From the NCBI RefSeq assembly GCF_030649675.1, contig NZ_JAUTDR010000025.1, positions 1-53,552 of the forward strand: DNA of 53,552 nt, written 5' to 3'. Source of the DNA: Haliea sp. E1-2-M8. Its GTDB lineage: Bacteria > Pseudomonadota > Gammaproteobacteria > Pseudomonadales > Halieaceae. This document shows, one piece after another, positions 1 through 53,552 of this stretch; the first letter of the stretch is position 1, and each line of letters opens with the position of its first letter. A program made the translations under genes and the position numbers. The notes under the pieces are model-generated. The model searched no databases. It was not told the DNA's origin and was given only the letters and a program-made list of their open reading frames with translations.

Positions 1-237
1 ACCAAACTTGGGACATGGAGCGACGAGGAAGTTGAGTGCGTCAAAATCATGCCTTTTTCAGCAGCCTGCTAAAACGGGGACTTTTCACAATCGATGCGCG
101 CACCACCGGCTGCGACATACAAGCAAGAATTTTAGTGGTGCGAATGCTTTTAGGAGACCTGGCGGCGGTATCAGGCCGATTAAAGATAAAAAACAACGTA
201 GCTGTATTCACCGAGTCACAGTATGTAGAGGTATCCA
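1..237. other. Intergenic edge, no gene recognised
   Basis: This is moderately AT-rich sequence downstream of the leftward FkbM gene. Short open frames exist on both strands, but none resembles a known family or has a convincing ribosome binding site. I see no terminator or repeat here. Confidence 0.4.
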
Positions 238-993
238 TCACGGAATGTCGATCTTTTCGTCTCTGAAAAACAATGTATTCATCTGCTTGGCGTAGAACCC
301 ATACTGTATATCTTGCATAAACTGCCCAATCGGACTTTCATTAAGGCGTTCCGGATCACAATTCAAGATCTCTGCCAGCACATATTTCGGCCGGTACTTG
401 GACCAATCATTGGATTTGAGTACTTCAAGATCTAATCCCTCTACATCCACCGTAAGGAAATCGATTTCTATATCATTCAGGTGAGTTGCCAAAATATCAG
501 CAAGTGGCTGAACTTTAATATTAATTACCTCTTTGATCCTGTACGAACTGTCTCCCTGGTCACGCTCCTGCGATAGCTCGGCGGAAAACCCATTGAGAGC
601 GGGCTCATTGAATACATAGTAGCCAAGGGTTCCCGTCATCTGCGCAACACCCACTTCCAAATTGATGTCTCTTGGCCGCCATTTCTCGAAAAGGTCCATG
701 CTACCCGGCATTGCATCAACGTTGATACCCGACCACCCCCTCCTATAGAAAAGATAAGTATTGGAGAAACGTTTAGGATGATGAGCTCCGACATCCACAT
801 AAAACCCCTTCTCCTTGTTGTCGAAGATGCGGCGCAACACCATATCCTCACCTTCCTGTGACCAAGAACGATTGGCCCACGGGTCCCAAGTCAAGCAATC
901 GATCAGTCGCTGGATGAGGTTCTTGAGAGGCGCCGGCACACGGCCTTTGTACCTCATTAGTGTCTGCAATGGAAAGTTCATCGGCTTTTTCAA
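238..993 (-). CDS. FkbM-family SAM-dependent methyltransferase
   Basis: The protein (251 aa) looks like a FkbM-type O-methyltransferase, a family that commonly methylates sugars in O-antigen, capsule or glycan gene clusters. The SAM-binding core is visible as YVDVGAHHPKRFSNT (about residues 66-80), followed by the family's acidic segment DFLTVDVEGLDLEVL (about 179-193) and a late YVLAEI strand. There is no signal peptide, so it acts in the cytoplasm. It lies 3 bp downstream of the flippase gene on the same strand, so the two are almost certainly co-transcribed. Base composition is clearly lower in GC than the housekeeping genes further right, which suggests acquisition with a polysaccharide cluster. 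The acceptor sugar cannot be told from sequence. Confidence 0.85.
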   Translation of the reverse strand: MKKPMNFPLQTLMRYKGRVPAPLKNLIQRLIDCLTWDPWANRSWSQEGEDMVLRRIFDNKEKGFYVDVGAHHPKRFSNTYLFYRRGWSGINVDAMPGSMDLFEKWRPRDINLEVGVAQMTGTLGYYVFNEPALNGFSAELSQERDQGDSSYRIKEVINIKVQPLADILATHLNDIEIDFLTVDVEGLDLEVLKSNDWSKYRPKYVLAEILNCDPERLNESPIGQFMQDIQYGFYAKQMNTLFFRDEKIDIP

Positions 994-996
994 CGA

Positions 997-2328
997 TTAC
1001 ATCAATCTGGATATCGACTTAAATACGTTTAGAGAACTCGATTTCATCATGAAGGTCTCTTTGGTTTCTGCTTGCAAACAGTCCGAAAGGTACGCTGCCA
1101 TTGCGTATGAAACGACAGTCGTAATTGCTGCCCCTCCTGGCCCATGAAGAGGAATGAGCCAACTATTCAGCCCAACATTAATAATCGCACCCAGAACCGT
1201 TCGTTGCATATTGAGCACTTGGCGGTTCTCGGCAAGAAACCATTTGCTACTGGCAACTCCAAGAAAGACAAATACTGACGCCCAGATATGAATAGCCAAT
1301 ACTGAGCCAGCGGGCGCGTATGCATCGCCAAACAATAATGTGACTACTGGTGTGGCGAGGAACGACATGGGCAGCGCCACTGAGACGCTTACTAAAACCA
1401 TCAAGTCGTACAGCTTTTGCAGGCGCGCGTAATATTGTGCTTCGCTGTGCTTCTTTGCTTCCAGAATTGCCGGAAATACAGATGCAACAATCACCATTGG
1501 GATAAAGTACCAGACCTCACTGATCCGCACCGCCGCGCTATAGACGCCTACCGCTTCGTCGCCGAGCATCTGACCAAGCATAATCTGGTCGATCTTCATG
1601 TAGATGACAACGGCCATACTGGACATGATCAGTGGCCAGCTGTCGCGAAGCAGCGTCTTTCCACGGGAGAGGCTCACACCAAGCTGGATTAGGGGAACGC
1701 CACGAACACTCATCAGGACGAGTAGGCCCATTGAGGTCACTACCAATTCGCCTAGCATGGCCCACACAAAGGCAGTGAGCGGCGCGTCTTGCAAAATCAG
1801 CAGCACCTTGATTGCGGCAAATACGAGAAAGATGCTGTTTTGTACCCAGACAACGTATTTGGACTGCACTTGCGATTCGTACCAGTACACCGCGACTTCG
1901 CTGGCTTTGAAAAACATAATCGAACCCAGGATAGCCACGATACTACGTGCTAACGCGTCATCCGGGCGTAGAAGAGCAATTACCCATAGGATCAGCAGAT
2001 AGGCCACGACTCCACCGACAAGTTGCAGCAGTGCAGCAGTGCCGAGAGTGAGCCTGGCGCTTTGGGGATCACGGACTATGTCGCGTACGACTATCCCCTG
2101 CAGGCCTAACGCGGCGATTGCACCGAACAACCCTGTGAATGCCAATGCGAAATTCAGCAGACCGAACTGCTCCGGCCCAAGGTAGCGCGCAATCCATACG
2201 CCTACAAACAGGCCGACCCCCAAACGCAGTATTTTGTCTAAGAATAGCCAGCCTATGTTATCGACGATCTTGACCAGATTCGGCCGGTGCGCGATGCGGC
2301 GGTGGATGACATTGGGGATGAGTTTCAT
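997..2328 (-). CDS. Wzx-like oligosaccharide flippase
   Basis: The protein (443 aa) is a polytopic membrane protein of the MATE/MOP polysaccharide-transporter type. About a dozen hydrophobic segments alternate with short charged loops, and the N-terminus carries the family-like stretch GWLFLDKILRLGVGLFVGVW (about residues 26-45). Such proteins flip undecaprenyl-linked repeat units across the inner membrane for O-antigen or exopolysaccharide. It is followed after 3 bp by the FkbM methyltransferase. It faces away from the ruined gmd/fcl genes to its right, so this may be the margin of a larger polysaccharide locus extending left. GC content is low relative to the rest of the window. The ATG start at 2328 gives a normal family length. 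Confidence 0.85.
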   Translation of the reverse strand: MKLIPNVIHRRIAHRPNLVKIVDNIGWLFLDKILRLGVGLFVGVWIARYLGPEQFGLLNFALAFTGLFGAIAALGLQGIVVRDIVRDPQSARLTLGTAALLQLVGGVVAYLLILWVIALLRPDDALARSIVAILGSIMFFKASEVAVYWYESQVQSKYVVWVQNSIFLVFAAIKVLLILQDAPLTAFVWAMLGELVVTSMGLLVLMSVRGVPLIQLGVSLSRGKTLLRDSWPLIMSSMAVVIYMKIDQIMLGQMLGDEAVGVYSAAVRISEVWYFIPMVIVASVFPAILEAKKHSEAQYYARLQKLYDLMVLVSVSVALPMSFLATPVVTLLFGDAYAPAGSVLAIHIWASVFVFLGVASSKWFLAENRQVLNMQRTVLGAIINVGLNSWLIPLHGPGGAAITTVVSYAMAAYLSDCLQAETKETFMMKSSSLNVFKSISRLM

Positions 2329-2557
2329 TGATGTCTGGGCAGCGCCGGATTCATCTGATTAACCGTTCTGTGAGTTGCTGCGCTGCAGTTTCACCTAACC
2401 ACCCTTGAACACATAAAACGGCACTTATGGCATCAAAAGTCTATCACATACCATTTGGTCCTTCCCGTGATTGGCCTTGGCCCATTTGACTTTTTCATTA
2501 TTTCGTCATCCACTCTGGCCCGTGTAGGATGCGAGCTGCATCAGACCAAAAAACAGA

Positions 2558-3636
2558 GCCATCTATGCAGCACTAATCACCGGTGTCACCGGCCAGGACG
2601 GCTCCTACCTGGCCGAGTTCCTGCTGGAAAAAGGTTACGAAGTCCACGGCATCAAACGCCGTGCCTCGCTGTTCAACACTCAACGCGTGGACCACATCTA
2701 CCAGGCCCCCCACATCGACAACCAGCGCTTCATGCTCCATTACGGCGACCTGACGGATTCCTCCAGCCTTACCCGCATCATCCAGCAGGTCCAGCCGGAT
2801 GAGGTCTACAACCTGGGCGCCCAGAGCCATGTGACGGTCAGTTTTGAGTCACCGGAGTACACCGCGGATGTCGACGCCATGGACACGCTGCGTATCCTGG
2901 AAGCCATTCGGCTGCTGGGCCTGGACGCAAGACACGCTTCTACCAGGCTTCAACTTCCGAGCTTTATGGCCTGGTACAGGAACCCCCCCAGCGCGAAACC
3001 ACTCACTTCTATCCCCGTTCGCCCTATGCCGTCGCCAAACTTTACGCCTACTGGATCACGGTAAACTACCGAGAAGCTTACGGCATGTACGCCTGCAACG
3101 GTATCCCGTTCAGTCACGAATCTCCCCGGCGCGGCGAGACCTTCGTAACCCGCAGGATCACCCGCCGCCTGGCCAATATCGCCCAGGGGCTGGAAGACTG
3201 CCTGTATATGGGCAATATGGACTCACTCCGCGATTGGGGCCACCCCCGGGACTACGTGCGCATGCAGTGGCTGATGCTGCAGCAAGAGGGGGCCGAAGAC
3301 TTCGTGATCGCCACCGGCAAGCAGTATTCCGTGCGCGAATTCGTGCGCTGGAGCGCCGCTGAGATTGGTCTGCAACTTCGCTTTGAAGGCCAGGGCCTGG
3401 ATGAGGTGGGCATTGTGGAGAGCATCGAGGGCGACAAGGCTCCCGCCCTGGCGATCGGAGATGCCATCGTGCGCGTAGACAGGCGCTACTTCCGCCCGGC
3501 AGAGGTCGCAAGCCTGATGGGGGACGCCACTCGCGCGCGGGAAGCACTGGGTTGGGAGCCTGAGATCACCGCCCGGCAGATGTGTGCGGAGATGGTTGCA
3601 GAGGATCTAAAGGAAGCCCGGAGGCATGCCTTATCT
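2558..3636 (+). pseudogene. gmd: GDP-mannose 4,6-dehydratase, frameshifted remnant
   Basis: Translated pieces are unmistakably Gmd, which converts GDP-mannose to GDP-4-keto-6-deoxymannose. Frame 2 gives [19 protein letters not shown] from about 2570, with the NAD(P)-binding GxxGxxG, and continues to IRLLGLDA near 2929. The reading then jumps to frame 1, where [16 protein letters not shown] and the catalytic [12 protein letters not shown] follow. One base appears to be missing at about 2929. There is no in-frame ATG, GTG or TTG near the expected start; the frame runs back to a TAG at 2525 without a usable start. The C-terminal tail is lost and the frame runs into the next gene. The upstream AT-rich leader remains. 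Three independent lesions make a functional product very unlikely. Confidence 0.9.
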
Positions 3637-4350
3637 ATGTTGCCGGGCATGCCGGCATGGTTGGTTGGCTCCGCCCTGTGCCGGCAATTGGAGAGCCGCG
3701 CAGACTGTACCCTGATTACCTCTCCCCATGCGGAGTTGAATCTGACCCGTCAAACCGCGGTGGAGGCCTTTTTCACGGATCACACTATCGACGAGGTTTA
3801 CCTCGCGGCCGCAAAAGTCGGCGGCATTCACGCCATCAGCAGCTACCCAGTCGATTTCCTCTACGACAACCTGCTGATCCCGGCCAACGTGATCCACGCA
3901 GCGCATCGGGCGGGTGTACAGAAGCTGTTGTTCCTTGGCTCCTCCTGCATTTACCCCAGAATGGCGGCCCAGCCGATGGGTGAAGGCGCCCTGCTCACGG
4001 GTGTGCTGGAACCCACCAACGAACCCTATGCCATCGCCAAGATCGCCGGTATCAAGCTCCGCGAGAGCTACAACCGCCAGCACGGCCGCGATTACCGCTC
4101 AGTCATGCCGACGAATCTCTATGGCCCCGGCGACAATTACCACCCAGAGAACAGTCACGTCATCCCCGCACTTACTGGCTTTGGCGGCCGCTTGGTTTTC
4201 GATTCCAGCAAGCCCGATGGTGCGCCGCGCAAGCTGCTGGATGTGTCTAAACTTGCGGCAATGGGGTGGCAGGCAACCATGGGCCTGGAAGATGGGCTCA
4301 GAGAGGCCTATGCCTGGTTTCGGGAGCATGGACCGGACACTCGGTCCTGA
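3627..4350 (+). pseudogene. fcl: GDP-L-fucose synthase, truncated and frameshifted remnant
   Basis: This is the second step of GDP-L-fucose synthesis (WcaG/Fcl). Frame 3 begins abruptly with [13 protein letters not shown], lacking its start codon. A tandem GGTT duplication at 3659-3666 then shifts the frame to [10 protein letters not shown] in frame 1. The catalytic Ser, Tyr and Lys ([17 protein letters not shown]) are still readable. At about 4176 the sequence jumps from SHVIPAL to [16 protein letters not shown], which in intact family members are separated by roughly 80-90 residues, so an internal in-frame deletion has removed part of the substrate domain. Gmd and Fcl remnants are fused through a deletion near a repeated GCATGCC. 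The gene cannot encode an active enzyme. Confidence 0.88.
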
Positions 4351-4414
4351 ACACGCCCGACGAATCCGTAACCATCGCAACTGTAATCATAATTTTGTGA
4401 ACCATCAATCAACC

Positions 4415-4449
4415 AAATGCGCACTATAGAATAAATATACTACGCATTT
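4415..4449. promoter_or_regulatory. AT-rich inverted repeat upstream of the molybdoenzyme gene
   Basis: AAATGCG (4415-4421) and CGCATTT (4443-4449) form a perfect 7-bp inverted repeat around an AT-rich core that contains TATAGAAT. The core stands out in this GC-rich window and lies about 105 bp upstream of the molybdopterin oxidoreductase ATG. It could be the promoter/operator, possibly for the Lrp-like regulator encoded downstream; that link is inference. Confidence 0.35.
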
Positions 4450-4554
4450 CGCCAATATTTGAACTATCCTTGTTCCCTATACGCGGCCCCATTTACCCGA
4501 CCGGGGACCGTTCGAATAATAGAGGCTTGCTGCACCATACCAAGGCGACAGTCC

Positions 4555-6747
4555 ATGACCACTACCCGGCCCAGCATCTGCCGACTGTGTATCGCCCACT
4601 GTGGCATCCTCGCCACGGTCGAAGCGGGCAAGCTTACCCGGGTCACCGGTGATTCGGACAATCCCCTGTTCAAGGGCTATACCTGTCCCAAAGGGCGGGC
4701 CCTCCCGGAACTGCATAACCACCCCGATCGCCTGCTGCAAAGCCAGAAACGGAGCGAGGAAGGCGATTTGGAGCCTATCCCCAGCACACAGGCAGCGCGG
4801 GAAATTGCCGATCAACTGGGGGCACTTGTCGCCAAACACGGCCCCCGGTCAGTAGCGGTATACATAGGCACCAACTCCCTGCCCTATCCCGGCGGCCCCC
4901 TGGTGGCATATGCCCTGCTGCGCGCACTCGGTTCGCCGATGTTCTTCACCGCCAACACGATTGATCAGCCTAACAAGCAAATTGCCCAGGCCCTGCACGG
5001 CATCTGGCAGGGCGGTGATCAGGATTTCGAGCGAGCCGATACCTGGCTGCTTATCGGTGTCAACCCGGTAATCTCCAAAGCGGCCGGCATCCCTTGCCAG
5101 AACCCTGCCCAGAAGCTGAAGGACGCCGTTAAACGCGGCATGAAACTGATTGTGGTGGACCCCAGGACATCCGAGACCGCCAGCCGCGCCGCTATTCACC
5201 TGCAGCCGCGCCCAGGTGAGGATGCGACCATTCTCGCGGGTATGATCCGGGTCATTATCCGGGAGTCCCTCTACGATCAAGATTTCGTCGCCCAGCACTC
5301 TGAAGGTATGGATTCACTGGCCGCGCAGGTTGAACCGTTCACGCCCGAGGTGGTGGCGCAACGGGCTGGTATTGATGCAGAAACGCTGGCAAGGGCGGCC
5401 CGGCTGTTCGCCTCAGGTACATCGGGTGGCGTAAACACCGGTACTGGCGCCAGCTTTTCCATGAACAGTAATCTCACCGAGTACCTCGCGCTGGCCCTGA
5501 CAACCCTGTGCGGGCGCTGGCCACGGGCCGATGAGCCCGTCACCCGCCCCAACGGACTGCTGCCACCCTGGCAGCCCAGGGCGCAGGCATGCGCGCCATT
5601 TCCGGCCTGGGGCTTTGGCGAGCAGATGCGCGTGCGCGGCCTCGGTGATTCGGTCGCGGGCATGCCCACGGCGGCACTGGCCGAGGACATTCTGTTGCCA
5701 GGGCCTGGCCAGGTGCGGGCGCTGATCTGTCTTGGCGGCAACCCCATGACCGCCTGGCCGGACCAGCGCAAGACCATGGCCGCCATGGAGTCACTGGAGT
5801 TGTTGGTGACCTTTGATCCGCAGCTGTCGGAGACCTCGCAACTGGCCAACTATGTCATCGCCCCCAGGCTGACGCTGGAGACGCCCGGGATGAGCCAGCC
5901 GGCGGAAACCGGCAAATACTATGGCCTAGGCATGGGGATACCGGGCAGCTACGGGCAGATCAGCCCGGCCATCGTTGATCCTCCCGCCAACGCGGACCTA
6001 GTGGAGGAATGGCAGTTTCTGTGGGATGTCGCCCGCCATCTGGACCTGGACCTCGATCTGGGAATGGCCTACGGCTTTGGTAGTTATGCTGAGTCGCGAA
6101 TGAGCGGCTTCCAGCTCGGCCGCTACGAGGCACTGGACACGGAAGGACTCTATCGGCGCATGTGCGCCAACAGCCGGCTGGACTACGACGAGGTGGCAGC
6201 ACATCCCCATGGCCTTCTGCGGCAGCAGGACGTGCTGATTGCGCCAGGGGAAGCTGACTGTACGGCGCGCCTGCGCCTGGATGACCCAACAATGATGGCG
6301 GAACTCCAGGTGTGGTCCACCAAGGCTTCCGCTGCCAGCGCTGATGACATCGCGTACCCCTTCCGACTGATACCCCGCCGCAGCAACAACTTCATGAATT
6401 CAACCGGAAGGAACATAGCGAAGCTCCGGGCGGGAAAGACCTGGAACCCTGCCTTTATGCATCCCGAAGATATCGCTCGCCTGGGGATCGAAACGGGGGC
6501 GACTGTTTGCCTGCGGTCTCCCTGGGATCACATCCAGGCAATCGCGGAGGCCGACCCAACGCTGCGACCGGGTGTAATAGCAATGACCCACGGCTTTGGC
6601 GGGCTGCCGGGGCAGGAGGCGCAGTTCCGGGAACTGGGCAGCAACACCGGCCGCCTGCTCAATACCGAGGTGGACTTCGATCCCTACACCGGCATGCCCA
6701 GAATGGGCAATGTTCCGATTGCCGTAACACCTAGTTCAGACCAATAA
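4555..6747 (+). CDS. Molybdopterin-dependent oxidoreductase, [4Fe-4S]-containing
   Basis: The protein (730 aa) belongs to the DMSO reductase/formate dehydrogenase superfamily. The N-terminus carries a cysteine set for one [4Fe-4S] cluster (CRLCIAHC, then C in GYTCPKGR), followed by bis-MGD-binding landmarks: a WLLIGVNP strand, LIVVDPRTSET, LICLGGNPMTAWPD, and a C-terminal molydopterin dinucleotide-binding domain beginning near LIPRRSNNFMNS. There is no twin-arginine or Sec signal, so it is cytoplasmic. The segment NTIDQPNKQIA sits where the metal ligand is expected; an Asp ligand there is only a guess. Start ATG 4555 is chosen over an upstream TTG because it places the cysteine motif at the usual distance and has AAGGCGA about 8 nt upstream. 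It is followed after 27 bp by a TonB-dependent receptor. The substrate is unknown. Confidence 0.88.
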   Translation: MTTTRPSICRLCIAHCGILATVEAGKLTRVTGDSDNPLFKGYTCPKGRALPELHNHPDRLLQSQKRSEEGDLEPIPSTQAAREIADQLGALVAKHGPRSVAVYIGTNSLPYPGGPLVAYALLRALGSPMFFTANTIDQPNKQIAQALHGIWQGGDQDFERADTWLLIGVNPVISKAAGIPCQNPAQKLKDAVKRGMKLIVVDPRTSETASRAAIHLQPRPGEDATILAGMIRVIIRESLYDQDFVAQHSEGMDSLAAQVEPFTPEVVAQRAGIDAETLARAARLFASGTSGGVNTGTGASFSMNSNLTEYLALALTTLCGRWPRADEPVTRPNGLLPPWQPRAQACAPFPAWGFGEQMRVRGLGDSVAGMPTAALAEDILLPGPGQVRALICLGGNPMTAWPDQRKTMAAMESLELLVTFDPQLSETSQLANYVIAPRLTLETPGMSQPAETGKYYGLGMGIPGSYGQISPAIVDPPANADLVEEWQFLWDVARHLDLDLDLGMAYGFGSYAESRMSGFQLGRYEALDTEGLYRRMCANSRLDYDEVAAHPHGLLRQQDVLIAPGEADCTARLRLDDPTMMAELQVWSTKASAASADDIAYPFRLIPRRSNNFMNSTGRNIAKLRAGKTWNPAFMHPEDIARLGIETGATVCLRSPWDHIQAIAEADPTLRPGVIAMTHGFGGLPGQEAQFRELGSNTGRLLNTEVDFDPYTGMPRMGNVPIAVTPSSDQ

Positions 6748-6774
6748 CAATTCGCATTTCCACGGAGAGTCACA

Positions 6775-8979
6775 ATGAAAAAGAAGTATCTCATAGCCGC
6801 CATTGCCGCACTGACCACTGGCCTGCCCGCAGCCACCCTGCCCCTGCCCGCCCTGGCCGCCACCCTCGAAGAGGTGGTCGTCACTGCCCGCAAGCGCGCG
6901 GAGAGCCTGCAGACCACGCCTGTATCCATCACCACCCTCAGTGGCGAAGCCCTGGCCCAGGCCGGCATAAACCAGCTGACCGCCATCGAGCGGCAAACCC
7001 CGAACCTCAACTTCACCGTGGGCACCGGCGGCGGCAGCTCCACCGTCAACGCCTTCCTGCGCGGGGTGGGGGAGTTCGATTTCATCCTCACTACGGACCC
7101 GGCAGTGGGCCTGTACCTGGATGGAATTTATCTGTCCCGGGCCTTCGGCGCCAACCTGGAGCTGTCTGATGTGGAGCGCATCGAGGTGCTGCGGGGCCCC
7201 CAGGGCACGCTGTTTGGCAAGAACAGCATCGGCGGCGCCATCAGCGTGATCACCCGCAAGCCCACGGGGGACACCGACGCGGAGGTCAAGCTGAGCGCGG
7301 GCTCCCGGGACCTGCGCGGCATCTCCGTGTACGGCCAGACCGCCATCAGCGATACGCTGGCAGTAAGTGGATCCTACCTCCAGCGCAAAGCGGATGGCTG
7401 GCAGAAGCGGCCAGGAGATGATGCCGGCGATGTGGACCTCGCCACCGCCCGGGTGATCCTGAACTGGACTCCCGGCGACAGTTTCGAGTCCACCCTGTCT
7501 GTGGACTGGCACGAGCAGGACCAGACCGGCTACCCCAATGTGATGCTCACCTGGCAGGACGGCACAACCTTTGGCGACCTCTGGAACCTGGTCAACCCGG
7601 GCAACCCCTGCTGCACACCCAATGTCGATATCGACCGCTCCGGTGCCGGTGGACCACTGCCCAATGACGATGTCGAGGGCCTGGGGGTGAACTGGACCAA
7701 CACCTGGCAGGTCAGCGAGGCCCTGGAGCTGAAATCCATCACCGGCTACCGGGAAGTCGAAGCCCTGTTTGGCCGCGATGGCGACAACAGCCTGGTGAAC
7801 TACAACGGCGACGTGCACGACCAGGACCACGAGCAGTTCAGCCAGGAATTCCAGTTGGTCGGCACCCACGGCCCACTGGAGTGGGTCGGGGGCCTGTACT
7901 ACTTCGAGGAGGATACCCAGGACGACACCGACCTGATCATCATCCAGGGCCTGGGCACCTCGGTTTCCTTCGACAACCGCCAGAAAACAACCAGCTACGC
8001 TGCCTATGCCCACGCCAGCTATGCCGTGAGCGAGCAGCTGGATCTGTTCGCCGGCATTCGCTATACCCGCGAGGAGAAGGATTTTACCCAGCAGATCAGC
8101 AACTTCGATTTCGGGGTGCCACACGTGTTCTTTATCCCCGGCCTGCCGGTGGACAGCTGCGCATTCGATGAGCCCACGGCCTACTTCGACTGTTCCCAGG
8201 ACTGGTCCAACACTTCACCCAAGGCGGGCCTCTCCTGGCAGTTCAATGACGATGTCATGGCCTTCGCCCACGTCAGCCGCGGTTTCCGCAGCGGTGGTTA
8301 CAACGGCCGGGCCTTCGGCAGCGCGGCAGACCTGCAGGAATATGAGCCGGAGATCCTCACCGGCTACGAGATCGGCCTCAAGGCGGACCTGCTGCAACGC
8401 ACCCTGCGTCTGAACGGGGCAATGTTTTACAACGACTACGAGGATATCCAGGTTCTGATCACCCGCGCAGGCTCGGTAGCGGTGGAGAACGCCTCCAAGG
8501 CAAGCATCGAGGGGGTGGAACTGGAGGCCACCTGGTTGCCTACGGACAGCTGGCAGATACAGGCCGGGCTGGGCTACCTCAGTGATGATTCCGATGGCTG
8601 GGTGGATGTAACCGGCGACTATACCGACACCGAGCTCAAGCATACGCCGGAAATGACCTTCAACCTGGGCCTGGACTACCTGTGGAATCTGGGTGACCGT
8701 GGCAACCTGCTGCTGCGCGGCGACATGCGCTACAGCGACAGCTACTACCTCAACGCGGTCAACAGCCCCACCCTGGAGGTGCCCGGGCACAGTCTGTTTG
8801 GCGTCGGGCTGATCTACAGCGCGCCACGCGAAAACTGGGAGCTGGCGCTGATCGGCACCAACCTCGGCGACAAGCGGGTGCTCAATTCTGGCTTTGACGG
8901 CAGCGGCTTCTTCGGCTACTTCGAGGGCAGCTACAACCGGCCCCGTACCGTGGAGCTGAGCCTGACCATGCGCCTGTGA
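6775..8979 (+). CDS. TonB-dependent outer-membrane receptor
   Basis: The protein (734 aa) is an active outer-membrane importer. It starts with a cleavable signal peptide (MKKKYLIAAIAALTTG, cleavage after PALA near residue 28), followed by a TonB-box-like EEVVVTARKR and a plug domain with VERIEVLRGPQGTLFGKNSIGG (residues about 137-158). The long C-terminal barrel ends in LTMRL. The family is typical of marine gammaproteobacteria and sphingomonads, where it takes up siderophores, but also sugars, lignin fragments and lipids. A ribosome binding site, GGAGAG, precedes the ATG. Its position between a cytoplasmic molybdoenzyme and a regulator suggests uptake of that enzyme's substrate rather than iron, but nothing in the sequence fixes the ligand. 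Confidence 0.93.
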   Translation: MKKKYLIAAIAALTTGLPAATLPLPALAATLEEVVVTARKRAESLQTTPVSITTLSGEALAQAGINQLTAIERQTPNLNFTVGTGGGSSTVNAFLRGVGEFDFILTTDPAVGLYLDGIYLSRAFGANLELSDVERIEVLRGPQGTLFGKNSIGGAISVITRKPTGDTDAEVKLSAGSRDLRGISVYGQTAISDTLAVSGSYLQRKADGWQKRPGDDAGDVDLATARVILNWTPGDSFESTLSVDWHEQDQTGYPNVMLTWQDGTTFGDLWNLVNPGNPCCTPNVDIDRSGAGGPLPNDDVEGLGVNWTNTWQVSEALELKSITGYREVEALFGRDGDNSLVNYNGDVHDQDHEQFSQEFQLVGTHGPLEWVGGLYYFEEDTQDDTDLIIIQGLGTSVSFDNRQKTTSYAAYAHASYAVSEQLDLFAGIRYTREEKDFTQQISNFDFGVPHVFFIPGLPVDSCAFDEPTAYFDCSQDWSNTSPKAGLSWQFNDDVMAFAHVSRGFRSGGYNGRAFGSAADLQEYEPEILTGYEIGLKADLLQRTLRLNGAMFYNDYEDIQVLITRAGSVAVENASKASIEGVELEATWLPTDSWQIQAGLGYLSDDSDGWVDVTGDYTDTELKHTPEMTFNLGLDYLWNLGDRGNLLLRGDMRYSDSYYLNAVNSPTLEVPGHSLFGVGLIYSAPRENWELALIGTNLGDKRVLNSGFDGSGFFGYFEGSYNRPRTVELSLTMRL

Positions 8980-9926
8980 AAGCGGCGTCGCGCGCGGTAC
9001 CCTACCAGCCTGACGATCTGGATGCCGCCATCATGGCGGCCCTGGACGGGGGCCTGCGGCGCTCCACCCAGGACATTGCTGAGTGCGTGGATGCGACGCC
9101 GGTCACGGTCCGCCGCCGCATTGACCGGCTGTTGGACGCAGGCGCGATCGGCCTGGCACCGCTGGTGGACCTGTACGCGGCGGGCTACCAGTACCTGCTG
9201 CTGATTGGCATCAATGTGGAGCATTACTCGCCCTTTGAGGTAGCGGCGCAGATTGCGGCGCTACCCGCGGCGCTCACAGTCAATGTGGTGCTTGGGCGTT
9301 ACGACATCGAGTTGGTGGCGGCGCTGGCCTCGCGGGAAGCGGTGAGCACCTTTCTTACCGAAACCCTGCCGGCACTGCCGGGGGTGGCCCGGCTTGCACC
9401 GGCGCTGGCCCTGGATGTATGGAAGTTCCGCCGCGGCTATCAACCCCACTCCGCCAGCGACACTCCGGAGCAGCGCAAACTGCTGGATGCACTGGACCAT
9501 AAAATCGTCGCCAGCCTGCGCCAGAACGCCCGCAAGAGTAACCGCGCGGTTGCCGCCGAGATTGGCGCGTCGGAATCCGCGGTGCGCAACCGCATCCGGC
9601 GCATGCAGCAGGAAAAGCAGATCAGCTTTGCCTACCTGCAACTGCACCCGGGCGGGCCCATGAATGCGGCCTTCGTCGGCATTGACGTCCACGGCGGCAG
9701 CGGCCGCGCCGTCTGCAAGGCCCTGGCCGGAATCCCGGAAGTGAGCTTCGTTGCCACCACCCTGGGCCGTCACGACCTGATCTGCACCCTAAACGTCAAC
9801 GAACTGGAGCAGCTGACCCACCTGCTGCATGAGCGGATTGTGCCGATCGAGGGCGTGAAGAGCACCGCGCCCTCGCACTGCCTGCGGCAGATTACCCACC
9901 AGTCGGAGTTGGGGTTTATTCTTTGA
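8976..9926 (+). CDS. Tandem Lrp/AsnC-family transcriptional regulator
   Basis: The protein (316 aa) is twice the length of a normal Lrp/AsnC regulator and contains two copies of the family. The first helix-turn-helix (STQDIAECVDATPVTVRRRI) is followed by a ligand-binding-like domain; a second one (SNRAVAAEIGASESAVRNRI, about 183-202) is followed by another such domain. A single chain may therefore act as a covalent dimer. It starts at GTG 8976, overlapping the receptor stop by four bases (GTGA), so it is translationally coupled to the receptor and very likely controls this operon. The effector is unknown; Lrp relatives usually sense amino acids or small carboxylates. There is no terminator before the convergent mazF end. 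Confidence 0.88.
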   Translation: MKAASRAVPYQPDDLDAAIMAALDGGLRRSTQDIAECVDATPVTVRRRIDRLLDAGAIGLAPLVDLYAAGYQYLLLIGINVEHYSPFEVAAQIAALPAALTVNVVLGRYDIELVAALASREAVSTFLTETLPALPGVARLAPALALDVWKFRRGYQPHSASDTPEQRKLLDALDHKIVASLRQNARKSNRAVAAEIGASESAVRNRIRRMQQEKQISFAYLQLHPGGPMNAAFVGIDVHGGSGRAVCKALAGIPEVSFVATTLGRHDLICTLNVNELEQLTHLLHERIVPIEGVKSTAPSHCLRQITHQSELGFIL

Positions 9927-9928
9927 GG

Positions 9929-10270
9929 TCAACCTTGCCCGAATAGCTTTCCCACAGCCTCCCGCACCCTGCTCGCGTCTTCGGCATGCAGAGCGCCGGC
10001 CTTGCGGATCACCAAGCGTAGGTCCAGGGTAAACAGCTTCATCCGCACCAAAGAGGCCGCCGATAGCCCCGTGTTTTGCAGGTGCTTGATTTCGACATCC
10101 AGGGGCCAGCTTGAGTGACGGGCGCTGGTGATCATTGCCATCACTGCGTGGCCCGCAGCAACGTTGAAGCGCGCACCAGCGGAGAGCACCAGCGCCGGGC
10201 GCCGTTTTTCCGTCGACCGATCGGTAAACGGGAACGGCACCACAACTACATCGAAGCACTCAAAGGTCAC
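9929..10270 (-). CDS. MazF/PemK-type endoribonuclease toxin
   Basis: The protein (113 aa) matches the size and fold signature of MazF/PemK toxins, which cleave mRNA at short sequence motifs. It opens with DVVVVPFPFTDRSTEKRRPALV, the characteristic first strands and basic loop, and has a central MAMITSARHSSWPLDV segment in which the catalytic Ser/Thr region lies. Its start overlaps the end of the antitoxin gene by 11 bp, so the pair is translationally coupled in antitoxin-first order. The C-terminal helix is short but present. No lesion is seen, so the module appears intact. It lies tail-to-tail with the Lrp-type regulator, 2 bp from its stop codon. Confidence 0.85.
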   Translation of the reverse strand: MTFECFDVVVVPFPFTDRSTEKRRPALVLSAGARFNVAAGHAVMAMITSARHSSWPLDVEIKHLQNTGLSAASLVRMKLFTLDLRLVIRKAGALHAEDASRVREAVGKLFGQG

Positions 10271-10490
10271 GGTAGGCCGCTTGATCCTCGGCGGTATTCC
10301 ACTCGCTCAGGGTCCCTTCCAGTGCCCGACAGTACTCCAGGTCAAGGGGAACGGCCTTGCGCAGACGGATCACGCCATCCTCAATATCGAAGGCAATGCG
10401 GTCGCCCGCCTGCAGGCCTATTGCCTTGCGTACCGCCTCCGGAATGGTCGCCTGATACTTGGAAGTCAGCTTGCTGGTCTCGGTTTCCAT
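10260..10490 (-). CDS. AbrB/MazE-type antitoxin
   Basis: The protein (76 aa) begins with METETSKLTSKYQATIPEAV, the swapped-hairpin AbrB/SpoVT DNA-binding domain found in MazE-like antitoxins. RIAFDIEDGVIRLRKA completes the barrel, and an acidic C-terminal tail (residues about 50-76) would wrap the toxin. The ATG at 10490 is chosen because AGGAGGA lies directly upstream and earlier in-frame starts lack one. An 18-bp perfect palindrome sits 22 bp upstream, as expected for autorepression by antitoxin or antitoxin-toxin complex. It overlaps mazF by 11 bp. Confidence 0.87.
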   Translation of the reverse strand: METETSKLTSKYQATIPEAVRKAIGLQAGDRIAFDIEDGVIRLRKAVPLDLEYCRALEGTLSEWNTAEDQAAYRDL

Positions 10491-10512
10491 GGTTCCTCCT
10501 CTGAGGCACTTT

Positions 10513-10530
10513 GGTAATACCCGTATTACC
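10513..10530. promoter_or_regulatory. Perfect palindrome, probable mazEF operator
   Basis: GGTAATAC-CC-GTATTACC is a perfect inverted repeat with 8-bp arms and a 2-bp centre, AT-rich in a GC-rich setting, directly upstream of the antitoxin start. Type II antitoxins of the AbrB class bind such palindromes to repress their own operon. Confidence 0.65.
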
Positions 10531-10644
10531 ATCAATCCCGTAGCGATACAATGCTTCGACACCCTTAATAACACGGCGGCCCCAATAGAGGCAGGAATAT
10601 GCCCGCTTTTGATGTTTGCCCACACCGTGCTGCTCAGTATCATT

Positions 10645-10832
10645 ACCCTCGCGGTGGTGATTCCGCTAGTCCAATCGACGGTCGCCGGCTCGGGGTAAAA
10701 GCGTCCGCGGAGACGCTTTTCGGTTATGAATGGCGCCCAGAGAAGAACCGTAAAGATCTAAGACACACTGCTGGGCCCAATGTCACGCTGGCGGTGGTGA
10801 TTCCACTGGTGCAGTCGATGGCGGCGGGCTGA
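10645..10832 (+). pseudogene. Duplicated C-terminal remnants of an unknown gene
   Basis: Two imperfect direct repeats (about 10645-10690 and 10785-10830, offset exactly 140 bp) encode nearly the same C-terminus followed by a stop: LAVVIPLVQSTVAGSG and LAVVIPLVQSMAAG. The hydrophobic stretch looks like the last membrane helix of a transporter-like protein, but the rest of the gene is absent. The open frames running through here start without plausible ribosome binding sites, so I read this as decayed, duplicated gene ends rather than small genes. A short hairpin follows the first copy. The parent family is not identified. Confidence 0.4.
10697..10720. terminator. Hairpin resembling a bidirectional terminator
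   Basis: AAAAGCGTC (10697-10705) and GACGCTTTT (10712-10720) form a perfect 9-bp stem with a 6-nt loop; the A4/T4 flanks allow a U-tract on either strand. It starts at the stop codon of the first C-terminal remnant, which supports a role as that lost gene's terminator. Confidence 0.55.
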
Positions 10833-10976
10833 AAATCTGGCGTGTTTACCGGTCAGCGGTTTATCCGCCAACCCCCAACAATGCGGCACCCTTGCGCTGC
10901 ACCGCTAAAGCGCCGCTCGGCCTTCCCATGGGCCAATACGGTGGTCCTGACCTCACCCAAAAGCGGGCCTCCCTGC

Positions 10977-10982
10977 TATAGT
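10977..10982 (+). promoter_or_regulatory. Possible -10 element for xseB-ispA
   Basis: TATAGT lies 35 bp upstream of the xseB ATG and matches a sigma-70 -10 box. No convincing -35 hexamer is found at 16-18 bp, so the call is weak. Confidence 0.3.
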
Positions 10983-11016
10983 ACTGCGCTCACGCGATTC
11001 AACTCAGCGAGACACC

Positions 11017-11274
11017 ATGCCCAAGAAGCCCACCACCCCCACCTTCGCCGACACCCTGACCCAACTCGAGGCCCTCACCACGCGCCTGGAGGACTCGGAA
11101 ACCAGCCTCGAACAGTCCCTCCAGGACTTCGAACAGGGGGTACAGCTTATCCGTCAGGCCCAGCAATCACTGCAGGAAGCGGAGCAAAAGGTGCAATTGC
11201 TGCTGGAGAAGGATGGCAAGCCTGTAGCCCAGGCCTTTGAGGACCCGGGCGCGGCGGAGAACGACGGGGAGTGA
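11017..11274 (+). CDS. xseB: Exodeoxyribonuclease VII small subunit
   Basis: The protein (85 aa) matches XseB in length and in its helical pattern FADTLTQLEALTTRLEDSET followed by LEQSLQDFEQGVQLIRQAQ. Several copies of this small subunit bind XseA to form exonuclease VII, which degrades single-stranded DNA into oligonucleotides. The C-terminal tail is acidic and variable, as usual. It directly precedes and overlaps ispA by four bases (GTGA), the normal xseB-ispA arrangement in Proteobacteria. The customary third gene, dxs, is absent here; the next gene is the convergent ribA. Confidence 0.93.
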   Translation: MPKKPTTPTFADTLTQLEALTTRLEDSETSLEQSLQDFEQGVQLIRQAQQSLQEAEQKVQLLLEKDGKPVAQAFEDPGAAENDGE

Positions 11275-12185
11275 GCGACGCTCTTCTCGCGGAGTTCATG
11301 GCGCGGTGCCGGGAGCGCTGTGAGGCCGGCTTGCAGGCTCACGGGGGCCTCGGGGATCAGCCTGAATTGGCGCGCGGTCTGGCGGATTTCGAGCCCGCGG
11401 TGCGCTATGCCCTGGAAACCAGCGGCAAGTGCATCCGCCCCTGCCTGCTCTATGCGGCGGCCCGGGCCGCCGGTGCCGGGCCTGAGCTGGACAGCGCGCT
11501 AGACAATCCCGCCTGCGCCCTGGAGCTGATTCACACCTACTCCCTCATTCACGATGACCTACCGGCCATGGACGACGACGACCTGCGCCGGGGCCGCCCC
11601 ACTCTGCACAAGGCCTTCGACGAGGCCACCGCGATTCTGGTCGGGGACGGCCTGCAGGCGCGGGCGTTCGAGCTCCTCGTCGATGCCCACGCTCTCTCGG
11701 CAGAGCAAAAAGTGAGCATGATCAAGGCCTTGGCCCAAGCTGCAGGATTGGGGGGCATGGTCGGCGGGCAGTTCGTGGACATCGCCAGTACCGGCCGGCC
11801 GCTGCAGCTTGAGGAGCTTCAGGGCATGCACGCCCTCAAGACCGGCGCCCTGATCCGCGCCGCGCTCAGCCTCGGGGCCATCGCCGCCAGCGCCTCCGCC
11901 AGCCAGCGGGCGGCGCTGGAACGGTATGGTGAGCATATCGGCCTGGCCTTCCAGGTGGTGGATGACATCCTCGATGTGGAGGGCAGCACCGCCACCCTGG
12001 GCAAGACCGGCGGCAAGGACGCAGCGGCCAACAAGACTACTTATGTCAGCCTGCTGGGCCTCGCCGGGGCGCGGGAGAGTGCTGAGCATCTATTGGACGG
12101 GGCCCTGGAGGCGCTGGAGGGGTTTGGGGATTCGGCGGATATGCTGCGGGGGTTGGCGCGGATTGTGGTGGACAGGAGGGTTTAG
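11271..12185 (+). CDS. ispA: Farnesyl diphosphate synthase (polyprenyl synthetase)
   Basis: The protein (304 aa) condenses IPP with DMAPP and GPP to farnesyl diphosphate, the precursor of quinones and undecaprenyl carriers. The first aspartate-rich motif is seen in LIHDDLPAMDDDDLRRGRPT (about residues 91-110), and the second is FQVVDDILDVEG (about 227-238). The motif GKCIRPCLLYAA near residue 52 binds IPP. The start is GTG at 11271, coupled to xseB through GTGA. Length and motifs are those of a normal bacterial IspA. The gene ends only 6 bp before a REP-like palindromic segment that separates it from the convergent ribA. Confidence 0.93.
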   Translation: MSDALLAEFMARCRERCEAGLQAHGGLGDQPELARGLADFEPAVRYALETSGKCIRPCLLYAAARAAGAGPELDSALDNPACALELIHTYSLIHDDLPAMDDDDLRRGRPTLHKAFDEATAILVGDGLQARAFELLVDAHALSAEQKVSMIKALAQAAGLGGMVGGQFVDIASTGRPLQLEELQGMHALKTGALIRAALSLGAIAASASASQRAALERYGEHIGLAFQVVDDILDVEGSTATLGKTGGKDAAANKTTYVSLLGLAGARESAEHLLDGALEALEGFGDSADMLRGLARIVVDRRV

Positions 12186-12191
12186 GGTTTG

Positions 12192-12296
12192 TCGCCCGGA
12201 GGACCGGGCTCCCACAAGCGAGGCTCCGCACACCTTCTGTGGGAGCCCGCCCCGCGGGCGATGGGGGGGGTTATCGCCCGGGGGACCGGGCTCCCA
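12192..12296. repeat. REP-like palindromic segment
   Basis: Three related palindromic units lie between the convergent ispA and ribA genes: 12192-12215, 12239-12264 and 12273-12296. Each has the core GGGAGCCCG...CGGGCGAT or its inverse, the same core as the arrays near the RAYT gene at 23436. The last two units face each other as in a BIME. They probably also act as a transcription barrier between convergent genes. Confidence 0.75.
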
Positions 12297-12310
12297 CTGG
12301 GGGGCGTCTC

Positions 12311-12907
12311 CTACGGTTTTTCGGCGGCGAAATGGCCCATCTTGGCGCCCTTGGTCTGCAGGTACTTTTCGTTGTGCGGGTTGCTGTGGCAGTGTAGCGG
12401 CACGCGCTCGACCACCTCCACGCCGTTCTCTTCCATGGCGGTGACCTTGCGGGGGTTGTTGGTCATCAGCCGCACCCGGGTGATGTTCAGGTGGCGCAGC
12501 ATGGGGCCGAGGATGCTGTAGTCGCGCATGTCGGCGCCGAAGCCCAGCTGTTCGTTGGCTTCCACCGTGTCGGCGCCGGCGTCCTGCAGTTTGTAGGCCT
12601 TGATCTTGTTGAGCAGGCCGATGCCGCGGCCTTCCTGGCGCAGGTAGAAAATCGCGCCGCGGCCTTCCGCGGAGACGGCTTTCAGGGCCGCTTCCAATTG
12701 ATTGCCGCAATCGCAGCGCAGGCTGAACAGGGCGTCGCCAGTCAGGCACTCGGAATGGATGCGGGCCAGTACCGGCTCGCCGCTACCCACGTCGCCCATG
12801 GTCAGCACCACGTGCTCCTTGTTGGCGTCCGGATCCTCGAAGCCGTGGATATCGAATACCCCCCAGGCGGTGGGCAGGCGGGAGGATTCAACGTAGCGTA
12901 CTGACAC
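12311..12907 (-). CDS. ribA: GTP cyclohydrolase II
   Basis: This enzyme catalyses the first committed step of riboflavin synthesis, opening GTP to a diaminopyrimidine. The zinc ligands appear as C-x10-C-x-C in [15 protein letters not shown], followed by the active-site region [11 protein letters not shown] and the GTP-contact segment LMTNNPRK. The GTG at 12907 gives [16 protein letters not shown], which matches the usual RibA N-terminus; another GTG at 12946 would add 13 residues, and neither has a strong ribosome binding site. It is separate from the main rib block at 17-20 kb, as in many gammaproteobacteria, and supplies the activity missing from the cyclohydrolase-like half of RibB. Confidence 0.93.
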
Positions 12908-12973
12908 AGGAGCTGTCCGGCTGGAAAAGGGGGCGTAGTTTAGCACTTTTGGCGCGCCGGTGTGGTCGCCCGG

Positions 12974-13657
12974 TCACCAGGCCCGCGACAGGGACAGCAC
13001 GCCATCGCTCTCGCGCATTTCCACGTGCTGCAGGTAGCTCATGCCCAGCAGGATGGTCGAGGGGTAGTCTCCTTCGGCCACCGTCGCGCGCACATTTTCC
13101 ACCCGGATGCCGCCCACCTCCACGCTCTGCAGGTTCACCATCCAGGCGTCAATGATGCTGCTGGCGGTTTCCAGCTTCGAAGGTACCCCCGCCTTGTAAT
13201 CGATTCCCAGCGCGTTCGCCTGGCGGGCGTTCATCGCCACCACGTTGGCGCCGGTATCGACCATCACCTGGATGTTGCGCCCGTTGAGCAAGGCGGTGGT
13301 GATGTACTGCATGCGGTCGTTGCGGGGAATGTCGAGCTGGCGCCGCTCAGGGGCCACATAGTTGGTGGTGATGGCGCGGTTAAGGCCCAGCCGCTGGCGC
13401 TCGCCGTTGATCTCCAGCACCGCGACGGAGGCGTCCGCGCTGAGCAGCTTCACGCCCTGGAAGCTGGCGCCGGCCTTCAGTGTCTTGCGCTGGCCATTGA
13501 TCATCAGTACGGCCGTGTTGGGCAGCAGGGCTTCCACGGTGACGGATGCCGCCTGTGCCTGGGCAGCTGCTGGCCACAGCAGGGGGTTGGCCAGCAACAG
13601 CAGGAACATTAGGCCGATCCGGGGTGCTGCCCGAGCCTTACTGCCGGCATGTGCCAT
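12974..13657 (-). CDS. Retropepsin-like aspartic protease, exported
   Basis: The protein (227 aa) belongs to the TIGR02281-type clan AA aspartic proteases. An N-terminal signal peptide (GLMFLLLLANPLLWP, cleavage near AAAQAQA) directs it to the periplasm. A small domain of about 90 residues follows, then the single-copy retropepsin domain with catalytic MVDTGANVVAMN (about residues 122-133) and the flap/closing motif STILLGMSYL. Like retroviral proteases, these act as dimers. ATG 13657 is chosen because it begins a proper signal peptide; the open frame upstream is not signal-like. The natural substrate is unknown. It is transcribed toward ribA with a 66-bp gap. Confidence 0.85.
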   Translation of the reverse strand: MAHAGSKARAAPRIGLMFLLLLANPLLWPAAAQAQAASVTVEALLPNTAVLMINGQRKTLKAGASFQGVKLLSADASVAVLEINGERQRLGLNRAITTNYVAPERRQLDIPRNDRMQYITTALLNGRNIQVMVDTGANVVAMNARQANALGIDYKAGVPSKLETASSIIDAWMVNLQSVEVGGIRVENVRATVAEGDYPSTILLGMSYLQHVEMRESDGVLSLSRAW

Positions 13658-13786
13658 CCGCTGCACCTTGTGGGTTATATTGCGATGGAGTGTAGCAAGA
13701 CCACCACCGACGAAGCCACATGGCTGTAATTCGTAAAGGTCCTGGTGCTGAAGTATGATAACGACAGTGCGCATGAGCCAACTTCT

Positions 13787-14176
13787 ATGCCAGACACACA
13801 CGAAGCCATCACCAGGCTCCTTGAAAGCAAGTCCCGGATTGATCTGGCTTACCTGTTCGGATCGCTGGCTCGCGGTTCCGCTCATTCCGGCAGCGACCTA
13901 GACCTCGCCGTGCTGGCCCGCCCCTCCCTGTCGGTCGAGGAACGCATTGCGCTGATCGAAAATCTGGCGGGGCTGTTGGGGCGACCGGTGGATCTTGTCG
14001 ACCTGACCGTCTGTGGCGGGCCACTCCTCGGCGAAATCCTGCGCCATGGCATTCAGGTCAAAGGCAGCTCATCCGATCACGCGGAGTGGGTTAGCCGACA
14101 TCTTGGCATGATGGAGGACTTCTACCCCTACGTTCAGCGCATGCTGAAAGAGCGCCGGGAATCATGGATCGGTTAA
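13787..14176 (+). CDS. MNT-type nucleotidyltransferase antitoxin
   Basis: The protein (about 129 aa) has the minimal nucleotidyltransferase signature YLFGSLARGSAHSGSDLDLA (GSxxRG followed by SDxD) and a later Asp in RPVDLVDL. MntA proteins of this kind neutralise the neighbouring HEPN toxin, in studied systems by AMPylating a tyrosine near its active site. ATG 13787 is preferred; an upstream in-frame GTG at 13745 is possible. The gene overlaps the HepT-like gene by 13 bp, so the two form one coupled module. Confidence 0.85.
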   Translation: MPDTHEAITRLLESKSRIDLAYLFGSLARGSAHSGSDLDLAVLARPSLSVEERIALIENLAGLLGRPVDLVDLTVCGGPLLGEILRHGIQVKGSSSDHAEWVSRHLGMMEDFYPYVQRMLKERRESWIG

Positions 14177-14577
14177 TTGTAGAGAGAAAACTGGAATCTC
14201 TTCGTCGCAGCCTTGAGCGGGTCAGGAGCAAGTGTCCGGACGCGGTCGAGGAGTTTATGCGCGACATTGACGCCCAGGATATTGTTGTGCTCAACCTGAG
14301 TCGCGCTGTACAGCAGTGCGTGGACATCGGAACTCACCTTCTCAGCGACAGCAGACTACCTACGCCAGAAACCATGGGCAGCACTTTCGACCTGCTGGCT
14401 GCAGAAGGAATTATCGATGCGAATTTAGCAGCACGCATAAAGAAGTCCGTGGGCTTCCGCAACGTGGCCGTCCACAGCTACAGCGCGCTGGACATGGCAA
14501 TCGTACACGCCATCGCCCGCGACCATCTTGAGGACTTCACCGCCTTTGCCCGCGCGGTAGCCAGGCGTTTGAAGTAG
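14164..14577 (+). CDS. HepT-like HEPN ribonuclease toxin
   Basis: The protein (137 aa) is an all-helical DUF86/HepT-family protein with the catalytic R-x4-H-x-Y motif RNVAVHSY (about residues 99-106). This is the RNase active site, and its tyrosine is the target of the partner nucleotidyltransferase. It overlaps the MNT gene by 13 bp and lies downstream of it, the usual MntA-HepT order. No frameshift or missing key residue is seen, so the module looks functional. About 125 bp of unremarkable sequence separates it from the convergent pgpA. Confidence 0.87.
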   Translation: MDRLIVERKLESLRRSLERVRSKCPDAVEEFMRDIDAQDIVVLNLSRAVQQCVDIGTHLLSDSRLPTPETMGSTFDLLAAEGIIDANLAARIKKSVGFRNVAVHSYSALDMAIVHAIARDHLEDFTAFARAVARRLK

Positions 14578-14705
14578 CGGGAGCCGGGATCGGGCGCCCG
14601 CGGTGGGCCCATGTCAGAGAATCTTCTTGAATTTCATTCGCCATTTTTGACGATTTGAAACCTTGGGAGTCTTGACCGCCGTGGCGGCAAGCTAAAATAA
14701 AGGCT

Positions 14706-15218
14706 TCAGCCCGCCGCCACCAGCCAAACTAAAACATGGACACAGATACAGGCCATCACTCCCGCCAGCACATCGTCGATCATGATCCCGAAGCCACCCT
14801 CGACCTTCCGGTCCAGCCACCCGATCGGCCACGGCTTGAGGATGTCGAAAATGCGGAACGCCACAAAGCCCGCCAATACCCAGACCCAACCCGCGGGCAG
14901 CGCCCACATGGTGATCCAGTAGCCGACGAATTCGTCCCAGACGATGCCCGGGTGGTCGTGTACCCCCAGCTGAGCGCTGGCGCGGTCGCAGATCCATACC
15001 CCGGCGACGGCGGTGACCACAATAAACAGGCTGTACCAGAGCAAGGGCGATGCGGTGTTGGCCAGCGCAGCGTTGACCAGCAGGAACAGAGGGATAGCGA
15101 CCAGGGTGCCCGCAGTGCCGGGGGCTTTGGGTGACAGGCCGCTGCCGAAACCAAAGGCGAGCAACTGCACCGGGTGGCGCAGGATGCCTGGCGGTGGCGC
15201 GGCGGGGTTGGAGGCCAT
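14706..15218 (-). CDS. pgpA: Phosphatidylglycerophosphatase A
   Basis: The membrane enzyme (170 aa) dephosphorylates phosphatidylglycerol phosphate to phosphatidylglycerol. Family landmarks are FGSGLSPKAPGTAGTL (residues about 24-39), the acidic VWDEFVGYWI and FRIFDILKPWPIGW, and C-terminal MIDDVLAGVMA, with four or so hydrophobic helices between. It closes the leftward nusB-thiL-pgpA block, its standard place in gammaproteobacteria. A REP-like cluster of about 130 bp lies between thiL and pgpA, so expression may depend on read-through or on its own promoter. Confidence 0.93.
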   Translation of the reverse strand: MASNPAAPPPGILRHPVQLLAFGFGSGLSPKAPGTAGTLVAIPLFLLVNAALANTASPLLWYSLFIVVTAVAGVWICDRASAQLGVHDHPGIVWDEFVGYWITMWALPAGWVWVLAGFVAFRIFDILKPWPIGWLDRKVEGGFGIMIDDVLAGVMACICVHVLVWLVAAG

Positions 15219-15272
15219 AGGGTGGTTCCCATCCTGGAGTGCAAACAGTGTACTGCGTACCGCGCCCGCCGT

Positions 15273-15405
15273 GTAGGAGCCCGCTGTGTGGGAGCCCGCC
15301 GTGTGGGAGCCCGCTGTGTGGGAGCCCGCTCCGCGGGCGATCTGTACGAGTGGGAGCCCGCTCTGCGGGCGATTGGTGGCTATCGCCCGCAGAGCGGGCT
15401 CCTAC
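15273..15405. repeat. REP/BIME-like repeat cluster
   Basis: Four short copies of GTGTGGGAGCCCGC(C/T) run in tandem with 15-16 bp spacing, then two complete palindromes follow: GGGAGCCCGCTCTGCGGGCGAT and its inverse ATCGCCCGCAGAGCGGGCTCC, ending in CTAC at 15405. The core is the same as in the RAYT-linked array. It lies between the thiL stop and the pgpA start. Confidence 0.8.
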
Positions 15406-15419
15406 AGAGAGAGCGCGGG

Positions 15420-16343
15420 TTAGAGAAAGTGGTTGTAGCCCGCGGCGAGGCCATCGAAGCCGGGGCAAGACACGCCTTCGCCGGCCACCACCTCGCCAAC
15501 GCGGGTGCAGTCTGCCGGCACGGCGGCGCCGGGGGACAGGCAGAAGCACAGCTCGTAATCGTCGCCGCCAGCCAGCGCCCAGCGTAAAACCTGGTCGCGG
15601 TCAGGGTGGGCCGCCAGGGCCGGCGACAGCGGCAGCCGTTCGGGGTCCAGCTGGATTCGCACCCCGCTGGCGGCGGCGATATGGCCGGCATCCGCCAGCA
15701 GGCCGTCGGAAATGTCGATGGCGGCGCTGGCCTCATTGAGCAGCAGCATGCCCAGCGCCAGCCGCGGCGATGGGCGGAAAAAGCGCTGCTCCAGGTATTC
15801 CGCCGCTGCCGGGTCCGGCCGGTAGCGGCCTTCCAGTAGCGCCAGCCCGCCCGCGGCGTCCCCCAGGGTGCCGGAGACATACACCGCATCGCCAAGCTGT
15901 GCGCCGCCCCGCAGCAGGGCCTTGCCCGCCGGCAGGGCGCCGAACACCTGCACGGTGATGGTGAGCGGCCCGCGGGTGGTGTCGCCGCCCACCAGGGGCA
16001 GCGCCAGATCCGTAGCCGCAGCGCCCACGCCCTGGCTGAAACTGTGCAGCCAGAGCTCGTCCGCGTCGGGCAGGGTCAGGGCCAGGGTCATGCCCAAGGG
16101 GCGCGCGCCCATGGCCGCGAGGTCGGAGGCCGCCGCCGCCACCGCGCGGTAGCCGACATCCTCGGGCAGGCTCTCCTCCAGAAAATGCACGCCCGCCACT
16201 ACGGTATCGACGGAAGTGGCCAGGCGTTCACCCGGCTCCAATTTCAGGATGGCGCAATCATCGCCCACGCCCAGCGCCACGGCGGGGCCGGCACCGAAGG
16301 CGGAGAAGTAGCGGGCTATCAGGGAGAATTCGTCGGCCGGCAT
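15420..16343 (-). CDS. thiL: Thiamine-monophosphate kinase
   Basis: The protein (307 aa) phosphorylates thiamine monophosphate to the cofactor thiamine diphosphate. It has the PurM/ThiL-superfamily features: EFSLIARYFS at the N-terminus, the metal/ATP-binding GVGDDCAILKL, a central LVGGDTTRGPLTITV, IDISDGLLADAGHI, and the C-terminal GGDDYELCF. It overlaps the preceding nusB gene end by one base (ATG start at 16343 against the nusB stop) and so is translationally linked to it. Length is normal. Confidence 0.94.
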   Translation of the reverse strand: MPADEFSLIARYFSAFGAGPAVALGVGDDCAILKLEPGERLATSVDTVVAGVHFLEESLPEDVGYRAVAAAASDLAAMGARPLGMTLALTLPDADELWLHSFSQGVGAAATDLALPLVGGDTTRGPLTITVQVFGALPAGKALLRGGAQLGDAVYVSGTLGDAAGGLALLEGRYRPDPAAAEYLEQRFFRPSPRLALGMLLLNEASAAIDISDGLLADAGHIAAASGVRIQLDPERLPLSPALAAHPDRDQVLRWALAGGDDYELCFCLSPGAAVPADCTRVGEVVAGEGVSCPGFDGLAAGYNHFL

Positions 16344-16795
16344 CAGGCGTCGGCTTCGGTTTCGGCCTTGCGCAGCTGGCGGGCGACCTTGTCGAGCACG
16401 CCGTTGATGTACTTGTGGCTGTCGGTGGCGCCGAACTTTTTCGCCAGGGAAACGGCCTCGTTGATCACCACTTTCCAGGGCACGTCGACACGGTGCAGCA
16501 GCTCCCAGGTGCCCATACGCAACAGGCTGCGCTCGACAGGACCGAGGTCATCCAGCTTGCGGTCCAGCAGGGGCTCAAAAACCGCTTCCAGCTCGGTGAC
16601 GCTGGCGGGAACGCCGTGCAGCAGGGCCTGGAAGTACTCCAGGTCCACGTGGCTGAAGTCGTAGTCGGCGCGGAACTCGGCTTCGATCTGGTTCACCGGC
16701 GCCTCGGCCATGTGCCACTGGTACAGGGCTTGCATGGCGTAGTGGCGGGCCTTGTGGCGCTCGGCGGCGAGGGTATTGCGGGCCTGTTTGTTCAC
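16343..16795 (-). CDS. nusB: Transcription antitermination factor NusB
   Basis: The protein (150 aa) is an all-helical RNA-binding factor that joins NusE (S10) on boxA of rRNA leaders and prevents premature termination. It has ARHYAMQALYQWHMAE near the N-terminus and the conserved end region VPWKVVINEAVSLAKKFG. It lies 8 bp downstream of ribH, the usual neighbour. Confidence 0.94.
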   Translation of the reverse strand: MNKQARNTLAAERHKARHYAMQALYQWHMAEAPVNQIEAEFRADYDFSHVDLEYFQALLHGVPASVTELEAVFEPLLDRKLDDLGPVERSLLRMGTWELLHRVDVPWKVVINEAVSLAKKFGATDSHKYINGVLDKVARQLRKAETEADA

Positions 16796-16803
16796 GCGCC
16801 CCG

Positions 16804-17280
16804 TCAGCTCCCGATCCGGCCCAGCAGGCTGACCATTTCCAGCGCCGACAGAGCAGCTTCCGCGCCCTTGTTACCGGCCTTGGTGCCGGAGCGCTCGACC
16901 GCCTGCTCGATGGAATCCACGGTGAGTACGCCGAAGGAGATGGGGATGCCGTGCTCCAGGCTCACCTGGGCGATACCCTTGGTGCACTCGCCGGCGACGT
17001 ATTCAAAATGCGGGGTGCCGCCGCGGATGACCGCGCCCAGGGCAATAATGGCGTCGACGCCGCCTTTCTGGGCCACCCGCTGGCACACCAGCGGGATTTC
17101 GAAAGCGCCGGGGGCGCGCACGATGGTGAGCTGGGCATCCTTGACCCCGTGCCGGCGCAGGGCGTCGATGGCGCCCTCCAGCAGGTGCTCGACCACAAAG
17201 CTGTTCCAGCGCCCCACCACCAGCGCAAACTTGCCGCCGCTGCCGGTGAAATCCCCTTCGATTGTCTTGATGTTTGCCAT
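16804..17280 (-). CDS. ribH: 6,7-dimethyl-8-ribityllumazine synthase
   Basis: The protein (158 aa) condenses the RibD product with dihydroxybutanone phosphate in the penultimate step of riboflavin synthesis. Conserved elements are [15 protein letters not shown] (residues about 23-37), [12 protein letters not shown], and the catalytic loop [17 protein letters not shown] with its histidine, then the C-terminal GNKGAEAA. It lies between ribB and nusB. The enzyme normally assembles as pentamers or 60-mers. Confidence 0.95.
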
Positions 17281-17309
17281 TGCCTGTTCCTTGTCCGCTG
17301 GGCCCCGTG

Positions 17310-18413
17310 TCAGGGCGCCAGGTATTCGAGTACTTCCAGGTCGAAACCGGAAATCGCATTGTACTTGATGGGCGCGCCCATCAGGTGGATTTTTCCGACC
17401 CCGAGGTCCTTCAGGATCTGGGAGCCAAGGCCGACGGTGGTGTAGGTGTCGGGCAGTGCGCCGGTGCTGGAGGGCGCCTGGCCCAGGGCCATGTCGACGC
17501 TGTCCAGCAGTTGCCCGGCACTCTCCTGCCCCGCGAGCAGCACGATGACACCGCGGTCGGCGGCCGCCACCCTGGCCAGGCAGGCGCCGATGTTCCAGGA
17601 GGCCCGGCCCGGCACCTGGCTGGTGACCAGGTCGCGTAGAGTAGAGGCGACATGCACCCGCACCAGGGTCGGCTCGTCGGCGACAATCTCGCCCCGGGAC
17701 AGCGCCAGATGCAGCCGGCCCCCGGTGTCGTCGCGGTACACGGTCAGGCGGAAGGGGCCGTGACTGGTCTCGATCTCGCCTTCCCGCACCCGCTCGATGG
17801 TGCGCTCATTGACCATGCGGAAGTGGATCAGGTCCGCGATGGTGCCGATCTTCAGGCCGTGCCGGGCGGCAAATTCCACCAGCGCCGGGCCGTCGGCCAG
17901 CACGCCGTCCGGGGTCAGGATATCGGCGATAACCGCCGCCGGCAGCAGTCCGGCCAGGCTGGCATAGTCGCTCGCGGCCTCGGTGTGGCCGGCGCGGGTG
18001 AGCACGCCACCCGGAGTGACCGTTAGCGGGAAAATATGCCCGGGCTGGACGATATCCGCGGGCACCGCATGGGGTGCGACCGCGGCCAACACCGTGCGCG
18101 CGCGATCGGCGGCGGAGATGCCGGTGTCTATGCCCACGGTGGCCTCGATGGACAGGGTAAAGTTGGACTTCTCGCTGCGGGCCGCGGGCACCATGGGCGG
18201 CAGGTCCAGCTGCCGGCAGCGCTCCTCGGTCAGGGTCAGGCACACCAGGCCCCGGGCCTGGCGGGCCATGAAGTTCACGTGCTGGGCGGTAACGTGCTCC
18301 GCCGCCACCAGCACCACGCCTTCGTTGTGGCTGTCGTCGTCATCGTCCACCAGCACCACCATGCGGCCCTGGCGGATGTCGCTGATCAGTTCGTCTACGC
18401 TGTTTACTTGCAT
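17310..18413 (-). CDS. ribB: RibB-type dihydroxybutanone phosphate synthase with cyclohydrolase-like C-domain
   Basis: The protein (367 aa) has an N-terminal DHBP synthase domain (about 1-200) and a C-terminal GTP cyclohydrolase II-like domain lacking the zinc cysteines, a layout known in Pseudomonas-type RibB. The N-domain keeps [25 protein letters not shown] and FTLSIEA. However, the motif that reads DDEDRENEGD in typical enzymes is [12 protein letters not shown] here, losing the Arg, the first Glu and the last Asp, and the usual YGT before FT is replaced by EKSN. These positions are catalytic or metal/phosphate-binding in studied enzymes, so activity may be altered. ATG 18413 gives the usual start. 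A 14-bp tandem repeat precedes the gene. Confidence 0.85.
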
Positions 18414-18442
18414 GCCAATCGAATCCTTATGAGCGTTGCGAC

Positions 18443-18484
18443 CTGGGCGGCCCCACCTGGGCGGCCCCACCTAGGCGGCCCCAC
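18443..18484. repeat. Three 14-bp tandem repeats between ribE and ribB
   Basis: CTGGGCGGCCCCAC occurs twice in a row (18443-18470), followed by CTAGGCGGCCCCAC (18471-18484), exactly filling the gap between the ribE stop and the ribB leader. Each copy carries GGGCGGCCCC, which can fold back on itself. Confidence 0.85.
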
Positions 18485-19150
18485 CTAGCCGCGCAGATAG
18501 CCGTTGTCGGCCAGGGTGGCCAGGGAGATACCGCCCTGGTGACCGGGTTTGGCGGCGTCCTCACCCAGCACCAGGCGCTCCAGATAGCGGGCGATCACGT
18601 CCACTTCCAGGTTCACCCGGCTGCCGGGGCGGTACTCGGCGAACACCGTCTCGGCCCAGGTCTGGGGGATGATGTTGAGCTCGAACTCGGCGCCGTTGAC
18701 CGCGTTCACAGTCAGGCTGGTGCCGTCGACGCAGATGCTGCCCTTGTGGGCGATGTACTTCGCCAGCCCGTCCGGCGCCCGCATGACGTAGCGCCAGGAG
18801 CGGCCGTCCGCCACCACGCTGACCACCTCGCCCACGCCGTCGACATGGCCGCTGACAATATGGCCACCGAGGCGGCTGGCGGGGGTGAGTGCCTTCTCCA
18901 GGTTGACCCGGCTACCGGATTTGAGCCCGCCGAGGGTGGTGAAATCCAGGGTTTCCCGCGACACATCCGCCCAGTAGCCATCGCCGGGGAGCTCGGTGAC
19001 CGTGAGGCAGACGCCGTTGGTGGCGATGCTGTCGCCCAGACCGACGTCATCCAGCGGCAACTTGCCGCCGTGCACCCGCAGCCGCATATCCCCGCCGGAG
19101 GGCTCGAGCGCGGCAATCGTGCCGACGGCCTGGATAATTCCTGTGAACAT
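18485..19150 (-). CDS. ribE: Riboflavin synthase, alpha chain
   Basis: The protein (221 aa) dismutates two lumazine molecules to riboflavin. The N-terminal MFTGIIQAVGTI is diagnostic. Two homologous barrels follow: the first includes GDSIATNGVCLTVTEL, and the second opens with GGHIVSGHVDGVGEV and includes KGSICVDGTSLTVNAV. Length is normal. It lies between ribD and ribB on the same strand. The last codons run into a 14-bp tandem repeat. Confidence 0.95.
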   Translation of the reverse strand: MFTGIIQAVGTIAALEPSGGDMRLRVHGGKLPLDDVGLGDSIATNGVCLTVTELPGDGYWADVSRETLDFTTLGGLKSGSRVNLEKALTPASRLGGHIVSGHVDGVGEVVSVVADGRSWRYVMRAPDGLAKYIAHKGSICVDGTSLTVNAVNGAEFELNIIPQTWAETVFAEYRPGSRVNLEVDVIARYLERLVLGEDAAKPGHQGGISLATLADNGYLRG

Positions 19151-19206
19151 GTTGTGGTCCTGTTTCTGGTGGGCTGCCGGTAAGCGGCGGCCCGGGCGGG
19201 AGAGCT

Positions 19207-20325
19207 TTAGCGCCGGGGGACGGCGGTAAAGCGCCAGTCCTCACCCACCCTGAGCACGTCGAGCAGCGTCAGCGGCACCTGCTCCACCATCTGCGCCAGC
19301 GGCAATTCCAGCAACGGCCGGGCCGAACTCCCCAGCAGGGTGGGCGCCATATATACGATCAATTCGTCCAACAGGCCCAGTTGCAGCAGGGCCCCCGCCA
19401 AACGGGGGCCAGATTCTACCAGAATTTCATTGCATTGCCGCCTGTTGAGCTCCGCCAGCAGGGCCTGCAGGTCCAGACCGTGGTCGCCGCGGTCCAGGGC
19501 CAGCAGCTCGGTGGTGGCGCCCGGCGGCGCGGCAGGCGGCGGCGTGTCCGCGCCGTGGCACCAGAGGGTCGCTGCATCCTCGCTGAAGACGCGGGCGTCC
19601 GCGGGCGCCTGCAACCTTGAATCCAGCACCACGCGCAGGGGCTGGCGGGCGCTGGCGCGGGCGGCATCCGCCGGCTCCATGCCCAGCTCCGCCGCGCGCA
19701 CTGTGAGCGCGCAATTGTCCGCCAGCACGGTGCCGGCACCGGTGAGGATGGCACAGCTCATGGCCCGCAGCCGCTGCACATCCTGCCGTGCGGCGGGTCC
19801 GGTAATCCACTGGCTTTCGCCCGAGGCCATGGCAGTGCGCCCGTCCAGGGACATCGCCAGTTTGGCCCGCACCCGGCCGCGGCCCCGGCGCATGCGGGCA
19901 ATAAAACCGGGAATGACCTGCTCCGCCTCCGCCGCAAGCAGGCCGCAGCTCACCTCCACCCCCGCCTCACGCAGCCGGGCCAGGCCGCTGCCGGCCACCT
20001 GGGGGTTGGGGTCCTCCAGCGCCGCGACCACCCGGCTCACCCCCGCGGCGAGCAGGGCTTCAGCACAGGGCCCGGTCTTGCCGTGGTGGCTGCAGGGTTC
20101 CAGGGTGACATAGGCGGTGGCGCCGCAGGCATCACCGGCAGCCGCGAGCGCCTCGATCTCAGCGTGGTTGCCCCCGGCGGGCTGGGTAAAGCCTTCGCCG
20201 ATGATGTGGCCATCGCGCACCAGCACGCAGCCGACGTGGGGATTGGGCATGGCGGAATAGCGCCCGCGGCGGGCCAGCTGCAGGGCCCGGGCCATCATGC
20301 GCGTATCGAAGTGAGAGTCGGTCAT
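19207..20325 (-). CDS. ribD: Bifunctional riboflavin deaminase/reductase
   Basis: The protein (372 aa) carries out the second and third steps of riboflavin synthesis. The N-terminal deaminase domain shows GNHAEIEAL (zinc His and catalytic Glu) and the zinc cysteines in EPCSHHGKTGPCAEA; the C-terminal reductase domain begins near VRAKLAMSLDGRTAM and includes EILVESGPRLAGALL. It follows nrdR after 30 bp on the same strand, the standard order. No lesion is seen. No FMN riboswitch could be recognised upstream. Confidence 0.95.
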   Translation of the reverse strand: MTDSHFDTRMMARALQLARRGRYSAMPNPHVGCVLVRDGHIIGEGFTQPAGGNHAEIEALAAAGDACGATAYVTLEPCSHHGKTGPCAEALLAAGVSRVVAALEDPNPQVAGSGLARLREAGVEVSCGLLAAEAEQVIPGFIARMRRGRGRVRAKLAMSLDGRTAMASGESQWITGPAARQDVQRLRAMSCAILTGAGTVLADNCALTVRAAELGMEPADAARASARQPLRVVLDSRLQAPADARVFSEDAATLWCHGADTPPPAAPPGATTELLALDRGDHGLDLQALLAELNRRQCNEILVESGPRLAGALLQLGLLDELIVYMAPTLLGSSARPLLELPLAQMVEQVPLTLLDVLRVGEDWRFTAVPRR

Positions 20326-20355
20326 TACGTGTCGGGCGAGGCCAAGGCAGCGGCC

Positions 20356-20835
20356 TCAGACGGCGCCGTTGCGCTCGCGCTTGGGCTCGGCTTCCAGGCG
20401 CTCGATGGCATCGCGGAATTCGGAGATGTCCTGGAAGCTGCGGTAGACGGAGGCGAAGCGCACGTAGGCCACCTGGTCCAGCTGCTTGAGATGGTCCATC
20501 ACCAGCTCACCCAGCACCCGGGAACCCACCTCGCGCTCGCCGGTGGCGCGCAGGGCGTGCTTGATGTGATTGATGGTGGCCTCGATGTCCTCTACCGACA
20601 CCGGGCGTTTCTCCAGCGCGCGCTGGAAGCCCGCCCGCAGCTTGTTTTCGTCGAAGGGCTCGCGGTTGCCGTTCTGCTTGATGACCCGCGGCATAACCAG
20701 TTCCGCCACCTCGTAGGTGGTGAAGCGTTCCTTGCAGCTGAGGCACTCGCGGCGGCGACGGATCTGGTCGCCCTCGGCGACCAGCCGCGAGTCAATCACC
20801 TTGGTGTCATCGGCGGCACAAAAGGGGCAATGCAT
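20356..20835 (-). CDS. nrdR: Transcriptional repressor NrdR
   Basis: The protein (159 aa) senses dATP/ATP and represses ribonucleotide reductase genes. The zinc ribbon is seen as MHCPFC and CLSCKERF (residues 3-6 and 31-34), followed by the ATP-cone domain starting at [18 protein letters not shown]. It heads the leftward rib/nusB block. In many relatives glyA lies immediately upstream; here about 3.6 kb with a ggt gene and repeats has been inserted. Confidence 0.95.
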
Positions 20836-20945
20836 GGGAGGCTACCCTGTGGACAAGTGCCTGAAGCGTAACATATTTTCAGGGTGGGAAGGGGTTCGCG
20901 GCGCGGAATGCCAGCAGCTGATCAGCGCCGCCGAAGCCCTGCCTG

Positions 20946-21318
20946 TCAGCGCAGCACCAGCGCCGACAGTTGCGGCACCAACACAGCGGCGGCGATGATC
21001 GCGAGCAGGGCGCTGTGCAGGCGCAGGGTGCCTTCAGCCTGGGCGAAGCGGGCATCAATGCAAGCGTCCTGCCGGGCGAAGCGGGCGTCCAGGGTCGCGT
21101 CGAGGTAGTCCCGGGTGACTGTTGTCTACGTAGAAACCGAATGCCTCAGCCATAAGTTCTGCCTGTACCTCCGCCTGGTCTCCCGCTACGCCCACATCTT
21201 TCAGCCGACGCGCATAGCGCAAGGTATCGAACTGCACTGCTGACAGAGTAGCCCTCCTCCAGCGATTTACCAATTCTCCCACAGCGGCAGACCTCGACCA
21301 GTCATCATATGCGTCCAT
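20946..21318 (-). pseudogene. Frameshifted DUF1640-like coiled-coil membrane protein
   Basis: Leftward reading gives VQFDTLRYARRLKDVGVAGD and QAELMAEAFGFYVDN, then the frame closes near 21125 into unrelated residues. Continuing one frame over restores VTRDYLDATLDARFARQDA, DARFAQAEGTLRLHS and a C-terminal membrane helix LLAIIAAAVLVPQLSALVLR before a TGA at 20946. The combined pattern resembles the small DUF1640/CCDC90-like family (N-terminal helix, DARFA coiled-coil repeats, C-terminal anchor). The family's usual start is near 21246, and the frame stays open to 21318. I infer a single-base lesion and loss of function; a sequencing error at about 21125 is the alternative. Confidence 0.65.
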
Positions 21319-21392
21319 TTTCAGTCATCAGCGCGCAAGTACCCCGAGCGCCCATCTTTGCTATGCTCTGCCCCTGACGTCAGGAGACAGCC

Positions 21393-23294
21393 ATGATAAA
21401 ACCCACGATTTCACGCCTGTTCCGCGGGGCCACTCTCGCCACGGTGATCTGTGCCCTCGCCCTGCCCGCCACCAGCCTGGCGCAGAAAACCGCGCGCCCG
21501 GTGCTGCTGGGTAAACACTGGGTGGCGGTGACCGGCAAACCCCAGGGTGCGACCGCCGGGGCGATGATGTTCCAGCAGGGCGGCAACGCCATCGACGCCG
21601 CGGCGGCCATGCTGGCGGTGACCTCGACCATGTGGGACGTGCTGGGTTGGGGCGGCGAAACCCAGGCTTTGATCTACAACCCGCATACCGGCGAAGTGAA
21701 AGGCATCAACGCGCTGGGGGTGGCACCCACCGGCGCCACCCCCGAATTCTTCCGCGAGCAGGGCATGCTGTACCCGCCGGAATACGGTCCGCTGGCCGCG
21801 GTCACTCCCGGCACACCCGGTGGGCTGATGGTGATGCTGGCGGAGTACGGCCGTCTCAGCCTCAAGCAGGTACTGGCGCCGGCCATGGAAATGGCCCGGG
21901 GTTATCCGATTGAGGAAACCCAGGCCCGCTATATCGAAAGCCGCCGCGACATCCTTGAGCAGTGGCCCGACTCGCGGCGGGTGTTCCTGCCCCACTACGA
22001 CGCCGACCAGCCGGAACAGCGCGCGGCGCCGGCCCCCGGGGAAGTCTTCCGCCAGCCCGACCTGCTCGCAACCCTGGAAAAACTGGTAGCCGCCGAGGCC
22101 GAGGCACTGGCAGCGGGCAGCGACCGCAAGGCCGCGATCATGGCCGCCAACGAACGCTTCTACCGCGGTGATATCGCCGCCGAGATTGTCCGCGCCACCC
22201 AGGAACAGGGCGGGCTGATCACCGCCGGGGATCTGGCCGACTGGGAAGTGATCATCGAGGACCCGGTGAGCGTCAGCTATCGCGGCATCGACGTCTACAA
22301 GCTCACCACCTGGACCCAGGGGCCCGCCATGCTGCAGGCCCTGAACCTGCTGGAAGGGTTCGACCTCAAGGCCATGGGCTACAACAGCACCCGCTATATC
22401 CACACCCTGTATCAGGCGATGAACCTCGCCTTCGCCGACCGCGACTTCTACTACGGCGACCCTTACGTCGCGCCCGAGGAGCCCGTGGCAGGCCTGCTGT
22501 CGAAAAAGTACGCAGAGCAGCGACGCCAGCTGATGCCCAGCGACCACAACCTCACCGACCTCAAGCCGGGTGACCCCTACCCCTTCCAGGGCGGCAAAAA
22601 CCCCTTCGAGGCGCTGCGCCAGGCCTGGTCCCCCATTCCCCCCGACGCGGAGGCCGAGGGCGCGGAAGGCTTCCAGCAGGCCAATACCATGACTGCCGAT
22701 GAGGCTTTCCTCGCCGGCACCACCTCCATTCAGGCCGCGGACGCCGAGGGCTGGGTGGTCTCCGTCACCCCGTCAGGCGGGTGGATTCCGGCCTTCGTGG
22801 CGGGTAATACCGGCGTCGGCCTCAGCCAGCGGATGCAGAGCTTTGTGCTGGACGAAGCGCTGAATCCCTACAACGTGGTGCAGCCCGGCCAGCGCCCGCG
22901 GGTGACCCTGACCCCGAGCATGGCGCTGCAGGACGGCAAACCGCTGATGGCGTTTTCCGTACAGGGCGGCGACACCCAGGACCAGAACCTGCTGCAGTTT
23001 TTCCTCAATATGGTCGAGTTCGACATGAACGTGCAGCAGGCGGCGGAGGCCCACAACATCCTCAGCTACCAGATGCAGAGCTCCTTCGGCGCCCACCAGG
23101 CCGAGCCCGGACGGCTGCAGGTGACGCCCCTGGTGTCGCCTTTCACCCGCGCCGAGCTGTCCCGCATGGGCTATCAAGTCGAGGTGGTGGAGCGCACCTA
23201 CAACCCGACTACGGCGATCTGGTTTGACCACGAACACGGCACCATGCAGGGCGGCGCCAGTGATTACGGGGATGACTACGGCATCGCGTGGTAA
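21393..23294 (+). CDS. ggt: Gamma-glutamyltransferase, exported
   Basis: The protein (633 aa) belongs to the gamma-glutamyltranspeptidase family (Ntn hydrolases), which cleave glutathione-like gamma-glutamyl bonds in the periplasm. A signal peptide (TLATVICALALPATSLA, cleavage near LAQKT) is followed by the large-subunit region (GATAGAMMFQQGGNAIDAAA, GLMVMLAEYGRLSLKQVLAP). The autoprocessing nucleophile is expected at the first threonine of LAGTTSIQAADAEG (about residue 450). The glycine-rich loop of the small subunit reads QGGDTQDQNLLQFFLNMVEF. Bacterial homologues of this type often act as acylases rather than true transpeptidases, and the motif differs from the TTH of E. coli Ggt, so specificity is open. 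CAGGAG precedes the ATG. Confidence 0.88.
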   Translation: MIKPTISRLFRGATLATVICALALPATSLAQKTARPVLLGKHWVAVTGKPQGATAGAMMFQQGGNAIDAAAAMLAVTSTMWDVLGWGGETQALIYNPHTGEVKGINALGVAPTGATPEFFREQGMLYPPEYGPLAAVTPGTPGGLMVMLAEYGRLSLKQVLAPAMEMARGYPIEETQARYIESRRDILEQWPDSRRVFLPHYDADQPEQRAAPAPGEVFRQPDLLATLEKLVAAEAEALAAGSDRKAAIMAANERFYRGDIAAEIVRATQEQGGLITAGDLADWEVIIEDPVSVSYRGIDVYKLTTWTQGPAMLQALNLLEGFDLKAMGYNSTRYIHTLYQAMNLAFADRDFYYGDPYVAPEEPVAGLLSKKYAEQRRQLMPSDHNLTDLKPGDPYPFQGGKNPFEALRQAWSPIPPDAEAEGAEGFQQANTMTADEAFLAGTTSIQAADAEGWVVSVTPSGGWIPAFVAGNTGVGLSQRMQSFVLDEALNPYNVVQPGQRPRVTLTPSMALQDGKPLMAFSVQGGDTQDQNLLQFFLNMVEFDMNVQQAAEAHNILSYQMQSSFGAHQAEPGRLQVTPLVSPFTRAELSRMGYQVEVVERTYNPTTAIWFDHEHGTMQGGASDYGDDYGIAW

Positions 23295-23298
23295 CCCC

Positions 23299-23344
23299 GT
23301 AGGAGCCCGCTCCGCGGGCGATCGCGCACCGAGTGCGCTCCTAC
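23299..23344. repeat. REP palindrome, 5' copy flanking the RAYT gene
   Basis: This is a 46-bp bipartite palindrome: GTAGGAGCCCGCTCCGCGGG, GATC, then the inverted partner ending in GCGCTCCTAC. Each half begins with GTAG followed by a GC-rich hairpin, the form described for RAYT-linked REP elements. It lies 91 bp upstream of the RAYT start. Confidence 0.88.
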
Positions 23345-23435
23345 ATAGCCGGATAAAATTGGCCACTTCTGACGTGGCTTCAACCCGACCATCGGGCGAT
23401 TATCAGCCTCCATCCCCAGCGCGAGGCTCCCGAAC

Positions 23436-23882
23436 ATGCCCAGATCGCACGCCCTGCGCAAGGGGCGCTACTCCGGGGCGAATCTGATTTACGTCGTAAC
23501 CACCGTATGCGCCGAACGCAGGCCGCTGTTTGCCAGTTTCCAGAACGCGCGCCTACTGGTTCAGAGCCTGCGGGAAGCCGAGGCTTCGGCCACCACACTC
23601 TGCTTCGTTGTCATGCCGGACCATGTGCACTGGATGTTCCAACTGAAGGCAGGTGCGGAGCTGTCGGCGACAGTACGCTTCGTAAAAGCACACACAACAC
23701 GGAACCTGAGGGCACGCTGTCCTGACATTGGGTCGGTGTGGCAGCGTGGTTTCCACGACCACGCCGTGCGCCGGGAAGAGAACCTGCGGGCGCTGGCACG
23801 CTATATCATCGCCAATCCCCTGCGTGCAGGGCTGGCACGCTCTCCGGCTGAATACAGCTTCTGGGACTGCATTTGGTTGTGA
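23436..23882 (+). CDS. rayT: REP-associated tyrosine transposase (RAYT)
   Basis: The protein (148 aa) belongs to the Y1/HUH transposase superfamily. It has the metal-binding HUH motif in VVMPDHVHWMFQL (about residues 58-70), a helix with GSVWQRGFHDHAVRREENL, and the catalytic tyrosine in ARYIIANPLRAGL (about 125-137). Such single-copy domesticated transposases cut and spread REP palindromes. It is bracketed by REP copies at 23299-23344 and the seven-copy array 23887-24415, the arrangement expected for a RAYT and its own substrate. The N-terminus GRYSGANLIYVVTTVCAERR is family-typical. Length and motifs appear intact, so it may be active. Confidence 0.9.
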   Translation: MPRSHALRKGRYSGANLIYVVTTVCAERRPLFASFQNARLLVQSLREAEASATTLCFVVMPDHVHWMFQLKAGAELSATVRFVKAHTTRNLRARCPDIGSVWQRGFHDHAVRREENLRALARYIIANPLRAGLARSPAEYSFWDCIWL

Positions 23883-23886
23883 ACCG

Positions 23887-24415
23887 ATGGGGGAGCCGGC
23901 TCTGCGGGCGATCGCGCAGAGACTGCGCTCCTACATGTAACCCGAACCCGTAGGAGCCCGCTCCGCGGGCGATCGCGCCGAGACTGCGCTCCGACAAGTA
24001 ACCCGAACCCGGAGGAGCCCGCTCCCCGGGCGATCGCGCACGGCGGGCGCTCGCGCACGGCGGGCGCTCGCGCACGGCGGGCGCTCGCGCACGGCGGGCG
24101 AGCGCGCCCGGCGTGCGCGCCCACACCGACCCAACCCGAACCTGTAGGAGCCCGCTCCGCGGGCGATCGCGCAGAGACTGCGCTCCTACATGTAACCCGA
24201 ACCTGTAGGAGCCCGCTCTGCGGGCGATCGCGCACGGCGGGCGATCGCGCACGGCGGGCGATCGCGCACGGAGTGCGCTCCCACACCTACCCAACCAGAT
24301 CCCGTAGGAGCCCGCTCCGCGGGCGATCGCGCACGGAGTGCGCTCCCACACCTACCCAACCCGAACCTGTAGGAGCCCGCTCCGCGGGCGATCGCGCACG
24401 GAGTGCAATCCCACA
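23887..24415. repeat. RAYT-linked REP array, seven units
   Basis: Seven copies of the bipartite REP palindrome fill the space between the RAYT stop and the glyA stop, separated by spacers reading ACATGTAACCCGAACC or ACCTACCCAACCCGAACC. Units begin near 23887, 23950, 24010, 24145, 24206, 24303 and 24368. Two units are internally expanded: the third contains four tandem GCGCACGGCGGGCGCTC-type subrepeats, and the fifth contains GCGCACGGCGGGCGATC subrepeats. The first copy is degenerate at its 5' end (GGGGGAGCCGGC). Confidence 0.9.
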
Positions 24416-24424
24416 GCGATCAGC

Positions 24425-25687
24425 TCAGCGGTAAACCGGGAACCGCTTGCAGATCTCCAGCACCTTGCCCTTTACCTCGGCGATCGCCGTGTCGGCATTG
24501 CCCTGCTCCAGGGCTTCCAGCACGTCGCACATCCAGCCCGCCAGCTCGACGGTTTCGGCCTCGCCGAAGCCGCGGGTGGTGATGGCCGGGGTGCCGACCC
24601 GCAGGCCCGAGGTAATGAAGGGCGAGCGCGGGTCGTTGGGGACCGCGTTCTTGTTCACGGTGATGTTGGCCAGGCCCAGGGCCTCGTCCGCATCCTTGCC
24701 GGTATAGGGCTTGCCGATCAGGTCCACCAGCATCAGGTGGTTGTCGGTGCCGCCGGAGACAATATTGATGCCGCGCTCGATGAAGGTTTTGGCCATGGCC
24801 CGGGCGTTGGCGACCACCTGCTTCTGGTAGTCCACGAATTCGGGGCTGGCGGCCTCCTTGAAGCTCACCGCCTTGGCGGCGATCACGTGCATCAACGGGC
24901 CGCCCTGGCCGCCCGGGAACACCGCGGACTGGAACTTCTTCTCCAGCGCCTCATTGGCGCGGGCCAGGATGATGCCACCGCGGGGGCCGCGCAGGGTCTT
25001 GTGGGTGGTGGAGGTCACCACATCCGCGTGGGGCACCGGATTGGGATAGACCCCCGCCGCCACCAGGCCGGCCACGTGGGCCATGTCCACCAGCAGGTAG
25101 GCGCCCACCTGGTCGGCAATGGTGCGGAAGCGGGCCCAGTCCATGACCCGGGAATAGGCAGAAAAGCCGGCCACGATCATTTTCGGCTTGTGCTCCAGGG
25201 CCAGCGCTTCCACCTGGTCGTAGTCGACTTCGCCGGTGTCCGCCTTCAGGCCGTACTGGATGGCGTTATACATCTTGCCGGAAAAGTTGGGCTTGGCGCC
25301 GTGGGTCAGGTGGCCGCCGTCCGCCAGGCTCATGCCCAGCACGGTGTCGCCGGCGTTGCACAGGGCCTGGTAGACCGCGGAGTTGGCCTGGGACCCGGAG
25401 TGGGGCTGGACGTTGGCATAGTCCGCGCCGAACAGGGCCTTGACCCGGTCGATAGCCAGCTGCTCGGCCTTGTCGACGAACTCGCAGCCGCCGTAATAGC
25501 GTTTGCCGGGGTAGCCTTCCGCGTATTTGTTGGTAAGCACCGTGCCCTGGGCCTCCATGACCCGGGGGCTGGCATAGTTCTCCGAGGCGATAAGCTCGAT
25601 ATGTTCTTCCTGGCGACGCTCTTCCTCCTTGATGGCGGTATAGATCTCGTCGTCGAAGCCTGCAATGGTCATGCTCTGGTCAAACAT
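24425..25687 (-). CDS. glyA: Serine hydroxymethyltransferase
   Basis: The protein (420 aa) interconverts serine and glycine with tetrahydrofolate and supplies one-carbon units. The PLP-binding lysine is in [13 protein letters not shown] (about residue 231). Other landmarks are [34 protein letters not shown] and the folate-site region [12 protein letters not shown]. Length and motifs are normal. In many gammaproteobacteria it directly precedes nrdR; here the ggt/RAYT/REP segment lies between. The gene ends 10 bp from the last REP unit, which may serve as its 3' end. Confidence 0.96.
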
Positions 25688-25805
25688 CGGTATCCCCTGG
25701 CTGGCGGCGGGCAGGAACGCCCGGCTGGATAAAGCGCTGCATTTTACCCAAATTCACCCCGCCATATAAGTAGCGGGCCACAGCCGCCCCAATCCTGTAT
25801 TATTT

Positions 25806-25823
25806 CTGTCATCTTTGTGACAT
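25806..25823. promoter_or_regulatory. Possible Pho box upstream of ugd
   Basis: CTGTCAT-CTTT-GTGACAT consists of two 7-bp half-sites with a 4-bp spacer, the layout of a PhoB binding site; the second half-site matches the first at 5 of 7 positions. It lies about 52 bp upstream of the ugd ATG. This is motif inference only. Confidence 0.3.
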
Positions 25824-25874
25824 ACAGTAAGCTGCTAAATCTTGCCACAGCGACACAGGAATCCCTGACAAGCC

Positions 25875-27218
25875 ATGAATATCAGCATTTTCGGCAGCGG
25901 CTACGTGGGCCTGGTACAGGCCGCGATTTTTGCGGATGTAGGCCACCGGGTCATCTGCATGGATATCGACGCCGCCCGCGTTGACCGCCTGCGGGACGGC
26001 GATGTCCCCTTCTTTGAACCCGGCCTGTCCCAGCTTATCCGCAACGGCATCGCCAGCGGCCTGCTGTCTTTCACCACGGATACCAAGGCGGCGGTGCAGG
26101 CCAGTGACTATCTGTTCATTTGCGTCGGCACCCCCGCCGGCAGCGATGGCTCGGCCGACATGAGCTATGTATTGCAGGTGGCGACGTCCATTGCCCGCTA
26201 CATGACCAGCCGCAAGGTGGTGATTACCAAGTCCACGGTGCCCGTGGGTACCGCCGACAAGGTACGCCAGCACATTGCCGATGCACTTGAGTCCCAGGGT
26301 CGCAACATCCCCATCGAAGTCGCCTCCAACCCGGAGTTCCTCAAGGAAGGCTCCGCGGTGGCGGACTGCCAGAGCCCCGACCGCATCATCATCGGCACCG
26401 ACTCCGGCAAAGTGCTGGAAGAGTTGCGGCGCATGTACCAGGCGTTCAACCGTAACCACGAAAAAATCATGCACATGGATCCGCGCAGCGCAGAAATGAC
26501 CAAGCTCGCGGCCAACGCCATGCTCGCCACCAAAATCAGCTTCATGAACGAGATGGCCACCATCGCCGAGGCGGTACGCGCGGACATCGAGCTGGTGCGC
26601 CGGGGCATGGGCGCGGACCCGCGCATCGGCTACCACTTCATCTACCCCGGCTGCGGCTACGGCGGCTCCTGCTTCCCCAAGGACGTGCGTGCGCTCAAGC
26701 ACCTGGCCGAGCAGCACGGCCACCGCGCCAACATCCTCACCTCGGTACACGACACCAACCAGCGGCAAAAGAACAAGCTGGCGGAGCGGGTCATGGCGCG
26801 GCTGGGCTCCGACCTGTCCGGCAAGACCATCGCCGTCTGGGGCCTGTCCTTCAAACCCAACACCGACGACATGCGTGAGGCGCCCAGCCGCTATCTGCTG
26901 GAGGGCATCTGGTCCTACGGCGGCAAGGTGCGGGCGTTTGACCCCCAGGCCATGGCAGCCTGCCGGGAAATCTACGGCGAGCGCGACGACCTGATTCTTT
27001 GCGAGCACAAGGAAGACGCCCTCGAGGGCGCCGACGCCCTGGTCATCTGCACCGAGTGGAAGGCCTTCTGGTCACCGGATTTCGAGCTGATCAAGCGCGA
27101 ACTCAGTCAGCCGCTGATTTTTGATGGCCGCAACCTGTACAACCCGGCGCAGATGGAGGAATTGGGCATCGAGTACTACGGCATCGGCCGCGGCCGCTCC
27201 CTGGTGGCGGCGGCATGA
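25875..27218 (+). CDS. ugd: UDP-glucose 6-dehydrogenase
   Basis: The protein (447 aa) oxidises UDP-glucose to UDP-glucuronate for exopolysaccharide, glycolipid or lipopolysaccharide synthesis. The NAD-binding N-terminus is [20 protein letters not shown]; the catalytic cysteine lies in [14 protein letters not shown] (about residue 261), and the conserved [16 protein letters not shown] and TEWKAF segments follow. The GDP-mannose dehydrogenase AlgD is the main alternative family member, but the C-terminal pattern fits Ugd better. It overlaps the RimB-like gene by ATGA, so at least three genes (27215-28725) follow in one transcript. A Pho-box-like site lies upstream. Confidence 0.9.
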
Positions 27219-27652
27219 GTACGGAAATAACCCTGGGCTGGCGGGAATGGTTGGGCCTGCCCGACCTCGGCATTGACCGGATCAAGGCCAAGGTGGACAC
27301 CGGCGCCCGCACCAGTGCCCTGCACGCCTTCTACGTTGAACCCTTCGAGCGCGACGGCGAGCCCTGGGTCCGCTTCGGCATCCACCCGCAACAGGGCAAC
27401 ACCACCCGGGCAGTGGACTGCGAAGCCCGGGTGCTGGACCAGCGCCAGGTCACAGACTCCGGCGGCCATCGGGAAACCCGGTATGTCATCAACACCACCG
27501 TCGCCCTGGGCAGCGAGAGCTTTGAGGCGGAAATGACCCTCACCGACCGCGAAACCATGCGTTTCCGGATGCTGCTGGGCCGCACCGCCATGCGCGGCCG
27601 TTGCCTGGTCGATCCGGGGCGCTCCTACCTGCTGGGCAAGCAAGCACGTTGA
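27215..27652 (+). CDS. RimB-like ATP-dependent zinc protease family protein
   Basis: The protein (145 aa) belongs to the DUF785/RimB family, single-domain retropepsin-like proteins. The catalytic aspartate motif reads [13 protein letters not shown] (about residues 25-37), followed by the [13 protein letters not shown] strand and the closing [16 protein letters not shown]. In Pseudomonas, RimB acts with the glutamate ligase RimK, which adds glutamates to ribosomal protein S6; no RimK is present in this window. It is coupled to ugd (ATGA overlap) and to the following AstE-like gene (TTGA overlap). The substrate here is unknown. Confidence 0.82.
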
Positions 27653-28725
27653 GCGATACCGATACTCCAAAGCAGGCAAACAGCAAGAAGCTCGTGATTG
27701 GGGGCCAGGAAATCCTGCCCGGCGAACGCAAGGTGATCGACATCCCCGTCGCCCCCACCTACACCCATGACAACCTGTCCATCAGCCTCCAGGTGGTGCG
27801 CGGCAAGCGCCCGGGCCCGATCATTTTTGTGTGCGCGGCGATCCACGGCGATGAGATCAACGGCGTGGAGATCATCCGCCGCCTGCTCAAGGACCCGCAC
27901 CTGGAGCGCATCCGCGGTACCGTGATCGCCATTCCCATCGTCAATATCTACGGCTTCATCAACCACACCCGCTACCTGCCCGACGGCCGCGACCTCAACC
28001 GCTCCTTCCCCGGCTCCACCCGCGGCTCCCTCACCGGGCGCATCGCGCACACGTTCCTGCAGGAAGTTGTGGTCAAGTGCAGCCACGGTATCGACCTGCA
28101 CACCGGCGCCCGCCATCGCAGCAACTTCCCCCAGATCCGCGCCAACCTGGAAGACCCGCAGGTGCTGGGAATGACCGAGGCCTTCGGCGCCCCCATCGCC
28201 ATCGACGCCAAGCTCCGCGACGGTTCCCTGCGCCAGGCTGCCGGCGACCTCGGGGTGCCGGTGCTGTTGTACGAGTCCTGCGAGGCCCTGCGCTTCGACG
28301 AGATCTACATCCGCGCCGGGGTCAAGGGCGTGCTCAACGTGATGCGCCATATCGGCATGCTGCGCCGCAGCCGCGCCCGGGTGAAACCCCCGATCATCAG
28401 CCGCAACACCCACTGGATCCGCGCCCCGGAAAGCGGCATCCTGCGGGTGCTGGTGCCGCTGGGGGCGGAGGTCTACAAGGACCAGACCATTGCCTTGATC
28501 GCCGACCCGATGGGCACCAGCGAAACCGATGTCATCGCCGACAGCCACGGCATCGTCGTCGGGCGCACCAATCTGCCGCTGGCCTACGAGGGCGATGCCC
28601 TGTTCCATCTCGCGGAGATCGGGTCCAAGGCCAACTGGGAGGTGGACGAGTTCCACGAGTCCCATGAGCCGGATGCTTCGGAGCTGGATCCGGATGATTT
28701 GAGTTCGGCGCCGATAGCGATTTGA
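27649..28725 (+). CDS. Succinylglutamate desuccinylase/aspartoacylase family hydrolase
   Basis: The protein (358 aa) is a zinc hydrolase of the AstE/aspartoacylase (M14-like) family. The zinc site is [15 protein letters not shown] (His and Glu, about residues 64-78), the substrate arginine region is [10 protein letters not shown], and the later ligand is in IDLHTGA. A biotinyl-like C-terminal domain ([20 protein letters not shown]) is typical of the DUF2817-like branch, which often sits beside RimB-type proteases. TTG 27649 is chosen because it couples to the RimB stop through TTGA and gives [13 protein letters not shown]. Substrate specificity cannot be assigned. Confidence 0.8.
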
Positions 28726-28743
28726 CGGGATGCCGGTGCCGTT

Positions 28744-29218
28744 GGTGCTTCGATCGGGGCGCCGCCAGGGCCGTGGACTTTTACGGTGCTTCGGTCGAGG
28801 CGCGGGCGCGGCCGCGGTTAGGGCCTGTCAGGACCCGCTCAAGCCTTCCATGGTCGCTTGTGCCTCGACTTCCTGTCTCGGACAGTCCTGACAGGCCCTA
28901 ACCGCGTCCCCACCCTCCCTGCCAGCGAATGGCTGCTTACCCGTCAACACCCGCCGACCACGGCTTGCCGTGAACTCCTTCGTACCGCTCCGAGGTGCCA
29001 ACACAATGTCCTCGCTGCAAGCTCCCCATCGGAGTCTGCATTTCCACCGCCGAAAAAGATCCTGAAGCCAGATCGTTCCCAGGGAGGTGCCAGTCCCTGA
29101 AGCCCTCCCGGGACTGTCCGAGACATGGATGTCGAGGCACAAGCGACCATGGAGAGCCCACCCCGCTTTATCGGGTGTGGCTAGAGCGGGTCCCGGGAGG
29201 GCTTCAGGGACTGCCACC
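28744..29218. repeat. Intergenic region with nested inverted repeats
   Basis: No gene is supported between 28726 and 29356. Instead there is layered repeat structure. A direct repeat GGTGCTTCGATCGGGGCG occurs with a near copy at 28785. A perfect 21-bp inverted repeat pairs 28814-28834 with 28885-28905. A roughly 41-bp inverted repeat pairs 28848-28888 with 29111-29152. A nearly perfect 29-bp inverted repeat pairs 29086-29114 with 29190-29218 (24 bp perfect). The arms interleave, so alternative foldings are possible. It lies between two rightward genes. Confidence 0.85.
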
Positions 29219-29290
29219 GGAACTCGAAAGAAGCCCCCGTTCAAAGCCGCCGATCGAAGTCAACCGGAGGAACTGGGGGAACAGCAGCCG

Positions 29291-29319
29291 CTGAAGCTCA
29301 GCGGTATTCCTGCTAGAAT
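29291..29319 (+). promoter_or_regulatory. Possible sigma-70 promoter of ettA
   Basis: CTGAAG (29291-29296), a 17-bp spacer and TAGAAT (29314-29319) lie 38 bp upstream of the ettA start. The -35 match is only moderate. Confidence 0.35.
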
Positions 29320-29356
29320 CCGCCCACATTTTCACCACCACGGACACGAATTCCTA

Positions 29357-31024
29357 ATGGCACAGTACGTCTACACCATGAACCGCGTCGGCAAGGTCGT
29401 GCCGCCGAAGAAGAAAATCCTCGAGGACATCTCCCTGTCGTTTTTCCCCGGCGCCAAGATCGGCGTGCTGGGGCTGAACGGCTCGGGCAAGTCCACCCTG
29501 CTGCGGATCATGGCGGGAATTGACACCGACATCCTCGGCGAGGCGCGGCCGCAGCCGGGGATCAAGATCGGCTACCTGCCGCAGGAGCCGCAGCTGAATC
29601 CGGACAAGGATGTGCGCGGCAATGTCGAGGAGGGGCTGCAGGACGCGATTGATGCGCTGGCGGGGCTGGACCAGGTCTATGCCGCCTATGCCGAGCCGGA
29701 TGCGGACTTTGACGCCCTGGCCAAGGAGCAGGCGCGGCTGGAGGACGTTATCCAGGCCACGGACGCCCACAACCTGGAGCACAAGCTGGAAGTGGCGGCG
29801 GATGCGCTGCGGCTGCCGCCCTGGGAAGCGGACGTGAATACCCTGTCCGGGGGCGAGCTGCGCCGGGTGGCGCTGTGCCGGCTGCTGCTGTCGGCGCCGG
29901 ACATGCTGTTGCTGGACGAGCCCACCAACCACCTGGACGCGGAAAGCGTGGCCTGGCTGGAGACCTTCCTGCACGATTTCCCGGGTACGGTGGTGGCGAT
30001 CACCCACGACCGCTACTTCCTCGACAACGCTGCCGGCTGGATCCTGGAACTGGATCGGGGCCGCGGCATTCCCTACGAGGGCAACTACTCGGACTGGCTG
30101 GAGGCCAAGGAAGCGCGCCTGGAACAGGAAAAGCGCTCGGAGGCTTCGCACCAGAAGGCGATCAAGTCGGAACTGGAGTGGGTGCGCAGCAATCCCAAGG
30201 GCCGCCAGGCCAAGAGCAAGGCCCGCCTGCAGCGCTTTGACGAGCTGCAGTCGCAGGAATTCCAGGCCCGCAACGAGACCAACGAGATCTACATTCCGCC
30301 GGGGCCGCGGCTGGGGGACAAGGTCATCGAGGTGCACAACCTGAAAAAGACCTTTGGCGACCGGCTGCTGTTCGACAATGTCAGCTTCACCGTGCCCAAG
30401 GGCAGCATTGTCGGCATCATTGGCGCCAACGGCATGGGCAAGTCCACCCTGTTCAAGATCCTGATGGGGAAAGAGCAGGCCGATGGTGGTGAGGTAGTGG
30501 TCGGCGAAACCGTGCAGCTGGGCTACGTGGACCAGTCCCGGGATGACCTGGATGGCAGCAAGACGGTCTGGGAAGAAGTCTCCGGCGGCCACGATATCCT
30601 CCGCATCGGCAACTATGAGGTGAACTCGCGCTCCTATGTCGGGCGCTTCAACTTCAAGGGCTCGGACCAGCAGAAGTTCGTCAAGGACCTGTCCGGCGGC
30701 GAGCGCAACCGCCTGCACCTGGCCAAATTGCTGCAGCAGGGCGCCAATGTGCTGCTGCTGGACGAGCCGACCAATGACCTGGACGTGGAAACCCTGCGCG
30801 CGCTGGAAGAGGCCCTGCTGACTTTCCCGGGCAGCGCCATGGTCATCTCCCACGATCGATGGTTCCTGGACCGCATCGCCACCCATATCCTCGCCTATGA
30901 AGATGACGGCAGCGTGGTCTTCCACGAGGGCAACTTCAGCGACTACGAGGAAGACCGCAAGGCACGCCTCGGCGCGGCGGCGGCCCAGCCCCACCGGGTG
31001 AAATACCGCAAGCTGAAAACCTGA
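29357..31024 (+). CDS. ettA: Energy-dependent translational throttle protein EttA
   Basis: The protein (555 aa) is an ABC-F ATPase that binds the ribosomal E site and gates the first elongation steps according to ATP/ADP. It has two nucleotide-binding domains without membrane segments: Walker A GLNGSGKST (about residue 39) with signature LSGGELRRVALCRL and DEPTNHLD, then Walker A GANGMGKST (about 359) with LSGGERNRLHLAKL and DEPTNDLD. The P-site tRNA interaction linker (about 240-320, with EWVRSNPKGRQAKSKARLQ) lies between. The N-terminus QYVYTMNRVGKVVPPKK is diagnostic for EttA. ATG 29357 is the family start. A repeat array begins 11 bp after the stop. Confidence 0.96.
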   Translation: MAQYVYTMNRVGKVVPPKKKILEDISLSFFPGAKIGVLGLNGSGKSTLLRIMAGIDTDILGEARPQPGIKIGYLPQEPQLNPDKDVRGNVEEGLQDAIDALAGLDQVYAAYAEPDADFDALAKEQARLEDVIQATDAHNLEHKLEVAADALRLPPWEADVNTLSGGELRRVALCRLLLSAPDMLLLDEPTNHLDAESVAWLETFLHDFPGTVVAITHDRYFLDNAAGWILELDRGRGIPYEGNYSDWLEAKEARLEQEKRSEASHQKAIKSELEWVRSNPKGRQAKSKARLQRFDELQSQEFQARNETNEIYIPPGPRLGDKVIEVHNLKKTFGDRLLFDNVSFTVPKGSIVGIIGANGMGKSTLFKILMGKEQADGGEVVVGETVQLGYVDQSRDDLDGSKTVWEEVSGGHDILRIGNYEVNSRSYVGRFNFKGSDQQKFVKDLSGGERNRLHLAKLLQQGANVLLLDEPTNDLDVETLRALEEALLTFPGSAMVISHDRWFLDRIATHILAYEDDGSVVFHEGNFSDYEEDRKARLGAAAAQPHRVKYRKLKT

Positions 31025-31034
31025 AGGCAAAACT

Positions 31035-31667
31035 GTAGGAGCGCGGTCCCCGCGCGATGGGTTTTCGCCCGCGGAGCGGGCTCCCACGTGGAATTGGCAA
31101 TTTTCACCCGTAGGAGCGCGGTCTCCGCGCGATGGGTTTTCGCCCGCGGAGCGGGCTCCCACGTGGAATTGGCAATTTTCGCCCGTAGGAGCGCGGTCCC
31201 CGCGCGATGGGTTTTCGCCCGCGGAGCGGGCTCCCACGTGGAATTGGCAATTTTCACCCGTAGGAGCGCGGTCTCCGCGCGATGGGTTTTCGCCCGCGGA
31301 GCGGGCTCCCACGTGGAATTGGCAATTTTCGCCCGTAGGAGCGCGGTCCCCGCGCGATGGGTTTTCGCCCGCGGAGCGGGCTCCCACGTGGAATTGGCAA
31401 TTTTCACCCGTAGGAGCGCGGTCTCCGCGCGATGGGTTTTCGCCCGCGGAGCGGGCTCCCACGTGGAATTGGCAATTTTCGCCCGTAGGAGCGCGGTCCC
31501 CGCGCGATGGGTTTTCGCCCGCGGAGCGGGCTCCCACGTGGAATTGGCAATTTTCACCCGTAGGAGCGCGGTCTCCGCGCGATGGGTTTTCGCCCGCGGA
31601 GCGGGCTCCCACAAGTAGCGGAGCGGGCTCCCACAAGTAGCGGAGCGGGCTCCCGGGCTCCCACATG
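31035..31667. repeat. 75-bp tandem REP array with 150-bp higher-order period
   Basis: Eight units start at 31035, 31110, 31185, 31260, 31335, 31410, 31485 and 31560, exactly 75 bp apart; the last is shortened. Each contains two facing REP palindromes (GTAGGAGCGCGGTC... and ...GCGGAGCGGGCTCCCAC) joined by GATGGGTTTTCGCCC, plus the spacer GTGGAATTGGCAATTTTC. Units alternate GGTCCCCGCG and GGTCTCCGCG, and their spacers alternate TTTTCACCC and TTTTCGCCC, so the true period is a 150-bp dimer repeated four times. Partial copies AGTAGCGGAGCGGGCTCCCAC end the array. Because 75 is a multiple of three, long meaningless open frames run through it on both strands. Confidence 0.95.
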
Positions 31668-31724
31668 GAATTGGCAGCGGGGCGGCGCTATTATGCACTG
31701 TGGAATAACCGAAAGAGTAAACCG

Positions 31725-32087
31725 ATGCCCGAATCCCGCAGCGAACATCAGGATTTCACCCATGTCCGCATCGACCTGCCGGTGGAAGTGCAGCAGGGTG
31801 GCAGTGTCTGGCACCAGCGCCTGGTCGATATTTCCCTGGGCGGCGCCGCCACCGATCAGCCCGATGTCTGGGACGCCCAGTACAACGAACCCTTCACCCT
31901 GCTGATCGACACCGGCGCGCCGGAGCCGCTGGAACTGCACGCCTGGCTGCAGAGTGTCGACAACAAACGCCTCGGGTTTACCGTCGAACACGTGGACCGG
32001 GAAAATATCGCGCCCCTGCTGGCCCTGTTGCAGGCCCACATGGACAACCCGGATGTCCTCGACGCGGAGATGAAGCGGCTGGAATAG
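31725..32087 (+). CDS. PilZ-domain protein
   Basis: The protein (120 aa) is a stand-alone PilZ domain, a fold that commonly binds cyclic-di-GMP. It shows the beta-barrel pattern VRIDLPVEVQ, the D-x-S-x-x-G element DISLGG (about residues 35-40) and a later ELHAWLQSVDNKRLGFTVEH. The arginine pair R-x3-R that normally precedes the barrel is missing: the expected position reads FTHVR. It may therefore bind nucleotide weakly or act only through protein contacts. ATG 31725 is chosen because upstream codons come from the repeat array. It is the last rightward gene before the convergent cytochrome operon. Confidence 0.8.
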   Translation: MPESRSEHQDFTHVRIDLPVEVQQGGSVWHQRLVDISLGGAATDQPDVWDAQYNEPFTLLIDTGAPEPLELHAWLQSVDNKRLGFTVEHVDRENIAPLLALLQAHMDNPDVLDAEMKRLE

Positions 32088-32126
32088 CGACGGGCGCGCT
32101 TCGCGCCCCCGGCCACCGCCAAGCGT

Positions 32127-33176
32127 CTACAGCAGGAAGTAGGCAGCGGCGGCAGCGATCACCACCACTGCGCCAATGAGCAGCGGCAGCCTGGAACCGC
32201 TCGCCTTGGCAGCACTGGCTTTGGCACCACCCGCGGCGCTGTTGCCGCCCTTGGCGGGTGCGCTGCCGGAGGCCGGCGCGTTGGCGCTGCCCCGGAACAC
32301 CAGGTTGACGTTGCCCAGGCGTATCTGGTCGCCGTCGCCGAGATAGGCGGTCAGGCGTTTTTCCCCATTCACGAAGATGCCGTTGGCAGACACCAGGTTG
32401 ACCAGGCGCCAGCGACCGCCCTGGTGGATCAGCTGGGCGTGGCGGGCGGAGACACTGGGCTCGTCGAGCATGATCTCGCAGCTGTCCTCGCGGCCGATTT
32501 CCCACACGTCCGGGTCGCCGCTCGCACCCGGCTCCAGCTCCATGACATCCGCCGCCGCGCCGTCGCGCACAACAATAAGATGAGGCAGATCGGAGGAGCG
32601 CCCCACATCCGCCGCAGCCGTCTCTGCCACAGAATCCATGGACAGGAACTGGGTGTGCTCGCCGGTGCCGCCCTCAGTCCAGCTTCCCGGAAGATCGGGA
32701 CTAACCGACGCGGGCCTGGGCGGCGGCTCTGGGGCGGGAGCCGCAGCAGGAGCCGGTGCGGGCTCGGGGGCGGGTGCTGGAGCGGGCGGTGGCGCAGCTT
32801 CGGCTGCAAGCGGCGTGACCACGGTAGCGTCATCGCCCAGCGGGGCAACCACTGTGGCGTCGCCGTCAGCCGCTGCCGGTGCCGCCCCTTCCACCACAAC
32901 CCGGAATTTGTATTTGTCGAACTGGATATCGTCGCTGTGCTTGAGTTCTACCGACCCGACCAGGCGCAGCCCGTTGACCAGGGTGCCATTGGCGGAGCCC
33001 ATGTCCTCAAGCAGCAGCTTGTTATCCTCGACCCGCAGCACCGCGTGGTTGCGGGATACCCGAGGGTCTGCAATTGTAATCTCGCAATCGTCGGTGCGCC
33101 CGACCCGCATTTCACCCGCCAGGGCGTGCTCCGTGCCGTCCTGCGCCACCAGTGTGGCAGTGAATTCAGCCGTCAT
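32127..33176 (-). CDS. Double-FHA-domain tail-anchored membrane protein
   Basis: The protein (349 aa) has two FHA domains, each with the canonical phosphothreonine-binding G-R...S-x2-H...SANG pattern: FHA1 around MRVGRTDDCE, VSRNHAVL and GSANGTLVNG (about 22-70), and FHA2 around EIGREDSCE, VSARHAQL and VSANGIFVNG (about 225-275). A Pro/Ala-rich linker (about 110-165) joins them. A single C-terminal helix LPLLIGAVVVIAAAAAYFLL anchors it in the inner membrane with the FHA domains in the cytoplasm. It is the last gene of the cytochrome operon, 2 bp after the PP2C gene. Probably it binds phosphorylated partners in this system, but no Ser/Thr kinase is encoded in the window. Confidence 0.85.
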   Translation of the reverse strand: MTAEFTATLVAQDGTEHALAGEMRVGRTDDCEITIADPRVSRNHAVLRVEDNKLLLEDMGSANGTLVNGLRLVGSVELKHSDDIQFDKYKFRVVVEGAAPAAADGDATVVAPLGDDATVVTPLAAEAAPPPAPAPAPEPAPAPAAAPAPEPPPRPASVSPDLPGSWTEGGTGEHTQFLSMDSVAETAAADVGRSSDLPHLIVVRDGAAADVMELEPGASGDPDVWEIGREDSCEIMLDEPSVSARHAQLIHQGGRWRLVNLVSANGIFVNGEKRLTAYLGDGDQIRLGNVNLVFRGSANAPASGSAPAKGGNSAAGGAKASAAKASGSRLPLLIGAVVVIAAAAAYFLL

Positions 33177-33178
33177 AC

Positions 33179-34270
33179 CTAACTCCCCCAGGCCCCGACA
33201 AAGGGACCGAATACAAACCATGCCGCTGCGGCGGACACCGCCAGCAGGGCAATCAGCGCCAGAGTCAAAATGCGCCGGCGCCGTTTTTTCGCTGGCAGTT
33301 CCAGCGCGACCCGACGCAGCTCGGACATTTCATCTGCCGACATCATCTGGGTGGCCTCGGGCGCCCTGGGGGCGACCCGCGCCCTCCTCGGTGCCGGCGC
33401 CGCGGCGGCTGGCGCATCATCCGCCACCGGCAAACCTGGCTGCACCAGCTCCGGCAGACCATGGTAATCGCCGGTGGCGGGATCATACCGCCAGACCACG
33501 TTGGGCTCCATAGCCGTGTCGTCCCCGGCCTCGGGTTCAGGCTGAGACCCGTTGCCGGCCCACTGCACCAGAACAACCGTGACGTTGTCGCGGCCACCGT
33601 TGCTCACCGCCGTCTGCACCAGTTGCTGACAGCGCTGCTCCAGGGGCTGGTCCTGAGCCAGGATTGCCGCCAGGCGGTCACAGTCAATGACGTCGCTGAG
33701 GCCGTCGCTACAGAGGACCAGAATATCATCCGCCTGGAGCTGGCCCCTGTTGCTGCCAACCCGCAGCTTGTCCTCGTCCTGCAGACCAATCGCCTGCACG
33801 ATGACATTCTTGCGCGGGTGGTGGCGCGCCTCGGCGAAGGTGATCTGCCCCTTCTCCAGCAGTGCTTCCACATAGGAGTGGTCGCGGGTCAGCAATTTCA
33901 GCTGCCCGTCCCAGAGGTAGGCGCGGCTGTCACCTACCCAGGCCAGTTCATAGCGTGGCCCGTCGAATTGGGCCGCGACCACGGTGGTAGCCATGCCCGC
34001 CTTGCCGCGGCCGGCGGCGACCGCGTCGCGCACCTCCAGATTGGCGCTGCGAATGGCGCCCTCGAGATCGCCAATGCCGTGCACATCCCGCGCCAGTACC
34101 TCGCAGGTTACCAGGCTGGCGACCTCACCTGCCTGATGGCCGCCGACACCGTCAGCCACCACCATCAGACCCAGCGCATCGTCGACAAAGAATGCGTCTT
34201 CGTTGTGCTCGCGCCGACCGACGTCGGTAGCGCCGCAAGTCAGCCAGCGGGCATCCGCCTGTTGCTTCAT
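33179..34270 (-). CDS. PP2C-family Ser/Thr phosphatase, membrane-anchored
   Basis: The protein (363 aa) is a PPM/PP2C phosphatase. Metal and active-site motifs are complete: REHNEDAF, MVVADGVGGHQAGEVAS (about residues 36-52), AWVGDSRAYLW, LVLCSDGLSDVI and GGRDNVTVVLV. A linker rich in Ala and Pro follows, then a basic stretch KKRRRR and one membrane helix ILTLALIALLAVSAAAAWFVF near the C-terminus, so the catalytic domain faces the cytoplasm. Its start overlaps the pentaheme cytochrome gene stop by ATGA, which ties it to the cytochrome operon. With the neighbouring double-FHA protein it forms a phospho-signalling pair. No kinase is nearby. Confidence 0.9.
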   Translation of the reverse strand: MKQQADARWLTCGATDVGRREHNEDAFFVDDALGLMVVADGVGGHQAGEVASLVTCEVLARDVHGIGDLEGAIRSANLEVRDAVAAGRGKAGMATTVVAAQFDGPRYELAWVGDSRAYLWDGQLKLLTRDHSYVEALLEKGQITFAEARHHPRKNVIVQAIGLQDEDKLRVGSNRGQLQADDILVLCSDGLSDVIDCDRLAAILAQDQPLEQRCQQLVQTAVSNGGRDNVTVVLVQWAGNGSQPEPEAGDDTAMEPNVVWRYDPATGDYHGLPELVQPGLPVADDAPAAAAPAPRRARVAPRAPEATQMMSADEMSELRRVALELPAKKRRRRILTLALIALLAVSAAAAWFVFGPFVGAWGS

Positions 34271-35556
34271 AGGGCTCCCATCAACTGCCTTGCCAGTACC
34301 GCGAACTGCTGCGGTACAAAGCGATTTTCATCCTCCACTGAAGCATACAGGGCATCGAGACGTGGCTTCAGCCGTTCCGCATCACCCAGCGACAGGGACA
34401 GGGTCTCGACCGCCAGGAACGCCTGCTCGGCGGCGGTGAAATGGCGGAAGCGCTCGGCGGCAGACTGGGCCAGCAATTCCCGGCGCAGTTGCCGCTGCTG
34501 CTCTGGACCGTACTCGCCCTTGCTGAGTTGATCCACCAGCGGCTCCAGACGCGCGTGCAGGGCGCGGGCAGCGCTCACCACCCGCTCCCGGGACTGCAGC
34601 GAGGCCTGGTGCAGGGCATTGAGATCACTGCGCAGGCCCGCAACGTCGCCCGGGGAGAGAGTTTCCAGCACCGCCAGCAACAGCACCAGGCTGGCGTCAT
34701 TGAGTCGCGCGGTTCCCGGCGGCAGCCGGTCGGGCTCCTGCGACCAGCGCAGGTCATCCATGGGATGGTGGCACGCGTGGCACTGGAAGAACGACAGCTC
34801 GGGCACCAGGCTGGGCTGTGTGAACCATTCTTCCTGCAGCAGCTCCAGGGTGTGCATGCCGGTGACCGCGAGCCCCGCCAGCCACATGTTGACCGAGGCG
34901 ATGTAGGGCTTGCGCTCACGGTAGTCCGCGTCCGCCTCATAGTGGGCGGGCTGGTTGACGGTGAAGGTCTCCAGCTCGAAGGCCAGCCGCGGGTGGCCGG
35001 CGCCCATGATCTCGTGGGTGGCAAACTTGTCCCTGGTTCCCAGGTGGCAGGACAGGCACAGCCGCGCCCGGGCCATCGGGTCCTCGGTGGGGTACATCCC
35101 CTGGGCGATGTTGTCGGCGTGGCTGGTGGTGGTCTCGGCATGGGACTCCAGCCAGCGTCCGCCGCCGCCGTGACAGGCCTCGCAGCCGACGCCGTCGGAA
35201 ATCTGGAAGCGGCGGCCGCGGCTGTCGGCGGGCACGTTGTCCGCGTGGCAGTCCAGGCAGATTTTCGCCCCCTGGGCGCTGGGCAGGCCGAGTTTGTCGG
35301 CGATGGCCTGGGACTGGGCAGTCTGCAGGGTTCGGTAGGCCCGGGAGTGGTAATCCTGGCGCAGCCAGACCCGGTACTCATTGAGCCAGACATTGGATTC
35401 CGGATCGGCACTCACCTTGCCGTGACAGACACTGGTGGCACAGCTGGCGACACCCTGGTGGATGTCGGCGCCCTCCTCCGGCAACGGCTGGGCGTGGGCA
35501 GTGCCTGCGGCAATACCCAGCAGCAGCGCCAGTGCGGTCAGTTTTCTACGAACCAT
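34267..35556 (-). CDS. Periplasmic multiheme cytochrome c (c554-like)
   Basis: The protein (429 aa) begins with a signal peptide (KLTALALLLGIAAGTAHA, cleavage near AHAQ). It has four canonical heme-binding sites (CLDCH, CEACH, CLSCH, CHACH) and one C-x4-CH site (CATSVCH near residue 39), so up to five hemes. The N-terminal half resembles the cytochrome c554 family found in hydroxylamine-oxidising and related multiheme chains; the C-terminal half (about 270-429) is helical and heme-free. It overlaps the decaheme gene by 19 bp and the PP2C gene by four. It is probably a periplasmic electron carrier between the inner-membrane decaheme protein and the outer-membrane complex. Confidence 0.85.
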   Translation of the reverse strand: MVRRKLTALALLLGIAAGTAHAQPLPEEGADIHQGVASCATSVCHGKVSADPESNVWLNEYRVWLRQDYHSRAYRTLQTAQSQAIADKLGLPSAQGAKICLDCHADNVPADSRGRRFQISDGVGCEACHGGGGRWLESHAETTTSHADNIAQGMYPTEDPMARARLCLSCHLGTRDKFATHEIMGAGHPRLAFELETFTVNQPAHYEADADYRERKPYIASVNMWLAGLAVTGMHTLELLQEEWFTQPSLVPELSFFQCHACHHPMDDLRWSQEPDRLPPGTARLNDASLVLLLAVLETLSPGDVAGLRSDLNALHQASLQSRERVVSAARALHARLEPLVDQLSKGEYGPEQQRQLRRELLAQSAAERFRHFTAAEQAFLAVETLSLSLGDAERLKPRLDALYASVEDENRFVPQQFAVLARQLMGAL

Positions 35557-38500
35557 GGCTTGCCATCTTTGTCAGTGAAGAGTTTGCGCATTTCGTCCAG
35601 GTTCAGCGGCCGCGCGCCAATACGGCCGAATACTGCCACCTGGCCACCGGTTTCGTCCACGCCGCGATCGCGCTCCAGGCCCCGGCTCAGGGACAGCGCC
35701 GGAGAACTGGTCGGGTAGCTGGCGATCAACTGCGGCGCGGGCTGCGGCGAGAAACCGTAGAACTTGGGCTGGCTCGACGGCGAGAACAGCTGGACAACCT
35801 TGAGCCCGCCGGCACCATCCGCGACATAGGCGAACAGCGAGGCGTTGGTGGCGCCGACCGCCACGTCATGGGCGTCGACCAGGCCCTCACTGAAGGTCTG
35901 CAGCAGGCGTATCCGGTCGGGCCGCGTGATATCGACAATGGCCATGCCCTCGCGGCCCGCCGCGACATAGGCATAGGTGCGCGCCAGGTGCAGGCGCCGC
36001 GCCTGATCCAGGGGAATGGTGTTGTCCGCGACCAGTACCGGCGCCTCGGGGTTGGTGACGTCGATGGTCTTGAGGCCGTCGGCATCGGTGACGAACAGGT
36101 AGCGGAACTGCAGGGCCACGGAGTGACCGCGGTGCAGCGGGACGACATCCACCAGCCGCGGCTGCAGGGGCTGGTCCAGGTTCACCACCACCAGGCCTGC
36201 GTCGGCGACGATATAGGCGTAGTAGCCCCCCAGCACCATGTGCCGGGCGCCGTCGAGCACGCCGTTCTCGTTCCAGGTGAGGTCGCGTTCCAGGAAGTTG
36301 TTGCGCGGCTCGCCGTCGGACAGGGTGTTGACGTCGGTGAGTATCAGGCCCTCCTCGGTATCGGTGATCAGCACGTAGTTGTAGATCGGATGGAAGGGCT
36401 GCTCCAGGTTGACATCCCGCATCAGCTCACCCTCGTTGCGATCGGGGTGGATGGGCTGGTTGGTCGGCAGCACCACACAGGTCGCGTTGCTGCTGGGGAT
36501 GCGGGTGTCGTGGCCCAGGGCGCTGAAGGGCGCGGTGATGACCCGCTGGGAAATACCCTTGTTGGCGATGCCGGCGATGTCGTATACGCGCATGCCCCTG
36601 TCGCCCTCGGCGACAAACAGGTACTCGCCGCGATGCTGGACACAGGACGCCGGGCCGGTGCTGTGCGGATAGCCGTGCAGCAGTTGCCGGTCATTGCCCT
36701 GATGCTCGGCAAACCAGTCCGGGTAGGCGTAGCGGTGCAGGTAGGAGCCTATGACCGCCTGGGGCTCATCCCACTCGGTCACCTGCACCCCGGTGACGTG
36801 CTCTTCCCCGCCGACCCAGGCGTAGTAACCCACCAGGTTGACGAAGCCGGTGCCGTACATCAGCAGCTGCGCCATGATCGCGTTGTTGTCGTTGTTCTTC
36901 GACAGGTGGCAGTCCTCGCAGTCCTTGGTCTCGGTCTTGCGCACGGTGTGGGCGAAGTGCGGGTTGAAGGCCTGGGAGCTGTAGCCACTGGCGGCGATGG
37001 GCGGCTGCTGGATGTAGATCTTCTCGCGGTTGGCGTTGGTGGAGGACAGCACCAGCGCCGAGGTGGAGCGCACCGGCGCGATCTTGCCGCCCTTGGCGGC
37101 CTCGCGGCGACCCAGCAGGAACATCTGGTCCCTGGACACCTGCGGGTTGTAGGTGGCCCAGTTGCGCGAGTAGCCACCCTCGTAGTGCTTGCGCTCGGTC
37201 TTGTAGTTGGCCTCGATCGGCAGGTGGCAGCCGGCGCAGCTGGTAGTCCAGGAGGTGTGGCAGGTATAGCACTCCATGTCCTCGTTGCTGTGGGCCAGGT
37301 TGTCGCTGTCGACATCCAGGCCGAAATCCTGCTCCGCCGTGTCCCTGCTCATCAGCTTGGCCCGGGCAGCTTTCTCGTTGTAGCCGGTGTGGGCCGGGTC
37401 CACCGTATCCTTCACCAGGCTCATCTCCCACTCCAGGTCGGGGTCGAGCACCGAGCGCTGGACTAGGGTGTTGCCGTTCCACTCGAAGCGCAGGCGCCCG
37501 TCCGGATTGCGGATGGCGCCGAGGTCGGTGCCGCCATCGAGGGCGGCGGGGCCGGAAGTGAACAGGTTGGGATAGGCCGTGGCGGAGCCGTGGCAATCCT
37601 TGCAGTCGATCTCCACCGCGGCGGCCACTTCACCGTAGATGTGGCCGTTGCCGTGGTTGTCCTGGGCAAAGTGGCAGTCGACGCAGTGCATGCCCTTGTC
37701 CAGGTGAATGGAGGACATGTGCACGGCTTTCTGGAACTTGTCAGGATCGGTGTCCTCGACCACGTCCCCCTCCGCATCCAGCAGGTTGCCGGTGCGGTCC
37801 CGCTTGAACACGGCGCGGAAGTTCCAGCCGTGGCCGTGATAGTCGGCAAACTGGGTGTCGGTCAGGGTCGGGTTCAGCTCGGACACCTTTTCCAGAAAGT
37901 CCACGTCCGCCCACTTGCCCCGCGGTGCGGCGCCCTCCGGGTTGCGTTCCAGCACCGAGACCTGCTCTTCATGGGTCGGGTACACCTGCTCCTCCGGCCA
38001 CATGGACGGCGCGTCGGACTCGTAGTCCCACATGGTGTAGCCGAGGAAGCTGTTGACGAACATATTGGGCTGGTGCATGTGGCAGGACATGCACTGGGCG
38101 GTGGGGATGGCACGGGTGAAGGCGTGCTTCAGCGGGTGCCCCTTGCGATCCTTGGGGATGGTCGGGTCCACGGTCCGGGATTTGCCGGTATGACCAAACT
38201 CGGCGTACTGGCCGGAGTGGCGCGGGTCACGATCGTTGGCGTAGATCACGTGGCAGGCGGCGCAGCCCGACTGGCGGTAGTCCCCGGGCTGGTCATTGGT
38301 GCCGAGAAACCAGGTGTGGGGGTCATTCAGGCGGGTCTTGGTGATGTTGATCACCGGCACCGAGATCCGCGCACCGGTACCGGGGCCGCGGTTGGACTGG
38401 CGGAAATCGGGCCGGCCGGGTTCCTCGAGCCGCTGCAGCTGGCCCAGGGCATTGGGCAGGCCGGTCTCCGGGAACAGGTTGGTGATATTGCGGCCGCCGC

Positions 38501-39278
38501 GCTCGAACACGCGGAAGATATCCCCGGGCTTGATGGTCTCCCAGGCTGGCAGCGGGTACAGCTCGGGCAGAATGCTGGCCATGGTCATTTCGGCGGTAGG
38601 TTGCACCGGGCCGGGGATCATCGCCGGCTCCCCTTCGCGGGTGTAGGCCTCGCCGAGGATATAGCGCTTGTAGGGCAGGATGCCGTTGTTGTAGGCGGCG
38701 CCGCCCCAGAGCATGGCCGAGGTCGCCATCAGGCTGCGCTCCGCCGCCTCGATGATCGGCAGGTGACAGGCGCCGCAGGCCTCGCGGGCAATGCGGTAGT
38801 CCGACGGATTGACAAAGCGGGTGAACTCCGGGCTCTCCCGGTTCAGCAGGGTGTAGGTACGCTCGGGGTTGGCGCTGGAGGGGTAGTGCCAGGACTCCGG
38901 GTAGCGCGGCAGCACGTGGGCCTGCTCCATGACCGCCAGGTAGGCCGGATCCTCAATCCCGTCGCCGCTGGTGCGCCGTACCTTGGCGTCGCCGCCATGG
39001 CAATCGGTGCAACCCAGCTTGACCGCCGGGTTCGCGTGCATGGTTTTCTCATCGGTTTGCGTATGGCAGGTGACGCAGCCCGCGGATTTCGCCTCCATCT
39101 GCGCATTGCTCTGGCTGGCCGGGGCGTCGGGCGCCGTCACATGGTCACGTTCCACCGCTTCTTCGCCGGCAGCCCCCAGGGCCAGGCTCACGGGTAGCAC
39201 CAGCAGTGCCGCCAGCAGGCCCGCCGCCCAGCAGTGAATGGGCTTGTGGAAAGGTCGAGTGTGATCAGATGTGCTCAT
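35538..39278 (-). CDS. Decaheme cytochrome c fused to LVIVD repeats
   Basis: This is a very large exported protein (1246 aa). The N-terminal segment WAAGLLAALLVLPVSLALGA acts as signal or anchor. Ten CxxCH sites follow: CVTCH, CTDCH, CGACH, CAACH, CMSCH, CVDCH, CKDCH, CYTCH, CAGCH and CEDCH, between about residues 65 and 800. From about 870 to 1190 there are six LVIVD-type blades (for example YLFVAEGDRGMRVYDI, YAYIVADAGLVVVNL, YAYVAAGREGMAIVDI), likely a beta-propeller-like ligand or partner surface. ATG 39278 is taken; an in-frame GTG at 39287 abuts the barrel stop. It directly follows the outer-membrane barrel gene, so the two probably form a porin-cytochrome unit. Confidence 0.88.
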   Translation of the reverse strand: MSTSDHTRPFHKPIHCWAAGLLAALLVLPVSLALGAAGEEAVERDHVTAPDAPASQSNAQMEAKSAGCVTCHTQTDEKTMHANPAVKLGCTDCHGGDAKVRRTSGDGIEDPAYLAVMEQAHVLPRYPESWHYPSSANPERTYTLLNRESPEFTRFVNPSDYRIAREACGACHLPIIEAAERSLMATSAMLWGGAAYNNGILPYKRYILGEAYTREGEPAMIPGPVQPTAEMTMASILPELYPLPAWETIKPGDIFRVFERGGRNITNLFPETGLPNALGQLQRLEEPGRPDFRQSNRGPGTGARISVPVINITKTRLNDPHTWFLGTNDQPGDYRQSGCAACHVIYANDRDPRHSGQYAEFGHTGKSRTVDPTIPKDRKGHPLKHAFTRAIPTAQCMSCHMHQPNMFVNSFLGYTMWDYESDAPSMWPEEQVYPTHEEQVSVLERNPEGAAPRGKWADVDFLEKVSELNPTLTDTQFADYHGHGWNFRAVFKRDRTGNLLDAEGDVVEDTDPDKFQKAVHMSSIHLDKGMHCVDCHFAQDNHGNGHIYGEVAAAVEIDCKDCHGSATAYPNLFTSGPAALDGGTDLGAIRNPDGRLRFEWNGNTLVQRSVLDPDLEWEMSLVKDTVDPAHTGYNEKAARAKLMSRDTAEQDFGLDVDSDNLAHSNEDMECYTCHTSWTTSCAGCHLPIEANYKTERKHYEGGYSRNWATYNPQVSRDQMFLLGRREAAKGGKIAPVRSTSALVLSSTNANREKIYIQQPPIAASGYSSQAFNPHFAHTVRKTETKDCEDCHLSKNNDNNAIMAQLLMYGTGFVNLVGYYAWVGGEEHVTGVQVTEWDEPQAVIGSYLHRYAYPDWFAEHQGNDRQLLHGYPHSTGPASCVQHRGEYLFVAEGDRGMRVYDIAGIANKGISQRVITAPFSALGHDTRIPSSNATCVVLPTNQPIHPDRNEGELMRDVNLEQPFHPIYNYVLITDTEEGLILTDVNTLSDGEPRNNFLERDLTWNENGVLDGARHMVLGGYYAYIVADAGLVVVNLDQPLQPRLVDVVPLHRGHSVALQFRYLFVTDADGLKTIDVTNPEAPVLVADNTIPLDQARRLHLARTYAYVAAGREGMAIVDITRPDRIRLLQTFSEGLVDAHDVAVGATNASLFAYVADGAGGLKVVQLFSPSSQPKFYGFSPQPAPQLIASYPTSSPALSLSRGLERDRGVDETGGQVAVFGRIGARPLNLDEMRKLFTDKDGKPWFVEN

Positions 39279-39287
39279 AACGGCCAC

Positions 39288-41177
39288 TCAGAATGTCAGT
39301 ATTACGTTGCACAAAAGGGAGTACGGGTCTTCATCGCCAAACAGGTCCTGGTAGCCTTCGCCGGACAGCAGCTGGGCATAGGACAGGCGCACCACCACGT
39401 TCTGGCTCATGAACGGACGCCAGATCACCGCCGCGGAGAGATCGATGCCAATTTCGTTGTCGACATTGGGCTGCTGCCGCGCCAGTTCCAGCACTTCGGT
39501 TTCGGCGAAGGCCAGGTAGTTGGCGTTGAAGGACAGGCGCAGCTCGGGCAGCAGGTCCATGTCCACCCCGCCGCCGAGCAAAAACACGCCCGGGTTGGTG
39601 AAGTTGGACTGGCCGTGTTCCTTGGAGGAGCGCAGGGAGTTCAGCACTCCGTTGCGCTGGGACAGGGCCACCCGGCCGCCACCGATCAGCGGCAGACCCT
39701 GGCGAATGTAGTAGCTGGTATCGGCGCCGGCGAACTGCGGGTTCTCGAAGATGGCGTCGAAGCCGGTGCTCTTGCCGTCAAAGGGGTCGTCGTCGCCGCT
39801 GCCATAGAGGAAGGACAGGCGCGCGCGAATCCAGTCGAAGTCCATGGACGGTTCCGCGGCGATGAAGAAGGCCTCGATATCCGACTTACGGCCACTGAAT
39901 ACCGCGTCCTTCTCCTCGCCCAGGGCGACATAGAAGGACGTGGTCAGGTTCACGCGGCCGAAGTGGCCGTCGCCGTTATAGCCCAGGTAGTACACATCGT
40001 ATTCCCGCAGCCGCTCCTCACCGATCGAGGCCGGACGCTGGATAAACTCATTGGTGTCGTAGAACACCTCGTCTTCACGGTTGCGGTTGTAGATCAGGCT
40101 GGCCTGGGAGAAGAAACCCAGTTTCGGGAAGTCCTGCCAGTACACGTTGGCAACGAACACGTCGTCGTCGCGCAGGCTCTCGCTGACGTCGTTGAGGCCG
40201 CTGTTGGTATCCTTCTCCATGCGCCGGAACCAGGCCAGGTTGTACTGGAACTGGTTGTTGTCGCGGGTGCCGAACAGGCGCACGCCGAAGGGCGCGTCCT
40301 GGAACAGGAAGCCGCGGAAGTCGCTGGAGAAGGGCTGGATCCCGACCCGTATCGAGTCGAAGTCGTAGCGGTCCGACACGTCCCGCAGGTGTTTGTCGAC
40401 AAACGCGGCCTGGATGCCGACATGGTTGTCGTTGCGGGTGCGACCTTCGCCGGGGTCCGCGTTTACACCCAGGATTTCATCGAGCTCGGTGTAGTTGTAG
40501 TTGAACACCGGGGTAAAGCGGTATTCCCAGTCCGGCGGGCGGAACACGGTATCGCCCTTGTAGTAGACCAGCTCCACCGCCAGGTTCTGGTTGAACAGAT
40601 ACTGATCGGTGGCTCCCAGCACATCCAGAGACCCCGGGCCACCGGTGCCCTGGCCACCGACCGGGGTCGGCACCTGGCGCAGTTCCAGCACCGAGTCGGA
40701 AATGGCGGTAACGTTGAAAAACCAGTCATCGTGGATGGGCTTGTCGCCCTTGATCGTATTCTGGTTGTAGGGGTCCCACCACTTGTCTTCGTAGCCGAGG
40801 CTGTCGACGATGCGCCAGCGGTCGGGAATGGGCACCAGCTCCACATACTGCTCGGCGGTGGGCCGCGGAATGGAGGAGTAGCGGCGCGGCAGTACCGTGC
40901 GCGGGGCCGCTGCCACCGGCACTTCGCGCAGCACCTCACCGGTCTCCTCGTCGACGGTCACTTCCCGGTAGGTACAGTCACGGTTGGAGCCACCGGCGCG
41001 GCGCCGGGTGCTGCGGCCGCGGTCGCGCGGATCCAGGTCGTCACAGTAGACCAGGTCGGGCTCGGGCGCCTGGGCCCAGGCGACTCCGGGAGACACCGTG
41101 ACTCCCAGCAACAGCACCAGGCCCAGGGCGGAGCAGCCCGCCGTAGCGGGCACAGTCAGTGATGGATGCTTGGCCAT
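39288..41177 (-). CDS. Outer-membrane beta-barrel protein of the cytochrome operon
   Basis: The protein (629 aa) has a signal peptide (GLVLLLGVTVSPGVAWA, cleavage near AWAQA) and long runs of alternating aromatic/polar strands (for example FRVNLTTSFYVALG-type segments, ATDQYLFNQNLAVELVYY), and it ends in VILTF, the terminal phenylalanine typical of outer-membrane barrels. Two cysteines lie close to the mature N-terminus (YCDD, DCTY) but do not form the CxxC of MtrB. It sits next to the decaheme-LVIVD gene and probably surrounds or exposes that cytochrome, by analogy with MtrAB or porin-cytochrome complexes. I do not recognise it as any named family. ATG 41177 has AGGGAAG upstream. Confidence 0.75.
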   Translation of the reverse strand: MAKHPSLTVPATAGCSALGLVLLLGVTVSPGVAWAQAPEPDLVYCDDLDPRDRGRSTRRRAGGSNRDCTYREVTVDEETGEVLREVPVAAAPRTVLPRRYSSIPRPTAEQYVELVPIPDRWRIVDSLGYEDKWWDPYNQNTIKGDKPIHDDWFFNVTAISDSVLELRQVPTPVGGQGTGGPGSLDVLGATDQYLFNQNLAVELVYYKGDTVFRPPDWEYRFTPVFNYNYTELDEILGVNADPGEGRTRNDNHVGIQAAFVDKHLRDVSDRYDFDSIRVGIQPFSSDFRGFLFQDAPFGVRLFGTRDNNQFQYNLAWFRRMEKDTNSGLNDVSESLRDDDVFVANVYWQDFPKLGFFSQASLIYNRNREDEVFYDTNEFIQRPASIGEERLREYDVYYLGYNGDGHFGRVNLTTSFYVALGEEKDAVFSGRKSDIEAFFIAAEPSMDFDWIRARLSFLYGSGDDDPFDGKSTGFDAIFENPQFAGADTSYYIRQGLPLIGGGRVALSQRNGVLNSLRSSKEHGQSNFTNPGVFLLGGGVDMDLLPELRLSFNANYLAFAETEVLELARQQPNVDNEIGIDLSAAVIWRPFMSQNVVVRLSYAQLLSGEGYQDLFGDEDPYSLLCNVILTF

Positions 41178-41182
41178 AGCGC

Positions 41183-43159
41183 TCACTTCCCTGCACACAC
41201 TTGCTGTGCGTCGCTGTTGATGAACGGCGTCTGCGGGCACTGGATATAGCGCAGGCGCCCCCCCCCGGGCGTCAGCTGGTCGGCGCGAATCTCCGGCGGT
41301 GCGTTGTTGATGCTGCCGCCGAGGGCCTCCCCGGCCTCGTGCACGCCGAGGAAGGAGATCATGTCGTCCTGTTCGATGCCGTCACCGGACACGCCGATGC
41401 CGCCGATGAGCGTGTCGCCGCGGTACACCGGCACGCTGCCGGGAAATATCTGGATGCCGTTGGCTATCCGCGGCTGGGCCGACTGGGCGCAGTTGGCGCC
41501 GACGTCGGTGTCGCTCAGGCCCGCGACAAAGGCAATGTGGTCGACAATACTGTTGAAGGACAGGTCCAGCTGCAGCCCGGTGGAGAACACGCTCCACTCG
41601 CTGTCGTAGGGCTTGCTGAAGGGGCCGTGGGGATTGCCGATGATGCCGTCCGGGTAGAACGGCCGCGACAGGTTGCCGCCGGAGCGGTCGGCAAAGGCGG
41701 TGCCGTCGGTGAGCGCCTGGGGGCCGATAAACAGCTGGGCGGCATCCACATAGTCGCCGATATTCACCGTGGCCGCGGGGCTCAGGTCCGGGTTCCGGTA
41801 CTGGGTCTGGGTGGTGATGCCGCGGAGGAAATCCGCCGCATCCCGGGACGAGAACAGCACTGCGGTGCGGGCCTTCTGCAGGGACACGTCGGCGCCGAAT
41901 ACGGGGGCATCGCGGGTGCGCAGTATGCCGAGGATGACGCCGCGGCTGTCGACCACGGACACGGTGACCCGCGCCGGGGTCCCCACCGGCCGGCGGATCT
42001 GGGCGCGGGCGCGGTTGGCGACGCCAATCGCGCTGGTCAGCAGCTGCCGCACTTCCGCTGCGCTGAAAGCCCCCTCGCCGAGTGCAGCGCCATCGGTGCC
42101 GGCCCGGGGCGGGAAGCGGTTGTTGTTGCCGCCGTCGACAAACACGAAGGCGTCCAGACCGGGGAAATCGGTGGCCGGGCGCACGCCGGACCCGGGCTGG
42201 CCAAAGGCGGTGCCGCGGCGGACCTCGCCACTGCTGTAGCCACGCACCGCCAGCAACTCACCCGCCGCCACCAGGCTGGCAAAGCCGGGAGCCTGGGCCG
42301 GATCCGCCGGCAGGTCTGCCAGGTCCACATCACTGAAGCGGAATACCTTGCCCTCCACGGTAATGCGCTCGGCCCGGCGATCCGGCGGTGCGATAAAGCC
42401 GAAGCTGGCGGCCAGCGCGATCTGCTCGTCGACGTCCACATCGCTGTCCAGCAGGCTCTTGTCGATGCTGTAGCGGCCGTCGGCGATCACCCCGACCCCG
42501 CCCACTGGCGTGCCGCCCTTGTACAGGGGGAAGCCGCCGGGATCCGCCGCCAGGCCCAGGGGCGAGCGGCGCGGGCCGACGCCGGTGGCGACGCCGCCGA
42601 GGGTAAAGTCGGAGCAGGCCAGCTGGCTGAACTGCACGCCAAACAGCGGCCCCCCCGGCTGGTTGCGCTCGCCGGGGTTGAAGTGCTCCTGCACGATCTG
42701 GTTCGCGGTGCGGGTAGTAAAGGCGTTGCCTTCGCTGGACAGATAGGCGCCGGTGATCGCCTTGGCAATCGCTGCCAGCGCATCTCCACCCACCGCCACC
42801 GGCAGAATTACCCCCTCAAGGCCGGCGCTGACCTGCACCGGGAAGTCGGTCGCCAGCTGCACGTCATTGGCGGCGCCGACACCCGCCATCCGGTATACCG
42901 CCAGCACGTTGCCCACGCGGTCGACCACCGCGATGGTGGCGGCGGCCCCCAGGGCCTCGGCCTGGTGCACGCCCTGGGCCAGCACCCGGCGCACCTCGTC
43001 CGCCGCGAGAAAGCTGCTGGCGCTGGCGCACTGGCCCTCGCAGGGCGCATCGTCCGGCGCGCGATCCGGTGAACTGCCCTCGGTGCTGCCACCGCCGCCA
43101 CCGCCGCCGCAGGCCGCAACCGCGGCGATACCAAAAATACAGATCAGCTGCCGCATCAT
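41183..43159 (-). CDS. Lipoprotein with two GlcG/HbpS-like (DUF336) domains
   Basis: The protein (658 aa) starts with a lipoprotein signal (CIFGIAAVAAC followed by a seven-glycine run). Two halves each show GlcG/HbpS-like features: domain 1 with FLAADEVRRVLAQGVHQAEA and IAVVDRVGNVLAVYRM (about 49-300), and domain 2 with FSAAEVRQLLTSAIGVANRA and VSVVDSRGVILGILRT (about 360-610). Both contain the V(Y/L)xGG(T/V)xxGGxGV turn (GGTPVGGVGV, GDTLIGGIGV). Single-domain relatives bind heme or cobalamin-like ligands. It overlaps the preceding gene by four bases (ATGA). Localisation in the outer membrane or on the surface is plausible; its role in the chain is unknown. Confidence 0.8.
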   Translation of the reverse strand: MMRQLICIFGIAAVAACGGGGGGGSTEGSSPDRAPDDAPCEGQCASASSFLAADEVRRVLAQGVHQAEALGAAATIAVVDRVGNVLAVYRMAGVGAANDVQLATDFPVQVSAGLEGVILPVAVGGDALAAIAKAITGAYLSSEGNAFTTRTANQIVQEHFNPGERNQPGGPLFGVQFSQLACSDFTLGGVATGVGPRRSPLGLAADPGGFPLYKGGTPVGGVGVIADGRYSIDKSLLDSDVDVDEQIALAASFGFIAPPDRRAERITVEGKVFRFSDVDLADLPADPAQAPGFASLVAAGELLAVRGYSSGEVRRGTAFGQPGSGVRPATDFPGLDAFVFVDGGNNNRFPPRAGTDGAALGEGAFSAAEVRQLLTSAIGVANRARAQIRRPVGTPARVTVSVVDSRGVILGILRTRDAPVFGADVSLQKARTAVLFSSRDAADFLRGITTQTQYRNPDLSPAATVNIGDYVDAAQLFIGPQALTDGTAFADRSGGNLSRPFYPDGIIGNPHGPFSKPYDSEWSVFSTGLQLDLSFNSIVDHIAFVAGLSDTDVGANCAQSAQPRIANGIQIFPGSVPVYRGDTLIGGIGVSGDGIEQDDMISFLGVHEAGEALGGSINNAPPEIRADQLTPGGGRLRYIQCPQTPFINSDAQQVCAGK

Positions 43160-44868
43160 GGCGCTCCCCCCTGCAGTAGTGCGCTATCGCGCGCCAGCCG
43201 GGACAGGGTGCCCCCGTCCGGATGGAAGGCGTGGCAGCTCACACAATCCAGAGTCGCCGCGCCCTGGTCGTCGGCGTGACAGGCAAGACAGTTGTCCTGG
43301 TTGGGCATGAGAATATCCTCCGCCGCATTCGACGTTGAGGCTTCGTGACAGGTCTCACAGACCTGGTCCGGGTTGTCCGCTGCCTGGCTCTGGTGGCTGT
43401 GGTGATCAAACCGGGCCTGGGGATACCAGTCGCCGGTCAGGCGGATAGGCTGTACAAACCAGCGGTCATTGATGTCAGCGAGCCCCGTCTCCAGCACTTC
43501 GTGGCAGGTGATGCAGCCGGTGTTGGCAAACTGGTACTCCGCTTCCTTGAGCGCCTCGGCGCGACCGCATTCGAGGCCGCTGCCCTCGCAGCTGGCGGCG
43601 GAGTCACGCTTGCCGGGCACCCGCCGCGGTTTCTCCGCCGCGCGCTGGCGGCGCAGTTCCGGGTCGGTGAATTCGCGGATGAAGTGCGCCTCCATGGCGA
43701 CGATCGCCGCCCGCAGGTCGCCGTGGGGCAGCTCCAGCTCGGGCTCGAAAATATCGAAGCTCAGGCCGTGACAACTGCGGCAGTGGGCGTCCATGGTGAT
43801 CGGTTCAAAGTGCTCGCCGTCATCCTTCAGGGTGTGGCAGCTGGCACATTCCAGCGCTGCTCCGGTGCCCTCGTGCTGCACCTTGGCCGGGTCCAGGTGC
43901 ACTTCGTGGGTAAACTTGAGATTGGACGCTTCCTGCAGCGGTTCGGCGCCCGGACGCTCCCGGCGCACCTCCCAGCCGTGGGCGGCGCCGATACCCTGCG
44001 GTTCCAGCAGGGCCAGACGGAAGGTCGGGTGACCGGCGGCGGTAAAGCCGGTCACCGCGTCCATGGGTGCCTTGCCCGCCACTTCCCAGTCACCGGGGCC
44101 GGCGTGGCAGTCCACGCACAGGCCCTTGTCGCGGCGGGAAACCATGGCCGGCTCATTGTGCTCGCGGTGGCAGGAGGCACAGCGCACGCCGGTAAAGGCA
44201 TGGGCGTCGTGGACCGCGATGTCGACGTGCTCGCTCATGCCGCGGTGGCAGTCGAGGCAGGCGCCGTCCTGCACCATCACGAAGGGTTTCTGGTGGCAGG
44301 CCTCGCACTCCTGGGCGATGCCGGAAGCCTGGTGGGCCGCTACCAGTGGCCCACTGGACCAGAGGTTGTCGTCCGGCAGCGGCGTGCTGCGCAGGGTGTC
44401 GGCGACGTCGCTGCGCCAGAGCCCGGCCGCGGGCACCACCAGCCCCAGCAGGAGCACCGCCAGCGCCAGCAACCAGCTGGTCCTGCGGATACTCCAGGCG
44501 TGGCGCTCCAGACTGACATCGCCGGCAAAGCTGCTGGCGGGTTTGCCCCGGGTCTGCAACTGCAGGGCAAAATCAAAGCCCTGGGGCGCAGCGATGACCT
44601 CCAGTGCGTAGCCTGGCAACTCGAAGCTGTCGCCCACCGCCAGCGTCGCCTTGCTGCTGGCAACGCCGTCAACCGTGATCACCGGGCGCCGGGCGGTAAT
44701 ACGCCCGCCGCCATCACCGCTGGCCTGAATGGTGACATCGCCGCCGACGCCCGGCAGGGGCACCATGGCGCCGGGCTCCCCACCCAGGGTGAGCTTGTCG
44801 CCCTGGTATTCGGTTTCCAGCGCTTCGCCGCTAGCGCGACCGGTCAGTTTGCGAACCAGAAAATACAT
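43156..44868 (-). CDS. FHA-like head, one membrane helix, periplasmic decaheme cytochrome
   Basis: The protein (570 aa) has three parts. Residues about 1-115 form a small beta-rich FHA-like domain (DKLTLGGEPGAMVPLPG, ITVDGVASSKATLAVGDSF) without canonical phosphothreonine-binding residues. Residues 131-151 (SWLLALAVLLLGLVVPAAGLW) form one membrane helix after a basic RRT. The remainder carries ten CxxCH sites: CEACH, CLDCH, CASCH, CVDCH, CASCH, CRSCH, CITCH, CETCH, CLACH and CVSCH. Topology would put the FHA-like part in the cytoplasm and the hemes in the periplasm. It follows the cytochrome b gene after 4 bp and likely takes electrons from it. I know of no characterised protein with this fusion. 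Confidence 0.82.
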   Translation of the reverse strand: MYFLVRKLTGRASGEALETEYQGDKLTLGGEPGAMVPLPGVGGDVTIQASGDGGGRITARRPVITVDGVASSKATLAVGDSFELPGYALEVIAAPQGFDFALQLQTRGKPASSFAGDVSLERHAWSIRRTSWLLALAVLLLGLVVPAAGLWRSDVADTLRSTPLPDDNLWSSGPLVAAHQASGIAQECEACHQKPFVMVQDGACLDCHRGMSEHVDIAVHDAHAFTGVRCASCHREHNEPAMVSRRDKGLCVDCHAGPGDWEVAGKAPMDAVTGFTAAGHPTFRLALLEPQGIGAAHGWEVRRERPGAEPLQEASNLKFTHEVHLDPAKVQHEGTGAALECASCHTLKDDGEHFEPITMDAHCRSCHGLSFDIFEPELELPHGDLRAAIVAMEAHFIREFTDPELRRQRAAEKPRRVPGKRDSAASCEGSGLECGRAEALKEAEYQFANTGCITCHEVLETGLADINDRWFVQPIRLTGDWYPQARFDHHSHQSQAADNPDQVCETCHEASTSNAAEDILMPNQDNCLACHADDQGAATLDCVSCHAFHPDGGTLSRLARDSALLQGGAP

Positions 44869-44872
44869 CGGG

Positions 44873-45766
44873 CTACCAGTAGATGAAGACTGTGAGGATG
44901 TGGACCACCAGTGCCACCAGCAGGCCCATCGTCAGGGGAATATGGAAATACAGCCAGATCTTCATCAGGCCTCGCAGTTGGACCTCGCGCCGCAGCTGGT
45001 GCAACAGCACCTGGCGGCGACCAAACAGGCCCAGCAGCTCGTTGAGCACCTCCGCCTCGGATTGTTTGCGGGCGTCGGGGATGCGCCCGGCCAGATGGCT
45101 GACAACCACCTCCTGCTCCACATTGGCCACGGCCTGGGCCTTCTGGGTGTCGCTGCCCGGGACCATGACCCGCGACCGGTCCCGGGCCAGCAGTTGCTGC
45201 CAGGCCGAGCCGCCAACGCGGGTCAGCTCCAGGGCGCTGATCATCAGCGACTGCAGGTTCGCATCGCAGCGCTCGGAGGTATCGCGGACGCGGGCATCGA
45301 TCCTGGCCAGCTCGTCCAGACGCCCGTCCTCGCCGCTGCCGGACTGGATGGAGGCCAGGCGGCCGGGGAGGTGCATATAGGCGTAGAGGCCATAGAAACC
45401 GGAGACCACAACCAGGCACATCAGGACGTAGGCCAGGGTGTGCACGTTGAAGCCGAACTGCAGCGCACAGTGCAGCGTCGCCACCACCAGCAGGACGGTG
45501 CCCAGATACACATGCGCCGAGGCCCAGCCCTGGACCGTGCCGGCGGTGGATTTGTAGCTGCGCTTGCGCACGCCCAGCAGGCTCAGCCAGACGATGAGCA
45601 GAGCGCCCAGGGTACCCAGGACATACCCCTGCCAGGTGCCGCCGTTGGGCGGTTGCGCGGCGTTGCTGCCGCCCTGGGTCACATACAGGGCGACACTCAG
45701 CAGCAACAGCACCAGCCCCCATTTCAGGTAGCGGTACTGTTGCCAGCCAAGCAGGCTCTCGCGCAT
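44873..45766 (-). CDS. Membrane cytochrome b with two H-X13-H pairs
   Basis: The protein (297 aa) has five predicted membrane helices, at about 13-31, 46-64, 83-104, 108-130 and 270-296. Histidines at 85 and 99 in the third helix and at 275 and 289 in the fifth are each 13 residues apart, the classic arrangement for two stacked b hemes bridging two helices, as in b561/ferric-reductase-like and respiratory cytochromes b. A long, charged cytoplasmic-type loop (about 132-265) separates helices four and five. It lies 2 bp after the FAD/Fe-S gene and 4 bp before the FHA-decaheme gene, so it is the obvious transmembrane link between them. It may also exchange with quinones. Confidence 0.8.
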   Translation of the reverse strand: MRESLLGWQQYRYLKWGLVLLLLSVALYVTQGGSNAAQPPNGGTWQGYVLGTLGALLIVWLSLLGVRKRSYKSTAGTVQGWASAHVYLGTVLLVVATLHCALQFGFNVHTLAYVLMCLVVVSGFYGLYAYMHLPGRLASIQSGSGEDGRLDELARIDARVRDTSERCDANLQSLMISALELTRVGGSAWQQLLARDRSRVMVPGSDTQKAQAVANVEQEVVVSHLAGRIPDARKQSEAEVLNELLGLFGRRQVLLHQLRREVQLRGLMKIWLYFHIPLTMGLLVALVVHILTVFIYW

Positions 45767-45768
45767 TC

Positions 45769-48255
45769 TCAGCGTGCCTCGACCAGGGCGACGAACTGCT
45801 CCGGGGACAGGCGCATGGCAGCGCCGGTGGGGCAGGCTCGCACGCAGGCCGGGCCGCCGGCCTGGCCCATGCAGGCGTCACATTTCACCGCTTTCTTGCC
45901 GCGTTCCTTGTCGGCCGCGGCCGGGGTAAAGCTTTGCGGCTGGCCCGGGCCCGAGCCGCGCCCGAACAGCAGCCAGGACAGCAGCCCCGGCTTGGGCGGC
46001 GCGGCATAGCTCAGCTTGATGGCGTTGTACGGGCAGTTGGTTTCGCAGTTGCCGCAGCCGATGCAGCTATCGGTGATAAACACCTCGCCGTCGGCAGAGC
46101 GGCGGATCGCATCCGGCGGGCAATCCTTCATGCAGTGCGGCAACTCGCAGTGGCGACAGGAAATGGGCACATGCAGGTTGGCGAAGGACGGGCCAGCGGC
46201 GCGGTTCAGCCGGGTCAATCCGCCGTGGGTTTCGGCACAGGCGCGCTCGCAGTTGTCGCAGCCCACGCAGAGGGATTCGTCGATGACCAGGGCGTTGGTG
46301 GCTTCCCCCAGGCCCTGCTCCATGAGGAAACCGATGGAGCGGGCCGCCTCGGGCTGGGACGCCATGGCGTTGGTCTTTTCCAGCAGCGAGCTCAAGCGCC
46401 CCTGCAGAGTGGCGACGTGCTCCGGCTGGCTGTTGACCAGGGTCAGGAATTCCGCGCGTTTGACCTTGATGGTCTCGGTGCGCACGGCGGCGACGGCGGT
46501 GTCCCGCCGCAGAGGTGCGCCCATCAGCGCCATCTGCCCCACGAGGTCGCCGGAGTGGTGCTGGGCCACCACCATGTTGGCGCTGCCCCGGGAAAGCACC
46601 ACGGTGCCGCTGCGGATCAGGTGCAGGCAATCGCCTTCCTCGCCCTCGGAAAACAGGGCCTGGCCGGCATTGAAGCGGCAGGTCTCCACCTGGCCCGCCA
46701 CCGCGGACAGCTCCGCCAGCGGCAGGTCGGGGCGGAACGCGGCCTGCAGCGCGCGCACGATGAAGATGCGATCGATGCCCTTGCGCACCTCGTCGTTGGA
46801 GTTCATCAGCTTGACCATGATCCGGCGCGGCGTCTCGATCAGGATCGCGTCCTCGCTGACCACCGCGTCGCCCTGCCGCGGGCGACCCGAGATCAGGCTC
46901 ATTTCGCCGAAGAACTGGCCCGGCTTGAGCGTGTGCCAGGGCCCGTCCTGCTCCAGCTGCAGCTTCACTTCCCCTTCCACCAGGGTGTAGAACGTGGTGC
47001 TGAATTCGCCGTTGCGATAGACCGGCTCCCCCGCCGGAATGAATACGGTGGAGCGCTCGCCCTTCTGTTCCGTGTGGGCGAGATCAGCCGGCGGCAGGCT
47101 GACCAGGATCCGGCTCTCGATAATCAGCTCGCGGAAGGCCAGCGGGTTCATCCGCCGGAACATCGGAATGCGCTGCTGGTACAGCTCCAGAACATCCTCC
47201 GCGTCCATCACATAGGGCAGGCCCGAGAACTGGTCCTGCAGCAGCGGGTAGTCGGCGGGCTTGGTGTTCTTGCCGTGGATGAACTCGATGACGTCGTAGC
47301 CCTGGTTCATGGCCTGCTTGATCAGCGGGTACCCACCCAGGGCGCCGATGACGTAGAGGCCGGGCACGTTGCTCTGGTAGTGGCGGTCCACGTCCGGCAC
47401 CGCATCGGCGCTGGGACTGCTGATCTCGATGCCGCAGGACTCGACGAAGCTGCGCGGGGGGATGGTGCCGAGACGGGCAATAATGCGATGGCAGGCCAGG
47501 CGCTCTTCGCCCGCAGGCGTATTGAGCACAATGGCGCCCATCTCGCCGGGGCTGGCGGGCAGTTCGACACCGGCTACGCCGGCTTCGTAGCGGCAGTGGA
47601 AAGGCCTGCTCTTGTCGTTGATCGCCGCCAGCACGGCATTCAGGTTGCCGTCCTTGGCGCGGCTGAATTCATTGCGCCGGTTGATGATATAGACGTTGTT
47701 GTAGTCGGACAGGGCGATGGCGTTTTCGATGGCGGCGTCACCGGCGCCCACCACGGCAATGGTCTCTTTCTTGAAGTCCTCGGGATCGTCGAGGGTATAG
47801 CGGACGAAGTCCGATTCGGCGTCATTCTTCACTCCCAGGCTGCGGGGGTTGCCCTGGGTACCGATGGACAGCACCACATGCTCGGCTTCAATTTCATCCC
47901 CGGATTGCAGCTGGAGCACAAACTGGCCGCGGCTGCCGCTGATGCCGGTTACATCGCTGTCGTAGCGGACATTCAGGCCGCTATCGATACTGTCCTGCCA
48001 GGCGCCGAGGATCTCTTCCCGCCTGCCGGCGACAAAGGGCACCGGGCTGCGCAGGGCGAGGAACCCGGGCTCGTCCATGACGTGCTTGCCCTTCTGGTAC
48101 TTCTGGATGGTCTTGGCAAAAATTGAAAAGCCTTCCAGCAGGACGTAGCTGGGGCTGGTGGCACCGGCTTCACGATCGTACTCCGCCGCCCTGCCCGCGG
48201 CACTCAGACCCGCGGGACCCGCGCCCACAACGGCAATGTGATATCTCTCCCCCAA
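45769..48255 (-). CDS. FAD/NAD(P) oxidoreductase with two cNMP-binding domains and four [4Fe-4S] clusters
   Basis: The cytoplasmic protein (828 aa) combines three modules. Residues about 1-330 form a YpdA/thioredoxin-reductase-like flavoprotein with FAD motif VVGAGPAGLSA and NAD(P) motif VVGAGDAAIENA but no redox CxxC. Residues about 400-640 hold two cyclic-nucleotide-binding-like domains (GQFFGEMSLISGRPRQGDAV and GDLVGQMALMGAPLRRDTAV). Residues about 670-815 form a DmsB/NarH-like ferredoxin with four cysteine groups: CVGCDNCERAC, CRHCELPHCMKDC, CIGCGNCETNC and CDACMGQAGGPACVRAC. The start is TTG 48255 with AAGGGAAGGG upstream. It is the first gene of the operon and the likely NAD(P)H entry or exit point. 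Cyclic nucleotides may gate it. Confidence 0.87.
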   Translation of the reverse strand: MGERYHIAVVGAGPAGLSAAGRAAEYDREAGATSPSYVLLEGFSIFAKTIQKYQKGKHVMDEPGFLALRSPVPFVAGRREEILGAWQDSIDSGLNVRYDSDVTGISGSRGQFVLQLQSGDEIEAEHVVLSIGTQGNPRSLGVKNDAESDFVRYTLDDPEDFKKETIAVVGAGDAAIENAIALSDYNNVYIINRRNEFSRAKDGNLNAVLAAINDKSRPFHCRYEAGVAGVELPASPGEMGAIVLNTPAGEERLACHRIIARLGTIPPRSFVESCGIEISSPSADAVPDVDRHYQSNVPGLYVIGALGGYPLIKQAMNQGYDVIEFIHGKNTKPADYPLLQDQFSGLPYVMDAEDVLELYQQRIPMFRRMNPLAFRELIIESRILVSLPPADLAHTEQKGERSTVFIPAGEPVYRNGEFSTTFYTLVEGEVKLQLEQDGPWHTLKPGQFFGEMSLISGRPRQGDAVVSEDAILIETPRRIMVKLMNSNDEVRKGIDRIFIVRALQAAFRPDLPLAELSAVAGQVETCRFNAGQALFSEGEEGDCLHLIRSGTVVLSRGSANMVVAQHHSGDLVGQMALMGAPLRRDTAVAAVRTETIKVKRAEFLTLVNSQPEHVATLQGRLSSLLEKTNAMASQPEAARSIGFLMEQGLGEATNALVIDESLCVGCDNCERACAETHGGLTRLNRAAGPSFANLHVPISCRHCELPHCMKDCPPDAIRRSADGEVFITDSCIGCGNCETNCPYNAIKLSYAAPPKPGLLSWLLFGRGSGPGQPQSFTPAAADKERGKKAVKCDACMGQAGGPACVRACPTGAAMRLSPEQFVALVEAR

Positions 48256-48316
48256 GAGCAGACCCTTCCCTTATTTATTATTAACACCTGCGAACCTCAT
48301 AGAGTCCGCTGCTCTT

Positions 48317-48346
48317 ACTATAGACGCCGAACCCCGGATTGCCCAA
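48317..48346 (-). promoter_or_regulatory. Probable sigma-70 promoter of the cytochrome operon
   Basis: On the minus strand TTGGGC (48346-48341) and TATAGT (48322-48317) are separated by 18 bp, about 60 bp upstream of the TTG start of the flavoprotein gene. The leader between them is AT-rich (TTAATAATAAATAAGG). No FNR or CRP palindrome is evident nearby. Confidence 0.5.
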
Positions 48347-48380
48347 GTTTTTCTTGTGAACCGGGTCGCAACAGCGGGGC

Positions 48381-49769
48381 TTACTCCACCGCGGCCAGTG
48401 CTTCCGCAAGCCTGGATACGGCGAGTACCTGCATGCCCTTGATTGCACCGCGCGGCGCATTGGCCCGGGGCACAATGGCGCGCCGGAAACCGTGCTTGGC
48501 GGCTTCCGCCAGCCGCTCCTGACCGCTGGGTACCGGCCGGATTTCCCCCGACAGCCCCACTTCACCAAAGATCACCATGTCCCGGGGCAGCTGCCGGTCG
48601 CGGAAGCTGGAGACGATGGCCAACAGCAGGGCCAGGTCTGCGCTGGTCTCCAGCACCTTGACCCCGCCCACCACGTTGGCGAAGACGTCCTGGTCACCGA
48701 CCTGCAGGCCGCCGTGGCGGTGCAGCACCGCCAGCAGCATGGCGAGCCGGTTCTGTTCCAGGCCCACCGCTACCCGGCGCGGATTGCCCAGCGCGCTTTC
48801 GTCCACCAGCGCCTGGATTTCCACCAGCAGCGGCCGGGTACCCTCCCAGACCACCATCACCGCGCTGCCGGAGGCGGGTTCGCTGCTGCGGTCGAGGAAG
48901 ATGGCAGAGGGGTTCCTCACCTCACGCATGCCCTGTTCGGTCATGGCAAAAACGCCCAGTTCGTTGACCGCGCCGAAGCGATTTTTCTGCCCCCGCAGGG
49001 TGCGGAAGCGGGAGTCGTGGTCGCCCTCGAGCAGGATGGAGCAGTCGATCATGTGCTCCAGCACCTTGGGGCCCGCGAGGGAGCCGTCCTTGGTGACGTG
49101 GCCGACCAGGAATACGACCGTGCCGGTCTGTTTGGCAAAGCGGGTCAGGAAGGCGGCGCACTCCCGCACCTGGGAGACACTGCCGGGCGCCGAGTTGAGG
49201 TCGTCCGAGTGCACCACCTGGATGGAGTCCACCACCAGCACCCGCGGCCGGTACTTTTCCGCCGCGGCGATGACAGCTTCAACATTGGTCTCCGCCATCA
49301 GGCGCAGCTTGTCCGTGGCCAGCCCCAGGCGCCGGGCGCGCATCGCCACCTGCTGCAGGGATTCCTCGCCGGTGATGTACAGCGCTTCCATGCCCGCAGC
49401 CAGGTGGCACATGGTCTGCAGCAGCAGGGTGCTCTTGCCGGCGCCGGGATTGCCCCCCACGAGAATGGTCGAGCCCGGCACCAGGCCTCCGCCCAGCACC
49501 CGGTCGAATTCTTCGGCGCCGCTGGAGAAGCGCGGCAGATCCTCGAGGTCGATCTCGCCCAGCAGCCTGGCCTCCGCCAGGGTGCCGGTGTAGCCGCCGC
49601 GGCTGCCACCGGCGCGAGCCGTTGCGCTGCTGCGGGCACCGGCCGTGGCCGGGCCCAGGCGCACCTCCGACAGGGTGTTCCAGGCACCGCAGTCGTTGCA
49701 CTGGCCCTGCCATTTGGCGTAATCCGAGCCACAGTCGTTGCACACGAATGCGGTTTTGCTTCTGGCCAT
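48381..49769 (-). CDS. radA: DNA repair protein RadA
   Basis: The protein (462 aa) is a RecA-like branch-migration ATPase that helps process recombination intermediates. It has the N-terminal zinc finger CNDCG and CNDCGAW, Walker A GGNPGAGKSTLLLQ (about residue 100), the RadA-specific KNRFGAVNELGVF (about 253-265), and a C-terminal Lon-like domain with GLSGEIRPVPSGQERLAEA. Length is normal. It is on the same strand as the cytochrome operon and upstream of it with a 125-bp gap that contains the operon's own promoter, so they are probably separate transcription units. Confidence 0.96.
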   Translation of the reverse strand: MARSKTAFVCNDCGSDYAKWQGQCNDCGAWNTLSEVRLGPATAGARSSATARAGGSRGGYTGTLAEARLLGEIDLEDLPRFSSGAEEFDRVLGGGLVPGSTILVGGNPGAGKSTLLLQTMCHLAAGMEALYITGEESLQQVAMRARRLGLATDKLRLMAETNVEAVIAAAEKYRPRVLVVDSIQVVHSDDLNSAPGSVSQVRECAAFLTRFAKQTGTVVFLVGHVTKDGSLAGPKVLEHMIDCSILLEGDHDSRFRTLRGQKNRFGAVNELGVFAMTEQGMREVRNPSAIFLDRSSEPASGSAVMVVWEGTRPLLVEIQALVDESALGNPRRVAVGLEQNRLAMLLAVLHRHGGLQVGDQDVFANVVGGVKVLETSADLALLLAIVSSFRDRQLPRDMVIFGEVGLSGEIRPVPSGQERLAEAAKHGFRRAIVPRANAPRGAIKGMQVLAVSRLAEALAAVE

Positions 49770-49918
49770 GCCCTGTCCTGCTCCTGTGATCGGGGGAAAA
49801 AAACCTGTGCCCGGCTATCGGTTGCCGGGTGAGCTGGGTATCCTAGTACCCTGCCTCATGAATATCGACACATTCTGCGGCCGCCTGAGTGCGCTTGCCC
49901 AACACTGCCGGATTGCCC

Positions 49919-51049
49919 ATGACAAATGCCTCCATCGTTCCCGAACAGCCGCTGGTGTTTTCACCCGGGCTGGCGGCGACGATAGGGCTGGAGGAGGCCA
50001 TCCTGCTGCAACAGCTCGGCGCCCTGTTTGCGCACCGCCAGCCCCGGCACAGCGATGGCTTTGCCTGGCTCACGGTCGAGCGCGAACTCCTGCTGCGTCA
50101 GCTGCCGTTCTGGGCGCCCGCCGACCTGCACCGCATCAGCCGCAGCCTGGCCGACAAGGGCGTGATCCTGGTGCAGTCGCCGCCGCTGCACAGCCACGGG
50201 GAGCTGGTATTTGCCTTGAACGAGCCCCTGCGCAAGCCGCAGCCGCCGCGCCACCCCCTGGACCCGCCCCCCGCCGCGCCGCGGCGCGGCGCCGGCCCGT
50301 TGCCGCCCAACTGGTCCCCCAGCGAGGACATGCTGCAGCTATTGGCGCTGAACCACAACATACCGCGGCAGTTCGCCCTCGACCAGCTGGAGGATTTCAT
50401 CTTTTACTGGCGCGAGCGCGGCGAGCCCAGCCACGCCTGGGAGAACAAGTACCGCCAGCACGTGATCAGCAGCTGGCGCCGGCAGCAGCAGCTGGAAGCG
50501 GAGGCCTTCCGCATCGACCACACTCCCGAGCTGGACAACCACTGGCGCCCCAGCCCGGATGCGCTGGAGATCATGCTGCGCAGCGGTGTGGAGCGGGAAT
50601 TCATCGACGAGGCGATCCCGGAATTCATCCTCTACTGGCGCGAGCGGGGCACGGCGCCCAAGGAGCTGAACTCGAAGTTCATCCAGCACATTCGCATCCA
50701 GTGGGCCAAGTACACTTCCAGCATGACCCACAGCACCGAGCCCCGGCGAATCGCCGAGGACTGGCAGCCGGACGCCGATGTCTTTGATATCCTGCGCCTG
50801 TCCCACATTGACGAGGACTTCGCCCGGGCCCTGCTGCCGGAATTCATCATTTACTGGCGCGACAGCAACCAGGCGCAAACCTCCTGGAACAGCAAGTTCC
50901 TGCAGCATGTGAAGTTCCACTGGGCCAAACAGCACCGCATCGAACAGGCAGGGCAGAGCCATGAGCAAGGACAAGGATCTCATCGAACGGGTCGCACGCG
51001 GGATCGCAGCCTCGCCGACGACCTCAGCGACACCTCCTGGGCAGACTAA
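49919..51049 (+). CDS. Protein with three tandem DnaT domains
   Basis: The protein (376 aa) has an N-terminal winged-helix-like region (about 10-105) and then three copies of the DnaT single-strand-DNA-binding domain, at about 132-186, 209-262 and 282-336. Each repeats the pattern W-x-P...FI-x-YWR...KF/KY-x-QH(V/I)...W, for example FIFYWRERG, FILYWRERG and FIIYWRDSN. Enterobacterial DnaT has one such domain and helps load DnaB during restart. ATG 49919 is favoured; an upstream GTG at 49889 is possible. The 3' end overlaps the replication-P-like gene by 89 bp in another frame, so the two act together. Confidence 0.83.
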   Translation: MTNASIVPEQPLVFSPGLAATIGLEEAILLQQLGALFAHRQPRHSDGFAWLTVERELLLRQLPFWAPADLHRISRSLADKGVILVQSPPLHSHGELVFALNEPLRKPQPPRHPLDPPPAAPRRGAGPLPPNWSPSEDMLQLLALNHNIPRQFALDQLEDFIFYWRERGEPSHAWENKYRQHVISSWRRQQQLEAEAFRIDHTPELDNHWRPSPDALEIMLRSGVEREFIDEAIPEFILYWRERGTAPKELNSKFIQHIRIQWAKYTSSMTHSTEPRRIAEDWQPDADVFDILRLSHIDEDFARALLPEFIIYWRDSNQAQTSWNSKFLQHVKFHWAKQHRIEQAGQSHEQGQGSHRTGRTRDRSLADDLSDTSWAD

Positions 51050-51629
51050 GGAGCGCCGCCAGACCACGGAGGCCCATGTCGAGGCCATCAACCAGGTCTT
51101 TGCCCTGTTCCGGCTGAACTACCACAACCAGTACTACGCCGCCTACCCGGACGCCGAACAGCTCAAGCAGATCAAGAAGCTGTGGCTGGAATCCCTGGGC
51201 GAATACCCGGTAGAGCAGATTCTGCGCGGAGCCCGCCACGCAATCGAGAACAGTGAGTATTTACCAACCCTGCACCGTATGCTGGAATGCTGCCGCGAGG
51301 GTATCGCCGGGCTGGGGCTGCCCGCGCCCTACGATGCCTACCGCGAAGCCTGCGGCGCCCGCAGCCCGCGCTCGGCCCAGGACTGGAGCCACCCGGCGGT
51401 GTATCTGGCAGGGCGCGACAGCGACTGGTACTTTCTCGCCAACAACCCGGAGCGCCTGACCTGGCCGGTGTTTCGCCAGCACTACCAGACCTGGTGCACC
51501 CGGGTACTGCGCGGGGAGACCCTGGCAATCCCCGAAGAACCCGCGCTGGAACAGCACCACTCCGAGCCCCTGAGCGCGGAAGAGCAGCTTGCCGAGCTGA
51601 AAAAACTGCGGGAAGCTGCCGACCTGTAA
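50961..51629 (+). CDS. Replication protein P-like helicase loader
   Basis: The protein (222 aa) resembles the phage lambda P/replication-P family: a charged N-terminal extension, then EAINQVFALFRLNYHNQYYA and AEQLKQIKKLWLESLGEYPVEQILRG, with EYLPTLHRMLECC after it. Lambda P delivers DnaB to the origin. The gene starts inside the DnaT-like gene, overlapping by 89 bp, and is followed by an acyl-CoA dehydrogenase after 18 bp. No other phage genes are visible, so it is either a prophage relic or, more likely given the intact reading frames, a domesticated chromosomal loader. No P-loop is seen, as expected for lambda-P-type loaders. Confidence 0.72.
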   Translation: MSKDKDLIERVARGIAASPTTSATPPGQTKERRQTTEAHVEAINQVFALFRLNYHNQYYAAYPDAEQLKQIKKLWLESLGEYPVEQILRGARHAIENSEYLPTLHRMLECCREGIAGLGLPAPYDAYREACGARSPRSAQDWSHPAVYLAGRDSDWYFLANNPERLTWPVFRQHYQTWCTRVLRGETLAIPEEPALEQHHSEPLSAEEQLAELKKLREAADL

Positions 51630-51647
51630 CACATGGAGTTATCGCCC

Positions 51648-53327
51648 ATGAACGCACCCTCCCACGAAGACCAGCACACGCGCTTCCTGGCCGAGACCCA
51701 CGCGGTCGAAAATGTTTCCCGCGAGCTGGCGGACTACAACCTCTACGCGGAGGATCGCGCCCTGCGCGACGCGGTACAGCGCGAGGGCGCGGCCTGGGCC
51801 GAGGCGGATCTGCAAGCCTTCGGCAGCAAGGTCGGCGCCGCCGACTACCTCCAGCTGGGCTTTGCCGCCAACCGCTACCCCCCCGAGTTCGACACCCACG
51901 ACCGTTTCGGCAACCGGGTGGACCTGGTCAGCTACCATCCGGCCTACCACAGCCTGATGGACACGGCGCTCAGCCACGGCCTGCACTCCTCCCCCTGGAC
52001 CGACCCGCGCCCGGGTGCCCACGTGGCCCGGGCCGCCCACAGCTATCTGCACGGCCAGGTGGAAGCCGGCCACGGCTGCCCCATTACCATGACCTTTGCC
52101 TGCATACCCTCGATTCGCAGCACCCCGGCCATCGCCGCGCTCTGGGAGCCGAAAATCACCGCACGTGAGTACGACCCGCGCAATGTGCCGGACCGGGACA
52201 AGGGCAGCGTCACCATCGGCATGGGCATGACCGAAAAACAGGGCGGCTCCGACGTGCGCAGCAACAGCACCCGGGCCTACCCCGTGGGCCAGCGCGGGCC
52301 CGGCGAGCTGTATGAACTGGTGGGACACAAATTCTTTCTCTCGGCCCCCATGTGCGACGCCTTCCTGGTGCTGGCCCAGACCGAGGCCGGGCCGGGCTGC
52401 TTCCTGGTGCCGCGCTGGCGCCCCGATGGCAGCAAGAACCCGCTGCAGGTACTGCGCCTGAAGAAGAAACTGAGCAACGCCTCCAATGCCTCCAGCGAGA
52501 TCGAACTGCGCGGCGCAATGGGCTGGCTGCTGGGGGAAGAGGGCCGCGGCGTGCGCACCATCGTCGAGATGGTCAGCCTGACCCGCTTCGACTGCATGAT
52601 CGGCTCCGCCGCCGGCATGCGCATGGCCGTGTCCCAGGCCCTGCACCACTGCAGCATCCGCGAAGCCTTCGGCGCGGTGCTGAACCGGCAGCCGCTGATG
52701 CAGAACGTGCTCGCCGACCTCGCCATCGAGAGCGAAGCCGCCCTGGTCACCGGCATGCGCATGGCCCGGGCGCTGGACAACCCCGAGGACGAGCAGGAAG
52801 CCCTGCTGATGCGCCTCGGCGTCGCCGTCGGCAAGTACTGGATCTGCAAACGCACCCCCAACCACGCCTACGAAGCCATGGAGTGCATCGGCGGCAGCGG
52901 CCTGATGGAAGACAGCATCATGCCGCGCCTGTACCGCGAAGCCCCGGTCAACGCCATCTGGGAAGGCAGCGGCAACGTCCAGTGCCTGGACGTCCTGCGG
53001 GCCCTGCAAAAGTCACCGCAGGTAGTCGAAGCCTTCTTCAACGAGACCGGCAAGGCCCGCGGCGCCAATACCGCCCTGGACCGCCAGCTGGACACCCTGG
53101 CCCACGAGCTCAACGACCCCACAGACATGGAATACCGCGCCCGCAGCGTAGTCGACCGCCTGGCGACCTCCCTGCAGGCTGCTCTGCTCCTGCAGCACTC
53201 TCCCAGCGAAGTTGCCGACGCCTACTGCGCGTCGCGACTCGAAGCAGCCGGCCACCACAACTGCGGGGCGCTCCCCCGGGGCATCGACTGCGCCTCTATT
53301 ATTGAGCGGGCGACACCTCAAGCCTGA
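51648..53327 (+). CDS. AidB-type acyl-CoA dehydrogenase
   Basis: The protein (559 aa) is longer than ordinary acyl-CoA dehydrogenases and matches the AidB branch, which in E. coli belongs to the alkylation-damage response and binds DNA near its own gene. Family landmarks are GMGMTEKQGGSDVRSNSTRA (FAD and substrate region, about 188-207), LVGHKFFLSAPMCDAFLVLA, and the catalytic-base region MECIGGSGLMEDSIMPRLYR, followed by APVNAIWEGSGNVQCLDVLRA. ATG 51648 is chosen because GGAG lies upstream; an ATG at 51633 is in frame. It lies 18 bp after the replication-P-like gene. The enzymatic substrate is unknown. Confidence 0.88.
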   Translation: MNAPSHEDQHTRFLAETHAVENVSRELADYNLYAEDRALRDAVQREGAAWAEADLQAFGSKVGAADYLQLGFAANRYPPEFDTHDRFGNRVDLVSYHPAYHSLMDTALSHGLHSSPWTDPRPGAHVARAAHSYLHGQVEAGHGCPITMTFACIPSIRSTPAIAALWEPKITAREYDPRNVPDRDKGSVTIGMGMTEKQGGSDVRSNSTRAYPVGQRGPGELYELVGHKFFLSAPMCDAFLVLAQTEAGPGCFLVPRWRPDGSKNPLQVLRLKKKLSNASNASSEIELRGAMGWLLGEEGRGVRTIVEMVSLTRFDCMIGSAAGMRMAVSQALHHCSIREAFGAVLNRQPLMQNVLADLAIESEAALVTGMRMARALDNPEDEQEALLMRLGVAVGKYWICKRTPNHAYEAMECIGGSGLMEDSIMPRLYREAPVNAIWEGSGNVQCLDVLRALQKSPQVVEAFFNETGKARGANTALDRQLDTLAHELNDPTDMEYRARSVVDRLATSLQAALLLQHSPSEVADAYCASRLEAAGHHNCGALPRGIDCASIIERATPQA

Positions 53328-53345
53328 CTATTGCGCTTCGTTCCG

Positions 53346-53460
53346 GGAGCGCGGTAGGCCGGGAGTGCCGGGCAGGACTCGCCGTGAATACATCCATGTA
53401 GGCTCGTATCGCGCATCCATGCGCTCAACGGTCCTGCCCGGCACTCCCGCCCCACCGCTC
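53346..53460. repeat. Cruciform-like inverted-repeat element
   Basis: A perfect 19-bp inverted repeat pairs 53360-53378 with 53431-53449, and the pairing extends imperfectly outward to about 53346 and 53460 (GAGCGCGGTAGG facing CCCCACCGCTC). The 52-nt loop holds two smaller hairpins, TACAT-CC-ATGTA and GCGCA-TCCA-TGCGC. It follows the acyl-CoA dehydrogenase stop by about 20 bp. This may be a dispersed intergenic repeat family or a terminator structure; only one copy is in the window. Confidence 0.8.
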
Positions 53461-53552
53461 AGCGGGTGCCCCCTACAGCAGCGAAATACCATCGAACGGG
53501 CGGCACCGAAAGCCTGACTTCACTGCCCTTAGTCGGGGACACGATGTCTGGG

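Follow-up and report, generated by a model that had tools for sequence, protein, structure and literature searches.

A conserved operon of Haliea sp. encodes a candidate NAD(P)H-driven trans-envelope electron transfer chain related to predicted PCC4 clusters

The window analyzed, a stretch of 53,552 nucleotides from Haliea sp. E1-2-M8 (Halieaceae; assembly GCF_030649675.1, contig NZ_JAUTDR010000025.1, positions 1 to 53,552), contains at positions 32127 to 48255 of the minus strand nine genes, P0009 to P0001, all present within it. We propose that their products carry electrons from NAD(P)H via P0009, P0008, P0007, and P0003/P0004 to the P0005/P0006 channel, that this chain is switched by cyclic nucleotides (cNMP), and that a small molecule is the likelier acceptor, a reading to which we assign a probability of about 50%. 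The nine genes are real and constitute one conserved unit. Judged by sequence, the system is a new relative of the little-studied predicted cluster PCC4, with an inner half of the PCC4 type that employs another flavoprotein, and with a new outer half composed of the decaheme-propeller protein, the double GlcG lipoprotein, and the AlgE-like barrel. The proposal builds on computed protein families, heme and Fe-S motifs, gene neighborhoods, unlinked co-occurrence, homology between the inner half and clusters of the PCC4 type, and a modeled barrel fold. The features are as follows.

45769 to 48255, minus strand: P0009, FAD/NAD(P)H domain, two cNMP-binding domains, and four [4Fe-4S] cysteine sets
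44873 to 45766, minus strand: P0008, inner-membrane diheme cytochrome b (hemes predicted)
43156 to 44868, minus strand: P0007, degenerate FHA head, transmembrane (TM)-like stretch at residues 127 to 145, and periplasmic decaheme domain
41183 to 43159, minus strand: P0006, double GlcG/HbpS-like lipoprotein, free of c-heme motifs
39288 to 41240, minus strand: P0005, outer-membrane beta-barrel of about 18 strands with an AlgE-like fold
35538 to 39287, minus strand: P0004, secreted decaheme domain and C-terminal LVIVD beta-propeller
34267 to 35556, minus strand: P0003, periplasmic pentaheme cytochrome, cytochrome c554-like
33179 to 34270, minus strand: P0002, PP2C phosphatase with four motif patterns and a C-terminal TM-like stretch; accessory
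32127 to 33221, minus strand: P0001, two canonical FHA domains and a C-terminal TM-like stretch; accessory
48317 to 48345, minus strand: promoter-like site in the interval that separates radA from the operon; the count of such sites was no higher than expected by chance

Adjacent ORFs either share 4 to 58 bases or are separated by 0 to 4 bases; some listed starts probably lie upstream of the true ones, so that some overlaps are smaller (the true start is probably the ATG at residue 22 in P0005 and residue 16 in P0001). The initial annotation had described nine tightly packed leftward genes and up to 25 c-type hemes, and both statements were borne out: all genes were found in place on the minus strand, and the motif counts of P0007, P0004, and P0003 give 10 + 10 + 5 = 25. 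Five terminator-like sites were observed on both strands versus 7.8 in shuffled sequences, and there is thus no sign of an internal stop in the operon. The region contained 1 promoter-like site versus a mean of 1.6 in shuffles, and no Rfam match was obtained in the window at the gathering threshold.

Conserved co-occurrence, suggested in the initial annotation as a check, was evident for the core and for the pair formed by barrel and decaheme-propeller genes. (i) Forty named loci had 9 kb of flanking sequence at either end; the genes for the flavoprotein/Fe-S protein, the cytochrome b, and the FHA-decaheme protein were found in 39 of them, and the barrel gene adjoins the decaheme-propeller gene in all 40. 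(ii) The flavin/Fe-S, cytochrome b, and decaheme genes were grouped in 55 of the 57 clusters with 9 kb upstream. (iii) In a 398-genome sample, the decaheme-propeller protein occurs in 11 genomes, and each of these also encodes the flavoprotein, unlinked in three cases. (iv) No P0004 match was present in 5 of 14 chosen core-bearing genomes (G058, G142, G244, G275, and G380, three of which are <90% complete), so that the outer module may be separable. Relatives of the decaheme-propeller protein are encoded in at least 593 stretches of the GTDB species genomes, a count based on two patterns in which one locus may appear twice. Hosts among the matches listed include the named isolates Parahaliea, Steroidobacter, Pseudoteredinibacter, and Tahibacter, and in Sphingobium the set is plasmid borne (in 12 plasmid records, two of which were examined, coverage of P0009 reaches at least 80%). 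We also looked among the neighboring genes for one that would reveal the substrate; the commonest family outside the set was found in just 8 of the 80 named loci.

By Pfam, P0009 comprises Pyr_redox_2, two cNMP_binding domains, and Fer4. Its flavin domain is YpdA/thioredoxin-reductase-like and lacks CXXC; fold and motif indicate that it probably uses NAD(P)H. The protein has no TM region and would reside in the cytoplasm. Each of its 16 cluster cysteines is kept in at least 14 of 15 sequences, and PF13247 matched with 38.2 bits (cutoff, 26.2). The first cNMP pocket of the family retains E in 14 and R in 13 of 15 sequences, which supports the previously claimed cyclic nucleotide control as a possible input. 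P0008 has four TM-like stretches, two WX3HX13H motifs (W81 and W271), and SGXXG (S122); in its family, 79 of 79 ORFs have both WX3HX13H motifs, and all 79 contain [ST]GXXG somewhere. Its Pfam match to Ni_hydr_CYTB was below threshold (19.5 bits; cutoff, 30.1), and nothing relevant was matched in NCBIfam. P0008 might instead exchange electrons with the quinone pool, leaving P0009 as a regulator or side entry, as suggested by the subthreshold match to cytochrome b561 and by the quinone exchange that He et al. (2017; PMC5566968, available text) proposed for this cytochrome b class. We consider this improbable, since the flavin/Fe-S, cytochrome b, and decaheme genes are kept together as described above and PCC4-like clusters likewise group another flavoprotein with an Fe-S protein.

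P0007 has a single TM-like stretch, a head that would lie in the cytoplasm, and 10 CXXCH motifs; its relatives have 10 in 52 and 9 in 3 of 55 sequences. All heme-motif counts in relatives are for length-filtered sequences of the 80 named loci and the window, incomplete or odd-length ORFs having been dropped beforehand. FHA domains that read phosphothreonine do so through a contact set of G, R, S, and H. This set is present in both FHA domains of P0001; in the P0007 head, all four residues occur in 1 of 55 sequences (an alignment-based count, with a gap at H in 10 of the 55), and the window's protein lacks R, S, and H. Of 15 members of the P0007 family, 8 match FHA in Pfam, but P0007 itself does not. 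The PP2C gene lies beside 18 of 40 clusters, as does the double-FHA gene (18 of 40); both are accessory and clade bound. These frequencies and the P0007 contact set do not support the built-in phospho-signaling claimed initially.

As to the outer half, 42 of 53 relatives of P0006 contain a lipobox pattern. P0005 matched no Pfam family, and its AlphaFold2 model is a beta-barrel of about 18 strands, counted in this one model, that resembles AlgE; the two AlphaFold models were of moderate confidence (mean pLDDT, 75.0 and 74.5). P0004 relatives have 10 CXXCH motifs in 69 of 69 cases, and the heme set of P0003, a first CX4CH followed by four CXXCH, recurs in 54 of 54 relatives. In the structure search with P0004, propeller matches filled the list, so that none speak for the heme half. 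At the limits used, no related solved structures were found for P0004, P0008, P0003, or P0005.

We infer the electron order, the outward direction, the gating by cNMP, and the location of P0004 as follows. In P0009, hydride from NAD(P)H would reduce FAD and then the four [4Fe-4S] clusters, and a cyclic nucleotide bound to the cNMP domains would switch the protein. The two b hemes of P0008 would move the electrons across the inner membrane to P0007, which, anchored beside it, would receive them on its ten periplasmic c hemes. From there, the pentaheme P0003 and the decaheme-propeller protein P0004 would conduct them onward to the outer membrane. At this end point, P0004 may act together with the lipoprotein P0006 and the AlgE-like channel P0005, and the electrons would more probably pass to a small molecule or ligand, encountered by P0004 at the channel or through it, than to a solid wired in the MtrAB manner. 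The layout of the chain claimed initially, with an NAD(P)H-type flavin, four [4Fe-4S] clusters, cNMP domains, a diheme cytochrome b, and multiheme proteins from cytoplasm to outer membrane, agrees with the gene content. An outward direction is suggested by the strongly reducing character of NAD(P)H and by the membrane potential, which favors outward electron movement. Inward flow, by which an external or periplasmic donor such as Fe(II), Mn(II), or a cathode would serve to reduce NAD(P)+, would have to work against the membrane potential and reach a very low redox potential, for which no coupling site is apparent; to our knowledge, the named hosts include no lithotroph save a Nitrosomonas MAG. 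The occurrence of PCC4 in iron oxidizers (PMC5566968, available text) and the label Biocath of the closest MAG among the matches listed are consistent with it, yet we regard it as quite improbable.

If the chain operates in this way, a dedicated route that connects NAD(P)H with the outer membrane and is gated by cyclic nucleotides would be present in many bacteria. Tentatively, and with odds clearly below even, this system and PCC4 may together represent widespread NAD(P)H-driven, cNMP-switched trans-envelope chains that bypass quinones, a bacterial counterpart to NADPH oxidases and ferric reductases, extended by 25 hemes, which would serve an as yet unnamed surface reduction in ordinary aerobic Proteobacteria.

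As in MtrCAB, PioAB, and MtoAB, a decaheme cytochrome and a barrel are encoded together. This pairing in all 40 fully flanked named loci, the homology between the inner half and clusters of the PCC4 type, proposed for extracellular electron transfer (PMC5566968, available text), and the window's closest named relative among the matches listed, the MAG Biocath_Gamma, would fit a true outer-membrane conduit, in which P0004 sits in or through P0005 as in MtrAB/PioAB and serves metals, electrodes, or other solids. Unlike in those systems, P0005 is about 18-stranded and AlgE-like in its model, and the operon has no match to the MtrB/PioB profile TIGR03509: the genome's single match, a real copy, lies on contig C3, and P0005 was unmatched. 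MtrB was absent among the best 50 of 925 Foldseek matches and among the 50 VIA-align entries listed for the P0005 model; such hit lists are not proof, and the rejection of an MtrB-like P0005 relies on the HMM search and on the number of strands counted in a single model. A lipobox-like pattern in 1 of 68 P0004 and 6 of 53 P0003 relatives gives little sign of a surface-anchored cytochrome, and the hosts, by their names, appear to be ordinary heterotrophs. A conduit of this kind is hence rather unlikely.

The Geobacter extHIJKLMNOPQS cluster likewise combines multiheme proteins, Fe-S proteins, a cytochrome b, and a non-MtrB channel, ExtI, implicated in selenite and tellurite reduction (PMC5877670). 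By analogy with ext or with NADPH oxidases, the operon might encode a reductase that detoxifies metalloids or reactive oxygen, a notion that overlaps with our preferred reading. P0004 matches ExtM (E = 4.5e-20) with 71.5 bits, far below the cutoff of 800 for an equivalog, and the best stretch covers about 50 residues around the heme motifs; ExtN and ExtO were barely matched. P0008 has no relevant NCBIfam match, and the ext cluster, in the available text of PMC5877670, includes a Rieske protein, a bc-type cytochrome b, a rhodanese, and a selenocysteine pentaheme protein, with neither an NAD(P)H flavoprotein nor a cNMP protein noted. Detoxification is thus the least probable of the alternatives.

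PCC3, which also appears in a Sideroxydans proteome table (PMC12016527, available part), has a cytochrome b distantly homologous to P0008 (hhalign, 98.7%) that adjoins multiheme genes. Unlike the window, which contains nothing alike, PCC3-like loci have a gene with 21 to 24 CXXCH beside their cytochrome b and a second multiheme gene with 8 to 34 CXXCH (two of these are cut by contig ends).

As far as the available text of He et al. (2017; PMC5566968) describes it, PCC4 is a predicted porin-cytochrome cluster with an inner-membrane protein containing SGXXG and two WX3HX13H, an Fe-S protein (PF13247) encoded upstream of that protein in subgroup II, three periplasmic multiheme proteins with 4, 5, and 10 heme sites, and a porin. 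Our comparison was made with PCC4-type clusters picked by gene content rather than with the published sequences. Residues ~436 to 826 of P0009 are homologous to the cNMP/Fe-S protein of these clusters, and P0008 is homologous to their inner-membrane protein (hhalign, 99.4%; E = 9e-22); their cytochrome b profile, searched back on the window's genome, matched P0008 only. P0005 has no similarity (hhalign, 0.1%) to the presumed porin of L224, itself without a Pfam match; among the five best PCC4-like loci, L224 alone has the full published heme set. The flavoprotein of L222 and L224 is of the FAD/NAD/2Fe-2S type by Pfam, and the same sequence pattern recurs within the gene row of L211, L214, and L221 and, on the opposite strand and ~7 kb away, in L218. 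The initial statement that known porin-cytochrome systems lack an NAD(P)H module consequently does not hold, since clusters consistent with PCC4 combine a flavoprotein with homologues of the cNMP/Fe-S protein and of the cytochrome b. The claim of an undescribed system applies to the outer half and not to the inner half; a search of open-licence PMC articles retrieved no recognizable description of this gene set. Should the proposed chain be correct, the PCC3/PCC4 class, proposed to be quinone linked, needs rethinking as partly NAD(P)H linked.

The window thus shares with PCC4 (i) a cNMP/Fe-S protein with PF13247, (ii) a cytochrome b with SGXXG and two WX3HX13H, (iii) a TM-anchored decaheme protein with an N-terminal head, (iv) a tetra- or pentaheme c554-like cytochrome, (v) an NAD(P)H-type flavoprotein, and (vi) a porin, as given in the available PCC4 description. 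It differs from PCC4 in its YpdA/TrxR-like flavoprotein (Pyr_redox_2), fused to the Fe-S part in place of a separate FAD_binding_6/NAD_binding_1/Fer2 protein, in an FHA-like rather than Cys-rich decaheme head, in heme numbers of 5 (4 CXXCH + CX4CH), 10, and 10 instead of 4, 5, and 10, and in the presence of the decaheme-LVIVD propeller, the double GlcG lipoprotein, and the AlgE-like barrel.

The operon comprises nine leftward genes on the minus strand (48255 to 32127), P0009 to P0001 from upstream to downstream; neighboring genes overlap by up to 58 bases or are separated by at most 4. Their products, assigned by Pfam and motif scans except for the barrel, are as follows.

P0009, FAD/NAD(P)H oxidoreductase with two cNMP-binding domains and four 4-Cys sets (starting at C663, C700, C731, and C792)
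P0008, membrane protein (cytochrome b) with two WX3HX13H motifs
P0007, head, transmembrane segment, and 10 CXXCH motifs (FHA-decaheme)
P0006 (41183-43159, minus strand), double GlcG/HbpS lipoprotein
P0005, barrel
P0004, 10 CXXCH motifs and a propeller
P0003, 4 CXXCH motifs and one CX4CH motif
P0002, PP2C phosphatase
P0001, two FHA domains

The motif scan counted 25 c-heme motifs, the upper number given in the initial annotation, and two b hemes would be present in addition. The flavin part of P0009 (first 340 residues) lacks CXXC in all 15 aligned family members, which excludes a TrxR-type disulfide reductase. By sequence, the solved GlcG-type structure closest to P0006 is that of EfgA (E 1.5e-5), a formaldehyde sensor.

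The next gene upstream of the operon is radA-like (48381-49769); one promoter-like site lies between the two, a number not above chance. Adjoining the radA-like gene on the opposite strand are ORFs with matches to the DnaT and lambda replication protein P families (49889-51629, plus strand). A 75-base tandem repeat downstream of the operon (31035-31612; 7.7 copies, 97% matches) resembles a REP-type array, and an IS200-like transposase gene is found at 23436-23882. A real MtrB/PioB gene is located outside the window, on another contig of the same genome (C3:13983-16082).

A single scan of GTDB genomes with the P0004 profile returned at least 594 matched stretches, at least 593 of them encoding a relative; two patterns were used, so that some loci may be represented twice. 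From these at least 593 stretches, the 80 best loci were retained; they carry names of Gamma-, Beta-, and Alphaproteobacteria, and the closest relative among the listed matches is from a metagenome-assembled genome (MAG) of an uncultured Haliea (94%). Since the genome of the window also falls in one family with a Haliea genome, Halieaceae is its very probable source. At a profile score above 60 bits, the 40 loci with 9 kb on both sides contained the flavoprotein, cytochrome b, and FHA-decaheme (39 each), double GlcG (38), porin (40), pentaheme (31), and PP2C and double-FHA (18 each) genes; for all 80 loci, contig ends included, the counts in this order were 62, 60, 62, 67, 76, 61, 27, and 24, respectively. 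L077 is the sole fully flanked locus without the core (flavoprotein, cytochrome b, and FHA-decaheme), and its genome encodes a P0009 homologue at another site. Such a homologue was present in four of the five genomes checked, the exception (L094) being a 2.1-Mb assembly.

Several arrangements differ from that of the window. The flavoprotein gene is at the operon tail in L079, L091, L096, L102, L105, and L115 (mostly named Betaproteobacteria). In L147 (3052-6420) and L148 (7850-11203), a P0009-type protein (~1,120 amino acids) is fused to cytochrome b, with a 9-CXXCH decaheme encoded downstream; neither genome had a P0004 match. L092, L105, and L110 come from records that name MAGs of Bordetella parapertussis and Klebsiella pneumoniae; the P0004 tree described below places them with environmental Beta- and Gammaproteobacteria, and their names are probably wrong. 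Near the cluster, on either side, 13 of 113 stretches searched, some sharing one genome, have a glutamate dehydrogenase gene (L027, L030, L031, L057, L061, L062, L067, L070, L093, L141, L143, L144, and L146); the one scanned, from L067, belongs to the NADP-specific family. Genes for acetolactate-synthase-like proteins (10) and for aldehyde dehydrogenases (9, of which some are weak or partial matches) also recur, and these neighbors are possibly linked to NADPH balance.

Co-occurrence, which the initial annotation proposed to check for all nine families, was examined for P0004 and P0009 in a 398-genome sample that included the window's own genome (threshold, E 1e-100): P0004 was present in 11 genomes and P0009 in 15, including all 11 with P0004. 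The hypergeometric value of this overlap is 1.6e-18 (4.2e-17 without the own genome), uncorrected for kinship, with 7 of the 11 genomes from one family. Linkage alone does not explain it, since the two genes are ~667 kb apart in genome G436, ~620 kb apart in G566, and on different contigs in G610. Five of 14 chosen core-bearing genomes had no P0004 match, namely, G058, G142, and G380, which are less than 90% complete, and G244 and G275, which are not.

Phospho-signalling, which had been regarded as built into the system, is not part of its core: PP2C and double-FHA genes each occur at 18 of 40 loci, and on a quick tree of 52 P0004 sequences, without bootstrap, the presence of either gene nearby needs 3 changes versus 17.6 in shuffles, indicating that these regulators are clade-bound extras. 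The P0007 family profile matches FHA structures, GarA among them (E 1.8e-5), but its head is degenerate; 1 of 55 sequences combines all four contact residues (G, R, S, and H), and R, S, and H are missing in the window, so that the head probably serves in protein docking. Both FHA domains of P0001 are canonical, and all four PP2C motif patterns are present in the window's PP2C and in three of the five long PP2C sequences inspected, whereas L027 and L029 miss some. Seven Hanks-type kinases are encoded elsewhere in the window's genome. Phospho-control in this clade is possible. Residues E451 (E in 14/15) and R460 (R in 13/15) of the first cNMP pocket of P0009 support ligand binding there, and Q replaces E in the second pocket of the window's protein. 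On two Sphingobium plasmids and at four alphaproteobacterial-type loci, a cyclic-nucleotide-phosphodiesterase-like gene (matches below NCBIfam cutoffs) adjoins the decaheme gene instead of PP2C/double-FHA. On the Sphingobium megaplasmids (L024, 9279-30332, and L025), the system, with this gene, is split into two divergent blocks, and a two-partner-secretion transporter gene, annotated as such in L024, lies a few kilobases away.

In the porin-cytochrome clusters PCC3 and PCC4, predicted by He et al. (2017; PMC5566968), the inner-membrane protein carries an SGXXG motif together with two WX3HX13H motifs, a signature that P0008 shares. Both WX3HX13H motifs are present in 79 of 79 ORFs related to P0008, whose profile found homologues in 33 of the 398 genomes, 15 of which are the P0009 genomes. 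Among the other 18, 15 neighborhoods were inspected and assigned by gene content. In five (L211, L214, L221, L222, and L224), a single row of genes encodes a protein with the flavoprotein pattern, a cytochrome with 3-4 CXXCH motifs, a cNMP/Fe-S protein, cytochrome b, and a decaheme. The fullest fit to the published PCC4 is L224, which has genes with 5, 4, and 10 CXXCH motifs and, at the porin position, one for a 459-residue product without Pfam match; L222 has 5-, 3-, and 10-CXXCH genes, and no 5-heme gene was seen within the stretches of L211, L214, and L221. L218 and L223 are partial clusters. In the PCC3-like L212, L213, L215, L216, and L225, a 21-24-CXXCH gene adjoins cytochrome b, and L217, L219, and L220 have small partners with 6-8 CXXCH motifs.

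The inner half of the window's system is homologous to that of the PCC4-like loci. In a small chosen set, to which these E-values refer, P0009 residues ~436-826 matched the cNMP/Fe-S protein (E 1e-47 to 1e-60, six proteins) and P0003 the 3-4-CXXCH cytochrome (E 1e-17 to 1e-24, five proteins). In hhalign comparisons, P0008 matched the PCC4-like cytochrome b (99.4%) and the PCC3-like one (98.7%), and it was the sole match in its own genome in the reverse search with the PCC4-like profile. The heme part of P0007 matched the PCC4-like anchored decaheme at 99.9% (E 2.5e-35, 337 columns); the head is Cys-rich there and FHA-like here, with one transmembrane-like stretch after each. The PCC4-like flavoprotein (sequence pattern in six loci, the L218 copy on the other strand ~7 kb off) is FAD_binding_6 + NAD_binding_1 + Fer2 in the two scanned by Pfam, whereas the window has another one. 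No relation was found between P0005 and the presumed L224 porin, and P0004 shares with the L224 5-heme protein a 35-column heme-motif match alone (25%). The window therefore combines an inner module of PCC4 type with a flavoprotein of another kind and with an outer module that is new.

Two unrelated NAD(P)H-type flavoproteins adjoin homologous Fe-S, cytochrome b, and decaheme proteins, which argues for NAD(P)H as the likely cytoplasmic partner. Electrons would flow outward, the direction that redox potential and membrane potential should favor. Since the chain by itself would conserve no energy, it may act as a switched, on-demand reductase more likely than as a main respiratory line; NADPH oxidases, ferric reductases, and MsrPQ may offer analogies. 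Text searches of an open-licence library yielded no paper in which the gene set could be recognized, and PCC4 is its closest known counterpart; the system therefore represents an unreported variant of this little-tested class that is widely distributed and occurs in cultured hosts.
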